Origin: Anadara kagoshimensis
Lineage: Eukaryota; Mollusca; Bivalvia; Arcoida; Arcidae
Length of the DNA: 64,000 nucleotides
Assembly: GCA_021292105.1 (NCBI GenBank)
Contig: CM037866.1
Span: 6,977,163 to 7,041,162 of the forward strand
Direction: 5' to 3'
Numbering within the stretch: position 1 is the first letter of the stretch; each line of letters opens with the position of its first letter. Made by a program: the position numbers and the translations under genes. A model generated the notes under the pieces. It saw only the letters and a program-made list of their open reading frames with translations, was not told where the DNA came from and did no database searches. Shown here in pieces: positions 1 to 64,000 of the stretch.

Positions 1-820
1 ATACAAAAAAAAAACCCTGAAAATATCCAACTAATTTTTCTTTTTTTGAAAGGCTGCACACATAAAAATCCAAAATGGGAAAAAATATTAAGCTAAATTA
101 TGCTTTGTAAATATCTCCTTGTATTTTTTCTCTCCCGTATAATAACTTTCCAAAGACGTCCAACAACGGTTCGGAATGAATAGCTCTTTTAATAACAACA
201 ATGCAATCCCCAGCAGCTGAATCTATAAACGTTGGGATAAAAATCTCCACGGAAACGAAAATTGCATTAATTCAAAATCCTCTAGAATGTTAAAAATAAT
301 CAACTTTTCTTTATTTTAAATCAACATTTACAGATTTAGATATTTATATATATTTTTTTCCATCACAGATAAATATTTTTTTCCTAGTTGACTAGTATCA
401 CACATGTACTACCACTACTATTGCTATATAAAATCCACACACAGCCTTGCTATACTATGCATTGTATGATATTGACTAAATGGTCTGCGAGTGTTAGACA
501 CACTGAGTGTAGTAATTCAATCCCTGTCAGCAATCAGTGGGAGGTGCCTTACAATGATTGACAGCTTGTCAGTTTCAATATTGTCTATTTTCCCTCCTTG
601 CTAAACAGTTGGTTTTTTCTCAATGGGAGGGTCTAAAGGGTAACATAACAAAGGGGTTCCACGAGGGGAATTCAATCACACAACAGAACAAAAGGTTAAT
701 AATGGGTTTATTTATGGAAAAGATCAAAGCCCCATTAATGGAGATATTCAAATTATCTTATCTGGTTATCTATACAAGGGAATTTTTAACAGGTAATGTG
801 TCCTTAAATACAATACAATG

Positions 821-880
821 TAAATAAATAAATAAATTTAAATAAATAAATAAATAACTAAATAAATAAATAAATAAAAT
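821..880. repeat. (AAAT)n microsatellite in copy A
   Basis: Tetranucleotide AAAT repeat with one interruption ('aacta'). The same array occurs in copy B at 27369-27431, longer and uninterrupted. It is preceded in both copies by a short (AATAC)n-like run. Confidence 0.9.
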
Positions 881-1350
881 GGTCTCAATGAACAATAAAT
901 TTTTTTCAAAAAAATTTTAATATTTTCAAATTTTTTATAAATTTCTGAACAAAGCAATTTTATTTTATTTTAATTTTATATATACATTTTTTCAAATTTT
1001 TGAAAAAAAAAAATATATGCTTCCTTTAGTTTTTTTTCCATATTTTTGAGTGAAAACAGATTTTTAGATTGTCAAATTAAAAGTGGGGAAAAAGAAAATA
1101 AATATATTTCTTTTAGGGGGAAACCGAAAATGAGAGACCGTTTAAAAGACGCTATCTGGGAAACTTAACTTAATGACAGAATACAAAACATATAGCAACA
1201 CTTAACATCTTATCTTGGGATATTATAAAAAACCAAAAAATATTTGAAGTGTTTTTAATTACATAAACATGAACTTATTTCATGATAAATGGTGTGGTTA
1301 AGAAGGTTTTGAGATTGCATAATATTGATATTGACATGGCTTTGCAAAAT
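881..1350. other. AT-rich spacer without recognisable features
   Basis: Very AT-rich sequence with poly-T and poly-A runs, shared with copy B (27432-27915). No open frame is conserved between the copies, and no RNA gene or mobile-element terminus was seen. Confidence 0.6.
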
Positions 1351-1353
1351 AGT

Positions 1354-1504
1354 TGTAATAATAATGATGACAATAATAATATTTGGTGTGATAATAATAA
1401 TAATAATAATAAAAATAATGACAATAATAATGTTGTTAGGTGCTGGTCAAGCTTTCGGCCTGGTATGGCCATGATAATGATAATAAATAATAATAAATAA
1501 TAAA
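1354..1504. repeat. (AAT)n trinucleotide arrays flanking a conserved block, copy A
   Basis: AAT/GAT trinucleotide runs surround a GC-richer block, 'ctggtcaagctttcggcctg', at about 1442-1461. The same arrangement is in copy B. Microsatellites on both sides of a conserved core suggest a dispersed repeat that carries the microsatellite with it. Open frames here (runs of Asn or Leu) are repeat artefacts. Confidence 0.7.
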
Positions 1505-2092
1505 AATGAAATAGCTATTCAAGTGCCACATGTAAATAATTTTAACATGCATAGTTTAAAATCAAACATCATGAAATCATAAAAATAATAATACAATAAT
1601 TTACATCTGGCCATAATTGACTTATGAGACACAAAAATCATTTTCACAAAAAAATGAAATCTGTTATAAATTGAAAAGGCCACAGTTACGGCAATATAAA
1701 TCTAATATGCATAAGGTAAAGGATTTAAAAAATATATTAGACAAGTGATGGAATTCATGAATATTCATGAGCTGAATGATTAAAAGAATTAATTATTATT
1801 TATGTTGTTAATTTAAAATCTGTGATAAGTGAAAGAAAAAACAATTCCTTATCTTAAATAAAGAGAATTTTATCTGGATAAAAACAATACTTTGACACTA
1901 TTAGTTCAAAGCAGTAACAAGGTGGCCTAATTTTGTGAAATTTATGGAAATTTTGACACTCTTTTCTTTAGTTTTTATCAGAATATTAAATTATGGACTG
2001 CTTTTTAAAGAATGAATTTAGAAATTATTAAGTGACAATCAGAGCCCTTAGTGCAATCAATCTTTGTGATGGGGTGGGGGTGGTGGTGGATT

Positions 2093-2371
2093 AGAGTTGA
2101 GTAGAGTTATGTAATGGTGTTAAATGTACCAGTCAAGAATATTTCACTAATATTGAGATGTCCCCAGTTATAGGCGAAGGTAAAGACACTGCCTGTGTGT
2201 TTCTTTATCATGCCAAGCCTTCCATGGGACCTGGTTTATTTTAAGTTCTCATCCAAAAAAACAGTAGTGACTTTCATTTCACAATGCCAAGTGCTTGGCG
2301 AAAGAACAATCACTAACCGCTTTAAAGCGTTGGGTCAGACCTGGATGGAGTTTAAACTGACGACCTCTAAC
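2093..2371 (-). mobile_element. Truncated tRNA-derived SINE (family A), copy A
   Basis: On the minus strand this carries the family A body: the block read on plus as 'ccagtcaagaatatttcac', the 'ttataggcgaagg' block, the 'ttattttaagttctcatcc' block and the 'gtgcttggcgaaagaacaat' block. Compared with copy B it has lost most of its tRNA-like head and an internal stretch around 2190, so it is a decaying insertion older than the duplication. Confidence 0.85.
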
Positions 2372-2379
2372 AAATCTGT

Positions 2380-3420
2380 TACTGATGTATATATGTCAAC
2401 CAACCAAGGCTAGATAATCATTAACATGTAATGAACAACACTGATGTCACATCTAAGGACAGATGTAGTCAGGGAGGGGGGACAATCAGACAGGGTTGGC
2501 TTTGAAGGGGACAGTCAGGAGGGGGGCTTTATGCTAATTAAACACATTCATAACCATCTGAAAGAAATCCTGACTTTATCAGGAAACATTCCATTCATTG
2601 TTAATTAACAATTCATTGAATCAATGGACTAAATTATTTCTGAGAAGGGAGGGGGGAGGAAAGTCGGGAGGGGGCTTTTATGCTAATTAATTACATTCAT
2701 AATTTTAAATCACAGACCTTAACCAAACTCTAACAAGTAATGTCCCATTCAGTTTTAATTAGGAATTCGTGAATATTAATTAGCGCGTCAAACTCAGATT
2801 TTTAACACTTACAAGAGTCTAACAAGTAAAAGTCCCTTTCAGTTATAATTAGAAATTCATGAATATTAATTAGCGAGGCAAACTCGGATCTTTAACACTT
2901 ACGTAATTTCCCCTTTATTCTTTTATTTTTGTTTGATGCCCCCTACTAACTGGATGAAAGGGAATTTATATTATTTTATCTAGAGAATGAAATTAATTTC
3001 CACTGAAAATAAAATCTCGTTAGTTGTAGAAATGACAATTAATGCAAAAATGTATAACCAATCTTCGTTCACAATCAGAATTGTATTGCCTATCAAATTA
3101 ATTAATTTTGCACACATTTCACTTTGATTTAATTATTTTTTCTTTTACTTTCAGGCTAATGGATTATTTTATAAAATTCCAGGTTTCAAGATGAATCCTA
3201 GTGTGAATAAGTTTGTCAGTTCACTTGCTGAAGGTCGACATTTGGGGGGCGGGGGTGGATTAGGGAGGGGGCGTTCCACTTATGGTTGTCAATATACCAA
3301 TATGTTTGAATAGTAATGGTTTGACCAGGTTGCTTAGTTGTTGGAGTTCTCACTTATACTCAAGGAGGTCCAAGAATCAATCCCCTGTTCAATCCTGCAT
3401 TTTTCCTCAATCCTTTTAGT
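2380..3420. other. Non-coding duplicated DNA with short internal repeats
   Basis: Contains G-rich runs near 2470-2530, 2650 and 3244, and a degenerate tandem pair with the block 'gaatattaattagcg' at about 2773 and 2859. Matches copy B at about 29040-29990. No gene or RNA was recognised. Confidence 0.6.
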
Positions 3421-3428
3421 TTTCCTGC

Positions 3429-4560
3429 TTACGTCTTGGTCAGACCAGGCCAGGATTCAAACCCTGACCTCATATGATGCAAAAACTCTACCAACTGAGC
3501 TATCATAGTGGTCTTTATCTTGCCCAAATTCACTCAGAGGGACTTCATATGGCCAGCAAATGCCAGTGCACCACTCCCAAGAGCTACACTTGCCACAAAA
3601 CTGTTACAGGAAGAAGACAAACACAGGACCTTACTGGGGATTGAACCTGGGACCTCCAACACTGAAGGAAAGTGCTCTTCCAACTGAGCTACCCAGACCA
3701 CTACATTGCCATCAGACAAACAGAATGGAGAACTGGTACACTTCAGTATAATATTCTCACCTGCATGATGGGCTAGGATATTGAACCCAAAACTTCTAAG
3801 CACTAAAGACTGAGCCCTGAACTAGCTACCCAGACCACTACAATACAATACCGTCAGAGAATGCATGAATAGAGAACCGGAGAACTAGTACACTTACAAC
3901 TTAATCCTATCTGATCTTTTAACTTTGCCTGCGTGTGTATTGGACTGTAGATCGAACCCGGAACCTCCAGCACCATAGGCTAGCGCTCTACAAACTGAGC
4001 CCCTACCAAGCTACTAAGCCACTACATTACCGTCGGGGAATACATGGATGGGGTACCAGAGAACTAGTACACTTCCAACTTAATCCTATTTGATCCTTTA
4101 ACTTCACCTGTGTGTAGGGACTGGGAATTGAGCCTGGCACTAAAGGTTGGCCCTCTACCAACTGAGCCCTAACTATGCTACGCAAACCACTACATTACTG
4201 TCTGGGAATACACGGATGGGGTACCAGAGAACTAGTACACTTCCAACTTTAACTTCGCCTGCGTGTGTATTGGACTGGAGATCGAACCCGGAACCTCCAG
4301 CACCATAGGCTATTGCTCTACAAACTGAGCCCTAACCAAGGTACTAAACCACTACATTACTGTCTGGGAATACACGGATGGGGTACCAGAGAACTAGTAC
4401 ACTTCCAACTTTAACTTCGCCTGCGTGTGTATTGGACTGGAGATCGAACCCGGAACCTCCAGCACGCTATTGCTCTACAAACTGAGCCCTAACCAAGGTA
4501 CTAAACCACTACATTACTGTCTGGGAATACACGGATGGGGTACCGGAGAACTAGTACACT
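3429..4560 (-). repeat. Tandem array of tRNA-like units, copy A
   Basis: About seven units, each with a tRNA-like core in minus orientation. On plus, each shows a B-box complement such as 'gatcgaacccggaacctcc', followed by an A-box complement such as 'ctctaccaactgagc', then 'accactacatta'. Spacing is about 130-180 bases. The last units are nearly identical, with steps of 162 and 157 bases between 'tctgggaatacacgg' blocks at 4201, 4363 and 4520. No unit looks like a functional tRNA: anticodon arms and acceptor stems are not preserved. I infer a SINE-derived or tRNA-pseudogene satellite. Confidence 0.75.
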
Positions 4561-5029
4561 TCTAACATAATCTTATCTGATCTTTTAACTTCATTATAAT
4601 TATAACACCTGCGTATTTGTTAATGGATTAACATGGATTATCTGGGATAATACGAAGATCTTAACTAACAATGTTATCTCACCTGAGTGTGGATATACAT
4701 GTATCTTATCAGGTATATCATTTACCTGTATCTACCTGTGTATTATTACATTTGATCTCATCCGACTTACCTGTGTTTAGTTGTTAAGTCATGGTTCCTA
4801 TTTTTCCAGGTAGATATTTTAAAACCAGTAAAATAAAGAAATTCGTCTTTTGCTTGTTTTTTTTTTCTTTCTGAGAAATTCTGAAAAATATAAGAAAAAA
4901 TAGAAAAATTAGATTTTAAAAATACTGAAATATATATTTTTTATTATGGTATCATTGTTATAATGTTTTGTTCCTTAGTCTTCAAACACACCTCAAGACT
5001 GGCTAAGTCGACACATTTCATTTCTTTTT

Positions 5030-5270
5030 TGTTTTATCTTTTTTTTTATTAAATATTTTATTTCATTTTTTGTCTTATTTCATTTTTTTTTTAATTTTAT
5101 TTTATTTCTATTTTATTTCATTCTATTATGTTCTTTCAATTTTGTTCTACTTTATTTTAATTTTTATCTTTTTTTTAATTTTGTTTTTTTAATTTAATTT
5201 TAATTTAATATATTTTATTTCAATTAATTTCAATTATTTTATCTTATTTATTTATTCTAATATTTACATG
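5030..5270. repeat. Degenerate (TTTTA)n low-complexity tract
   Basis: T-rich tract made of imperfect TTTTA/TTTTAAT units. In copy B the same place holds a clean (TTTTA)n array (31502-31584), so one copy has expanded or the other has decayed. Confidence 0.8.
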
Positions 5271-5374
5271 TCTCTCTTACTTGATCAATACATAATAAAT
5301 ACAAATATTTTGCCATCAAACATACGGTACAAATCCAACACATATACAAAAACAAGAATCTCCTTCCCCTAACA

Positions 5375-5504
5375 CCCAGTTTCACAATCAAAATAAAACC
5401 TTAAATTCATAAATATCTTAAAAATCAACAATTAATTAAAAGTATCAAATTTACCACATTTAAATTAAGGAAAATTTAGTTAAAGGAATGATTGTGAAAC
5501 TGGG
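5375..5504. mobile_element. Foldback MITE with AGTTTCACAATC termini (first, copy A)
   Basis: Terminal inverted repeats 'cccagtttcacaatc' (5375-5389) and 'gattgtgaaactggg' (5490-5504). The interior is AT-rich with no coding capacity. Together with flanking DNA it belongs to a tandemly duplicated unit of about 240 bases, whose second half is the next element. A longer relative lies at 48859-49102. Confidence 0.75.
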
Positions 5505-5615
5505 CATGGTCTAAGCTGAGTATAAACTATGCACATACACTGAACAAAGCAAGAATCCAAGTCATGGAGTTGACATTAACAGTGTTGCCAAATTTTTCTA
5601 CTCCTTCCCCTGACA

Positions 5616-5729
5616 CTCAGTTTCACAATCTTAAAAATTAATAAATTTCTCAATTAAAAGTACATGTATCAAATTTACCAGATTTAAATTAAAGAAAATT
5701 TTAGTTCCAGATTTATTGTGAAAACTGGG
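5616..5729. mobile_element. Foldback MITE with AGTTTCACAATC termini (second, copy A)
   Basis: Second member of the local duplication, with ends 'tcagtttcacaatc' and 'attgtgaaaactggga'. It is followed by the same 'gctgagtataaa' flank as the first, which shows that the flank was duplicated too. Copy B holds a single element here. Confidence 0.7.
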
Positions 5730-6074
5730 ACTGGTCTCAGCTGAGTATAAATTATGCACAAACACTGAACAAAGCAAGAATCAAGATATAGAGTTGACAA
5801 TTAACAAATGTTGCCAAATTTTTCTACTCCTGATCTCAGCTGGAGAGACAATTCATTTGATCTAAGTAAATCCTTTGTTTCTGTGTCTTTAGTCTAATTA
5901 ATGTTAATTAAGAAACCTCTTGTATACTGTAATACATACATGTATATATATCAATGTAGAGTGTCAATAACCGGCACAAAGGTGTCATTAAAATCAACAC
6001 AATTTGTACAGATGATAAGGGAGAAAGTAGGTGTCCTTGACCTCTCTCTCTTGTATATATAAAATTGGTAAAAG

Positions 6075-6169
6075 AGTTGAGTAGTTGAGTAATGGTTTTT
6101 CATGTCCCAGTCAAAAATATTTCACTTATATCGAGACGTCGCCAGCTATATGCGAAGGGGCAGAAATTT
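6075..6169 (-). mobile_element. SINE family A 3' fragment, copy A
   Basis: Only the 3' end of the family A body is present: on plus, a 'gttgagtagttgag' tail, then 'cccagtcaaaaatatttcac', then 'gtcgccagctatatgcgaag'. The tRNA-like head is absent, as in a 5'-truncated insertion or a later deletion. It is shared with copy B. Confidence 0.85.
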
Positions 6170-6541
6170 GGTAAAAATTGGTAAAAGAGGTGCCAAAATC
6201 AGCACAGATTGTATACATGATAATATAAGGGAGAAAGTGGGTGTCCTACCCCTCTATTGTGGAATGATAGAGTTTAATTTTTACATGCGGCTTGATAGCC
6301 AATGTGCAAACTTTTGATTTTAATGTATTAACTTTGTCTTGATGTGTAAAGGAGAAAGAAGGCTGAAGATACATGGGTACAAAAGGTGTCAAAATCAGCA
6401 CAATTTATTCAGATGATAAGGAAGAAAGTGGACGTCCTTGACCTACACCCTCTCAATATACATGGTATTGCCAATGATAAGGAAGGGAAATGGTGTCCAT
6501 GACAAACTTCTCTTTTAATATACAGGCTGTGTATTATAGAT

Positions 6542-6544
<3 letters not shown>

Positions 6545-6583
<39 letters not shown>
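6545..6583. repeat. (TA)n microsatellite in copy A only
   Basis: About 19 TA units. The aligned place in copy B (about 32703) has only 'tatata', so this dinucleotide array differs strongly between copies. Confidence 0.93.
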
Positions 6584-6586
<3 letters not shown>

Positions 6587-7184
6587 GTAATAGCTGGCAT
6601 AAAAGTGGTCATTTAAAATCAGCACAATTTGTATAGATGACAAGGGAGAAAGTGGATAACCTTGACCTACCACCTCTCTCAATATACAGGATGTTGTCAA
6701 TGACAAGCAAAAGAAGACAACTACCCTTTTCTTAATAATTTACAGAATGTATACAAAAGGTGCCAAAATCAGCATTATGTCAAAATCTGCACAATTTATT
6801 TAGAAAGTAGACGTCCTTGGCCTACCACCTCTCTCTGAATATACAGGAAATATAGGCTTGATGACAGGAAATTGTTTTAACTACCGATGGTGATACTATT
6901 CTTCGTTTTAAGTGATTCTGTTATCTAATACTTCCTGATATTCCTCTCATAACTACAGTATGTAATAAAAAAGTTGGCAGCGATTACACAATCATCATTT
7001 AATAATTTACTGAAGATAGAGAAGGCATAAATTGAAAACTGCTAAACAGGGAGAGCATAAAAGGAAGAAAAGCTAGGCCACAAAGAAAAGGAAAAAGGGG
7101 GAAAACTGAGCATAATGAAAATATCCAGAAAACTATGAGAGGGAAAAACTGAGCATAATGAAAATATCCAGAAAACAATGAGAG

Positions 7185-7190
<6 letters not shown>

Positions 7191-7264
<74 letters not shown>

Positions 7265-7302
7265 GAGTTGAGTTGAGTTGAGTTGTGTTGAGTTGAGTTG
7301 AG
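7191..7302. repeat. (AG)n followed by (GTTGA)n, copy A only
   Basis: About 35 AG units (7191-7261) run directly into GTTGA pentamers (7262-7302), which are the tail of the SINE fragment that follows. They lie in a block of about 550 bases (7018-7570) that has no match in copy B. Confidence 0.92.
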
Positions 7303-7480
7303 TAATGGTGTTTAATGTCCCAGTCCAGAATATTTTCTTTATATCGAGATGTCGCCAGCTATAGGCGAAGGTGCAGAAATTTTGCCTGTGCGTTGCGCTG
7401 ATGGCATTATACAGCAGGGTTCTTTAGCGTGCCAAGCCTACCTAGACACGGAACCTCGTTTATTTTAAGTTCCCATCCGA
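7290..7480 (-). mobile_element. SINE family A fragment in copy A only
   Basis: Minus-strand family A body from the 'taatggtgtttaatgtccc' block to the 'tattttaagttcccatcc' block. It stops before the gene-proximal 'gtgcttggcg' block and the tRNA head. It lies in copy-A-specific sequence, so it arrived after, or was lost since, the copies separated. Confidence 0.88.
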
Positions 7481-7936
7481 GCATCTAAGCAACCTCAATT
7501 ATACAATCATTTACACACATTGGCACATTTACATTCTTTTTGTATCAATGCAATAAAAAAAAAAAAAAAAAATTCAAGCGCAAAAATGACAGGCCCTAGT
7601 AGGACAGCTCTGGCAAATTTGTATTAGGCAAAAGTCCATTAGACAGACATACAAACAAACACACATATACACACATACCTTAATCAATACTGACAAGAAT
7701 TTAATTGCACTAGCATCCTGAATAAACTCCACATTAACTCCTAAAATTTTAACAATGTTAACCTTGCACCGAAAACCCTCTCGGAACATTTATATATATA
7801 TGTATATGAAATATGCAGTTCAGAAATAAATCAGGTCCCTTATCTTACCCAATAAAATATCTCCAATCTAAAACTTTCAACATAAATGATAAAATCTGAA
7901 CATAAAGATAAACCACAAAGACGAGAAATCATAACG

Positions 7937-8412
7937 CTGTCAATTATATATATTGTATAAGAGTGTGTGTGTGTGCTGGTCGGTATATGTAAAATATCTA
8001 TCTGGAAGTGTATTTTAATGGACACCTTAGAATAGAGGACACAGCCCTGCTATTCAAAGGGCACCCGAATCTAAACAGGGCCCTTCAGAAAACAAGTGTA
8101 GCTCACCTGTCAATTATACATATTGTACAGGTATGTGTATATGGAAAATATCTGGTACTGTATTTTAATGGACACCTTAGAACAGAGGACACAGCCCTGC
8201 TATTTAAAGGACACCTGTTATCTAAATTAAAAAGACACAGGACCCTTCAGAATCAGTAAAGCTCATCTGTCAATTATATATTGTACAAGTATGTACACCT
8301 TAGAATAGAACACAGATCTGCTATCTAAAGAACAGCTGTAATCTAAAATCAAAGGACTGTCATATCTATTAGGTAAACATGGCCTGTCAGAAGAGACTGT
8401 GGTTCACTTGTA
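7937..8412. repeat. 150-bp VNTR, short allele (about 3 units), copy A
   Basis: Units contain 'aatggacaccttagaa', 'gaggacacagccctgctatt', 'aaagggcacc', 'cccttcagaaaacaagtg', 'tagctcacctgtcaatta' and 'ggtatatgtaaaatatc'. About three units are seen. The array ends with a diverged unit ('gtggttcacttg'). Confidence 0.88.
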
Positions 8413-8489
8413 CATCACCTTCCTCAGATATTATGATAAATATATTGGACAATGTCTCAACATTCTTTCACTTATACTGAGGCAAGTGA

Positions 8490-8704
8490 AGTAGAGTGGA
8501 GTACCATAATGAACTATTATGCCCCAGTCAAGATTCTTTTACTTGTCTTGGCAGACAATATTTAGATGGAGGAAACTAGAGTGCCCAGAGAAAAATCGCA
8601 AAACTTCTCACATGAGATTTGCCCACATTTGATTTGAACCCAAGCTGTCGGAGGTACTGTCATCAGAAAACACTCTCTTTAGACACTAGGCCACTGCGAT
8701 CCCT
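8490..8704 (-). mobile_element. SINE family B (GGAGGAAAC body), copy A
   Basis: Minus-strand SINE with the tail-side 'ttatgccccagtcaagattc', a body block 'gatggaggaaactagagtgc', and a degenerate tRNA-like head at the right ('tttgaacccaagctgtcgg', 'agacactaggccactgcga'). The 3' end is shared with family A but the body differs. It is shared with copy B. Confidence 0.8.
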
Positions 8705-9215
8705 CTGCCATATAGAGAAATTGGATATTTCTAAGGGAGTGTTTTAAGTGAACAATTACACATGTTCTTTCTTTATTCATTGAGAAACAATCAAAACAAT
8801 TAAATCATCGAAAAATCTATTTGTCCTTCCGTCTGTAAAAAACGTTTTATATATACGTAATTACCGATTTTAATTACTTAAAAAAATATATGTTGCATGT
8901 TAGTTTTAATTTTCGATTGTTACAAAATGCATATATTTTCATAATAAATTGGCAAACGGAATAACGAACCGGGGTTTCTTTTGTTAAGGTACAGGAATTA
9001 CGAAAGACGAAAAACTAATTTCGAAATAAAATTAATGACGGAAAAAACTTGGGTAAATGTTTGCGGCGGATAATACATTATATATATATGAATTATTACT
9101 TCTGATTGTAATTAACAGATTATTAGTTTGAAAAATCATTCAGTTCTAATTGGGGGCCGTACCAAAATTAAAATTTCACATAGAATAACCGATTCATAAA
9201 AGTTGGGTACAGTAT
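8705..9215. other. AT-rich spacer without recognisable features
   Basis: Duplicated AT-rich sequence (copy B 36034-36620). Copy B carries an (AT)n array of about 25 units at 36428-36479, where copy A has only a short run near 9079. No genes seen. Confidence 0.6.
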
Positions 9216-9219
9216 AGTA

Positions 9220-9868
9220 CAGACCTGTCGAAAGTTTAACACTAAGCTGATAGATCGGTACCAAGTAGTAGTGATGGGACATCAGTTCAAAATCACAATC
9301 GATCATCGGTTGGAATCTGTTGGTGCTTCCGATGTGATTTTACCGATTATAATCGGTTACATGCTTTTCTAATTTTACTGCTTGTTTGTGAAGTGATTGT
9401 GTGTTTTTTGTGCTTAACAATTAATATTAGATATAATCTCACTAGCACATATATGTAAACTCACTAGTAGCACTGTACTTGCATATATTTGTATACTTTT
9501 GCTTTCTATATATGTACCCATTGTTCCGCCATGTTGTTAAAACGCAGATCCTGGCGAGGCTTTCTAAAGACCAGAATGGAAATGGTGAAGGACTGAACAC
9601 GGATTCCGGAAACATATGATGATCGATTATGAAAAAACACCATCGATAATCGGAATCGGAAGCTTCAACACGCCGCTAATCGAAACACCACTACCAAGTA
9701 GGCACCTCGTCTTGTTTCCCTTAAACTCTAAGTTTTGGGCAGCTATTATCTATCTCTCAGCAGGTTTTTGGCAACTTGGTACCCAAATTTCTACCACTTG
9801 ATAGCAGTGCTTGGCGATCAACTTTTTATCATTTGCTCACTAGGGCTTCAAACTAGTTTTATCTATCA
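9220..9868. mobile_element. Diverged TIR MITE (CAGACCTGTC family), split by a hAT-like element
   Basis: It starts with 'cagacctgtcgaaagtttaa' (9220), matching the termini of the intact MITEs at 11579 and 11818, and continues to about 9868 as a weak match to their interior. The hAT-like element at 9269-9693 is inserted inside it. The uninterrupted version in copy B runs from 36624 to about 36812. The 3' terminus is not recognisable. Confidence 0.6.
9269..9693. mobile_element. Non-autonomous hAT-like element, copy A only, 8-bp TSD
   Basis: A 425-bp insertion is flanked by 'ccaagtag' at 9261-9268 and 9694-9701, and copy B shows the empty site ('gtgccaagtaggcacc' near 36660). Ends read 'tagtgatggg' and, from the other end, 'tagtggtgtttcgat'. 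The 8-bp TSD and TAGTG-type termini fit hAT transposons. Subterminal parts are rich in 'cgattat'/'aatcgg' motifs in both orientations, which could be transposase-binding repeats (inference). No transposase frame is present, so mobility would need an enzyme supplied elsewhere. Confidence 0.88.
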
Positions 9869-9892
9869 ATATAGAATGCCCACCTTGATATA

Positions 9893-10071
9893 CAGTCCAA
9901 CCTGCCTTAAAAGCCACCTCTATATAAGGGCCACCTGCTTATAAAGGCCAGTAAAACTGTATCTCAATTGTTCTTTATTCATATTACTTGAACCTGCATA
10001 TAAAGGTCACCTGCCCATAAAGGCCACTTTTACTGGTTCCCTTGGGTGGTCTTTATAGACAGGTTTGACTG
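9893..10071. mobile_element. TA-flanked MITE (CAGTCcAACCTGcCT family), copy A
   Basis: A 179-bp element with terminal inverted repeats 'cagtccaacctgcct' and 'agacaggtttgactg', bounded by TA on both sides. The interior is internally repetitive: 'aaaggccac' motifs recur about five times in the middle and arms. TA target sites and short TIRs fit a Tc1/mariner-driven MITE (inference). Other copies: 36849, 53775, 57991, and a short derivative at 49741. Confidence 0.85.
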
Positions 10072-10152
10072 TAAAAGGTGAAATAATCTTGACTGGGACA
10101 CGTAAAACACCTTTCCAAATAACGAAACCTAAAAATTCGAAAATATATTTTT

Positions 10153-10262
10153 GAGTGGAGTGGAGAAATAGTGTTTTATGCCCTTGTCAAGTTTCTTCCA
10201 CTTATACCAAAGTGGAGGAAACCAGAGTGCCCAACGAAAACTTCCCACCTTATGGAAATCAG
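10153..10262 (-). mobile_element. SINE family B fragment, copy A
   Basis: Tail-side 'gtgttttatgcccttgtcaa' and body block 'gtggaggaaaccagagtgcc', with no tRNA head. Copy B has it at 37109-37208. Confidence 0.75.
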
Positions 10263-10946
10263 TGACAAACCTCTACTTTTGAAATGTTCCACCCTTTACA
10301 ATAAAGTTGAGATTACCTATTATCAGATAGGTAAAATTGTCTTAAAGCAGCCTTCAAATAATATCAAAATCCATTCTTAAAAAGGTAATTAAAAATCTTC
10401 AATTGATTTTAAATAAAATGTGGAACAAAAGAGCACACCTGCGTCTAAAAATAGATCTGTTATATAATAATTAGGAACCAGGGTATTTGTACAGGTAGTA
10501 CCAAGGTCTCGTTATAATTATTTTGTAATTAGGAATACCTGAGCAGGTAGTTAATTATGTCATGGACTAACGAGGATAGGGGTGATAGAGTGTATATATG
10601 CTAATTACACAACCAACATGAACACTGACAGGCCACATGTAGATGTTAAACCCTGACAATCATCTGAACATTAATTAAAACTGCAATCGCAGATTTCATA
10701 AATACAGCACAACCCCATTATGATGCACCCAATATCATTGCCACCTCTCTGATAGGAGAAATTTCAGATTATTCTCTTCTAATATACTAAGCCGTTCACA
10801 TTAACTGAGTAAAGTGCCATTTTACCAATCATCTCTTGACCTATGTTCCAATCCTACATGGGCAGATCCTAGACAAGGAGGTTTTGTCAGTTTCGCTTTT
10901 TGTCAGTGGTTTTCTCCATCATCCCATCTGCATCTAAAATTTTAAA
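10263..10946. other. Duplicated non-coding sequence, partly identical between copies
   Basis: Includes 10272-10488, identical to 37222-37438 over 217 bases, then AT-rich sequence to 10946. No gene or RNA was recognised. The stretch around 10850-10945 matches copy B only loosely. Confidence 0.6.
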
Positions 10947-10950
10947 GAAC

Positions 10951-11070
10951 TGTCATGTGCTACTTTCGTCGAATTTTTATGAAATAATATAATTCAAAAG
11001 TAGCACATGATTGTCGTGTGCTACTTTTGAATTATATTATTTCATAAAAATTCAAAAGTAGCACATGACA
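10951..11070. mobile_element. 120-bp near-perfect foldback element, copy A only
   Basis: The whole insert is an inverted repeat with arms of about 55 bases that differ by a few bases near 10967, and a short centre ('tgattgtcg'). The motif 'catgtgctacttt' appears four times in alternating orientation, so each arm is itself bounded by inverted copies. Flanking 'gaac' occurs at 10947-10950 and 11071-11074. Copy B has the uninterrupted sequence ('ttttaaagaacagtaaaac' near 37913). It would form a long hairpin in RNA or single-stranded DNA. Confidence 0.9.
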
Positions 11071-11262
11071 GAACAGTAAAACACATTTATAACGAAGCCC
11101 TGAAGACTCTATTTTTAACTTAGTTATAAACCGACTTCGTTATATATGTAGACTTATATAGAGATATGGTCGGGGACAATATTTGACTTCGTACTATCCA
11201 TGTATTCAGTTTAAAGCGCGTTCGTTATATTCATGTTTTACTGTATGATGTATGACATGGGC

Positions 11263-11540
11263 AGGGGTTTGTACCCACAACAAACCCACGATCTGCCATG
11301 CCATACCTTTGAGCCCCTAAGGCAGTTTTATGGGGGAGTTCAGTATAAAAATATACTGCATAATATCCAGTAACAGTTTGAACTTTTGGAGACAGACTAT
11401 AGTTCGTACCCACAACCTCCCACTTTATACGTTTGAGCTCCTGAGGCAGTTTTATGGGGGAGTTCAGTATATAAAATTATACTAAATAATATCCAGTAAC
11501 AGTTTGAACTTTTGGCGACAGACAATAAACTGAAAACTTG
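11263..11540. repeat. Two-unit tandem repeat (about 137 bp), copy A
   Basis: Two successive units share 'gaggcagttttatggggga', 'gttcagtata', 'ataatatccagtaacagttt' and 'gaacttttgg'. Both copies of the large duplication carry the pair, so it is older. Confidence 0.85.
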
Positions 11541-11578
11541 CCAGATTCAAAGGTTAGGTGTAATAAATATACACAGTA

Positions 11579-11781
11579 CAGACCTGTCGAATGTTTAACA
11601 CTGAGCTAACGAGAAGGAGCGAATCTCGGTTGTCAAATGGTCGAGATATCCACAGCTAGTAACCAAGAAATGAGCAGCAGCTGCAGAAGAAAGTTTCAGA
11701 GTTATAGCTCATGGGAGACGAGAAGAGCAATGGATTCGGTACTGAATCATTAGCTTCAGTGTTAAACTTTAGACAGGCCTG
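11579..11781. mobile_element. TIR MITE (CAGACCTGTC family), first of tandem pair, copy A
   Basis: A 203-bp element with inverted ends 'cagacctgtcgaatgtttaa' and 'taaactttagacaggcctg', flanked by TA on both sides. No coding capacity. A second member lies 36 bases downstream. TA flanks and short TIRs suggest a Tc1/mariner-like helper (inference). Confidence 0.87.
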
Positions 11782-11817
11782 TACGATATATACTACATTG
11801 TATATTGTAAATTACAT

Positions 11818-12023
11818 CAGTCCTGTCAAAAGTTTAACACTGAGCTAACGAAAAAAGAGTCAAATCTCAGCTGTCAAGTGACTGAGATATTGACAGCTAG
11901 TGATCATGAGATAAACAGTAGCTACAGAAAAAAGCTGTCGAGACATAGCTAATAAGGAGCCTGAGATGAGGAAGCGGTTCCGTGCAAAATCGATAGCTTG
12001 GTGTTAAACTTTAGACAGGTCTG
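11818..12023. mobile_element. TIR MITE (CAGACCTGTC family), second of tandem pair, copy A
   Basis: Ends 'cagtcctgtcaaaagtttaa' and 'taaactttagacaggtctg'. The interior aligns with the preceding element, including 'tgatcatgagataaacag' versus 'taaccaagaaatgagcag'. The pair is diverged, so it is not a recent tandem duplication. Confidence 0.85.
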
Positions 12024-12181
12024 TACGATATACTACAATCAATGGGGATAATGGATATCACATTTAATTAAACTTTTGATATAACCCCAGACACCTAAAA
12101 CCACACCACACAAAATTTCAACCAAAAACATCCTATGTATCTATAGATGAAATTTGTCAAAGCAGATCATAGGCCATAAAA

Positions 12182-12800
12182 CAAGAGGCCCAATAGGGCC
12201 TGTATTGCTCAACTGGCAGACAAGATGCCTGTCATATTGTGAAAATTTAGTCAACAAAACAATTACATATTACATGACTAGGCTTGTACATTTTCAATTT
12301 ATATCTCAAATTTGAACTAAATCGATTAATAAATAAACGTGTAATGACCATTTACAGGTTTTTGCTATTTATAGCAATGGAAACCATCTTGGATGTTGCA
12401 GGATGTTGATTTTTTCAAACTTTCATCTACTCTACCTAGGGACTTCCCAACCCAAATTTAGTTTCAACTGTCTTTGTAGTTTCCGAGAAGAAGATTTTTC
12501 ATATAATCGTTTAAATTTAGCATATTCTGCTAATTACAAGTAAATAGAAAAAGTTACTGAAAAACCCATTCCATACATTAAATGGCTAGACATCTACTTT
12601 CTAAATATCAAATTTGAACTGAATAGTTGATAAACGTGTAATGACCATTTATAGGGTTTGCAATAGTGGCCATCTTGTATGTCAGGTGGAGTCGCCTGGT
12701 TTATTCATCCTTGGGACCTTCCATTCCAAATTGGGTTCCAATTGGCAGAGTGGTTTCAGAGGAGGAGATTAAAGTTTACAGATGGACACACACTTCACCA
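12182..12800. repeat. Dispersed repeat, two diverged segments
   Basis: It starts with the palindromic 'aggcccaatagggcct', a form I remember from the starts of molluscan dispersed repeats. It then has two diverged segments, each with 'acgtgtaatgaccattta' (12342 and about 12634), 'ccatcttg' and a 'tttccgagaagaagat'/'tttcagaggaggagat' block. Large-duplication similarity ends exactly where this repeat begins. No open frame of note. Confidence 0.55.
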
Positions 12801-12835
12801 TGTTATACGCTTACAAGCTATAGTTAGTTGAGCTA

Positions 12836-13035
12836 ATTAAACAAAATTGATTTAGATTCCATGGATTTACACATGGTAATTAGGGGTTACATGCCCACCC
12901 ATGGTTTTGTGCAGTCATTTGTTGTGCTTTGAAGACTGAGTGGACACACATGCGTCATCTCATGTAACCCCTGATTACCATGTGTAAATTCATAGATTCT
13001 AAATCAAACTTTTAAAAATTTTGTTTAAATTATTA
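12836..13035. mobile_element. Foldback/TIR element of about 200 bp
   Basis: Inverted arms: 'atttacacatggtaattagg' with 'ggttacatg' on the left, and 'catgtaacccctgattacca' with 'tgtgtaaat' on the right. They extend outwards through 'gatttaga'/'tctaaatc' to 'aaacaaaatt'/'aattttgttt'. The centre is about 70 bases. No open frame. No clear target duplication was identified. Confidence 0.82.
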
Positions 13036-13926
13036 ATTATATATGCATTTAGCTACTAGCTAATTGACATTACACAAAGTCTATTTCATGTCTTATATGT
13101 AGCAAAATGTAAATACAAATTAAATACAAACATACCAGTCCAAGATCCATGTCACATTTCACAACTGCCAAGTTTCTAGTAATTGTAAAGGGTCTTGATA
13201 AATAAACTCAAGAGAACACCTCCTTCACATCAATTGAGATAGAACCTATACTGTTTATTGAATTTTTAGAATTATTTTGCAGTACCGGTATTATTCAAGA
13301 TTTATTATGAAGTATTATTTAAAAAAACTTTTCCAAAAAAAAAAAAAAAACAAAAGCTTTAAATATTGTCATGTTTTGCGTAAATATGACATTCAAATTA
13401 GATGGAAATGAAGGTGAATTTCAGGAAAGGGACAGTCAATAAACAGACAGATGACAAGTTTAGCAACATAATATGTAATGTTCGATAAAACATATAAAAA
13501 TAAAGAACTCGGAATCAACTAGAAAACTAACTTTATTGTGATACAAGATATGTATACAACATAAAAATAAAGGTACTTGAAACATTAACTGCAATATTTA
13601 TTGGCATTATGAAAAAATAAACAATTTTTTATGTGTATTTGAGAAAAATACACCTTTTAATACACCTTGTTAAGAAATTAAATGAGAAAATGAGCAAAAC
13701 TAACACTATAACATGTCAAATGAAGTATGGGCATAGTTAAACCTATTTAACATATTAAATGCCAAAATGGGCAAGTTTCAATGCCATCCATGAGGTCTTC
13801 CATACTTTCTTTCTTAACTCTTCACTGCCTTACTCTGAGCAGTGTTTGGGGTAAAACATTGTTTCTATAAGCAGTAGCTTTAAAATTTATCGCTGCTCTG
13901 GTTAGTTTTGTTTTACATTTAGAAAT
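13036..13926. other. AT-rich spacer without recognisable features
   Basis: Contains a poly-A run near 13337-13352 and scattered 'cattaaatg'/'atcaaatg' motifs that recur at 15600-17000. No gene, RNA or element terminus was recognised. Confidence 0.55.
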
Positions 13927-14977
13927 CAGGGCTCAAAATAGATTTTTGAACAGGGAGAAGTGACTTCTCCCTAAGCCAAGGTTAGGGAGAAGTTTTTAAT
14001 ATAGGGAGAAGTTTTTTGCATGCAAAATTTGGCATATTTAAAAAAAAATCAACTTTAAATTTCACAATCCTCTTACCGGAAGAGTGCAAAGAGAGTAATT
14101 ATAATTTTGAATTCCATATAAATATATTTCTTCATTATTTTTGTATTATTGTTATTGGTTTTTTTTTTTCTTTTTTTAATTATTGTTATTTGTTAATTAT
14201 ATACATGTATTGATATGATTTCAACAAAAATGTTGTTTGTAATTCAAAGACTCTTTTCCTAAATGGTCAATTAAAGCAAGAAACATATTTATTTAACAGC
14301 AATTTGGATACCGGTATAATTCAACTACAATGTAAAATTGAAAATATATATATATATATTAAAATTAAAAGGTGAAAATCTTTTGAAAAAAATATTAATT
14401 AAAAAAAATTTAAAAAATTTAAAATTGCACTAGGCCATTCTTTTGAAATAGAGTTATTCCCCTTGTGTAAACAGATGGTTCCTATAAATAGCCATTGGGA
14501 TTTTTGTTTGTCCTACTCCAATGTCTAGAGATGATTTGGCTGATTTAACATCATTCAGCTGTAAACTACTTTAATTTATGAAGAGAAACATTTTGAAATG
14601 GTCCGTTATTTTATTAAAGTTTCTTATCAAAAAACAATGTGTATTGTATGTTTACAACAAGGACTTCTGGTTTTCATCTTAATACATAAACATTGACAGA
14701 GCTGTTTTTGTAGCAGTTAATTAGGCCTTTTTCATCATGATGACCTTTAATTACTTCAATCAACAGGTTGATGAATTTATAATTATCGGATTAACACACC
14801 TGGGTATATTGGGAGGTACCTGAACCTACATATTAATGTGTGTCATGTCAGAGCCCCTCTAGGGTTAAGTAAAATTATCAAAACTTAGGCTACTAGAACT
14901 TCGCTTTTTAGGCAGTTTCAGCAAAGTTTTTGAACAGGACGAAGATATCGCCCAACTTCGCCCTATTTTGAGCCCTG
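13927..14977. mobile_element. Non-autonomous hAT-like element with CAGGGCTCAAAATAG ends
   Basis: Terminal inverted repeats 'cagggctcaaaatag' (13927-13941) and 'ctattttgagccctg' (14963-14977) enclose about 1.05 kb of AT-rich sequence. The subterminal 'gaacagggagaag' and, inverted, 'cttcgtcctgttc' extend the symmetry. CAGGG-type ends suit hAT. The flanking octamers do not match convincingly, so the superfamily is tentative. No transposase frame is visible. Confidence 0.65.
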
Positions 14978-17127
14978 AGAGATCAATAAATCCTAGGGAG
15001 GTATGGTAACTAAAATAAATTTCAATGTAATTAAATTCCTTTGGTGTTTTGTGACACACATGATTACGTTTACACATTTATTTATGGTTAAAAATTTAGA
15101 GTTTGAAGAAAAGCAGCTTCTTTAAATATGGCATGATGGAAAATAGGAAATCACATTTTTTCGGTAGCAATGTTGTTGCTGAATTCAAAAAAGAAGAAAT
15201 AAAGATTAATTCTAAAAAAATTGAACAACTGTCCTCTATTGCTAAGATGCACAAATGTAACCTAAAAAGGACAATTTAGACAATTTTATGGATTAATGTA
15301 TTTCCATGAATCGGTACAGTACCACTACATATTTTTTGTCAAACATTAAACATGTATCAACATGCATATTAAATTTTGTACAGAGTTTTCCCAGTAGTTT
15401 TGATTTGGAAGACTAGTACATGTTTTATCGTTATAGAGACATTTTTTCTATGCATACAGCATGCACGATGTCTGTGCCTTTGACATCACAAGTTGTAAAC
15501 TTAAACTACTAGCTATTTGTATTAAATGAATCAAATAAGACTATTGGTAAAACTAACTTTTAACAAATTTACTCAGAAATGGAAAAAACTACTCAGAAAA
15601 TGAAAAAACTATTTCACATATCAAATGGAAAAATAAAAAATTAAACCAATTTAACATATTAAATGAAACAAAAATTGTCAGAAGACAACATAGGTTCCCA
15701 TTGTTTTGTCATAAATAAGAAACAATTTCTGTAAATGTATTATTTTGAGATCGTAAGTAATTGTGAACAAGTACTTCATAATTCAAAGGTACTCCATTAT
15801 ATTCACTGTAATCACGAATTAGTGCAATTTGTCCTACTGCGAAAATAGCTGAAATAAGACCACCACTAAATAAAGTAAATTAGCACTATTGAGAGTCATA
15901 CTTGTAAAGAAAAGAGCCGTTTGTACAAAACTTGACATGTTTCTTGGAAGCAGTTGTGTCGCCCGACAATGCATAGTAAATTTATGCTCTGAACAAGAAA
16001 TGATCTATAAAAATCAAAGGAAATAATTCAAAACAACCAGATAGAGTTGTTGTTCTTGTGCACTGCACTTCGAGTCATTGCCAAAAACATGCATACCAAG
16101 TTTGGAGTCATTTGAACATACAACGTCAAAGTAATGCTCTGATGCGGACACGGCCGCAAGTAATCCCTGCATGTTGTCTAGTCAGGTGACACCACAAAAC
16201 GTGGTCTCCTGTTTTGTCTATATACATGCCTATAACCTAAATTCAAAATGTTTGTTAGTTGGACTTCAAATCAAAATTTTCAACCAAAACTTATCCAGAT
16301 AAGAATACAAAGGAACAACTTCTTTGACTCCATATAGGTGAAAATTAAACCTGTTCTGTTGTCTGTCTATATACACATATTTATACACTAATTTCTAAAT
16401 GTTAATCACGTTTCAATGTAAAACAAATGACAAAAATCAAATCTTTCACCCAAAACTTAACCAGATAAAATTGCAAATAAACTCTTTAACCATTAAAGAA
16501 AAATAAAACCTGGCCATAAAAACAACAATGTGTGTGTGTTGAAAAAAATACTAGTAAAAATAAATACAAAAATTAATCATTGTATTAATTCCTGTAATAT
16601 ATAGGCCCATGCTCTATAGCATTGATATTAAGGCCTGATCACGCCTGTATAATAGACTTAAACTAGGAGATTGGCATATTAACTGATACCTTAGTTCAAC
16701 CTATTAGTACACACATATGGGGCTGGCAAAGGAACACAATACATTGTTTTTTAGTGAAAATTGTAAACTTCTATCAATATAGGAGAATAACATAAAAAGT
16801 AACAAAATTTAAAAAATTATTGTTTGGTGCGCTTTTTATTTTTGAAACAAAACGGAAAGTTTAGTTACAAAAATATAAATATTAAAAAGTTATTTATGAG
16901 AACAGCTGTCTCTAAACATTAAATGAACATAGTATCTAATGTATCATAAGAAATGGCCATACTTAACCTGTTATTAGCGTGGCAAATGAGAAAATGGACA
17001 TTTTCAGCTTTAGACAAATAACACAAACTAGACTTGATGCAATCATTAAGTGAGGTTTAATTCGGCTAAAGAAATTTTTTTTATGTGTTTGTGGTAACGC
17101 TCTTAGAAAATTAGTTGGTAGCTGACA
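14978..17127. other. Repeat-poor sequence up to the assembly gap
   Basis: AT-rich. A block near 16040-16200 ('ttgttgttcttgtgcactgc' and following) resembles a dispersed molluscan repeat from memory only. Two diverged units of about 155 bases (16205-16360 and 16362-16515) share 'tgtctatatac', 'caaaactta' and 'ccagataa'. No gene was recognised. Confidence 0.5.
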
Positions 17128-18127
17128 NNNNNNNNNNNNNNNNNNNNNNNNNNNNNNNNNNNNNNNNNNNNNNNNNNNNNNNNNNNNNNNNNNNNNNNNN
17201 NNNNNNNNNNNNNNNNNNNNNNNNNNNNNNNNNNNNNNNNNNNNNNNNNNNNNNNNNNNNNNNNNNNNNNNNNNNNNNNNNNNNNNNNNNNNNNNNNNNN
17301 NNNNNNNNNNNNNNNNNNNNNNNNNNNNNNNNNNNNNNNNNNNNNNNNNNNNNNNNNNNNNNNNNNNNNNNNNNNNNNNNNNNNNNNNNNNNNNNNNNNN
17401 NNNNNNNNNNNNNNNNNNNNNNNNNNNNNNNNNNNNNNNNNNNNNNNNNNNNNNNNNNNNNNNNNNNNNNNNNNNNNNNNNNNNNNNNNNNNNNNNNNNN
17501 NNNNNNNNNNNNNNNNNNNNNNNNNNNNNNNNNNNNNNNNNNNNNNNNNNNNNNNNNNNNNNNNNNNNNNNNNNNNNNNNNNNNNNNNNNNNNNNNNNNN
17601 NNNNNNNNNNNNNNNNNNNNNNNNNNNNNNNNNNNNNNNNNNNNNNNNNNNNNNNNNNNNNNNNNNNNNNNNNNNNNNNNNNNNNNNNNNNNNNNNNNNN
17701 NNNNNNNNNNNNNNNNNNNNNNNNNNNNNNNNNNNNNNNNNNNNNNNNNNNNNNNNNNNNNNNNNNNNNNNNNNNNNNNNNNNNNNNNNNNNNNNNNNNN
17801 NNNNNNNNNNNNNNNNNNNNNNNNNNNNNNNNNNNNNNNNNNNNNNNNNNNNNNNNNNNNNNNNNNNNNNNNNNNNNNNNNNNNNNNNNNNNNNNNNNNN
17901 NNNNNNNNNNNNNNNNNNNNNNNNNNNNNNNNNNNNNNNNNNNNNNNNNNNNNNNNNNNNNNNNNNNNNNNNNNNNNNNNNNNNNNNNNNNNNNNNNNNN
18001 NNNNNNNNNNNNNNNNNNNNNNNNNNNNNNNNNNNNNNNNNNNNNNNNNNNNNNNNNNNNNNNNNNNNNNNNNNNNNNNNNNNNNNNNNNNNNNNNNNNN
18101 NNNNNNNNNNNNNNNNNNNNNNNNNNN
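17128..18127. other. Assembly gap of 1000 N
   Basis: Exactly 1000 Ns, a conventional placeholder length, so the true distance is unknown. The join lies between the two copies of the large duplication, which matters for judging whether the duplication is real. Confidence 0.99.
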
Positions 18128-18414
18128 TGAGAGAGGTATTAGAATTATATGCCCAGATTGGAAAATTGTTGCACTTACTGCAAACATTTTTAATTTTCGC
18201 GTATATTGATTTCCGCGGTATAGGAAATTTAGACATTTCTGCTTAGTTAAATTTTCTTATTTTTGAAACATGCACTATAACACAATAAGCATAATATAAT
18301 TTTCCCTCGGTACCGTATTAATTTTTGAGCAAAATAAACGACTAAGAAATAAGCAAAAATGAGTACACAGCAAAAATAAGTATGTTTACAGTATATCCAG
18401 GTGGTCAGTTCTAG

Positions 18415-18637
18415 GATGGTGGAGTGGAGTAATAGTGTTTTACATCCCAGTCAAGATTGTTTTACGTATATCAAGGCAATTCAAGGATGGCTGAGGAGTC
18501 TGAAGTGCCTACAGAATTCCTCTAACCTTTGGCAAACAAACTTACAACTTTGTCACATAAGAACCTGCTCAAGTGGGATTCAAACCCAGGTTACACGAGC
18601 CTGTGATCCATAGGCTAACCCTTTAGACCACTCAGCA
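18415..18637 (-). mobile_element. SINE family B, near full length
   Basis: On plus it starts with the tail side ('ggtggagtggagtaatagtg', 'acatcccagtcaagattg'), then a body ('ggctgaggagtctgaagtgc'), and ends in a tRNA-like head complement ('gggattcaaacccaggttac', 'taaccctttagaccactcag'). No clean target duplication was found. Confidence 0.78.
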
Positions 18638-19665
18638 GAATGGACCCCCTTCCCTTCTATCTTATGATAAATACTTAATGATTCCTAAGAATAAAACTCT
18701 AAATAATGTTTTGATGTTTGACTTTTAATAATCGAAAAATTCCCATGTTAGACATTTTAACTTATTCGGATTTGTTGATATATGTCTTCCTGAGTGGGAG
18801 GTAGGGAATAAAAAAATTGTGTACATTTTATAATTTTATTATGCATTAAATCAAAAATTTCTTATGAAGCATTACACTTTCAAAATCAATTTTTCACAGT
18901 AGAGAAAATAAATGTGTTTTTTATGGTTACTACGGTAATTACAATGCTGTTGTCATGGTTACATCCATTAGCTTCCTGGTTACATAAACCTTGGGATTTT
19001 AACTGTATTCATCAGAATGCAATGATGAAAGAGTTTAAATGATTCAGATCTGTAAACCATTATAAAAGTGAAATTGAAAAATGATTTAGAACAGAAAAAT
19101 AATTGAATTGTAAAAATAACAATTAATAAGACTCTTTAGAAATGTCATCTTTATTTTCCAACGCATTCTGTTTTTTCCATTTTCATTTAAATGGAAAGCA
19201 ACTGTTTCCAACAAGTGTAATCGACCCTACCAAGCAAAATCATTCAGGAAAAATATTGGTTATTTTTTTTATCAATCTTTTCATTCACAGCCAGCAACAA
19301 GGCTTTCCATCATTCACACGTTATAATCAACTTTTGAGAAAATCCCCAGGAAATTCGCATTTGTTGATTAATACAATAACCTGAATTAATCTTGAGAAAA
19401 CCCAATAGATCAAGAGAAATCGTAAAATTAGTTTCGACTTCTGCGGAATGGGTAATAAAGGGACCTTTAAGCTCTACAAATTTATTTCCCTTTCCAACAT
19501 ATGGGTCAATTACGGTGTATCTCTGGGGCCATGTTACGAAGTACATTACTCATAAAACCCGGGTCTTAAAAACGGTAACTGGGTCCTTGTAAATAGAAGT
19601 TAATACACACCAGGAAAATAAAATTGGATAAAGTAAATATATTTTCATGATAATATACGTAATAA
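18638..19665. other. AT-rich unique sequence
   Basis: No repeats, RNA genes or convincing exons. Two overlapping open frames of 66-80 codons on opposite strands show no recognisable protein features. Confidence 0.55.
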
Positions 19666-19669
19666 ATCA

Positions 19670-20250
19670 TAGTTTTAGAGAGCGTAAAAAAATTGGAAAA
19701 AAACACCACAGGGGAAAGAATTAGAAAAAGATAGATATCTGTCTGCAAAAAAATAGGACCCATAAGAAAAATAAATGTTTGACCTGCTGTGATTTTTAAT
19801 TTCTAGAACTGAGAACATGCGATGAAAAATAAGAATAAAAACACCAGAGTAAAAATAGAAAATGACAGATATTTGTCTGCTAAAAATTGGACCCACAAGA
19901 AAAATAAATGTTTGAAATGCTGTGTCATTTAATTTCTAGAACCGAGAACATGTGAATGTAGATAAATGGGAAAAATGGGAATCAAAAAAACACCAGACAA
20001 AAACGGAAAATGACTGATATTTGTCTGCTAAAAATGGGACCCATACAAAAATAAATGTTTGAAATGCTGTGTTTTTTAATTTGAGAACTGGGCACATGCT
20101 TATGTAGATAAGTGGAGAAAATAGGCATAAAAACACCAGACAAAAAATAGAAAATGACAGATATTTGTCTGCTAAAAATGGGACCCATAAGGGGGAAAAA
20201 AAAGTGACCTGCTGTGTCTCTTAATTTCTAGAACTTGGAACATGTCGATG
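19670..20250. repeat. Tandem repeat of about 140 bp, four units
   Basis: Each unit contains 'gatatttgtctgctaaaaa', 'gggacccataag', 'aaataaatgtttgaaatgct' and 'taatttctagaac'. The 'ggaccca' blocks at about 19757, 19888, 20037 and 20180 give steps of roughly 131, 149 and 143. Minus-strand open frames repeat the same peptide (MGPIFSRQISVIF), which is an array artefact rather than a gene. Confidence 0.87.
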
Positions 20251-20640
20251 TAGATAAACACCATTTTATCAGAGCAATTTATCTTCTTACATAAGATACA
20301 AGTGCTTTTTTTTCAAAATCATCAAAATCTTAAAATTTTAGCTTACAAAGACGACCTAAAGATGTGATCACACTTTAAAACATGAAACAGCGCTCTATCA
20401 CCACTTGTTACGGTGTTATCAGCAGTCAAACGCCACACTCCACCGAGAACCCAGCATCTACAGACAACCCCCCACCTTTTTTAAAGCTGCGAGGACCTCT
20501 ATGTTTAGATATTTTTCGCGTTTTTCCGTGCACATGTCACGCATGTTTCTTTATAGTAAATGACATTATAAATCGCTTCGTGACATGTTTATAATAACAT
20601 CAAGTACTTGTTGTAAAGTTGCAAGGAAGAGGGTCCCTGG
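20251..20640. other. Short unique stretch
   Basis: Slightly less AT-rich at 20385-20480. No gene was recognised; a 70-codon frame at 20382-20594 has no supporting feature. Confidence 0.5.
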
Positions 20641-21800
20641 AGAAAAAGTGTAGTGCGAGTTTTAGGATCTCAGTCAAGATACTTTCACTTATATCAAGGT
20701 GGTCAGTTATGGATGGTGGAGTGGAATAATGGTGTTTTACGTCCCAGTCAAGAATATTTCACTTATATCGAGACGATCAGTTATGAATGGTGGAGTAGTT
20801 GAGTAATGAAGTACATTGCATTACATGAAGCTACTTTCACTTTTATCAAGGTGGTCAGTTATGCAATGATGCAGTACAGTAATGGAGTTTTATGCCCCAG
20901 TCAAGATTCTTTCACTTATACTGAGATGGTCAGTTATGGATGGTGGAGTTAAGTAATGGAGTTTTATGCCCCAGTCAAGATTCTTTCACTTATATTGAGA
21001 TGGTCAGTTATGGATGGTGGAGTGCAGTAATGGAGTTTTATGCCCCAGTCAAGATTCTTTCACTTATATTGAGATGGTCAGTTATGGATGGTGGAGTGCA
21101 GTAATGGAGTTTTATGCCCCAGTCAAGATTCTTTCACTTACACTGAGATGGTCAATTATGGATGGTGGAGTTGAATAATGGAGTTTTATGCCCCAGTCAA
21201 TATTATTTTACTTATATCAAGGCGGTCAGTTATGCAATGATGCAGTGATGGAGTTTTACATCCCAGTCAAGATTCTTTCACTTATATCAAGGTGGCCAGT
21301 TATGGATGGTGGAGTGCAGTAATGGAGTTTTATGCCCCAGTCAAGATTCTTTCACTTATATCAAGGTGGTCAGTTATGCAATGATGCAGTGCAGAAATGG
21401 AGTTTTATGCCCCAGTCAAGATTCTTTCACTTATACCGAGATGGTCAGTTATGGATGGTGGAGTTAAGTAATGGAGTTTTATGCCCCAGTCAAGATTATT
21501 TTACTTCAATACATTAATGGTGTTTTAAATCTCAGTCAAGATTCTTTTACTTATATTGATGCAGTCAGTTACAGGATTGGTGGGATGGTGGAGTGAAGTA
21601 ATAGTGTTTTACATCCCAGTCAAGAATATTTCAATATTACCAAGGTGGTCAGTTATGGATGGTCGAGTTGAGTAACAGTTTTATGCCCCAGTCAACATTA
21701 TTTTACTTATATCAAGGTGGTCAGTTATGCAATGATGCAGTGCATTAATGGTGTTTTAAATCCCAGTCAAGATTCTTTTACTTTATATTGAGGCTGTCAG
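20641..21800. repeat. 74-bp satellite built from the SINE 3' end
   Basis: About 15 units of 'ggatggtggagt..agtaatgg', 'gttttatgccccagtcaag', 'attctttcacttata' and '(t/c)..ag(g/a)tggtcagttat'. Exact 74-base steps are seen between 'aatgga' at 20881, 20955, 21029, 21103 and 21177. The unit is the tail-proximal segment of the family A/B SINEs, repeated head to tail. A variant with 'gcaatgatgcagtg' recurs several times, indicating higher-order duplication. Confidence 0.92.
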
Positions 21801-21957
21801 TTTGTAGATGGTTGAGGAAACCGTAGTGCCATCAGCAAGATAACCGACAAACTAAAAATTAAAATCATCCCTGAATGGGATTTGAACCCAGGAAGTGAGA
21901 GGTGATGTGATTTGTAGCTGTGTGCTTTAGTCACTTGGCCACTAAGACCACTCTGGA
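21801..21957 (-). mobile_element. SINE family B head and body terminating the 74-bp satellite
   Basis: Body block 'gatggttgaggaaaccgtag' followed by a tRNA-like head complement ('gggatttgaacccaggaagt', 'gtcacttggccactaagacc'). The satellite is thus one SINE whose 3' segment has been multiplied while the head stayed single. Confidence 0.8.
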
Positions 21958-21997
21958 TAAAGAAAGATCAAAGAAATCAAGTCAATTTGTATAGGAA

Positions 21998-22385
21998 AGT
22001 GGTACATATAGTAGAGGGGAAAATCCTTTATTTCAGCTTGTCTGAAACCCACGGCAATGAGGTACTTCATGATTACCTCCCCCCCCCTCTCCTTCCTCTT
22101 TTTTTATTATCAAACTGATTTTACATGTTTCAATGTGTAAACATGAACTTATGTTATAAATCCAGTGTTTTTCTTATAGAATTTCAAGGAAAGTGGAATG
22201 TATAGTAAAATGGATAATCTTTCAATTCAGCTTGGCACATCATGCTAACTATTTTGGGGATTTATTTTTAATTTTTAATTTTTATTTTTTCCTCCAACTG
22301 ATTTTACATACCTTTCAATGTGTAAGGTGAAGAAATAACATGCAATTATGTTGTAAAACCTATGTTTTACTTACAAGAGTTACAA
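21998..22385. repeat. Two diverged tandem units of about 190 bp
   Basis: Both share 'gaaagtgg.a.atatagta', 'ggataatctttcaattcagc' (or a close form), 'caactgattttacat' and 'caatgtgtaa'. A C-run follows 'gattacct' at 22079. Not coding. Confidence 0.7.
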
Positions 22386-24430
22386 GGCACCATAAAATCG
22401 AGCTAGGACAATGATACCTTGTTTTACAACATAATGCCAGCAGAGAAACCAGAAAAAATGTGCTAGAATTGTATTTATTGGCAATAAAAAAAAACCTAAC
22501 ACATGAAAAACAGGGAAATAATGGCATATAAACCAATATGGCATTGAACATTAAATGGAATTATGGGATATATAAGTAGTCATTCAAATCTCCTTACGCA
22601 TAATCTTTTCTAAGACATTAGAGAAAAAGGGAGAATCATTCAAACTCTTTGTAAATATTGATCAATGTTTTATTGGATCAAAATCTGTTAAAGCATCAAA
22701 CTGATTTGGATTGTATAATGCATCACAAAATTGTTTGGTTTGTTGTGTGTATAAAAATCTTTGAAGAATTTCAATGACTTGGATTATTTGGATTGTATAA
22801 AATCTTGTCCTGTTCAAAATTTCTCGAGAATTTAACGTTGACAATCTGGATTTTCGAAAAATAAAAGGGGAAGACTTTCTATTTGGCGTAAGATTATGAG
22901 TTAAAGCCTTTCAAATGTTACAGCGATTTCAGCTATAATAATAAAAACTTTAGAAAACAATGCATTGCTAACACCTATGTTAAGTTTTAAACCAAATACG
23001 AAGGGTCAACAAACAGTGAGGGGTCAACAGACAGTGACTGACCATATCAATAAAGCCAGATAAAATAACTGGACAGTGAAATTAATTTGACCACTACAGA
23101 AAGTGTATATATGCACATAATTTAGAAATAAACTATTAAAATATTAAAAATAAAATAAATTCAGAACTTCAAATTCCTTTATTTTTCAAAACTTTTGAAA
23201 TTAAAAAATTAAGATTGAACTAAACTGATTTTTTAATTATTGCGAGTTTTTCGTTCAAAAGTCCTGGACGCTCAAGACGTGGAGTCACAAAATCAGAGTT
23301 TCAGGCTGACCAATTCGACAGATTTATTCATTTTCTTCGGATTCGTACGGCAAAAATGTATGTAAAATGTACTAACATCATAACATCGTGCGTTAAAAAT
23401 GTACCAAAATTATGGTTTTTCTCGTTAAAAATGTACCAATTCCAGATAAAGTAATAGAATCGATTGGTCAGCCTAGAGTTTACTCTCAAATTTCTGTAAT
23501 GATTCTGATACATTGACTGTTAATATAATATCCATGTAGGTTATTTAGCTAACACATTATCAGTAAAAACACATCTAAAGAGTGTACATAAAAGTATGAA
23601 TTTAACATCGTGCATGTAATCATAATATTTTTTGTATCGAGAATACGAATATTGATGCATCCTAATGCAGAAATTATACAAATTTAATAGCAACCATTAC
23701 CCTTTAAAGATCTTTAAGTATAGACACCTGCCAATGTCTTTAACTTCAAAAATTTAAAATTAAATATTATTAAAATTTAAAGTTTATGTAACGTTTAACT
23801 TTGTTAAAAAAAATAATTTATTACCTCGCTATCTTTCTGCTGATAAACGACTCCCGATTTTAATTTTATTTTCAAAAATTTTATCTTAAGAATAAATTGC
23901 GTTTTCATTATAATTTTTATACAATATGGCAGACTTAATGGTTCCAGCAATGTTTTTAAAAAAATATTTATTAACATAATTTTGCGTTTGTTATAGATAT
24001 GTATGAAATACATATTGTGGTAATGTTTGTTCAGGAAAATTTTTAGGAATGCATGATTCATATGCATGTCAATGCCACCACATGTGTGCATGTCGCACAT
24101 GCCAAAATGTACACACAAACAAACAACAAGAAAATACAACACACACACATACACACACTGGCCATCATCATCATTAGCTGTCATGTATATACAACATATG
24201 AACTTCTTTATTTAAAAAAAAAACCATTTTATTTATTTTTTTATTAATTTCAATTTATTTATTTTTGTAAAGAAATACACAATGAATTAGTTTTTAAATT
24301 CTGACACAGCTATTTTGTTTGTTGATCTCAAATATTAAAATTTAAAATATGTGATTTTTAAAATAGTATAAATACATTATTATTGTTAGTTTTTGTAATT
24401 AATGTGACATTAAGCTGCTGTAAAATAAGT
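22386..24430. other. AT-rich unique sequence
   Basis: No recognised genes or elements. Small internal symmetries include 'ggctgaccaat' (23303) with 'attggtcagcc' (23464). CA-rich patches near 24060-24170 produce a spurious 126-codon minus-strand frame. Confidence 0.5.
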
Positions 24431-24433
24431 GAA

Positions 24434-24458
24434 ACTCTCTCTCTCTCTCTCTCTCTCT
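24434..24458. repeat. (CT)n microsatellite
   Basis: About 12 CT units. Confidence 0.9.
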
Positions 24459-24600
24459 ATCATAAAGGAATATCAAAATGAAAGTTATTTGAAATCTTAA
24501 TTTGACAAAGCTATTTTTCTTGCAGAATGAATAAATGAATGAACCAACCAACTAACTAACAAAAGAATGAACAAATGGAGGAATGAACAAACAAACACAT

Positions 24601-24640
24601 GAATGAATGAATGAATGAATGAATGAATGAATGAATGAAT
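24601..24640. repeat. (GAAT)n microsatellite
   Basis: Ten GAAT units, preceded by degenerate related tetramers from about 24525. Confidence 0.92.
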
Positions 24641-24925
24641 CTTCAAATCCCAAATCCTGAAGCTTTTCAGTGATATATTTTCACAAAGCCATTTTCATGC
24701 AGAATGAATGAGGCTACACATGGATATTTTGACAAAGTGGATAGATAGGGAAAACAGCTTGAATGATGGCAAAACAAAAATTAAAAAGTTTTAAAATCCC
24801 CAGGAGGAAAACCATAACAATAACCCAATAATGTAATAAAAGTGCAAAAGGGCCATAAATAACCAGTAAAGCTAGCTAGCCAGCGTAAATACCCCCACAA
24901 CAGAGAGAGGGGAATTAATCAATAC

Positions 24926-25553
24926 ACAGTATGTATGTGTGTGTATCATAGCTCAGCTGGAGAGCAGTGATAGAAATGAAAACTGTTTTCTTAGGTTTAT
25001 AAGCTCATTTTTCATTTATGTGTGTTGCGTTTTTTTCAGAGAGAGAGAGAGAGAAAGAAAGAGAGAGAGAGAGACTATAGTATGTGTGTGTATCATAGCT
25101 CAGCTGGAGAGCAGTAATAGAAACGAAACTGTTTTCTTAGGTTTATAAGCTCATTTTTCATTTATGTGTGTTGGGGTTTTCTCAGAGAGAGAGTGAGAGA
25201 ACTATTAGTATGTATGTGTGTGTGTGTGTTAGCGTGTATGTAATGTGTTGTAGGATAGCTCAGCAGGATAGCAGTAACAATAAATGGTTTATAAGCGCAT
25301 TTTTCATTTATCTGAGAGTTTCTCAGAGAGAGAAAGAGAGAGTGTGTGTGTGTATGTGAGTTTTAGTGTGTGATACACAGGGGCTATAGTATGTATGTGT
25401 GTATCATAGCTCAGTAACAGAAATGAAGGTGTTTTTAGGTTTATAAGAACTCATTTTCATTTATGTGCGAGTGAGTTTCTAGAGAGAAAAAAGTATACCC
25501 TGGTATACAATGACAAGTATGTATTTATATCATTTTTTGTAGATGAGCATTTC

Positions 25554-25606
<53 letters not shown>

Positions 25607-25615
25607 TCAGTGTTT
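24926..25615. repeat. GA-rich tandem repeat with TAGCTCAGCTGG blocks
   Basis: About four units carry 'tagtatgtgtgtgtatcat', 'agctcagctggagagcag', 'ggtttataagctcatttttc' and a terminal (GA)n run, at about 24927, 25077, 25205 and 25387. The final (GA)n runs are at 25555-25602. The 'tagctcagctggagagc' block resembles a tRNA A box, but no B box follows in place. Confidence 0.82.
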
Positions 25616-25719
25616 ATTTTATTAAAGAGGTACTTATTCATACCTGTAGTATTTTAACAATGAGATAAGGTGATTCTTTAATATTGATATTGTTGCCACA
25701 ATAAATCTCAAAATCTCTT

Positions 25720-25992
25720 TTTCTTTTTCATTCTCCCTCTCTGTCTCTCTCTCTATGATCCAGACTGGTAGCTTGCATATTGCATATTGTTGCATTCATT
25801 AGGTACACACTATAGGGACGAGGAACACATTTAATTTTGCTTTTAATGACAAATTTATCAATATTAACCATTTTCTGTAAATCTGTACCATTAATTCTCT
25901 CTCTCTCAATCTCTATTAGACTTAGAATATAAGACAAATTAACTCTTTGATTTCTCTTGCTCTCTCTCTCTCTCTTTCTCTCTCCCTATTAG
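25720..25992. repeat. (CT)n-rich block with repeated spacers
   Basis: Several CT runs (25735, 25892, 25960) are separated by 'tattagactta' spacers (25913, 25987). Opposite strand bias to the GA array just upstream, so the two could pair as an inverted GA/CT structure. Confidence 0.75.
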
Positions 25993-26531
25993 ACTTATCC
26001 TAAGACACACTATTTTTCATAAACTGCTTGCTGTCTTTCTCTCATTTCTCCATCTTATCCAATCTTATTTTGTTAATTTCTTCATAATTGAGTTGCAATA
26101 CATCATATACCGTATGTAAGCAATATCGTTATCTTTGCTTCAGGAATCCTGAATTCCATTAGTTTTCAACAAAGGCATGGGTCGTACGCTCCAATAATAA
26201 TACATAGGTATCTATGCATGTGCATGCATGTGTATGTGTGTGCATGTGTGTGTGGTCATTCTTACCTCAATCTCGTGTGTAAATAAAATATATCCTTTCC
26301 AGTTAGCTTAAACAATCTAACTAATTACGTAAATTTTTTGTATCCTCGGAATAAATATATAAATCCAACGGTATCAGAGATATGTTTATAAACAAAAAAA
26401 TGTGAAAATATATAAAAAATTCTCCTCTAGAAGTTAACACACACTGAATTTATCAGAATTATCAACATTGATAGATACAATCCATTACGCTAGAGTGTTA
26501 CGATAAACTCGAAAACACAAAAAACATCAAG
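25993..26531. other. Unique sequence before copy B
   Basis: Includes a short TG-rich run (26217-26253). No genes recognised. This may match sequence upstream of the window start if copy A extends leftwards. Confidence 0.5.
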
Positions 26532-27368
26532 ATACAAAAAAAACCCTGAAAACATCCAACTAATTTTTCTTTTTTTGAAAGGCTGCACACATAAAAATCC
26601 AAAATGGGAAAAAATATCAAGCAAAATTATGCTTTGTAAATATCTCCTTGTATTTTTCTCTCCCGTATAATTTTCCAAAGACGTCCAACAACGGTTCGGA
26701 ATGAATAGCTCTTTTAATAACAACAATGCAATCCCCAGCAGCTGAATCTATAAACGTTGGGATAAAAATCTCCACGGAAACGAAAATTGCATTAATTCAA
26801 AATCCTCTAGAATGTTATAAATATCAACTTTTCTTTAATTTTATTAACATTTACAGATTTAGATATTTATAAATATTTTTTTCATCACAGATAAATAATT
26901 TTTTCCTTAGTTGACTTTTTCCCATATAAATGTATCACACATTGTACTACCACTATTGCTATATAACATCCACACACAGCCTTGCTATACTATACATTGT
27001 ATGATATTGACTAAATGGTCTGCGAGTGTTAGACACACTGAGTGTAGTAATTCAATCCCTGTCAGCAATCAGTGGGAGGTTCCTTACAATGATTGACAGC
27101 TTGTCAGTTTCAATATTGTCTATTTCCCTCCTTGCTAAACAGTTGGTTTTTTCTCAATGGGAGGATCTAAAGGGTAACATAACAAAGGGGTTCCACAAGG
27201 GGAATTCAATCACACAAGAGAACAAAAGGTTAATATAATGGGTTTATTTACGGAAAAGATCAAAGCCCCATTAATGGAAATATTCAAATTATCTTATCTG
27301 GTTATCTATACAAGGGAATTTTTAACAGGTAATGTGTCCTTAAATACAATACAATACAATACAATGTC

Positions 27369-27370
27369 AA

Positions 27371-27429
<59 letters not shown>

Positions 27430-27431
27430 AA
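27369..27431. repeat. (AAAT)n microsatellite in copy B
   Basis: About 15 uninterrupted AAAT units, longer than the copy A allele at 821-880. Confidence 0.92.
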
Positions 27432-27917
27432 TTGTCTCAATGAACAATAAATTATTTTCAATAATATTTTAATATTTTCAAAATTTTTATAAATTTCTGA
27501 ACAAAGCAATTTTATTTTATTTTAATTTTATATATACATTTTTTCAAATTTTTGAAAAAAGAAAAATATATGCTTCCTTAGTTTTTTTTTCCATATTTTT
27601 GAGTGAAAACAGATTTTAGATTGTCAAATTAAAAGTGGAGAAAAAGAAAATAAATATATTTCATTTAGGGGAAACCGAAAACGAGAGACCGTTTAAAAGA
27701 CGCTATCTGGGGAACTTAACTTAATGACAGAACACAAATATATAGCAACACTTAAAATCTTATCTTGGGATATTATAAAAAACCAAAATAGCAAAATACG
27801 GAAATATTTGAAGTGTTTTTAATTACATAAACATGAACTTATTTCATGATAAATGGAGTAGTTAATAAGGTTTTGGGATTGCATAATACTGATATTGTCA
27901 AGGCTTTGCAAAATAGT

Positions 27918-28072
27918 TGTAATAATAATGATGACAATAATACTTTTTTGTGTGGCCATAATAATGATGATGATAATAATAATAATACAAAAAAATAATG
28001 ACAATAATAATTTTGTTAGGGGCTGGTCAAGCTTTCGGCCTGGTGTGGCCATAATAATAATAATAATAATGA
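27918..28072. repeat. (AAT)n trinucleotide arrays flanking a conserved block, copy B
   Basis: Counterpart of 1354-1504, with the same 'caagctttcggcctggt' core between AAT/GAT runs. Repeat lengths differ from copy A, as expected for microsatellites. Confidence 0.7.
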
Positions 28073-28651
28073 AAAAGTTATTTAAGTGCCACATGTAAAT
28101 AATTTAAATCATTTTTTTTAAATCAAACATCATGCAATCATAAAAAATAATACTGCAATCATTTACATCTGGTCATAATTGACTTATGAGACACAACAAG
28201 TATTTTCACAAAAAATAAAATCTGTTACAAATTAGAAGGCCACAGTTACGGCAATATAAATCTAATATGCATAAGGTAAAGGATTAAAAATATATTTGAC
28301 AAGTGATGGAATTCATGAATATTCATGAGCTGGATGATTAAAAGAATTAATTATTATTTATGTTGTTAATTTAAAATCTGTGATAAGTGAAAGAAAAAAC
28401 AATTCCTTATCCTAAATAAAGAGAATTTTATCTGGATAAAAACAATACTTTGACACTATTAGTTCAAAGCAGTAACAAGGTGGCCTAATTTTGTGAAACT
28501 TAAGGAAATTTTGACACTCTTTTCTTTAGTTTTTATCAGAATATTAAACCATGGACTGCTTTTTAAAGAATGAATTTAGAAATTATTGAGTGACAATCAG
28601 AGCCCTTAGTGCAATCAATCTTTGTGGTGGGGGTGGGGGTGGTGGTGGATT

Positions 28652-28982
28652 GGAGTTGAGTAGAGTTATGTAATGGTGTTAAACGTCCCAGTCAAGAATA
28701 TTTCACTAATATTGAGATGTTGCCAGTTATAGGCAAAGGTATAGACACTGCCTGTGTGTTGCTCTGCATTATACGGCAGGGTTTTTTTTTATCATGCCAA
28801 GCCTTCCATGGGACCTGGTTTATTTTAAGTTCTCATCCAAAAGAACAGTAGTGACTTTCATTTCGCAATGCAAAGTGCTTGGCGAAAGAACAATCACTAA
28901 CCACTTTAAAGCGTTGGGTCAGACCCAGTTGGGGTTCAAATCGACGATCTCCAACTTATGGAGCGAGCACTCTACCAACTGA
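28652..28982 (-). mobile_element. tRNA-derived SINE (family A), copy B, with head
   Basis: Same insertion as 2093-2371 but more complete. It keeps the tRNA-like head, visible on plus as 'ggggttcaaatcgacg' (B-box complement) and 'gagcgagcactctaccaact' (A-box complement). This shows what copy A has lost. It cannot act as a tRNA. Confidence 0.87.
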
Positions 28983-29974
28983 AAATGATCAAATCTGTTA
29001 CTGATGTATATATGTCAACCAACCAAGGCTAGATAATCATTAACATGTAATGAACAGCACTGATGTCACATCTAAGAACAGATGTAGTCAGAGAGGGGGG
29101 GAACAATCAGACAGGGTTGGCTTTGAAGGGGACAGTCAGGAGGGGGGCTTTATGCTAATTAAACACATTCATAACCATCTGAAAGAAATCCTGAATTTAT
29201 CAGGAAACATTCCATTCATTGTTAATTAACAATTCATTGAATCAATGGACTAAATTATTTCTGAGAAGGGAGGGGGGAGGAAAGTCGGGAGAGGGCTTTT
29301 ATGCTAATTAATTACATTCATAATTTTAAATCACAGACCTTAACCAAACTCTAACAAGTAATGTCCCATTCAGTTTTAATTAAGAATTCGTGAATATTAA
29401 TTAGCGCGTCAAACTCAGATTTTTAACACTTACATGACTCTAACAAGTAAAAGTCCCTTTCAGTTATAATTAGAAATTCATGAATATTAATTAGCGAGTC
29501 AAACTTGAACATTTAACACTTACGTAATTTCCCCTTTATTCTTTTATTTTTGTTTGATGCCCCCTACTAACTGGATGAAAGGGAATTTATATTATTTTAT
29601 CAATAGAATGAAATTAATTTCCACTGGAAATAAAGTCTCGTTAGTTGTAGAAATGACAATTAATGCAAAAATGTATAACCAATCTTCAGTAACAATCAGA
29701 ATTGTATTGCCTATCAAATTAATTAATTTTGCACACATTTCATTTTCTTGTAATTAATTTTTTTCTAACTCTCAGCTTAAATGGATTATTTTATAAAATT
29801 CCAGGCTCAAATTCCAGTCTGGTAGATGGATCTTAGAGTGAATAAGTTTGTCAGTTCACTTGTTGAAGGTCGCCATTGGGGGGTGGGGATGTGGGGTGGA
29901 TTGGGAAGCAGGCATTCCACTTATGGTTGTCAATATACCAATATATGTTTGAATAGTAATGGTTTGTCGGGGTT

Positions 29975-31030
29975 GCTTAGTTGATGGAACACTCACTTAT
30001 ATTCAGGGAGGTCCAAGGATCAAGCTCCTGTTCAACCCTGAATTTTTCCTCAATACTCTTAGTTTTCCTGCTTAATTCTTGGTCAGATCAGGCCAGAGTC
30101 CAAACCCTTAAATCAAATACTATGCAAGCACACTACCAACTGAGATACCATAGTGATCTTTATCAGGAAGTACAAAAATGCAGAGTTAAACTGAGGATCG
30201 AACCTGGGTCCTCCACCACTATAGGTGAGCTACCCAGACCACTACATTCCTCCCAAATGTTTTTGATTTTCTGATGGTCTCATATGGGAAATCCCACCCA
30301 AATTCCCTCAGATGGACTTTATATGGCCTGCAACTGCCAGTTCACCACTTCTTTTGGCCACACTTGCCACAAAACTGTTACAGGAAGAAGAAAAATAATG
30401 CAGTGTTGGACTGGGGATCGAACACAGGACCTTTAACAATATAGGCAAGTGCTCCATTAATTGAGCTACCCAGACCACTACATTACTGTCGGACCAACAG
30501 AATGCAGAACTAGTGCACTTTAGTATAATCTTAAATGATCTTTAACTTCATTACAACACCTGTGTATTGGAATGGGGATTGAACCAAAGCAAAAAAGGTA
30601 AGCACTCTACCAACTAAGCCCTAACTAAGCTACCCAAACCACTACATTCCTGTCAAGGAACACACGGATGGAGAACCAGAGAACTAGTACACTTCTAACA
30701 TAATCTGAACCTCATCCACGTGTTGGACTAGGATATTGAACCTGAGACTTCCAAGCACTAAAGGTAAGCGCTCTACCACTAAGCGCTGAGCAGGCTATCC
30801 AAACTACTTCATTACCATTGACAAATACAGGGATGGAGTACCAGAAAACTAGTACACTTCCAACTTAATCCTATCTGATCCTTTAACATCACCTGTGTGT
30901 TGGACTGGGAATTGAACCTGGCACTAAGGTAAGCACTCTACCAACTGAGCCCTAACTATGCAATGCAAACCACTACATTACCGTCGGGGAATACACGGAT
31001 GGGGTACCGGAGAACTAGTACACTTCTAAC
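29975..31030 (-). repeat. Tandem array of tRNA-like units, copy B
   Basis: Counterpart of the copy A array, with tRNA-like cores at about 30190-30245, 30410-30480, 30570-30640, 30725-30810 and 30900-30980. Unit number and order differ from copy A: the recent homogeneous units at 4200-4510 are not matched one to one. This fits local unit gain and loss since the copies separated. Confidence 0.72.
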
Positions 31031-31501
31031 ATAATCTTATCTGATCTTTTAACTTCATTATAATTATAACACCTGCGTATTTGTTAATGGATTAACATGG
31101 ATTATCTGGGATAATACGAAGATCTTAACTAACAATGTTATCTCACCTGAGTGTGGATATACATGTATCTTATCAGGTATATCATTTACCTGTATCTACC
31201 TGTGTATTATTACATTTGATCTCATCCGACTTACCTGTGTTTAGTTGTTAAGTCATGGTTCCTATTTTTCCAGGTAGATATTTTAAAACCAGTAAAATAA
31301 AGAAATCCGTCTTTTACTTGGTTTTTTTTTTCTTTCTGAGAAATTCTGAAAAATGTAAGAAAAAATATAAAAATAAGATTTTAAAAATACTAAAATATAT
31401 ATTTTTTATTATGGTATCATTGTTATAATGTTTTGTTCCTTCTTCTTCAAACACACCTCAAGACTTGCTAAGTCGTCACATTAAATTTCTTTTTTTTTAA
31501 T

Positions 31502-31584
31502 TAAATATTTTATTTTATTTTATTTTATTTTATTTTATTTTATTTTATTTTATTTTATTTTATTTTATTTTATTTTATTTTATT
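31502..31584. repeat. (TTTTA)n pentanucleotide microsatellite
   Basis: About 16 near-perfect TTTTA units. The orthologous or paralogous place in copy A is imperfect and longer. Confidence 0.92.
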
Positions 31585-31754
31585 TCTATTATCTATTTCT
31601 TTCATTTTAATATAAAATATCTCTCTTACATAATCATTACATAATATACACAAATATTTTGTCACCACACATACATACACATATACAAAATCAAGAATCG
31701 AGTCATAGTTGACAATTAACAGTGTTGCAATTTTTTACTCCTTCCCCCAAAAAT

Positions 31755-31866
31755 CCAGTTTCACAATCAAAATGAAACCTAATTAAATGCATTTAGATTA
31801 ATTAATTAAAAGTAGCAAATTTACCAGATTTAATTTAAGAGAAATCTTAGTTTGTGAAAACTGGGA
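31755..31866. mobile_element. Foldback MITE with AGTTTCACAATC termini (copy B)
   Basis: Single copy with left end 'ccagtttcacaatc' and right end 'gtgaaaactggga', matching the copy A pair. The local duplication seen in copy A is absent, so it happened, or was lost, after the copies separated. Confidence 0.7.
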
Positions 31867-32104
31867 CTGGTCTAAGCCGAGTATAAACTATGCACATACA
31901 CTGAAACAAAGCAAGAATCAAGATATAGAGCTGACAATTAACAAATGTTGCCAATTTTTTCTACTCCTGATCTCAGCTGGAGAGACAATTCATTTGATCT
32001 TAATAAATCCTTTGTTTCTGTCTCTTCAGTCTAATTAATGCTAATTAAGAAACCTCCTGTATATTGTAATACATACATATATATATATATATCAATGTAG
32101 AGTG

Positions 32105-32955
32105 TCAATAACCGGCACACAGATGTCATCAAAATCAACACAATTTGTACAGATGATAAGGGAGAAAGTAGGTGTCCTTGACCTACCCCCCTCTCTCTTC
32201 TGATATACAAGATATATATATAAAATTGGTAAAAGAGTTGAGTAGTTGAGTTGAGTAATGGTTTTTCACGTCCCAGTCAAAAATATTTCACTTATATCGA
32301 GATGTCGCCAGCTATATGCAAAGGGGCAGAAATTTGGTAAAAATTGGTAAAAGAGGTGCCAAAATCAGCACAGATTGTATAGATGATAATATAAGGGAGA
32401 AAGTGGGTGTCCTACCCCTCTATTGTAGAATGATAGAGTTTAATTTTTACATGCGGCTTGATGGCCACTTTTGTGCAAACTTTTAATTTTAATGTATTAA
32501 CTTTGTCTTGATGTGTAAAGGAGAAAGAAGGCTGAAGATACATGGGTACAAAAGGTGTCAAAATCAGCACAATTTGTTTAGATGATAAGGAAGAAAGTGG
32601 ATGTCCTTGACCTACCTCCTCTCTCAATATACAGGATATTGCCAATGATAAGGAAGAGTAATGATGTCCCTGACAAAATTTCTTTTTTAATATACAAGCT
32701 GTATATAGTGCCAAAATCAGCAATTTGTATAGATTATGATTAGGGAGAAAGTGGATAACCTTGACCTTCCCCCTCTCTCAATATACAGGAAACTGTCAAT
32801 GACAAGGAAGAGAGAAGACAACTACCCTTTTCTTAATAATGTACAGAATGTATACAAAAGGTGCCAAAATCAGCATTATGTCAAAATCTGCACAATTTAT
32901 TTAGAAAGTGGATGTCCTTGACCTACAACCTCTCTCTCTGAATATACAGGAAATA
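32105..32955. repeat. Degenerate tandem repeat with CCTTGACCTAC block, copy B
   Basis: Counterpart of 5960-6860 with the same unit order, near 32120, 32355, 32555, 32715 and 32860. The (TA)n run present in copy A between units is absent here. Confidence 0.75.
32235..32335 (-). mobile_element. SINE family A 3' fragment, copy B
   Basis: Same fragment as 6075-6169, with a slightly longer GTTGA-repeat tail. It predates the duplication. Confidence 0.85.
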
Positions 32956-33122
32956 TGGGCTTGATGACAGGAAATTGTTGTAACTACTGATGGTGATACT
33001 ATTCTTCGTTTTAAGTGATTTGGTTATTTAATACTTCCTGATATTCCTCTCATAACAACAGTATGTAATAAAAAAGTTGGCAGCGATTACACAATCATCA
33101 TTTAATAATTTACTGAAGATAG

Positions 33123-33415
33123 TTAAAGTTAAAGTCTGTCCCGAGCCATTAGGCCCATCAGACCGGAGCTTATCCCGGTTTCGGTGGCGTTAAGCGACTG
33201 AGAGTACAAGACTCTCCCCTGAATGGGACGCCGGTCAATCGCAGGGTTAACCCCCAGCATTTTGCTGGTACTCATTTATTTTTCAGCTGAGTGAACTGGA
33301 ACAACATGAAATTAAGTGTCTTGCTCAAGGACACAACACATCGCCTGGTCTAGGGATCGAACCCACGACCTTCGAATCATGAGTCCAACGCCTTAACCAC
33401 TAGGCCACGTGCTTC
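33123..33415 (-). mobile_element. Full-length tRNA-derived SINE (family C), copy B only, 12-bp TSD
   Basis: A 293-bp insertion is flanked by perfect 12-bp duplications 'tactgaagatag' at 33111-33122 and 33416-33427. Copy A has only one such sequence, giving a clean empty site. On the minus strand it has a tRNA-like head with A box ('tggcctagtggttaagg') and B box ('gggttcgatccc'). A long conserved body follows ('cccagcattttgctgg', 'gctcaaggacac'), then a CTTTAA-type repeat tail. Pol III transcription and LINE-driven retrotransposition are known for such SINEs and inferred here. A headless relative is at 46871-47058. Confidence 0.93.
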
Positions 33416-33815
33416 TACTGAAGATAGAGAACAAAAACAAAAATTCAAGCGCAAAAATGACAGGCCCTAGTAGGACAGCTCTGGCAAATTTGTATCAGGC
33501 AAAACTCCATTAGACAGACGTACAGACAAACTCACATATACATATATATATATTTTATTTACCTTATAATCACTACTGACAAGAATTTAATTGCACTAGC
33601 ATCCAGAATAACTCAACATTAACTCCGAAAATTTTAACAATGTTAACCTTGCACCAAATACACTCTCTGAACATATATATATATATGTATATGAAATATG
33701 CAGCTCAGAAATAAATCAGGTCCCTTATCTTACCCAATAAAATATCTCCAACTTTCAACATAAATGATAAAATCTGAACATAAAGATAAACCACAAAGAC
33801 GAGAAATCATAATGC

Positions 33816-35794
33816 TGTCAATTATATATATTGTATAAGTGTGTGTGTCTGTGTGACGGTCTGTATATGTAAAATATCTATCTGAGACTGTATTTTAATG
33901 GGCACCTTAGAATAGAGGACACAGCCCTGCTATTCAAAGGGCACCTGTAATCTAAATCAGAGACACAGGGCCCTTCAGAAAACAAGTGTAGCTCACCTGT
34001 CAATTATATATTATATGGAAAATATCTGGTACTGTATTTTAACGGACACCTTAGAATAGAGGACACTAACTTGCTATTTAAAGGGCACCTGTAATCTTAA
34101 TCAAAGAGACACAGGGCTCTTCAGAAAACAAGTGTAGCTCAACTGTCAATAATATATTGTACAAGTGTGTGTGTGCTGGTCGGTATATGTAAAATATCTA
34201 TCTGGAAGTGTATTTTAATGGACACCTTAGAAAAGAGGACACAGACCTATTTAGAGGGAATTCAAAAGACTGTCATATCTATTTGATAATCCGGGCCCTT
34301 CAGAAACCAGTGTAGCTCATCTGTCAATAATATATTGTACAAGTGTGTGTGTGCTGGTCGGTATATGTAAAATATCTTTCTAGATGGACACCTTAGAATA
34401 AAGGACACGACCCTGCTATTCAAAGGGCACCTGTAATCTAAACAGGGCCCTTCAGAAAACAAGTGTAGCTCACCTGTCAATTATTTAATTGTACAAGTAT
34501 GTGTATATGTAAAATATCTTGAAATGTATTTAAATGGACACCTTGGAATAGAGGACACAGCCCTGCTATTCAAAGGGCACCTGTTATCTAAACAGGTCCC
34601 TTCAGAAAACAAGTGTAGCTCACCTGTCAATAATACATATTGTACAGGTATGTGTATATGGAAAATATCTGGTACTGTATTTTAACGGACACCTTAGAAT
34701 AGAGGACACAGCCCTGCTATTCAAAGGGCACCTGTAATCTAAATCAGAGACACAGGGCCCTTCAGAAAACAAGTGTAGCTCATCTGTCAATCATATTTTG
34801 TACAAGTGTGTATGTGTGTGCAGGTTGGTATATGTAAAATACCTATCTGGTCCTGTATGTTTAATGGACACCTTAGAAAAGAGGACACAGACCTGCTATT
34901 CTACAATCAAAGGACTGTCATATCTTTCAGATAAACAGGGTCCTTCAGAAACCAGTGTAGCTCATCTGTCAATAATATATTGTACAAGTGTGTGTGTGCT
35001 GGTTGGTATATGTAAAATATCTTTCTAGATGGACACCTTAGAATAAAGGACACGACCCTGCTTTTCAAAGAGCACCTGTAATCTAAACAGGGCCCTTCAG
35101 AAAACAAGTGTAGCTCACCTGTCAATTATACATATTGTACAGGTATGTGTATATGTAAAATATCTGGGAATGTATTTTAATGGACACCTTAGAATAGAGG
35201 ACATAGACCTGCTATTTAAAGGGCACCTGTAATCTAAACAGGGCCCTTCAGAAAACAAGTGTAGCTCACCTGTCAATTATTTAATTGTACAAGTATGTGT
35301 ATATGTAAACTATCTTGAAATGTATTTAAATGGACACCTTGGAATAGAGGACACAGCCCTGCTATTCAAAGGGCACCTGTTATCTAAACAGGTCCCTTCA
35401 GAAAACAAGTGTAGCTCACCTGTCAATTATACATATTGTACAGGTATGTGTATATGTTAAATATCTGGTCCTGTATGTTTAATGGACACCTTGGAATAGA
35501 GGACACAGCCCTGCTATTCAAAGGGCACCTGTAATCTTATTCAAAGAGACACAGGGGCCTTCAGAATCAGTATAGCACATCTGTCAATTATATATTGTCC
35601 TGTAATCTTATTCAAAGAGACACAGGGGCCTTCAGAATCAGTATAGCGCATCTGTCAATTATATATTGTAAAAGTATGTACACCTTAGAAGTACACAGAC
35701 CTGCTATCTAAAAGGCAGCTGTAATATAAAATCAAAGGAGTGACATAATTATTAGGTAAATAGGGCCTGTCAGAAAGCGGTGTAGCTCACCTGT
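33816..35794. repeat. 150-bp VNTR, expanded allele (about 12 units), copy B
   Basis: Same unit as 7937-8412. The 'tagctca(c/t)ctgtcaat' block recurs at about 33990, 34136, 34315, 34467, 34617, 34779, 34961, 35110, 35266 and 35416. Diverged forms lie at about 35570, 35645 and 35782. Some neighbouring units share the same variants, suggesting multi-unit duplication. Open frames over the array are repeat artefacts. Confidence 0.9.
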
Positions 35795-35839
35795 GTATAC
35801 ACTCTCTTTGAAACTTTTAATCAGAAATATTGGATTGCC

Positions 35840-36033
35840 AGTAGAGTGAAGCAGAGTGGGTGCTGAAGTAAAGATTCTGTTACTTAGATCTAGACAGGCA
35901 GTTTAAAATGGAGGAAACTGGAGTGCCCCAAAAAAATCACAGACCTTCTCACATGGGATCTGCCAACTGAAGCTGTTAAAAGCACTGTCATCAGAAAGCA
36001 CTCATTTTAGATACTAGGCCACTGTGATCCCTC
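35840..36033 (-). mobile_element. SINE family B (GGAGGAAAC body), copy B
   Basis: Counterpart of 8490-8704 with extra small deletions. The block 'atggaggaaactggagtgcc' is intact and the B-box region is deleted. Confidence 0.8.
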
Positions 36034-36427
36034 ATCTATATAGAGAAATGAGATATTTCTAAGGGAGTGTTTTAAATGAACAAATACACATGTTAGTTCT
36101 TTATTCATTGAGAAACAATCAAAAAGAATATCAAACAGCAGAATAGAAAGTCATGAACATGTTTAAATCACCGAAAATCTATTTGTCCTTCCGTCTCTAA
36201 AAAACGTTTTATATACGTAATTACCGATTTTAATAACTTAAAAAAATATGTCGCATGTTAGTTTTAATTTTCAATTGTTACAAAATGTATATATTTTCAT
36301 TATAAAACCGCAGACGGAATAACGAACAGGGGTTTCTTTTGTAATGTTACAGGAATTACGAAAGACGAAAAACTAATTTTGAAATAAAATTAATGACGGA
36401 AAAAACTCGGGTAAATGTTTGCGACTG

Positions 36428-36479
<52 letters not shown>
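36428..36479. repeat. (AT)n microsatellite, copy B
   Basis: About 25 AT units. The copy A allele is far shorter ('tatatatatatg' near 9080). Confidence 0.92.
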
Positions 36480-36481
<2 letters not shown>

Positions 36482-36623
36482 TTATTACTTCTGATTGTAA
36501 TTAACAGATTATTAGTTTGAAAAATCAGTCAATTCTAATTGGGGGCCGTACCAAAATTAAAATTTCACATTTCAATTTTAGAATAACCGATTCATTAAAG
36601 TTGGGTAGTACAGTAAAGTACAG

Positions 36624-36812
36624 ACCTGTCAAAAGTTTAACACTGAGCTGATGGATCGGTGCCAAGTAGGCACCTCATCTTGTTTCTCTTAAACTCTAAG
36701 TTTTGGCCAGCTTTTATCTATCTCTCAGCAGGTTTTTGGCCACGAAGTACCCAAATTTCTACCACTTGATAGCAGTGCTTGGCGATCAACTCTTTTTCAT
36801 TAGCTCACTAGG
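36624..36812. mobile_element. Diverged TIR MITE (CAGACCTGTC family), copy B
   Basis: Left end 'cagacctgtcaaaagtttaa'. The interior aligns loosely with the MITEs at 38424 and 38664. It lacks the hAT-like insertion, so it represents the pre-insertion state of 9220-9868. Confidence 0.6.
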
Positions 36813-36848
36813 GCATAAAACTCCAGTTTTCTCTATCACTTTGATATA

Positions 36849-37027
36849 CAGTCCAACCTGCCTTAAAGGCCATTTCTATATAAGGGCCACCTGCTTCTAA
36901 AGGCCAGTAAAACTGTATCTCAATTGTTCTTTATTCATATTACTTGAACCTGTATATAAGGGTCACCTGCCCATAAAGGCCACTTTTACTGGTTCCCTTG
37001 GATGGCCTTTATTGACAGGTTTGACTG
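36849..37027. mobile_element. TA-flanked MITE (CAGTCcAACCTGcCT family), copy B
   Basis: Counterpart of 9893-10071, with the same termini and TA boundaries. The insertion predates the duplication. Confidence 0.85.
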
Positions 37028-37108
37028 TAAAAGGTTAAATAATCTTGACTAGGACACGTAAAACACCTTCCCAAATAATCAAACCTAAAAATTCGAATAT
37101 ATATTTTA

Positions 37109-37208
37109 GAGTGGAGAAATGGTGTTTTATGCCCTAGTCAAGATTCTTCCACTTATACCAAAGTGGAGGAAACCAGAGTGCCCAACGAAAACTTCCCACC
37201 TTTGGAAA
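37109..37208 (-). mobile_element. SINE family B fragment, copy B
   Basis: Counterpart of 10153-10262, with the same 'gtggaggaaaccagagtgcc' block. Confidence 0.75.
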
Positions 37209-38104
37209 TCAGTGACAAATGTCTACTTTTGAAATGTTCCACCCTTTACAATAAAGTTGAGATTACCTATTATCAGATAGGTAAAATTGTCTTAAAGCAG
37301 CCTTCAAATAATATCAAAATCCATTCTTAAAAAGGTAATTAAAAATCTTCAATTGATTTTAAATAAAATGTGGAACAAAAGAGCACACCTGCGTCTAAAA
37401 ATAGATCTGTTATATAATAATTAGGAACCAGGGTATTTCTACAGGTAGTACCATGGTTCGTTAAGGCTTGAAGGTCTCGTTATAATTATTTTCTAATTAG
37501 GAATACCTGAGCAGGTAGTTAATTATGTCATGGACTAACGAGGATAGGGGTGATAGAGTGTATATATGCTAATTACGCAACCAACATGAACACTGACAGG
37601 TCACATGTAGATGTTAAACCCTGACAATCATCTGAACATTAATTAAAACTTCAATCGCAGATTTCATAAATATAGCAAAACCTCATTGTGATGAACCTAA
37701 TATTGCCACCTCTCTGATAGGAGAAATTTCAGCTCATTCTCTCCAAGTATACTAAGCAGTTCACATTAATTGTGTAAAGTGCCATTTTACCGATCAACTC
37801 TTGACCTACGTTCCAATCCTATTTGGACAGATCCTAGGCAAAAAGGTTTGTCAGTTTCGCTTTTTGTCAGTGGCTTTCTCCGCCATCCCAGAATGGACCT
37901 GCATCTCCAATTTTAAAGAACAGTAAAACACATTTATAATGAAGCCCTAAAGATTCTATTTTTAACTTAGTTATAAAACGGCTTCGTTATATATGTAGAT
38001 TTATATAGAGATATGGTCGGGGACAATATTTGACTTTGTACTATCCATGTATTCAGTTTAAAGCATGTTCGTTATATTCATGTTTTACTGTATGATGCAT
38101 GACA

Positions 38105-38372
38105 TGGCCAGGGTTCGTAACCACAACAAACCCACATGATCTGCCATGCTATACCTTTGAGCTCCTGAGGCAGTTTTATGGGGGACTTCAGTATAAAAAT
38201 ATACTGCATAATATTCAGTAACAGTTTGAACTTTTGGAGACAGACTATAGTTCGTACCCACAACCTCCCACTTTATACGTTTGAGCTCCTGAGGCAGTTT
38301 TATGGGGGAGTTCAGTATATAAAATTATACTGCATAATATCCAGTAACAGTTTGAACTTTTGGCGACAGACA
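38105..38372. repeat. Two-unit tandem repeat (about 137 bp), copy B
   Basis: Counterpart of 11263-11540, with the same two units and 'tgaggcagttttatggggga' in each. Confidence 0.85.
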
Positions 38373-38423
38373 AACTGAAAACTTGCCAGATTCAAAGGTT
38401 AGATGTAATAAATATACACAGCA

Positions 38424-38627
38424 CAGACCTGTCAAAAGTTTAACACTGACCCAACGAAAAGGAGTAACATCTCGGCTGTCAAGTGGCCATGATATCGACA
38501 GCTAGTGACCAAGAGATGAGCAGCAGCTGCAGAAGAAAGTTTCAGAGTTATAGCTCATGGGAGATGAGAAGAGCAACGGATTCGGTACTGAATCATTAGC
38601 TTCAGTGTTAAACTTTAGACAGGCCTG
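38424..38627. mobile_element. TIR MITE (CAGACCTGTC family), first of pair, copy B
   Basis: Counterpart of 11579-11781, with both termini preserved. Confidence 0.87.
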
Positions 38628-38663
38628 TACGATATATACTACAATGTATATTGTAAATTACAT

Positions 38664-38869
38664 CAGGCCTGTCAAAAGTTTAACACTGAGCTAACGAAAA
38701 CCAGGCGAATCTCGGCTGTCAAGTGACTGAGATATTGACAACTAGTGACAGAGAGATAAACAGCTGATGCAGAAAAAAGCTGTCGAGACATAGCTAATAA
38801 GGAGCCCCGAGATGAGGAAGTCGTTCCGTGCAAAATCGACAGCTTAGTGCTAAACTTTGGACAGGTCTG
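38664..38869. mobile_element. TIR MITE (CAGACCTGTC family), second of pair, copy B
   Basis: Counterpart of 11818-12023. The left end reads 'caggcctgtcaaaagtttaa' and the right end has a small duplication ('ctgttctgta'). Confidence 0.85.
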
Positions 38870-39030
38870 TTCTGTACATATACTACAATCAATGTGAATA
38901 ATGGATATCACATTTAATTAAACTTTTGATATAACCCCAGACACCTAAAACCACACCACACAAAATTTCACCCAAATCATCCTATATATCTATAGGTGGA
39001 ATTTGTCAATGAAGATCATAGGCTATAAAA

Positions 39031-39941
39031 AAATTGTCTGTTTTTCATGAACATGAATCAAGAAAGGTAGTACATTTCTAAGATTAAGTGGACAGATTCT
39101 TCCATTTGGTCCACATTAAATTCTTTTGATTTGATCCTAATTGTAACATACTTATATCTAGCATCACCAGTCAAAAGCTATTAACCTTATAACCCTGTAT
39201 AATACAGATACAGAGTGGACAACAGTGTGACTGATGGACAATCTGACTCAAAGGACAGAACAAAAAAAATTATAATTTATACCCTCCACAACTTTTTTGG
39301 CAGGTTGGTGGGAAAGGTAAGGAGGGGTAGGTATAATAATCTTGACTGATGGTAGCATGATTGTGTTGATGTTTGGAAACCAATACCACTGTGATACTGG
39401 CTATAGTGAACACCTCTATGTAAAGACCACCTGTCTATAAAGTTCATAATTTTTACTTAGGTCCAATGGGTGGTGTTTATGTTAAGGTCTTAATGTATTT
39501 CATTTTTTTTCTAATATGGTCAAGTTATTAGAAATTGAAAATCAGAAAACATAAAAAATTAACACCCTTTGGCCTAAATAATTATAAAAAAGAACTTTAT
39601 CAAGATTGATCGTTTTTTACTTAGGGCAAACTGAGGGTATAGATCTATCATCAAAAACAAAATGCGAAAATATTAAATTTGAAAAAAGGACTTAATGTTC
39701 GAGTAATTCAATCTCAATTATCAAGGTTAAGATTTAAGGTGAATGAAAAGAAACTATACAAAATTATAAATTTGAAATATCAAAACTGAAAAACGACTTA
39801 ATCTCTCGTAACTTAATCCACTAATCAAGATTTAGATTAAAAGCAAAAATCCATTTTCAATTAAAAATGATAATGTATATTTTTAAATAACAACAAAATC
39901 AAAGATTTATATCTTAAATGAGACATCATGATAATTGTCCG
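39031..39941. other. Non-duplicated AT-rich sequence
   Basis: Holds one degenerate remnant of the CAGTC MITE (about 39402-39492: 'agaccacctgtctataaag' and 'ggtggtgttta'). Otherwise nothing recognisable. Confidence 0.5.
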
Positions 39942-40279
39942 AGTTAAATAAGTGGAGACCTAGAAGACTCCTTCAACAGTGTATTTTTTGTCTGACCTCG
40001 AAGTGAAATTCTCCCCTCGGAAGACAGAAAACTTTCCCTTTTTTCTGAAATAAGAAGCAAAAATCTTGGTTTTACAGGCAAGCATTATAACCATTTATTC
40101 ACAATCCTGTAGTTAAATAAGTGGAGACCTAGAAGACTCCTTCAACAGTGTATTTTTTGTCTGACCTCGAAGTGAAATTCTCCCCTCGGAAGACAGAAAA
40201 CTTTCCCTTTTTTCTGAAATAAGAAGCAAAAATCTTGGTTTTACAGGCAAGCATTATTACCCTTTATTCACAAACCTGT
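39942..40279. repeat. Tandem duplication, 169-bp unit, nearly exact
   Basis: 39942-40110 and 40111-40279 are identical except for a few bases in the last 25. The unit holds 'gtctgacctcgaagtgaaat' and a 'cttggttttacaggcaag' block resembling a 3' splice site. Neither unit has a long open frame. The high identity means the duplication is recent or an assembly artefact. Confidence 0.93.
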
Positions 40280-40380
40280 CCAAATTACCATTTACGAAAG
40301 ATTTTTATCTGTAGGTGAAAAAGAATCCTTGTTTTTGCAGTAAAGACAGAAAAATCTCTTCTCCAAGCTCTGTTGAACTA

Positions 40381-40613
40381 GTACAGTGGCTCAGTTGGTA
40401 GAGTGCTTGCTTCAAATCTGTGAGGTCGGTGTTTGCACATTGTGCCAAGTGCACTTTAAAGGTCAAAATTTCTTCCACTTCACCTATATCTCCAAATTAC
40501 TGCTTCACCAGAATGCACTGCAAAAGTCTAATGACTGCCACTTTGCCTATATCTGGTGATGTCTCAATATAAGTAGAATATTCTTAACTGGCACCAATAC
40601 AATCAATCAATCT
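40381..40613 (+). mobile_element. SINE family A, internally deleted
   Basis: tRNA-like head with A-box-like 'tggctcagttggtagagtgc', a weak B-box region ('gaggtcggtgtttgcac'), then body and 3' end ('gatgtctcaatataagtaga', 'ttaactggcac') and a CAAT repeat tail. Most of the family A middle is missing or replaced by a degenerate repeat of 'ttcacc..atatct'. Confidence 0.8.
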
Positions 40614-40744
40614 GTGGTATGATATAGCAACTTTACAGAAAAGAACTACCTTCAGCATATACCAAGATACAGGACACAAGAAAAGGACTTGACATATACT
40701 TCAGTTATTTAACATCACAATTGAAACTTTTAGCTATTAATATC

Positions 40745-41410
40745 ACAAAGTACTTTTCATTTTCTAAAGCTGCACTTGCTCATTGGGTGCCTTGCACTTC
40801 TATGTCCATCAATACAAAAAAGTACAAGGCACTCCTAGTTCAAACTCCCACCCCACCGAAAATATTCTGTCACAAGTCTGGTTCAATCTAGTCTTTATAT
40901 AATGGATTAAAAAAAAACAAGATGCACTTTTCAATTTCTAAAGTTGCATTTTCTGACTGGGTGCCTTGCAATTGTATGTCCATTGAAACAAAAACAAAAA
41001 AATAAGTACTAGGCACTCCAGTTCAAACCCCATCCCACCCAAAATGTTCTTGTATAAGTCCAGATCATGTCTTGTAATTATGGATTCCAAAGTTAAAAGT
41101 TATAACGCACTTCTCAATTTCTTAAGTTACACTGTGTCTTACTCAGTGCCCTGCACTTGTATGTCCATTGCCCATTGAAACAAAAAAGTAATAGGCACCG
41201 TCAGTTCAGACCTCACCTAAAATGTTCTTGTATAGGTCAAATAATGGATTAAAAACTGAAGATGCACTTTTAATTTTTTCAGTTGCACTTTTTTACTTGA
41301 TGCTCTCTACTTGTATGTCCACTGTCACCAAAAAAGTACTAGGCACCCCAGTTCAGACCCCATCCCTCATACAGGTCCCTCTCAAGTCCTGTAATACAGG
41401 AACAAAAAAA
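40745..41410. repeat. Degenerate tandem array of about 165 bp, four units
   Basis: Units contain 'tgcacttttcaatttctaaa', 'gggtgccttgcactt', 'tatgtccattgaaacaaaaa', 'taggcactccagttca' and 'aaaatgttcttgtataagtc'. 'tatgtcca' falls at about 40800, 40975, 41159 and 41315. A 107-codon frame over the last unit is an array artefact. Confidence 0.88.
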
Positions 41411-41884
41411 GTTACAACCCAAAAACACATATCAGAAAATAAAAAGTATTACACGGCAATTAAACACGATGAAAATATATCACAGTTCTCGAATTTATTC
41501 CTAAATTTAATAAACATTCTTGTTATATTCTCAAATTACAAATAATTTGTAAATAAATTCCGTAAATGATGTTAAATCAAGAAATATATATAGCAACTTT
41601 CGCATGTCGTCATGCGAAATAAAATCGAAAACTTTCAATTTAAATCGGAGAATGGAAAAAGTATATCTGTAAACAAGTGGGTTATGTACCTTGAACGTCA
41701 TATCAACGTGCGGAGATGGTGTAAAATGTCAGACAGGTTTACGGTCGAATAGAATTCAAAAATCTTAGTTGGAGAAATGTTAGCCTTATTGACATTCTAT
41801 GATGTAATTAGACAATTTTTAAAGTATCATTTTGCGATATAAAGCTTAATTAAAAGCGTTTCGTTTCTTTGAACTTTGTCACCT
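41411..41884. other. AT-rich unique sequence
   Basis: No element or gene recognised; contains a short inverted 'ttcgcatg'/'catgcgaa' at 41599-41617. Confidence 0.5.
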
Positions 41885-42165
41885 TTGATGATGACTCACG
41901 TGGCATGCTAAAGAACCCTCCCAGCACATTGTCCCAAGCACACAGCGCAAGAAAATTCGGCTCATGTGGCATGCTGTAAAACAATCATTGTCCTGAGTGA
42001 ACTGCAAAGGTCAAAATTTGAATCATGGTGTTCTACAGAGGCCTCCCTGTACACTGCGAGCAACTAAAAATGTCAAGATTTCTGCCACTTCACTTATAGA
42101 TGGTGACATCTTGATATAAGTGAAATAATACTGACTGCTGCACAAGACCCCATTCAATCAATATA
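41885..42165 (+). mobile_element. SINE family A 3' half, diverged
   Basis: Body 'cacgtggcatgctaaagaac', a duplicated 'catgtggcatgctgtaaaac' block, then 'tttctgccacttcacttata', 'gacatcttgatataagtgaa' and a CAAT tail. No head. The middle has been locally duplicated. Confidence 0.75.
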
Positions 42166-42224
42166 ATAATCACTCATGTAGCCAGTGGTCTACATTACTG
42201 CCATACTTTAAATGGCTCATTAAG

Positions 42225-42415
42225 TTATTCAATGGTGGAGGAAACCAGAGTACCTATGACAATGGTATCATTAAGTTCTGGATAGACAGTGGTTGGCTAA
42301 GCAGTCACTACCTATTTTCAAGTCTTGGTCAGACCCTGACTCAGGTTCAAACCCAAGACCTGCCACATATGCGGCGAGCACTCTAACAATTCAGCTACGG
42401 TAGCTGTATGGCCAC
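42225..42415 (-). mobile_element. SINE remnant with family B body and family A head
   Basis: On plus: 'atggtggaggaaaccagagt' (family B body), followed by 'cagtcactacctattttcaa', 'tcttggtcagaccctgactc' and 'gcggcgagcactctaacaat' (family A head side). Either recombination or a chimeric source. Confidence 0.7.
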
Positions 42416-42744
42416 CTATTGAGCCCATTCCGTCACACATACAAGATACCTGTTGAAACGAATCTGAGGTTACTCATGACAGAAAAATGTCAAATGGCTT
42501 AATGACAGGGATTTTATTTTTAACACAAAAGCATCATGGCGATTATTTTCATCCTCGGTGACAAATTCATTATACAAAACACATCCCTAATCAACCCTTT
42601 AACAACAAGAACACTAATTTATATCAAACATCTTTGACAGTCATCCGATCATATTAATTGTCGTCTGCTTAATCCTAGTCCTGAAAATGTTTTATGAATT
42701 GACAAATTGAAACATAATCTAAAACATTAGCTACATGAGAAATG

Positions 42745-43200
42745 TTAAACAGGTCTCTGAAATTGAAATGTCAAATTGAATTGTGGTATTGGCATGTCAG
42801 ATGGAATTGTGGGATTGATATGTCAAATGGAATTGTGGGATTGTCATGTGGGTCTAAAACCTGACATATTTAAAATCAATGAAATTTTTTGGATTAAAGT
42901 GTCCAATTTAACTATGGAAAGAAATATGCTAAGAATTGAAATGTAAATTTATGGAATTTTGTTAATAAAATTTCAAAAGGAATTCTGGGATTGAAATCAG
43001 AAATGGAATTCTGGGATTGAAATCAGAAATGGAATTCTGGGATTGAACTTGGAATAGGAATTATGGGATGGAGATCTAAGATGATTGAAAGTTTAAGGGG
43101 AATTTGGGATTGCAATTTCAAATTTGTAATCACAGAGAAACTTTCGTACTGTGGAAGTAACAAATGGAATTCTGGGATTGTAATTTGGGATAACAAAGTG
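42745..43200. repeat. Degenerate minisatellite with GGAATTCTGGGATTGAAAT
   Basis: Units of about 26-30 bases: 'aatggaattgtgggattg' around 42790-42845 and 'ggaattctgggattgaaat' around 42979-43050, with more diverged units to 43190. An unrelated AT-rich spacer separates the two clusters. Confidence 0.85.
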
Positions 43201-44575
43201 GTTTTAAAACATAATGTCTAAAATGCCATAAATGACCGATAACCTTTTGTCCATGGTCAAGCAAATTGGTACAATTCAATTCAATTCCAATTTATATCAA
43301 TTTGTAGAATTTTGCATCAGCTGTTTTATATTGAAAAAATATCTTTAATTCAACAGATGGCTATTTTCGTATTTTGATGAAATGAATTTCTAATAGGATT
43401 AATTAAACTTGAGGTTAAGTTTTATGTATGCATGTAGCCCACTTCATGGAAATAGTTTCAATTTGTATTGTCCAATAAAATTTTATTTTGAATGAAAAAG
43501 CCTAAAAATGATGTTATCAAGTAATTTTGTACATTTCTTTGGAAAAATGTATTTCAAAAATATTACATAGAATTTAATCATAATGAGCCAGTGGTACAAA
43601 TGGAAATTCTACTCATCTGATGGTCACCCATCTGACACCTAACAACATTTAGAATACAAATTCAATTATGATACTTTTAATGTTTTGGTATTTTTAATTT
43701 TCTTTTTTATGTAAAAAAAAATATATATAGGTATTTTTTGAATTTGTTAATTTTCTTTGTAAAATCCATTTTTTATACATTTTTTAAATTCAATTTTGAA
43801 TTTAATATATTCTATTTTAAAATGTTAATTTACTTCGTCTTACATTATTATTTTTTTTTTTTAACATTTTATTCTAAAATTTAATTTTCCACATTAAAAA
43901 TTTCTATACTTAATATCTATTGTAATAATAAATTATAATTTTCTATATGAATGGAGTACCCATCACGGACAGTTATCAAAATTAATGTCTTCCAGATTAG
44001 ATATAAAATTCCGCTAACATCCTTATGACAAAATAGCCATTTTCAAAATAAGTTTGATTTTATCAGATGAAATTGATTTTTAACTATTGATGTTATGTCA
44101 GTGAAAAAACTTGCGCCATATGTCCGCAATAGTTGTACACTTTAAATGTATGACAATGATTTATATCTGGGAATAAAATCTCAAATTTCTTTAGCAATAT
44201 GTCCCATTTTTAGTACCCAATGGCCCTAATTTACCCCTTAGTGTCACCATTTTATGTCCCCCCTAGCTGTGATTTTCTGATGTAACAGTTAAAATCATAA
44301 TGACTTTTTAATGCTTATCCAATTTTACTTTATTGCCTGAATAATCTTGACATTCATGTCTGAATCCATTTTTCATTTCTCTCTATTATACTCTACTTTT
44401 GAAGATGTTGTTGGTATGTCCATGTCACATGGTAGTATGTTGACGTCAGATATAGATAGATTTTGGGTGTATTGGCGTGATAAAGACAATTAAAGTATCA
44501 AATTTTACCGTCTTTAGAATATTATATAAAAAAAACAACTAAATTTAAATACTTAATTTACAATGAAATGTCTAT
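43201..44575. other. AT-rich unique sequence
   Basis: Poly-T and poly-A rich, with no conserved element, gene or RNA recognised. Confidence 0.5.
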
Positions 44576-45360
44576 TTGTATGTTATAAGAAAAGGGAGGA
44601 AATGCCTGAAAAAATTTACTTGTCTCACAGAGTGTTCTGGCTCGGTATCAGTATCGAACATGGCCATCCTGTGTGAAAAACGAGAATTTCTACTTCAAGA
44701 TTATGAGATCCGGACCAAAAATCTGGCAGTAAATCCCTCTATTATACCTATTACATACAACATAACAATACCATGACTAGCTCAGTCCTGATACAGGTAA
44801 CAGGAAAGGGGTAACAATGTACTGGTGAAACTTGAACTCGAACCCAAAACCGTTCAAATACTAGCTAGACGCTCTCTACCAAATTAACAAATTGGCCACA
44901 AGTTCGGCAAGTTACATTCCTTCCTTTGTTTTCTCACCATCTCTGAAACAATTGCCTTGATATAAAAGAATCTTGGTTTGAGCATAAAACTCCATAACCC
45001 CAGAGCGGACAATCTAAATGTAGGTAAAAGAATATTGTCCCTGGCTAAAACATCATTGCCCTATTCCATTCTTATTACTATACATAGAACCAACAGCCCA
45101 AAGTGTAACAACCGACTAAAACATGTTCCAACAGCGAAAGAGAAAAACAAAACATTTTGAGGATGTTGATCTAATCAGTGGGAACTCTTTTGTCATGGAG
45201 GTGTTAACAGGTTTATTTTCAAACACTGAAAAGGTATCCAGAACTTGTAATAAACTCGATCATTATCAAGCAGACACCTGCTTTTGCATGGAAAAACATT
45301 TCTCCCTAGAGAAAACAGGTAAGAAAAAGAAAAAGGAAAAAATAGACAAGAAACATTGAT
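44576..45360 (+). other. Weakly exon-like patch, not called as a gene
   Basis: Three plus-strand open frames succeed one another (44576-44776, 44978-45160, 45123-45359), with a plausible 3' splice site ('ttgtctcacag' at about 44630) and 5' splice site ('aaaacaggtaaga' at about 45314). Composition is less AT-rich than the neighbours. The encoded peptides match nothing I know, and a degenerate minus-strand tRNA-like piece (44813-44895) lies inside. Most likely non-coding. Confidence 0.2.
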
Positions 45361-45484
45361 GTTTAAAAAAAAGGTTGAATCTCCTAGCAAGTTGTATTGA
45401 GAATCGTATTTTATCTGTTTGATGATATAAATACGATGTCTTATGATATCGGTGTGATCCTGCCAATTTCGCCAGCGGGAGATA

Positions 45485-46400
45485 TCCGTTAAATAGACAT
45501 CAAACATTGTTTATGATTACATAACGGTATTCTCTGATTTACGATCATATAACGATATTCACCATATTCTCCAATATCCTCTGTTTTATGTATCTTTGAT
45601 CAAGAAATCATAAGTCACTTTTAATAAACACTGTTTGCGGTTATATAAAGGTATTTTCCGTTTTATGATGATATAACAATATATTCTGTTTTACCATCAT
45701 ATAATGATATTCACCATGAATCCTAGATCAAGCAATCATAAGCCACTTAAAATAAACACTGAATACTGTTATATAACAATATTTTCCATTTTACAACTTT
45801 ATAACAATATTTTTCGTTTTATATGATCATATTACGATATTCACTTTATGTATCCCAGTTCAACAAATCATAAGTCACTTTTAAAAGCAACGTTTGTGGC
45901 TATATAACGATATTTCCCATTTTACGATGATATAACGATATTCTTTATTTTATGATCATATAACAATATTCACCATGTATCCGTGATCAACAAATCATAA
46001 GTCACTTTCAATAAATACCGTTTGTGGTTACATTATGATATTTTCCATTTTACGATGATATAACTATATTCTCCATTTTACAATCATGCAACTGGTATTC
46101 TCCATATTCCCTGGATCAAGCAATCATAAATTTCTTTTAATAAACACTGTTTACGATTAAATAACATTTTTCATGTATCCTAGATCAAGCAATCAAAAGT
46201 CGACTACACAATAATAAAATTATGGATCAAGCAATCAAAAGTTGTTTTTAAAATATTACAGATGTAGAAATACCAATTATAATGAAATTACACCATAATA
46301 ATAATATATAAAGATATTCTCAATTCATCCTTGATCCAGCATACGTAACACTGTTTACGATTACATAATGATATTTTCCATGTAACCTTGAACACGGAAT
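45485..46400. repeat. Nested tandem array (about 120 bp, with 20-bp subrepeats)
   Basis: Larger units carry 'gatcaagcaatcataagtc', 'cttttaataaacactgttt' and 'gattacataac', recurring at about 45600, 45727, 45850, 45985, 46110 and 46180. Within each, 'acgatcatataacgatatt'-like subunits repeat two to three times. The array decays towards 46400. Confidence 0.87.
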
Positions 46401-46858
46401 CGGGAATCGTAAGTCAGTTATAAACTATTACCTTTGTAGATATACCAATAACAGCCATATTACACCATGAATTCTGACATTTAAAATCTCATATACATTA
46501 AGGTGTATTTTGTGTGGCATAAGTATATGTATCCGCAGAAATTGTATGAAACATTAGATAGCAATTGGAATATTCATTTATGTGTAGAAAGCCAGAAATA
46601 GGTTAGCTTGATTGCTTGTCGCATTTCATATTTACACTCATTTTTTGTGTGGTATAAATGTATGTACCAGCAGGAGTTTTATGAAACACTTTAGACATAG
46701 TTTAGCATATGTTATTAGTCTTATACATAAGTTGGTTGGTTGCTTGTTGCATTTTGTTTAAAGCTGCGTCAGCAAGTTTTAGCGAAGCTACGAAGATTCA
46801 ATTAACATAAAATAAGTTTGACCAAAGAGCAAATTTCTGGTTTTCAATTGTTTTTATA
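46401..46858. other. Unique sequence with a weak two-unit repeat
   Basis: 'gtgtggcataagtatatgta' (46512) and 'gtgtggtataaatgtatgta' (46646) mark two diverged units of about 130 bases. No gene. Confidence 0.55.
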
Positions 46859-46870
46859 TAAAAAGAGCAA

Positions 46871-47058
46871 GTTAAAGTTAAAGTCTGTCCCGAGCCATTA
46901 GGCCCATCAGGCCGGAGCTTATCCCGGTTTCGGTGGCGTTAAGTGACTGAGAGTACAAGACTCTCCCCTGAATGGGACGCTGGTCCATCGCAGGGTTAAC
47001 CCCCAGCATTTTTGCTGGTACTCATTTATTTTTCAGCTGAGTGAACTGGAACAACATG
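46871..47058 (-). mobile_element. SINE family C, 5'-truncated, 11-bp TSD
   Basis: Same family as 33123-33415, but the tRNA-like head is absent. Flanked by 'aaaaagagcaa' at 46860-46870 and 47059-47069. A perfect target duplication around a headless copy indicates 5'-truncated retrotransposition rather than later deletion. Sequence is very close to the copy B element, so both look young. Confidence 0.9.
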
Positions 47059-47295
47059 AAAAAGAGCAAAAGGAAAGTGAAATATATGCCACTTTTACTA
47101 GTGTCATTAGGTAATCAAAAACAAACATACTAATCCATGTCCGAATCACAATCCATAAGCAAAGTAAAAACTTTGGAACTGACAAGTGAGGTTAGACACA
47201 TAAACTTCCACCAGGGAAGTGAGACCTGGTGCTCCGGAAGGGTAAGCACCTATTGTTTAGCTTTATAGAGAGGTTTGACTGTATATCCAACCAGT

Positions 47296-47623
47296 AAGTG
47301 AGTGAGTAATAGTGTTTAACGTCCCAGTCAAGAATATTTCACTTATATCAATCAAGACGTCGCCAGCTGTAGGCGAAGGTGCAGAAATTGTGCCTGTGCA
47401 TTGCGCTGATGGCATTATACAGCAGGGTTCTTTAGCGTGCCAAGCCCACCGTGACACGGGACCTCGTTTATTTTAAGTTCCCATCCAAAAGAACGGTGAC
47501 TTTCATTTCGTAATGCCGAGTGCTTGGCGAAAGAACAGTCACTACCCACTTTCAAGTCTTGGGTCAGACCCGGTCGGGGTTCGAACCCACGACCTCCCAC
47601 TTACGAAGCGAGCACTCTACCAA
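47296..47623 (-). mobile_element. Full-length SINE family A, 15-bp TSD
   Basis: Flanked by 'gtatatccaaccagt' at 47281-47295 and 47624-47638. On minus it has a tRNA-like head (B box 'gggttcgaaccccg', A-box region 'ttggtagagtgctcgc'), a linker 'gacccaagacttgaaagtgg', a body and a CTCA tail. The target itself lies just after a fragment of the CAGTC MITE ('gagaggtttgactgta'). Confidence 0.95.
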
Positions 47624-47639
47624 GTATATCCAACCAGTG

Positions 47640-48450
47640 GACAGTGTCAAAACTAGTCTGAAATTCATTAAATAAGCCTTGCTGGGACAATCTTTTACTG
47701 AATACAAAATATGCCATTTATACAAATAATAATAAACACACAACCAGCCATTCAAATTCCTACCAGTCCATTGAATAAAATTAAATGTTTATCCCCCTAA
47801 TATAAATATTTAAATATAAATCCTCCCTCCCACAAGTATGAAAATATCTATTTAACTAGGGGAGGGGGTTGGAAAGTCAATAAATCATTTCTATAACCCA
47901 TTAAATAGAGGGTGATCTGAAGCAAACTGTTATTTTCTTTTTTTTTTTTAACGTTTTTCACACTCCAGTGAACATGGCCACAAGCCACTTTATGCTTTAT
48001 ATAGGCAAACAACACTGACCTGTCTGTTTGACCTTTCATCAGGAATATTCATATAGAAGGGTCCACTCAATACATAGGTAGCGTTAATACATATACATAT
48101 TGCTCATGATTAGTGTTCACATCACGAATAGACAAAATATACAGCGTGATCCATATTACTTAAATTTACCTGTCTATAATTAATATTTAAATCAAAGGTC
48201 AAGCTGACAGGTCAATGTTGTTTACCTACACATCATATTTCAGCAACAGATGGCCGATATCTGATATAATGAAGTCAATTTTATATTACTTACATCAGTT
48301 GATATTCTAAATAAGATTTTAATTTGCACAGGACAATAAAAATATTGATGTTTAGCGAAGATAAAAATAAATTCTGATTACAATCCATTACCGGATTTAA
48401 ATTATATCATTTTATTTCTTCCTTTGTTAACATCACGTTTTATAATCTGT
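47640..48450. other. AT-rich unique sequence
   Basis: No features beyond short poly-T runs. No gene recognised. Confidence 0.5.
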
Positions 48451-48454
48451 TGTG

Positions 48455-48622
48455 GCTCACAATTCCTCATTCACTGTGCAACTCCTTGCTTCGTAAGTTG
48501 GGAGTTCAGGGTTCAAACCCAGGTGGATCTGAAAAGGTAGTGATTGTTCTTTCGCCAAACACTCAGCATTTTAGAAATGAAAGTCATGTGGCATGTCGTA
48601 TGAGACCTAAAACGTGAAGTTA
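48455..48622 (+). mobile_element. SINE family A 5' half
   Basis: Degenerate tRNA head (B box 'agggttcaaacccagg'), then 'aaaaggtagtgattgttctt', 'tcgccaaacactcagcattt' and 'gaaagtca', lost beyond 'gtggcatgtcgtatgagacc'. A second tRNA-like remnant in minus orientation follows at about 48722-48815 ('gagattcaaacttagtctgt', 'accttagaccattctgacac'). Confidence 0.72.
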
Positions 48623-48858
48623 ATACACCGACTTATATACGGTTACACCTTCTGCACTGTTCCGTGCCGGCACTTTAGACCAAACTGCCACTGAAGCTTC
48701 CAAAATCTTGGCAATTTTTTCACACTAGGATTTGCACAGATGAGATTCAAACTTAGTCTGTAAGAGGAGCTGTGAACTCTGTCAAGGTGTACCTTAGACC
48801 ATTCTGACACTACTTTAGGCCCATTAAGACAAATGCACAAAAAATGACAAAACAATCA

Positions 48859-49102
48859 GGCCCGAGTTTCACAATCATTCCTTAGCTAAGATTTTTCTTA
48901 ATTAAAATTTAGCAAATTTTGGTAATCTCTTTTTGGAACTGTTGATGAATATTTTTGTCAAAACTAATGCAAATGTTTAATTCTGGCAATTATCTTAAAA
49001 TTGACACCTTAAGTTCCTGAATATCTTCAAAATTGATTTTAAATTTTGCTAGATTTAAGTTAGGAAAATCTTAGCTAAGAAATGGATTGCGAAACTGGGG
49101 CC
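48859..49102. mobile_element. Foldback MITE with GGCCC.AGTTTC ends, 244 bp
   Basis: Left end 'ggcccgagtttcacaatc', right end 'gattgcgaaactggggcc'. The arms extend inward ('ttagctaagatttttcttaa' against 'taggaaaatcttagctaa'), giving a symmetry of about 70 bases per arm. This is the most complete member of the family seen at 5375, 5616 and 31755. No coding capacity. Confidence 0.87.
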
Positions 49103-49740
49103 AGGTCCAAATTTCTGTTTATAATTTGGTAGATTTAGTACATGCCGAAATCAAATATTTAAAGGGTAGCCATAATATATATACTCTTACATTATACAAA
49201 ATCAAGTAATTTTCAATTAGAATTATAATTTCAGACTTTAAAATTAACAAATTAGTGTAACAGAACAATCACATGAAACGACTGGCTTTCACCTCTTGAG
49301 GAGTGGGGTCATGACCTCTGGAGGGTATAAAAGTTCACCCCGCTTATCTAACAATCTTTTATTACCAGTTGTTACAAAATACTTAAAAAAACTGTAAAAT
49401 TGGAGTTTTTAAATACCGATAAACAAAGATAAATCATTATAAAATTATTTACTTGTCAAATTAATTGTAATATTACACCAGCAATTATAGTCAGGTGCTT
49501 TCTAACTGCTGGCTAAATCAGCTCTCAATTACTGAACAATTAATGCTCTGAGGCATGTCATAGTGCAATATGTTCTACGAGCACAAAAATGTAAAATAAT
49601 CTTTTTTTTTAAATGGTGGTGGGGGTGTTTTTGACAGTTATGAGAATATAAAATTAAGTTTTCTTAAAATATACACTTGTTTCTATCAAATCAAGAAGGT
49701 TTTTTTTTAAATATATGGTATCCACAAAAATTGCTTACTA
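49103..49740. other. AT-rich unique sequence
   Basis: Slightly GC-richer island at 49280-49345; no gene or element recognised. Confidence 0.5.
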
Positions 49741-49822
49741 CAGTTACTGTCTATAAAGGCCACCCAAGGGAACCAGTAGGAGTGACCTTTATATCAGGTG
49801 GCCCTTATGGCAGGTTGGACTG
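49741..49822 (-). mobile_element. Deletion derivative of the CAGTC MITE
   Basis: Both ends are kept ('cagttactgtctataaagg' and 'ggcaggttggactg') but the interior is reduced to 82 bases. It keeps 'aaaggccacccaagggaacc' from the right arm of the 179-bp form, read in reverse. Confidence 0.8.
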
Positions 49823-50120
49823 TATTTGTAACATGGCTATTGGCAATTTCATTTCAGTAGTAAACAACATTTTGAAATCAGATATTTCATGAAATATTTC
49901 CTTCCATTTCCAATGAAATTTGAGAAAAAAAGTGATTAAATAAAAAAAAAAAAAAGAAGAAAAGTAGGGAAAAAAATGATTAAAAATGAAATTTTGAAAT
50001 AATATCAAAATTTTAAACAACAATTATCAAAAAATTAAAAGCATGAAAATAAAATAAAATTATTAAACCAAAATTAAAAACATTAAGAATAAAATTTTGA
50101 AATAATAAAAAAAAATTGAA

Positions 50121-50154
<34 letters not shown>

Positions 50155-50650
50155 AAATGAAAATGAAATAAAATTATTAAACCCCAATATTAAAAGCATG
50201 AAAAACACATTTTGATTAAATAAAAAAAAAAAAAAAACCCATTTCTTTTGATGAAAAATAGAATATCCTTGATCTAGTAAATGCACTTCAAAGAATGTCA
50301 CCAGAATTCTAATACCGAAACTGGAGTATTCTGAAGTGACAAGTGGGTACTTTACAAATCCCTTTGTCCGAGATTTAAACACAAATCATTCTGAATCGTA
50401 ATAAATCATCCAAACCTTTAAAAATGTTTCTTCAAAATAAACAGTTTGGTTAAATAAAGTCTTTATGCCTTAGGTTTGTTTGGTAGTAAATTGAATTTAG
50501 TTTGGGCTATAATGGTGTCTGGCGGGTGGGTGGGTTGGGTAATGTTTGCATTGCTTTTATTAACTGTAAATAAATGCACTTGTTAATAGATTATTATACC
50601 TGCAGTCAGGGATTAACAAACTGGGCTTTCTATGAGGCTCCTGATGAGTT
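49823..50650. repeat. A-rich low-complexity region
   Basis: Contains long A runs (about 50128-50151 and 50222-50237) and a diverged repeat of 'ataaaattattaaacc' (50054, 50169). The encoded Phe-rich minus frames are artefacts. Confidence 0.75.
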
Positions 50651-50654
50651 GATG

Positions 50655-50825
50655 GCAAGTGGCGTTGAGCACTGTCGTTTATACATTACAGTATTTCACT
50701 TATATTGAGATGGTCAGTTCAGGAATTATGGAGGAAACAGGAGTGTCCAGTGAAAACCTGTGAAACAAAGATTGTCGCAATAATGAATGGAATGCTGTAC
50801 TCTGCCATCAGGCCACTTTATTACA
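50655..50825 (-). mobile_element. SINE family B remnant
   Basis: 'tatttcacttatattgagat', 'ggtcagttcagg' and 'atggaggaaacaggagtgtc' identify the family. The head is decayed ('ctgccatcaggccac'). Confidence 0.65.
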
Positions 50826-51330
50826 GATTACTCCGTAATAACGGTAACCTTATTTTCTCTAGGCACTAATATAATCCTGTAGGTCCTCCGAGAATCCAAG
50901 GTTTCATACAGTACCAGGAAGCAGAGGAAGGACACAACTTAGTGGGAAAGTGATAGCTCACATTTTTCCAGAAACTACTCCTGACAACCTTCCTAGAATA
51001 CAAAGATTTTAGAGCCAGGGAACAGAATTCAGTGGGAATAGTGGTGACCCAATTTTATCCAAACACTACTCCTGAAGACCCTCATAGAATCCAGGATTGA
51101 TCACTTAACTAGCAGTACCAGAGAGCAGATGGGGACACAAGCCTTAGTTTAAATATTTTCAATTGAACACTTTCAATTTTCAATTTTCGTTGATACATTA
51201 TGCTAATATGTTACACTTTAAAAGACCTGTTTACACAACGCAATGGACAGCTGCAAGACCATTAAACTAAGAACAAAAACACACAATCAATATTTCAATT
51301 TTTCTCCATGGCATAGATCAGAGGTATTGA
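50826..51330. repeat. Short diverged direct repeats
   Basis: 'gtgggaaagtgatagctcac', 'tttccagaaactactcctga' (50950) and 'gtgggaatagtggtgaccc', 'tccaaacactactcctgaag' (51031) form a two-unit repeat of about 85 bases. Nothing else seen. Confidence 0.6.
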
Positions 51331-51334
51331 ACAG

Positions 51335-51668
51335 AGATGAAATGAATGGAGTTTTATGTCAAAGTCAAGAATATTAACTTATATTGAGGTGTTACCAGCT
51401 ATAGGTGAAGTAACAGATATTTTTAACCTTTGCAGTGTGCTCAGAACAATGTTCAGAGTGTGTTATTTAGCACCTACATAAACATGGGGCACTGGTTTTA
51501 AGGTTTCTGCTAAAGAACAAAGTGACTTCCATGTCTGAATGTCGAGTACTTGGTGAAAACAGTCTGACACTATCTATTTTCAAGTCTTGGTCAGACCTGG
51601 CTAGGATTCGAATCTCAACCTCCCACATACTAAGCAAGCAATTTACCAACTGATCTACTATTGTGATC
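51335..51668 (-). mobile_element. SINE family A, full length but diverged
   Basis: 3' side 'gtcaagaatattaacttata' and 'ttaccagctataggtgaag'; linker 'caagtcttggtcagacctgg'; head complement 'ggattcgaatctcaacctcc' and 'aagcaagcaatttaccaact'. Many substitutions relative to 47296-47623 make it older. Confidence 0.87.
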
Positions 51669-51685
51669 AAGCTTAGTGGGAAAAA

Positions 51686-51762
51686 GTAGCTGGGTGGTTA
51701 CAGTACCAGCCTTCAAACCAAATAAAACTCGCAGCTGTGGGTTTGAACCCTGTCAGCTGCAA
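51686..51762 (+). pseudogene. tRNA-like sequence (SINE head or tRNA pseudogene)
   Basis: 'gtagctgggtggttacagta' (A-box region) and 'gtgggtttgaaccctgtcag' (B box) lie at tRNA-like spacing. The acceptor stem and anticodon arm do not pair convincingly, so it is a SINE head or pseudogene rather than a working tRNA. Confidence 0.5.
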
Positions 51763-51769
51763 GCAATTT

Positions 51770-53770
51770 TTTTTATATATTTGTCATAGGTTTTTATTGG
51801 TTTTTCTTAGTACCGGTATAATCCACTTGAGTGGTCTGTGATGTTTTTCTGCGACATCCCGGGCAAGTGTACCAGTGCTCACAACTTATATAGCATTACA
51901 TGCATTACATGTTAAAAAAATCGCAACTATTTCTTTATTTTGCTATTTTGAAATATTATACAAACTGAAGTCAGTGACTTTTAATTATCGACATCTTTTT
52001 TGTAATCCGATCCAATAACGTTGATCGGTACACCGACTTCGACAGCAGGTGAAACACTCAAGTCAAGAAAATAGCCAGGATCAAATTTGTCAAAAGAAAA
52101 AAATGAAACCATCATTTTACTTTTTTTTTTTATTTAAAAATAACAGAATAGCGATTTCAATGGACAAAAAACAGCTGGTAGAAAATCCCGATCTTGTTTA
52201 TAATTAGGGTAAGCCGATATGTCAATTTCGTTCTTTTGTTACCGTGGTTGTTAAACAAGACTTTTTTTCCAGTAAAAGAAAAATAAATTTGAAGCTGTCA
52301 AATCGGAAATATCTATACTTAAAAAATCATGTTTACAGCCAAAAAAACATTTTGTGATAATAAGGAAAACAAGAGATAAATTTGTAGAGAACAAATTTGT
52401 GGTTGCACATAAGCATAGAGCTCGTTTAGTACCCAATGCACTTAGAGAAAGGACTGCAACAAGGGTCATTTTAAAGCCTTCATTATTTCTCTTTACAGCA
52501 ACAGATTTTTATCTTAAACAGCATTATTTATGATGTCCATTATGTTTTTTTATTTTTTCCCTTTATGATTATAGTCTATTGTGATTTTTTTTTTGTGTAT
52601 TGTGTTTTCACTTTTGTTCTTCATGATTATGTTCCATTATGCGTTTTTCCTTTTGTAAATACAAGTGAAAAAAAAAATCTTGGAAAATATTATCCCGGTA
52701 TGTTATTATGAAAATTTGGTATCTTTTGTAAAAATTGCACAGGACATTTTTGTTTAGTATCGACAGCTGCAAGGTTAAACCCTTAAAATAGGATAGCGGT
52801 ATTAAGAGGCTAAATCCAGCCATTGATCTTTGACTTTGATTTTTACTATGTCATTAAACTTGTATTATGTGACAAAGAATCTTATTCACGATTTTCATGC
52901 CTCTCTGGCCAATTACTGGACAATAGGCATAGAAATTGAAAAATTAGAAATAGGCGGAGCCTGCATGCATTTTAGTAGTCTTTTTGATGTCCATGTCCAC
53001 TTTCTTAATTAAACTTATTTTAATTAACTTAACAAATTTCCTGACAGAATAAATATTTCGCTTGTTAAGAAAATAAAAAATTTCATTGCCCATGTTCCGA
53101 GAATATAAATTAAACCACTATCTGTAGTGTCATTTTGAATCTGTTTGACATGCTTCTGGTTGCTTCTATAACATCCCTCCCTTTTTATTTCCGGCCCACC
53201 AGAGAATTGGAGCTGATGCCACACTTTAGTCATGTGCCTCTTAATAGAAAATGTTAATGTTAGGCAATAAAACCTGCTTATTTAGATAACAAGGCCTTTT
53301 TATGATCTATTGATTCAGAGTTTGACAACAGATTGTGAACAGAGATGTCCGAAAGATGGACAAAAGCAGTTATTGCTGAGGAATATAAAAAGGTTCATCA
53401 AAAAGTCAAGTGCATGTAGAACTAAATAGTCATATGGCAGTTTAATGGTGCTGGTAGATTCAGTAGTTAAATATGAACGCATCATGGCAACCGTTTCAGG
53501 ATCTAAACTATATTCATTATTACTTCATCCCTGTTTTTTTTAGATTGTAGTCGTATTTGAAAACAATTTAAATTGTTTTTTTCAAATGGCATATTTTATT
53601 AGGGATTGACCCAATGTTGTCAGTCTCTGCTCAAAATCTTATTTCAAAGAGGGGGTGGTGGTTAGGGTGGAACACCTCCATTTCACAATCCCTGAAATGA
53701 CAACCTTAATGTATTTCCACTGCATTTTTTTCCCTTTCCTATTACAAATGTAAGTGAAACTGATCTCCTC
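51770..53770. other. AT-rich unique sequence
   Basis: No recognised genes, RNA genes or elements. Open frames up to 72 codons have no support. Confidence 0.5.
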
Positions 53771-53774
53771 AATA

Positions 53775-53953
53775 CAGTCCAACCTGCCTTAAAGGCAGCC
53801 TCTATATAAGGGTCACCTGCTTATAAAGGCCAATAAAATTGTATCAAAGTTGTTTTTTATTCATATTATTTCAACCTGTATATAAAGTCCACCTGCCCAT
53901 AAAGTCTGCTTTTACTGGTTCCCTTGGGTGGCCTTTAAAGAAAGGTTTGACTG
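53775..53953. mobile_element. TA-flanked MITE (CAGTC family)
   Basis: 179 bp with ends 'cagtccaacctgcct' and 'aaaggtttgactg' and TA on both sides. Same length and internal structure as 9893-10071. Confidence 0.88.
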
Positions 53954-54535
53954 TACAAATGAAGGAATCTTAAATGGAGTGTAAAACTACATTATACCAC
54001 CTCTCTCCATTCTTTCTTTTTCCTGCATGGTCACTTAAAGATAGAGAAATCATTTAAATCTGATATATGTAAAGAAATCATTTAAATCTGATATATGTAA
54101 AGTTATCTTATCAACTTCATCTTGATCATTACAACTCTTTGTTTGTATGTAAATATTTGTCTAAAATTACAAACATCCAAATGAAATAGAAAGTGTCATA
54201 GCTTTAGATGACTTACTGTTATTTGAATTTATCACAATAAAACACCTTTTTATAAACATTTATGACACCTTGATTCAAAATCGGGCAACCAGAAAATGTG
54301 TTAACAATCACGGACAATAGAGGCAATATTTACCTTTTAAATAAAGCCAGGATACATGTAGTTTACTGATAAAAGCTGATCTCAGGATATCTGATTAAAA
54401 CGATGATACATTTTCTACAATATAAGTGTGACAAACAGAGATAGGATTTGTCCCCAGGTGTTGTAAAGAAGTGTGTCCATGTGTTCAAGATGGTCAATTT
54501 GGCTCATTTTGGGTCAAAAACCTATAATTTTCCCT

Positions 54536-54570
<35 letters not shown>

Positions 54571-54871
54571 CAATTTTGGATTCACAAAAGAAATATTCTG
54601 AAATTTAGGGATTACAGAATCATAATACTCTATTGCAGTACATGTGTATGTTTTTTTTAGATCATCAAGAATAGTTTGAATATTGAATTACGGTAAGACA
54701 AAAAGAATTTTTTTTTTTTGAAATTTTATTTGATGCAAAACATTCTTAATAATTTAAAATATATAAATTATAAAGTTAATTTTATTTTTGGTAAATTGTC
54801 ACAAAGTGCTGCATTGTATTGTTTGTGTATCTTAATTTAAAACAAAAACAACTTAATTATATCATTTTAAG
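53954..54871. other. AT-rich sequence with poly-T tract and a short direct repeat
   Basis: A 28-base exact tandem repeat starts at about 54048 ('aaatcatttaaatctgatat'). A poly-T run of 34 lies at 54537-54570. No gene recognised. Confidence 0.65.
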
Positions 54872-56143
54872 GGTGTGTTCCCCGAACGCCTACTCGCATA
54901 AAACAACACCTCATTAGAGATGGGGATTAAGGGGCCTTTCAAAGGTGCTTTACCTATAATTTTACCAATAATTTACCTGAATTTTAAGGTAAATATTGAA
55001 ACTTATGACAATTTTTTAAATGACGTTTCTATGATGTTATTCAGATACTCTTAAAGTATTAATTTTAACATGCATTATTTTATTGTAAATTATAATGTTG
55101 ATTAGTTTGAAATTAGTGTAAAACCATGAAGTACAACGTACATTATAATTTGACTGTAAAGTCAAATCTTCATCTAATTCAAAGGAAATTATTTAAGATA
55201 AATTACTTAAATAATACTTTTAAATAAGCAAATTATCTTACTTAAAATATCTTTAAAGGAAATTTGTTTAAAAGAATTATGTAAAATTTACGAGAAATTG
55301 TGTATTTTGGACTAAAATTAACACTTTCGGAAAAAATCAGTGTCATGGAGTATAAATTGTCAAATAAATGGTAAAAATAAAATTCCAACTATCAGTTTAT
55401 TTAGAAGAAGCATTGAATTTTTAATTTTGTTATTTGTGTTTTGAATGCAAACTGTTTCGCAACTCAAAATTATTACTCAAATTAACCATTTCATGAAATT
55501 TTATCATCACAAGAACCATAACTTTCAAGAAAGTAAGTCAATTAAATTAAAACAAAACCCAAACTTACCCTGAATCGCAACCTAAGGAAATCACATATTA
55601 AATATAATTTCAATATCTCAATCAATAAGCAAAAAAATGTGGAAAATTGACTATCGTGGAATGAAAAAATAGGGTAATACGGTAAGCCCCAGCATATCTT
55701 ATTTTGTACCCATTTTAGTTCATACTCTCTCTATCTATTCAAAGACAATATTTTATTGTTTTATTGAAATACAAAAATGCTTTAAAAATCAAAATTTGAA
55801 TATGCTAAATTCAATATTCAAGGTTTTCTCTCTAATTAACCAAATAAATAAATAAATTTTAATATATCTATTTCACTTTTTAATACACTTGATAATTTGT
55901 GCATTGTTTAAAATAAGATACTGAATAAACTTTATTATTTATATTACTTATAGAGTTTTTGGTTGATTTTTATAAATAAAGTATATTCCATTTTAATATA
56001 ACAATTGAATTTTTTCTATTTTTTTTAATTAATAAAATGTTTACAGGTAACCAACTTGAAATTTAACTCCCCCAAGAAAGCCTCTTAATCCCTAAACTAA
56101 TTACTTGTTTGTTTTAATCGAGTAGGCGTTCGGGGAATAAACC
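54872..56143. mobile_element. Non-autonomous Mutator-like element, 9-bp TSD
   Basis: A 1272-bp element bounded by identical 'cattttaag' at 54863-54871 and 56144-56152. Terminal inverted repeats of about 65 bases start 'ggtgtgttccccgaacgcc' and, from the other end, 'ggtttattccccgaacgcc', and continue through 'tactcg', 'taaaacaa' and 'gggattaag.gg'. A 9-bp target duplication with long GG-starting TIRs fits Mutator-like elements. The interior is AT-rich without a transposase frame. Superfamily assignment is inferred from structure only. Confidence 0.85.
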
Positions 56144-56152
56144 ATTTTAAGA

Positions 56153-57160
56153 TTTGTTAAAAAAACTTTATCCCCAGAAAATCTTTTAATTAAATGAAAA
56201 ACATGTATTTAATTGTCATCATCTTTTTTTAAATTTAATTCCTTTACATTAGAGATTAAAAGGAAATCTTAGTAATTTTTTTTAAAAATTAAAAAAAGGA
56301 AAGAGTTAAAGATAAAAACAAGACAAAAAGCAAAAACAACAGAAGTCCACACAGTATGTCACCTTGTCTTAATCCAATGACTATTTTGAGATACATGCAT
56401 TGTGCGTTGCTACAAGATTTCCGTATCCTGAAACCATTTCACATCATCTGATTATGTAACTCAGTCAAATCCTCATCATTTTCTGACATCTTAAGTATCT
56501 CATTGTGCTCACATGAACTTACTTTACTTTTAATTAAATCCGGATAAATTTCTGAATTAGAAGGCTGCAGTTGCCTCCTCTGTTGTGACAGGTGCCCGAG
56601 GGCGGACAGGCATCTTCAACTAGATTATGTCATCGTCAGAACAGAGTTTAAGTCCTTAGCTATTGTATTGTGGGTAAAAATGCCAAAAGTGAAATCTGAT
56701 CCGCAGCATAATTTCTAAATATAGAATTAACATAGTTAATGAAACGAAGGTCATTGCATCCCTGGTGTCTCATTAAAAGGATGTTATATTGTAAAAGACC
56801 ATAAAAATAGTAAAACCCTGTTAATTTGAAAAAAGGGGATTTTATATTTAGAAAGCTCAAAATTTTTTTGCAGATAATTTTCAACAAAGTTTAGGAAATA
56901 AATATGCACACAACCTTTATTTTTCTGTCATTTATTGGCATTAAAAAGTAGAACTTAAAAAAATAGCATTAGGTATTTCAAAGTTTTTTAGTAAAAAGCA
57001 GGGTTGCAAAATTACTGAGCGAGGAAATCTGAAAATTTTTGAAATTTCAAAATTAGTGTGTCCGAAAACATGGAAGGATTACGATAGGTTATAGGTTATA
57101 ATTGAGAGCATGTACTGTTTACGCTACATATATACTAGCTGGTATGTTATATGTATTTGC
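56153..57160. other. Unique sequence
   Basis: Slightly GC-richer at 56560-56640. No gene or element recognised. Confidence 0.5.
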
Positions 57161-57164
57161 AGTA

Positions 57165-57890
57165 TTCCAATAAAGATTTTGTATTTGTATTTGAGTGTAT
57201 TATAAGACATTCTATTTGTATTTGAGTGTATTATAAGGCAGTCTATTTGTATTTGAGTGTATTATAAGGCAGTCTTTTTGTATTTGAGTGTATTATAAGG
57301 CAGTCTATTTGTATTTGAGTGTATTATAAGGATTATAAGGCAGTCTATTTGTATTTAAGTGTATTATAAGGCAGTCTATTTGTATTTGAGTGTATTATAA
57401 GGATTATAAGGCAGTCTATTTGTATTTAAGTGTATTATAAGGCAGTCTATTCGTATTTGAGTGTATTATAAGGATTATAAGGCAGTCTATTTGTATTTGA
57501 GTGTATTATAAGGCAGTCTATTTGTATTTGAATGTATTATAAGGCAGTCTATTTGTATTTGAGGGTATTATAAGGCAGTCTATTTGTATTTGAGTGTATT
57601 ATAAGGCAGTCTATTTGTATTTGAATGTATTATAAGGCAGTCTATTTGTATTTGAGTGTATTATAAGGCAGTCTATTTGTATTTGAGTGTATTATAAGGC
57701 AGTCTATTTGTATTTGAGTGTATTATAAGGCAGTCTATTTTATTTGAATGTATTATAAGGCAGTCTATTTGTATTTGAATGTATTATAAGGCAGTCTATT
57801 TGTATTTGAGTGTATTATAAGGCAGTCTATTTGTATTTGAGTGTATTATAAGGCAGTCTATTTGTATTTGAGTGTATTATATATAAGGCA
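57165..57890. repeat. 31-bp minisatellite, about 23 units
   Basis: Unit 'ggcagtctatttgtatttga' plus 'gtgtattataa'. Variant units carry 'ttaag', 'tgaatg' or 'tgaggg' at the same place. An extra 'ggattataag' recurs at about 57329, 57402 and 57471, making a longer unit of about 72 bases, which indicates multi-unit duplication. Confidence 0.95.
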
Positions 57891-57990
57891 GTCTCAATGT
57901 AATGTGGTGATAAATGAGGAAGCAAAAATATAACATGGTTTTACTGTACTGTGGCAATAAAGGAGGTGGCAAAGTTATTGAGGGGTATTA

Positions 57991-58168
57991 CAGTCAAACC
58001 TGTCTTAAAGGCCACCTCTATATAAGGACCACCTGTTCATAAAGGCCAGTAGAATTGTATCCAATTGTTCTTTATTCATATTATTTGAACCTGTATATAA
58101 AGGCCACATGCCCATAAAGGCCACTTTTACTGGTTCCCTTAGGTGGCTTTATAGACAGGGTTTGACTG
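57991..58168. mobile_element. TA-flanked MITE (CAGTC family)
   Basis: Ends 'cagtcaaacctgtct' and 'agacagggtttgactg'. This is the copy whose two termini match each other best. Left flank TA, right flank TT, so the right target base has mutated. Confidence 0.88.
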
Positions 58169-58269
58169 TTTAATCAGGTTACACTGTACAGTGGTGATAC
58201 ATGGTCATAAAAATTAATAAGTGGCATTAAAACAGGGTTAGACTGTGGCAATAACCTAGGTGACAAAAT

Positions 58270-58620
58270 TATCCAGGGCATATAAGGACAATGTAATATG
58301 ATGACTTTAGAGCATTTCATAAATCTGATAAATTTTCAAATTTTCTGAATGAAAACAGCAAGTTTCTTAAAATCATTAGAGTTTGGGAAATTTCTTCTGT
58401 TTGCACATACAAATACACCAACATTTGAGGAATATTATATCGAGGTATTACTGTAATGTGATGATAAGCAATTACAAACCCTTGAGGAATCTGGTAATCT
58501 TGATAAATTTACAATTTTTCTGAATGAAAACAGCAATATTCTTTAAACAATTTGGGTATGGGAAATTTCTTCTGTTTGCACACACAAAAACACTAACATT
58601 TAAACACTTGTTTCATTAAA
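58270..58620. repeat. Two diverged tandem units of about 178 bp
   Basis: Shared blocks: 'tctgaatgaaaacagcaa', 'gggaaatttcttctgtttgc' (58387 and about 58560), and 'caaa.acac.aacattt'. No gene. Confidence 0.82.
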
Positions 58621-59150
58621 TTTTTGATATAATCATCAAGTTTTTTCTTACATTAAAACGAGCCACTTGTATATAAATTTTAAGATTTAAGAAGTAATAT
58701 ACGGTGACAAATATTTTGTCAGTGTTTTAAGAATGATTTATTACCGCGGCTTGTTAAATAAGCAGTTCCTTTAGAACAGGGACCCAATTCCTGGGGTACT
58801 AATTGAAACATGTCTCCAATTTTAAGTTCAAATTTAAAATGATCGGTAAAACATATCACATTGTATGGCGATCGGGGTGTTAAATAAATAATCCCTCACT
58901 TCAAGTGTGAAAATCTACCCCTAAATTTGATAAAAATCTAGATATCCCGGTATGTGTATCAATTTTTTATTTTTTAACACGACATAACATATATATGTGT
59001 CCAATTAGCGGTAGGTTTCTAAAAGTATTTTGTGATAAAAAACCTTGAGCACTTAAACAACCTCTTTTTAACCCACTAAAAACTTATCCAAAAGATAACT
59101 AGAAAATTGACATTGTACAAAATTTGTGGGCTTAATTCTATTGGACAAAA
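58621..59150. other. Unique AT-rich sequence
   Basis: Nothing recognised. Confidence 0.5.
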
Positions 59151-59166
59151 CTTCACAAGGGTAGTG

Positions 59167-59484
59167 AGTGAGTAATGGTGTTTAACGTCCCATTCAAGAA
59201 TATTTCACTTATATTGAGACGTCGCCAGCTATAGGCGAAGGTGCAGAAATTTTGCCTGTGCATTGTGCTGATGGCATTATTCAGCAGGGTTCTTTATCAT
59301 GCCAAGCCTACCAAGACACAGGACCTCGTTTATTTTAAGTTCCCATTCGAAAGAACTGTGACTTTCATTTCATGATGCTGAGTGCTTGGCGAAAGAACAG
59401 TCACTACCACTTTTAAGTCTTTGGGTCAAACCCATGACCTCCCACTTATGGAGCGAGCACTCTACCAACTGAGCTACCAGTGGT
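59167..59484 (-). mobile_element. Full-length SINE family A, 15-bp TSD
   Basis: Flanked by 'ttcacaagggtagtg' at 59152-59166 and 59485-59499. The head complement 'ggagcgagcactctaccaac' is followed by 'tgagctaccag', giving an intact A-box region. The B box is damaged by a small deletion ('gggtcaaacccatgacc'). Tail in GTGA/CTCA repeats. Confidence 0.94.
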
Positions 59485-60032
59485 TTCACAAGGGTAGTGT
59501 TGAAATCAAAATGAAACATACCAACCCATGCCCAAACCACAATCCAAAAGCAGTTAAAATTTGTAACTGGCAAATTAGGCTAAACACACAAACTTCCACT
59601 GGTGAAGTGAGGCTAGGTGTTCTGGAAAGGCAAGTATAACAGTGTAAATAAATTATCTGGTACTTGATTTCCGGAAATGCTATTATTAATATCAACTATT
59701 CAGCTATAGCCAATATTGCGAAAGTTAATAGTCTAGTTGTGCGAAATGAGTTTACACTTACTATCCGCGAATAAAAGTAGTTTAGTATCTATCTCATTTC
59801 ATTCAGGCTGGTGGTGTCTCAACATAAGTGAAATATTTAAGACCTGAGATAGCTAACCTTTATCACCAATAAATCATTTTCTATAGGTAAAGTATCATTG
59901 AACCAGACATCTTTGTGTCAAAAGAAAAAGGATAATTTTCAATTTTGTCCAGATGTCCATCACATAATGAATGGGAACAGTAGTTTTTGTAATTAAATTA
60001 AGGACCCCTGTGGTCCCGTTTTGTACAGGGAT

Positions 60033-60305
60033 CAAGAGTCTAGGTACAAAAATAAATAAAGTTGAAAAATGGCTAAATGACTCAACACCCTCCTTCCTGA
60101 AATGCCTCCTAAATTGGAAAATAAATTTCCCCACAATAGATTACATTGAAAGGTTTAGTAATGAATACATAAGTTGTCATGTTAGAAATGACCACATTTG
60201 AATGGCCATTAGTTTTTGTTAAAAAAGTGATGGAAGCCATTGTTTAAATGACTCAACCTCCCAGCCTTATTGAAATTGGAAAATAATTTCCCCACAATTT
60301 GTCTT
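60033..60305. repeat. Two diverged tandem units of about 165 bp
   Basis: 'ctaaatgactcaacaccctc' with 'attggaaaataaatttcccc' (60072-60131), and 'ttaaatgactcaacctccca' with 'attggaaaataatttcccca' (about 60243-60296). A 76-codon frame over the first unit is not preserved in the second. Confidence 0.72.
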
Positions 60306-60535
60306 GTTAAAATTGGCTGAATGGTTATTCTTTATTTAGCTTAAACAAAGTGAAAGCTGGCAAAAAAGTGAATGGACAGTAGTAGGTGGGTGGTATGTGA
60401 ATAGGGTCATTTTTTCTCCTTAGTGCTGTATCATTTCTGTCCTATCACTGTCACTGTCAATTTAAGGACTACACATTTCAATATGCCAATATTCAACTCC
60501 ACACATTCCTGAAGATTTGTCTTATTACTCTCTAA

Positions 60536-60869
60536 CCACTGCGGTAGCTCAGTTGGTAGAGTGCTCGCTCCGTAAGTGGCAGGTCGTGGTTCGAACCCCG
60601 GCCGGTCTGACCCAAGACTTGAAAGTGGGTAGTGACTGTTTTTCGCCAAGCACTCGCATTACGAAATGAAAGTCCACGGTTCTTTCGGATGGGAATTAAA
60701 ATAATCGAGGTCCTGTCACGTGGGCTTGGCACACTAAAGAACCCTGCTGTAAAGTGCCATCAGTGCAACGCACAGGCAAAATTTATGCACCTTCGCTATC
60801 TGGCGACATCTCGATATAAGTGAAATAGTCTTAGACTGGGACGTTAAACACCATTACTCACTCACTCAC
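60536..60869 (+). mobile_element. Full-length SINE family A, 16-bp TSD (reference copy)
   Basis: Flanked by perfect 'tcttattactctctaa' at 60520-60535 and 60870-60885. Order: tRNA-like head with A box 'tagctcagttggtagagtgc' and B box 'ggttcgaaccccgg' (60542-60605); linker 'tgacccaagacttgaaagtg'; body through 'ttttcgccaagcactcgc', 'tctttcggatgggaa' and 'cttggcacactaaagaaccc'; 3' domain 'tggcgacatctcgatataag' and 'gactgggacgttaaacacc'; tail of CTCA repeats. Known SINEs of this design are Pol III transcripts moved by a partner LINE. Confidence 0.96.
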
Positions 60870-61012
60870 TCTTATTACTCTCTAAGCAATACCTGTATTT
60901 GAACCACACTTTCATCATGTCCTGTAATAACTTTATTTTGGACTATGCCCCATCCCTTTCTTATTCTGAAGATTCGCTAATTGTGTTAAGCTATACTTGG
61001 AACTCACTTTCA

Positions 61013-61345
61013 ACATGCTACGAGTTCCAGTCCCACTTAGACCATATGAGGGAAAGTGAATTTTCCTTGCCGTTGGCCTTTACTGGTTCACCCGGTGTCA
61101 GTATAATGGACTGGGGGAGTGGTATGCTTAATGTCTGTGGCATACTGATTTGGTGAGCTAGCACCTTAAAGTCACCCTGAGTGTGCACTGGTACAAGGCA
61201 GACCATACAACAGACTTGCACCTCACATGCATACACAATCTTGTTCATGGGTTAATCTATAGAGATTATTAAAGTAGTTCTTGTGCGAATAGCTGAAAAA
61301 TTGCTGATGCGACGTTACGCAACATTCAACAACAACCTTCAACAT
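61013..61345 (+). mobile_element. SINE family D (tRNA-Arg-like head), diverged
   Basis: B-box-like 'gagttccagtccc', then 'agggaaagtgaattttcctt', 'cctttactggttcacc', 'tataatggactggggga', 'ggcagaccatacaacaga' and 'cgcaacattcaac'. It is inverted relative to 62440-62803 about 1.1 kb away. The A-box region is decayed. Confidence 0.85.
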
Positions 61346-62439
61346 ACCCTATATTGAGCTCAGCTCCACCCATTTCTTATCCCTGAGGATTCTGCCTTAT
61401 TGTCATCTAACCTATAGAAAGAAAAACCTTATGCCCTAGATCCATCATACTTTGTTTGAGGGGATTATTGGGAGATATAAATCATTGGATTTTTATGAGG
61501 TTTGTGATTGTCACATTGAATTTCCTTCCCTTTGTTGTGATTGGTTATATAATGTGGGTTTAAAATTAATTAGAAAATCAGTAGGTGGGAGGGGGACAGC
61601 AGGATGTAAGGGCTATTATTTTACATACTTCAGAGCACCTTGAGTAATCCCCTTAATTTAGAAGAATGGTTGTTTGTCATTTGTCATCTGTTTCCTTTTC
61701 TGAAAAAAATGACATATTGAAAATATTTTATCTTTTCTGGAAAAAAAATATTTTAAAGAAAATATTTCTATTTTCTTGATTTTTTAAAAATATATGCAAT
61801 AGTGTAAGTTAAAAATCTTTTGCAGTTTTTTTTTTTAAACAAAAAAGGAAAGAGGACCAATCTCAAAAAATTGTAATATTATTTATTGGTTTTAAACATC
61901 TGTGTGTGAAAACTGGAGAGGAATTAACTGTAAATCTGCAAAATTTAAAGTTAACTTATCATTGGTGTATATTATAATCATCATGCTAGGTTTATAATTA
62001 GTAGCCAATTTCCAAAATTTGTGAAAATATAGTTCTTTTTAAAGTATTTTTCCCCAAATTTGCTAAAAAAGGTTACTTTTTGAAAGAATTCCTCAGAAAT
62101 TAGTAGCCAATGGCGATTTTGGCTACCAGGAATGGAAACATAGATCATGTCAAATTTTCATTCATAGATTTGGAATATAATTTTGAGAGTGCGAGGTTAA
62201 CTTAATCCGGTAAATTAAAATTTTTTTTAAATTTTGTTAATCTTTCAAGATATTCAGTAATTTAAGTTGTCATTTGGATGATCACATCAAGCTTGTAACA
62301 TTTGTAATTAATTTTGTCAAAAATGTGTTTTCTCAGTTTAAAATTTTTCGCAAAATTTAAGTTAGAAAAAAAATCTTTCTGACACTAGAATTTGACAGAA
62401 TATGATTTTAACATAGGCATATGCTTTGGACCACTCAGC
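61346..62439. other. AT-rich sequence between inverted SINE copies
   Basis: Poly-A/T rich, with a weak two-part repeat around 'gtagccaat' (62001 and 62103). Nothing else recognised. Confidence 0.5.
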
Positions 62440-62803
62440 CACAAGAGGTAGGTTGAATGTTGCTTAACATCCTATCAGCAATTGTTCAGCTATTCACAAC
62501 AAGAACGTTTTTATTAATCTCTATGGATTAATCTATGAACAATTTTGTGTATGCATGTGGAGTGTGTTGTATGGTCTGTCTTGTACCAGCGCGCACGCAG
62601 GGCGACTTTACCGTTCTAGCTCCCAGAGTCAGTACGCCGCAGACAAGCTTATCACTCCACCAGTCCATTATACCGATACCAGGCGAATCAGTAAAGGCCA
62701 ACCACAAGGAAAATTCACTTTCCCACATGTGGTCTGAGCGGGGCTCGAACTCACAGTAGTGAGAGACCATGCGTCTTATCCATTAGGCCAACACTGCCTC
62801 TCA
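62440..62803 (-). mobile_element. SINE family D (tRNA-Arg-like head), well preserved
   Basis: On minus: A-box region 'tggcctaatggataagacgc' and B box 'gagttcgagccccg', then the same body as 61013-61345. The tail end at 62440-62480 reads on plus 'ggttgaatgttgcttaacat'. It is notably GC-rich at 62585-62640 relative to its surroundings, suggesting a fairly recent arrival. Confidence 0.88.
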
Positions 62804-64000
62804 GCCAGAAAAGGGATCCAGCCACATCAGATATACTTATAAACATGCAGAATAATGAAATACTTTCAAGGGAGTTTTCAAGCATATCACACAATCAAAA
62901 CCACTTAACATTAATACAGAACTATTTTAAAAAACTTTTCAAATTGCAAATTTGTATATTCAAAATAAGTCTTTTTTATCTAAACGAGAAAATATCAAAT
63001 TATGTTTTCAAAACCAACTGTAAAATTGGTGAATACCATCCGTAAGTTAAAAGGCGTAACAAAAGATTAGTGTAATAAAAAGCCAATTAAAATTCAAATA
63101 TTTGCCAAATTTGCTTAATAGGTATAAAAATTTAAGCTAGCAAATTAACCGATTCCATCAAACTATCTGAACAGTCAAATTACTCACGTTACCAATTTTA
63201 TATGTTCATAACAGAAATTAATGGCAGACATAAATAAAACACAAGTTATTGACACTTCAATAATAACATCGTGATAGAGTTGAAGTTAAAAGACTTGTTA
63301 GCATAAACGCTAACTACATCAGGGCTTTTAAATTCCGATATAACATATACAAAAGTATGTTTCAAGATAAACGCTTTCCAGTATCGTTTCATCAATATTT
63401 CAATTAATCCCCTCAAGCTTGCGATTTACATTCATCGACCTTCGGAGGAGTTGAATCGTTTCCAATAAATAGCAAAAATAAGAAATATCCGACATTGTCA
63501 AAATCACTTGTATAGCTCCTGTAGTCCACTAAATACACATTCACGTCAAATTACAAAGCAAATCGGCATTACAATTCGCGGAATGACTTCTCCGATGAAC
63601 TCTACAATGAGATCAAATCTGTATCAGGATTCAGGAATTGAATTCTGGGATAAACTCTAGAATAATAAGAGGATTTAGCCGCAGGTTGTTTTTGATTGGT
63701 ATTTAGGTATGCGTTGGATCAGATGCCTCAAAACTCTTGTTTTATCAACATTTATAGACAGACATAAATTGTTCATAAAACAACCAAGATCAACGGTCTA
63801 AAGGTCAGCTAAATGCTTAAATATGATGAATAATTTCTTGTTATTTCCAAACATAACAGTGATGCTGATTGATATCTCCAAAATAACCTCTCTAATAGAT
63901 TTCTAATGCAACAAGTTTGTCATGTTTTTCAATTGATATGGGTAGGGGTAGACAACAGCGGCAGATATTACCCCTTTTTGTGGCTGATGATACATTTCTT
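62804..64000. other. Unique sequence to the window end
   Basis: AT-rich to about 63400, then slightly more balanced to 64000. No exon, RNA gene or element was recognised. Confidence 0.5.

Follow-up and report, generated by a model that had tools for sequence, protein, structure and literature searches.

Paired 19-kb copies around a scaffold gap are probably two uncollapsed haplotypes, one of which carries a Helentron-like insertion

Organization of the locus

The window, a stretch of 64,000 nucleotides (C10:6977163-7041162) from a 1.115-Gb assembly in 36 contigs, was analyzed together with 100 kb on each side and a further 40 kb downstream, giving an examined region of 304 kb. Positions refer to the window, and negative numbers lie upstream of it. 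Three contigs meet at this locus, namely, c0, which ends at -2500; c1, which spans 1-17127 and is just 17.1 kb long; and c2, which starts at 18128 and of which ~186 kb was examined. Two related copies are found across them: copy A is made up of the end of c0 together with c1, and copy B is the start of c2 (Table 1).

Table 1. Coordinates of the features in the window
Feature	Position	Strand	Remarks
Copy A, right part (contig c1)	1..12184	+	Starts at the first base after the 2500-N gap
435-bp insertion, copy A only	9259..9693		8-bp flanking repeat CCAAGTAG, with a single occurrence in copy B
124-bp fold-back insertion, copy A only	10946..11069		Flanked by AGAAC
Helentron-like element	12180..17127	-	3' end at 12180; truncated at 17127, where the contig stops; copy A only
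Scaffold gap between c1 and c2	17128..18127		1000 N
Copy B, left part	18136..23928	+	Pairs with the c0 end, -7224 to -2500, upstream of the window
Copy B stretch opposite the 2500-N gap of copy A	23929..26529	+	2601 bp
Copy B, right part	26530..39033	+	Partner of 1-12184
~150-bp repeat array, expanded in copy B	33843..35611	+	Many units, also delimited as 33815-35598; copy A holds about two, 7937-8294
Empty-site equivalent in copy B	39033..39034		A-run (T-run on the minus strand); element absent

The two copies are direct and collinear, never occur on one contig, and have the scaffold gap between them. Alignment of 7-12184 with 26536-39033 by BLAST and MAFFT gave 89.9% identity over 10,625 paired columns with 122 gaps, a similarity far above chance (E = 0 for several BLAST blocks of more than 1 kb). 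A sequence-only reading of the window had described 1-12181 and 26532-39030 as colinear around the 1000-N gap, and this holds with the limits shifted slightly to 1-12184 and 26530-39033. Alignment with the upstream neighbor, a check proposed in that reading, showed that the homology extends past the window, so that its true extent is greater than that visible within it: the end of c0 (-7224 to -2500) matches 18136-23928 at 95.1% identity over 4,685 paired columns, and the 2500-N gap of copy A faces 2601 bp in copy B. The whole pair measures 19.4 kb in copy A and 20.9 kb in copy B. When window 1000-3000 was searched against the genome, the two long matches among the best 40 of 6,067 candidates were A and B themselves.

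The limits of the homology lie close to the contig ends. It begins 8 bases into c2 (at 18136, the contig starting at 18128), runs to the last base of c0 (-2500), and begins at most 6 bases from the first base of c1. At the right end of c1, it is an element insertion, and not homology to copy B, that reaches the contig end. Within the aligned parts, the copies differ by substitutions, by the length of a repeat array, and by insertions present in one of them, much as the sequence-only reading had reported (substitutions, microsatellite length, and presence or absence of transposable elements). The insertion at 9259-9693 is one that we take to be hAT-like.

Divergence between the copies

In clean alignment columns, divergence between A and B was 4.2% (4,265 columns) and 5.1% (7,772 columns). 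The differences are unevenly spread, with a variance-to-mean ratio of 2.6-2.7 and identical runs of up to 320 bp. Sequencing error was considered as their source and rejected, given that gaps of 1-2 bp are balanced between c1 and c2 (29 missing in A and 31 in B). Since the corresponding counts for c0 and c2 are 6 versus 12, it is possible that error in the first kilobases of c2 contributed a small share of the differences. For comparison, heterozygosity is given as ~3% in a pearl oyster, with 3.57% before inbreeding in another strain, in the available text of PMC9646362, and that of PMC7653742 gives 1.73% for a mussel in which hemizygous regions are widespread. Against these genome-wide bivalve values, a divergence of 4-5% is high, the A/B figure being that of a single locus.

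Gene structure could not be used as a test of the relationship between the copies because neither a Pfam scan nor a substitution count provided coding evidence. The scan covered 10 of the 49 listed open reading frames (ORFs) of at least 80 amino acids and returned no family at E values up to 1, and no exon emerged convincingly from the count of synonymous and non-synonymous differences between A and B, in which a stretch of 48 codons at -3200 had five synonymous and three non-synonymous ones.

An interspersed element at the right limit of the homology

Within the window and the 304 kb examined, 12185-17127 gave only internal-repeat and low-complexity matches. A genome search with 13050-17127, in contrast, recovered at least 20 other full-length copies at 98% identity and at least 9 shorter ones at 98-100% (among the best 40 of 1,159 candidates), and a search with 11900-13100 found the same places, at least 29 in number, at 99-100% identity (among the best 40 of 1,901 candidates), with relatives at 74-81% following below them. 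The left edge in those 29 copies is narrowly placed, 19 starting at window 12178-12180 and 10 at 12171-12178 (again among the best 40 of 1,901). Because at least 29 other copies share this left edge at 99-100% identity, the tail of c1 is evidently an interspersed element with a sharp left border. A and B cease to be homologous at ~12180 because the element is present in A and not in B, and judging from these alignments the right limit is evidently a transposon insertion edge and not a duplication boundary. The sequence-only reading had noted that 12182-17127 does not match 39031 onward; this observation stands, while its use as an argument against a haplotig does not, as copy A carries a multi-copy element there and the contig ends inside it.

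All nine shorter copies terminate at N runs, in two cases one base ahead of the run, and contigs elsewhere repeatedly end inside the element, as c1 does. A reading of the shorter copies as 5'-truncated LINEs was rejected because all nine stop at assembly gaps. The length of the element was estimated from copies on other contigs. The 6 kb to the right of the C13 copy is common to at least 20 copies, including C13 itself, at an identity that rounds to 100%. Of ten samples of 120 bases compared between the C13 and C9 copies, the nine lying 12.9-22.9 kb from the left edge agree fully once a small shift is allowed for, and the tenth, at 24.9 kb, does not; the element is therefore about 23-25 kb long. 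At least about 30 near-identical copies are distributed over 13 contigs of the assembly, although polishing with reads that fit every copy may have exaggerated how closely they agree, and doubled alleles may be included among them. When the end of c1 was compared with the C13 copy, 37 deletion events, 5 insertions, and 20 substitutions were counted over 2,055 paired columns. The last 2 kb of c1 thus look unpolished, and sequencing error is likely there.

Repeats were also seen within the element. Its 3' end contains two diverged units (12242-12362 and 12549-12659) that are 73% identical and ~307 bp apart, and relatives of the element elsewhere show matches to this 3' part in closely spaced series. 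In the C13 copy, ~22.9 kb from the left edge (L070), inspection by eye showed a sequence similar to window 12317-12436 and oriented alike. Located near the other end of the element, this resemblance could possibly represent (i) a terminal or subterminal direct repeat or (ii) a nested relative.

Relationship of the element to Helentrons

Helentrons are characterized in the available text of PMC4067079 by a Rep/helicase with an endonuclease, an RPA ORF, a 3' palindrome, and a preference for TT. The element resembles this description in several respects. A single ORF (L053:387-2000:-) contains an endonuclease match (PF14529; 28.6 bits against a cut-off of 27.4; residues 425-526), which is preceded by a helicase C-terminal match at residues 231-269 that falls below threshold, an order of helicase-like match and endonuclease domain comparable to that of the Helentrons in PMC4067079. 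Of the helicase signals, UvrD_C_2 (E = 1.4e-4) and PF05970 (PIF1) in a 40-amino-acid sample of the element (weak, E = 0.0015) are both below cut-off. A palindrome with a 6-bp stem and a 4-nt loop lies 6 nt from the edge, adjoining the 3' end of the element (z = -2.14; 7 of 200 shuffles fold as well), and the empty site is an A-run, that is, a T-run on the element strand, both of which are shared features with the published description (PMC4067079) as far as its available text goes.

Other observations bear on the Rep domain, the RPA-like ORF, and the target site. A 39-amino-acid sample of the element reads PHVHILVW, for which Pfam returned REP_ORF2-G2P alone (E = 0.12). We presume this motif to be HUH-like. 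One ORF of the element gave Rep_fac-A_C at E = 0.0046, below cut-off and second to DUF3440 (E = 0.0028), and the other ORF scanned for an RPA-like domain gave no match. All 10 printed junctions, of which one side only was seen, read AACAAGAGG (TT on the element strand). In contrast to the Helentrons in the available text of PMC4067079, the element here is about 23-25 kb long, with ~30 near-identical copies.

Taken as a whole, the sequence fits a Helentron as described in that text. The more cautious name "Helentron-like" reflects the tentative standing of the Rep and RPA assignments, of the TT target, and of the 5' structure. The family, a young one, is of a known kind, and these long, near-identical copies most likely constitute a new member of it.

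Flanks of other gap-terminated copies

As a control, two of the nine flanks of gap-terminated element copies were compared with the genome (C1:1727290-1728889 and C1:2871094-2872693; L044 and L043). Among the candidates scored, each flank had a single further long copy, located on its own chromosome and strand, one at 91% identity over 1,097 bp and 438 kb away and the other at 96% over 1,500 bp and 694 kb away. The former ends ~400 bp short of the element. Such doubling of flanks is what would be expected of unmerged haplotypes and suggests a parallel to the present locus, albeit a looser one in which the distances are larger than here and paralogy is an alternative too. It also points to large uncollapsed or misplaced haplotype blocks on the C1 chromosome.

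Uncollapsed haplotypes or segmental duplication

The sequence-only reading had left the choice between haplotigs and a duplication undecided. The evidence now leans clearly toward the former, and A and B are very probably haplotypes that were left uncollapsed, one allele carrying a Helentron-like insertion. We infer their allelic status, and the order of the assembly events, from features seen directly in the assembly: collinear homology up to contig ends, the edge of the element and the number of its copies, the lack of an insertion in B, and other copies that likewise stop at gaps. According to this explanation, A and B would be the maternal and paternal alleles of a single locus in a highly variable animal genome, each retained in a pseudo-haploid chromosome scaffold, with haplotype A represented by c0, the 2500-N gap, and the 17.1-kb c1 and haplotype B by the start of c2. 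A long Helentron-like rolling-circle element would have inserted at ~12180 on haplotype A. The assembler may then have failed to read through it because about 30 near-identical long copies exist, leaving c1 to end inside the element, and the contig of haplotype B would have been placed behind c1 across the 1000-N gap. No sequence that would continue haplotype A past the element turned up in the 304 kb examined.

An arrangement of this sort resembles a described assembly artefact. When divergent haplotypes end up one after the other on a single scaffold, mostly with a gap between them, the result is known as a false duplication (PMC9516828, PMC8081667), and a gap between the copies is among the marks listed for it in the available text of PMC9516828. 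The heterotype class in both sources is matched here by diverged collinear copies that lie on one scaffold, are separated by a gap, and reach contig ends; specifically, there is a gap at 17128-18127, and homology reaches the left end of c2, the right end of c0, and the left end of c1. The present case differs from the class, as those texts describe it, in that c1 ends in a large insertion absent from B, and the overlap falls short of the end of c1.

The main alternative is a genuine segmental duplication in tandem, at least 19 kb long, with its junction inside the 1000-N gap and the Helentron-like element inserted later into the left copy. The limits of homology are equally compatible with this, being assembly ends or an insertion edge, and for the same reason they no longer provide evidence of a duplication boundary. 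A divergence of 4-5%, high for alleles, would also suit it. Nonetheless, we consider such an event unlikely, as it requires its single junction to fall in the gap, no junction at which one unit passes into the next is visible in the 304 kb examined, and same-chromosome doubling was found at both of the other places compared. Its outer boundaries would have to fall left of -7224 and right of 39033, beyond the comparable sequence. In its simplest head-to-tail form, duplication was rejected as the direct reading, as 12185-17127 does not match c0 upstream. A real duplication on one chromosome only, i.e., a heterozygous structural variant, could draw on the large presence/absence differences between homologues that are documented in a mussel (available text of PMC7653742), yet it faces the same objections, needs an extra event, and is very improbable. 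The apparent duplication is most likely an artefact of assembly.

The haplotype reading matters in more than one way. Left unrecognized, the artefact would pass for a segmental duplication; read correctly, it offers both alleles together with an insertion that one has and the other lacks. A general way in which such artefacts may arise is suggested as well, in which a long, near-identical transposon in one haplotype ends a contig and the other haplotype is appended. The element, a candidate young, full-length animal Helentron, is a more interesting by-product than the apparent duplication. To our knowledge, the mobility of animal Helentrons has been poorly tested as a class. It is conceivable, at a little short of an even chance, that the ~30 near-identical copies of about 23-25 kb on 13 contigs belong to a very young and possibly still active autonomous Helentron family, one insertion of which would here be caught in the heterozygous state, with the occupied and the empty allele in one scaffold.

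Other repeats in the window

Several further repeats were observed. A ~320-bp interspersed repeat occurs at 28670-28982, 47293-47623, 59163-59485, and 60534-60870 and is abundant in the region, where most copies share 77-92% identity. Within a part of copy B with no counterpart in A, Rfam gave a single tRNA match on the minus strand (33347-33408; 30.7 bits against a threshold of 29), whereas ARAGORN found no tRNA. A copy B repeat at 33121-33311, absent from A, recurs at 46870-47061 with 97% identity. Directly to the right of copy B, at 39942-40279, a 169-bp unit is tandemly duplicated with 98% identity.
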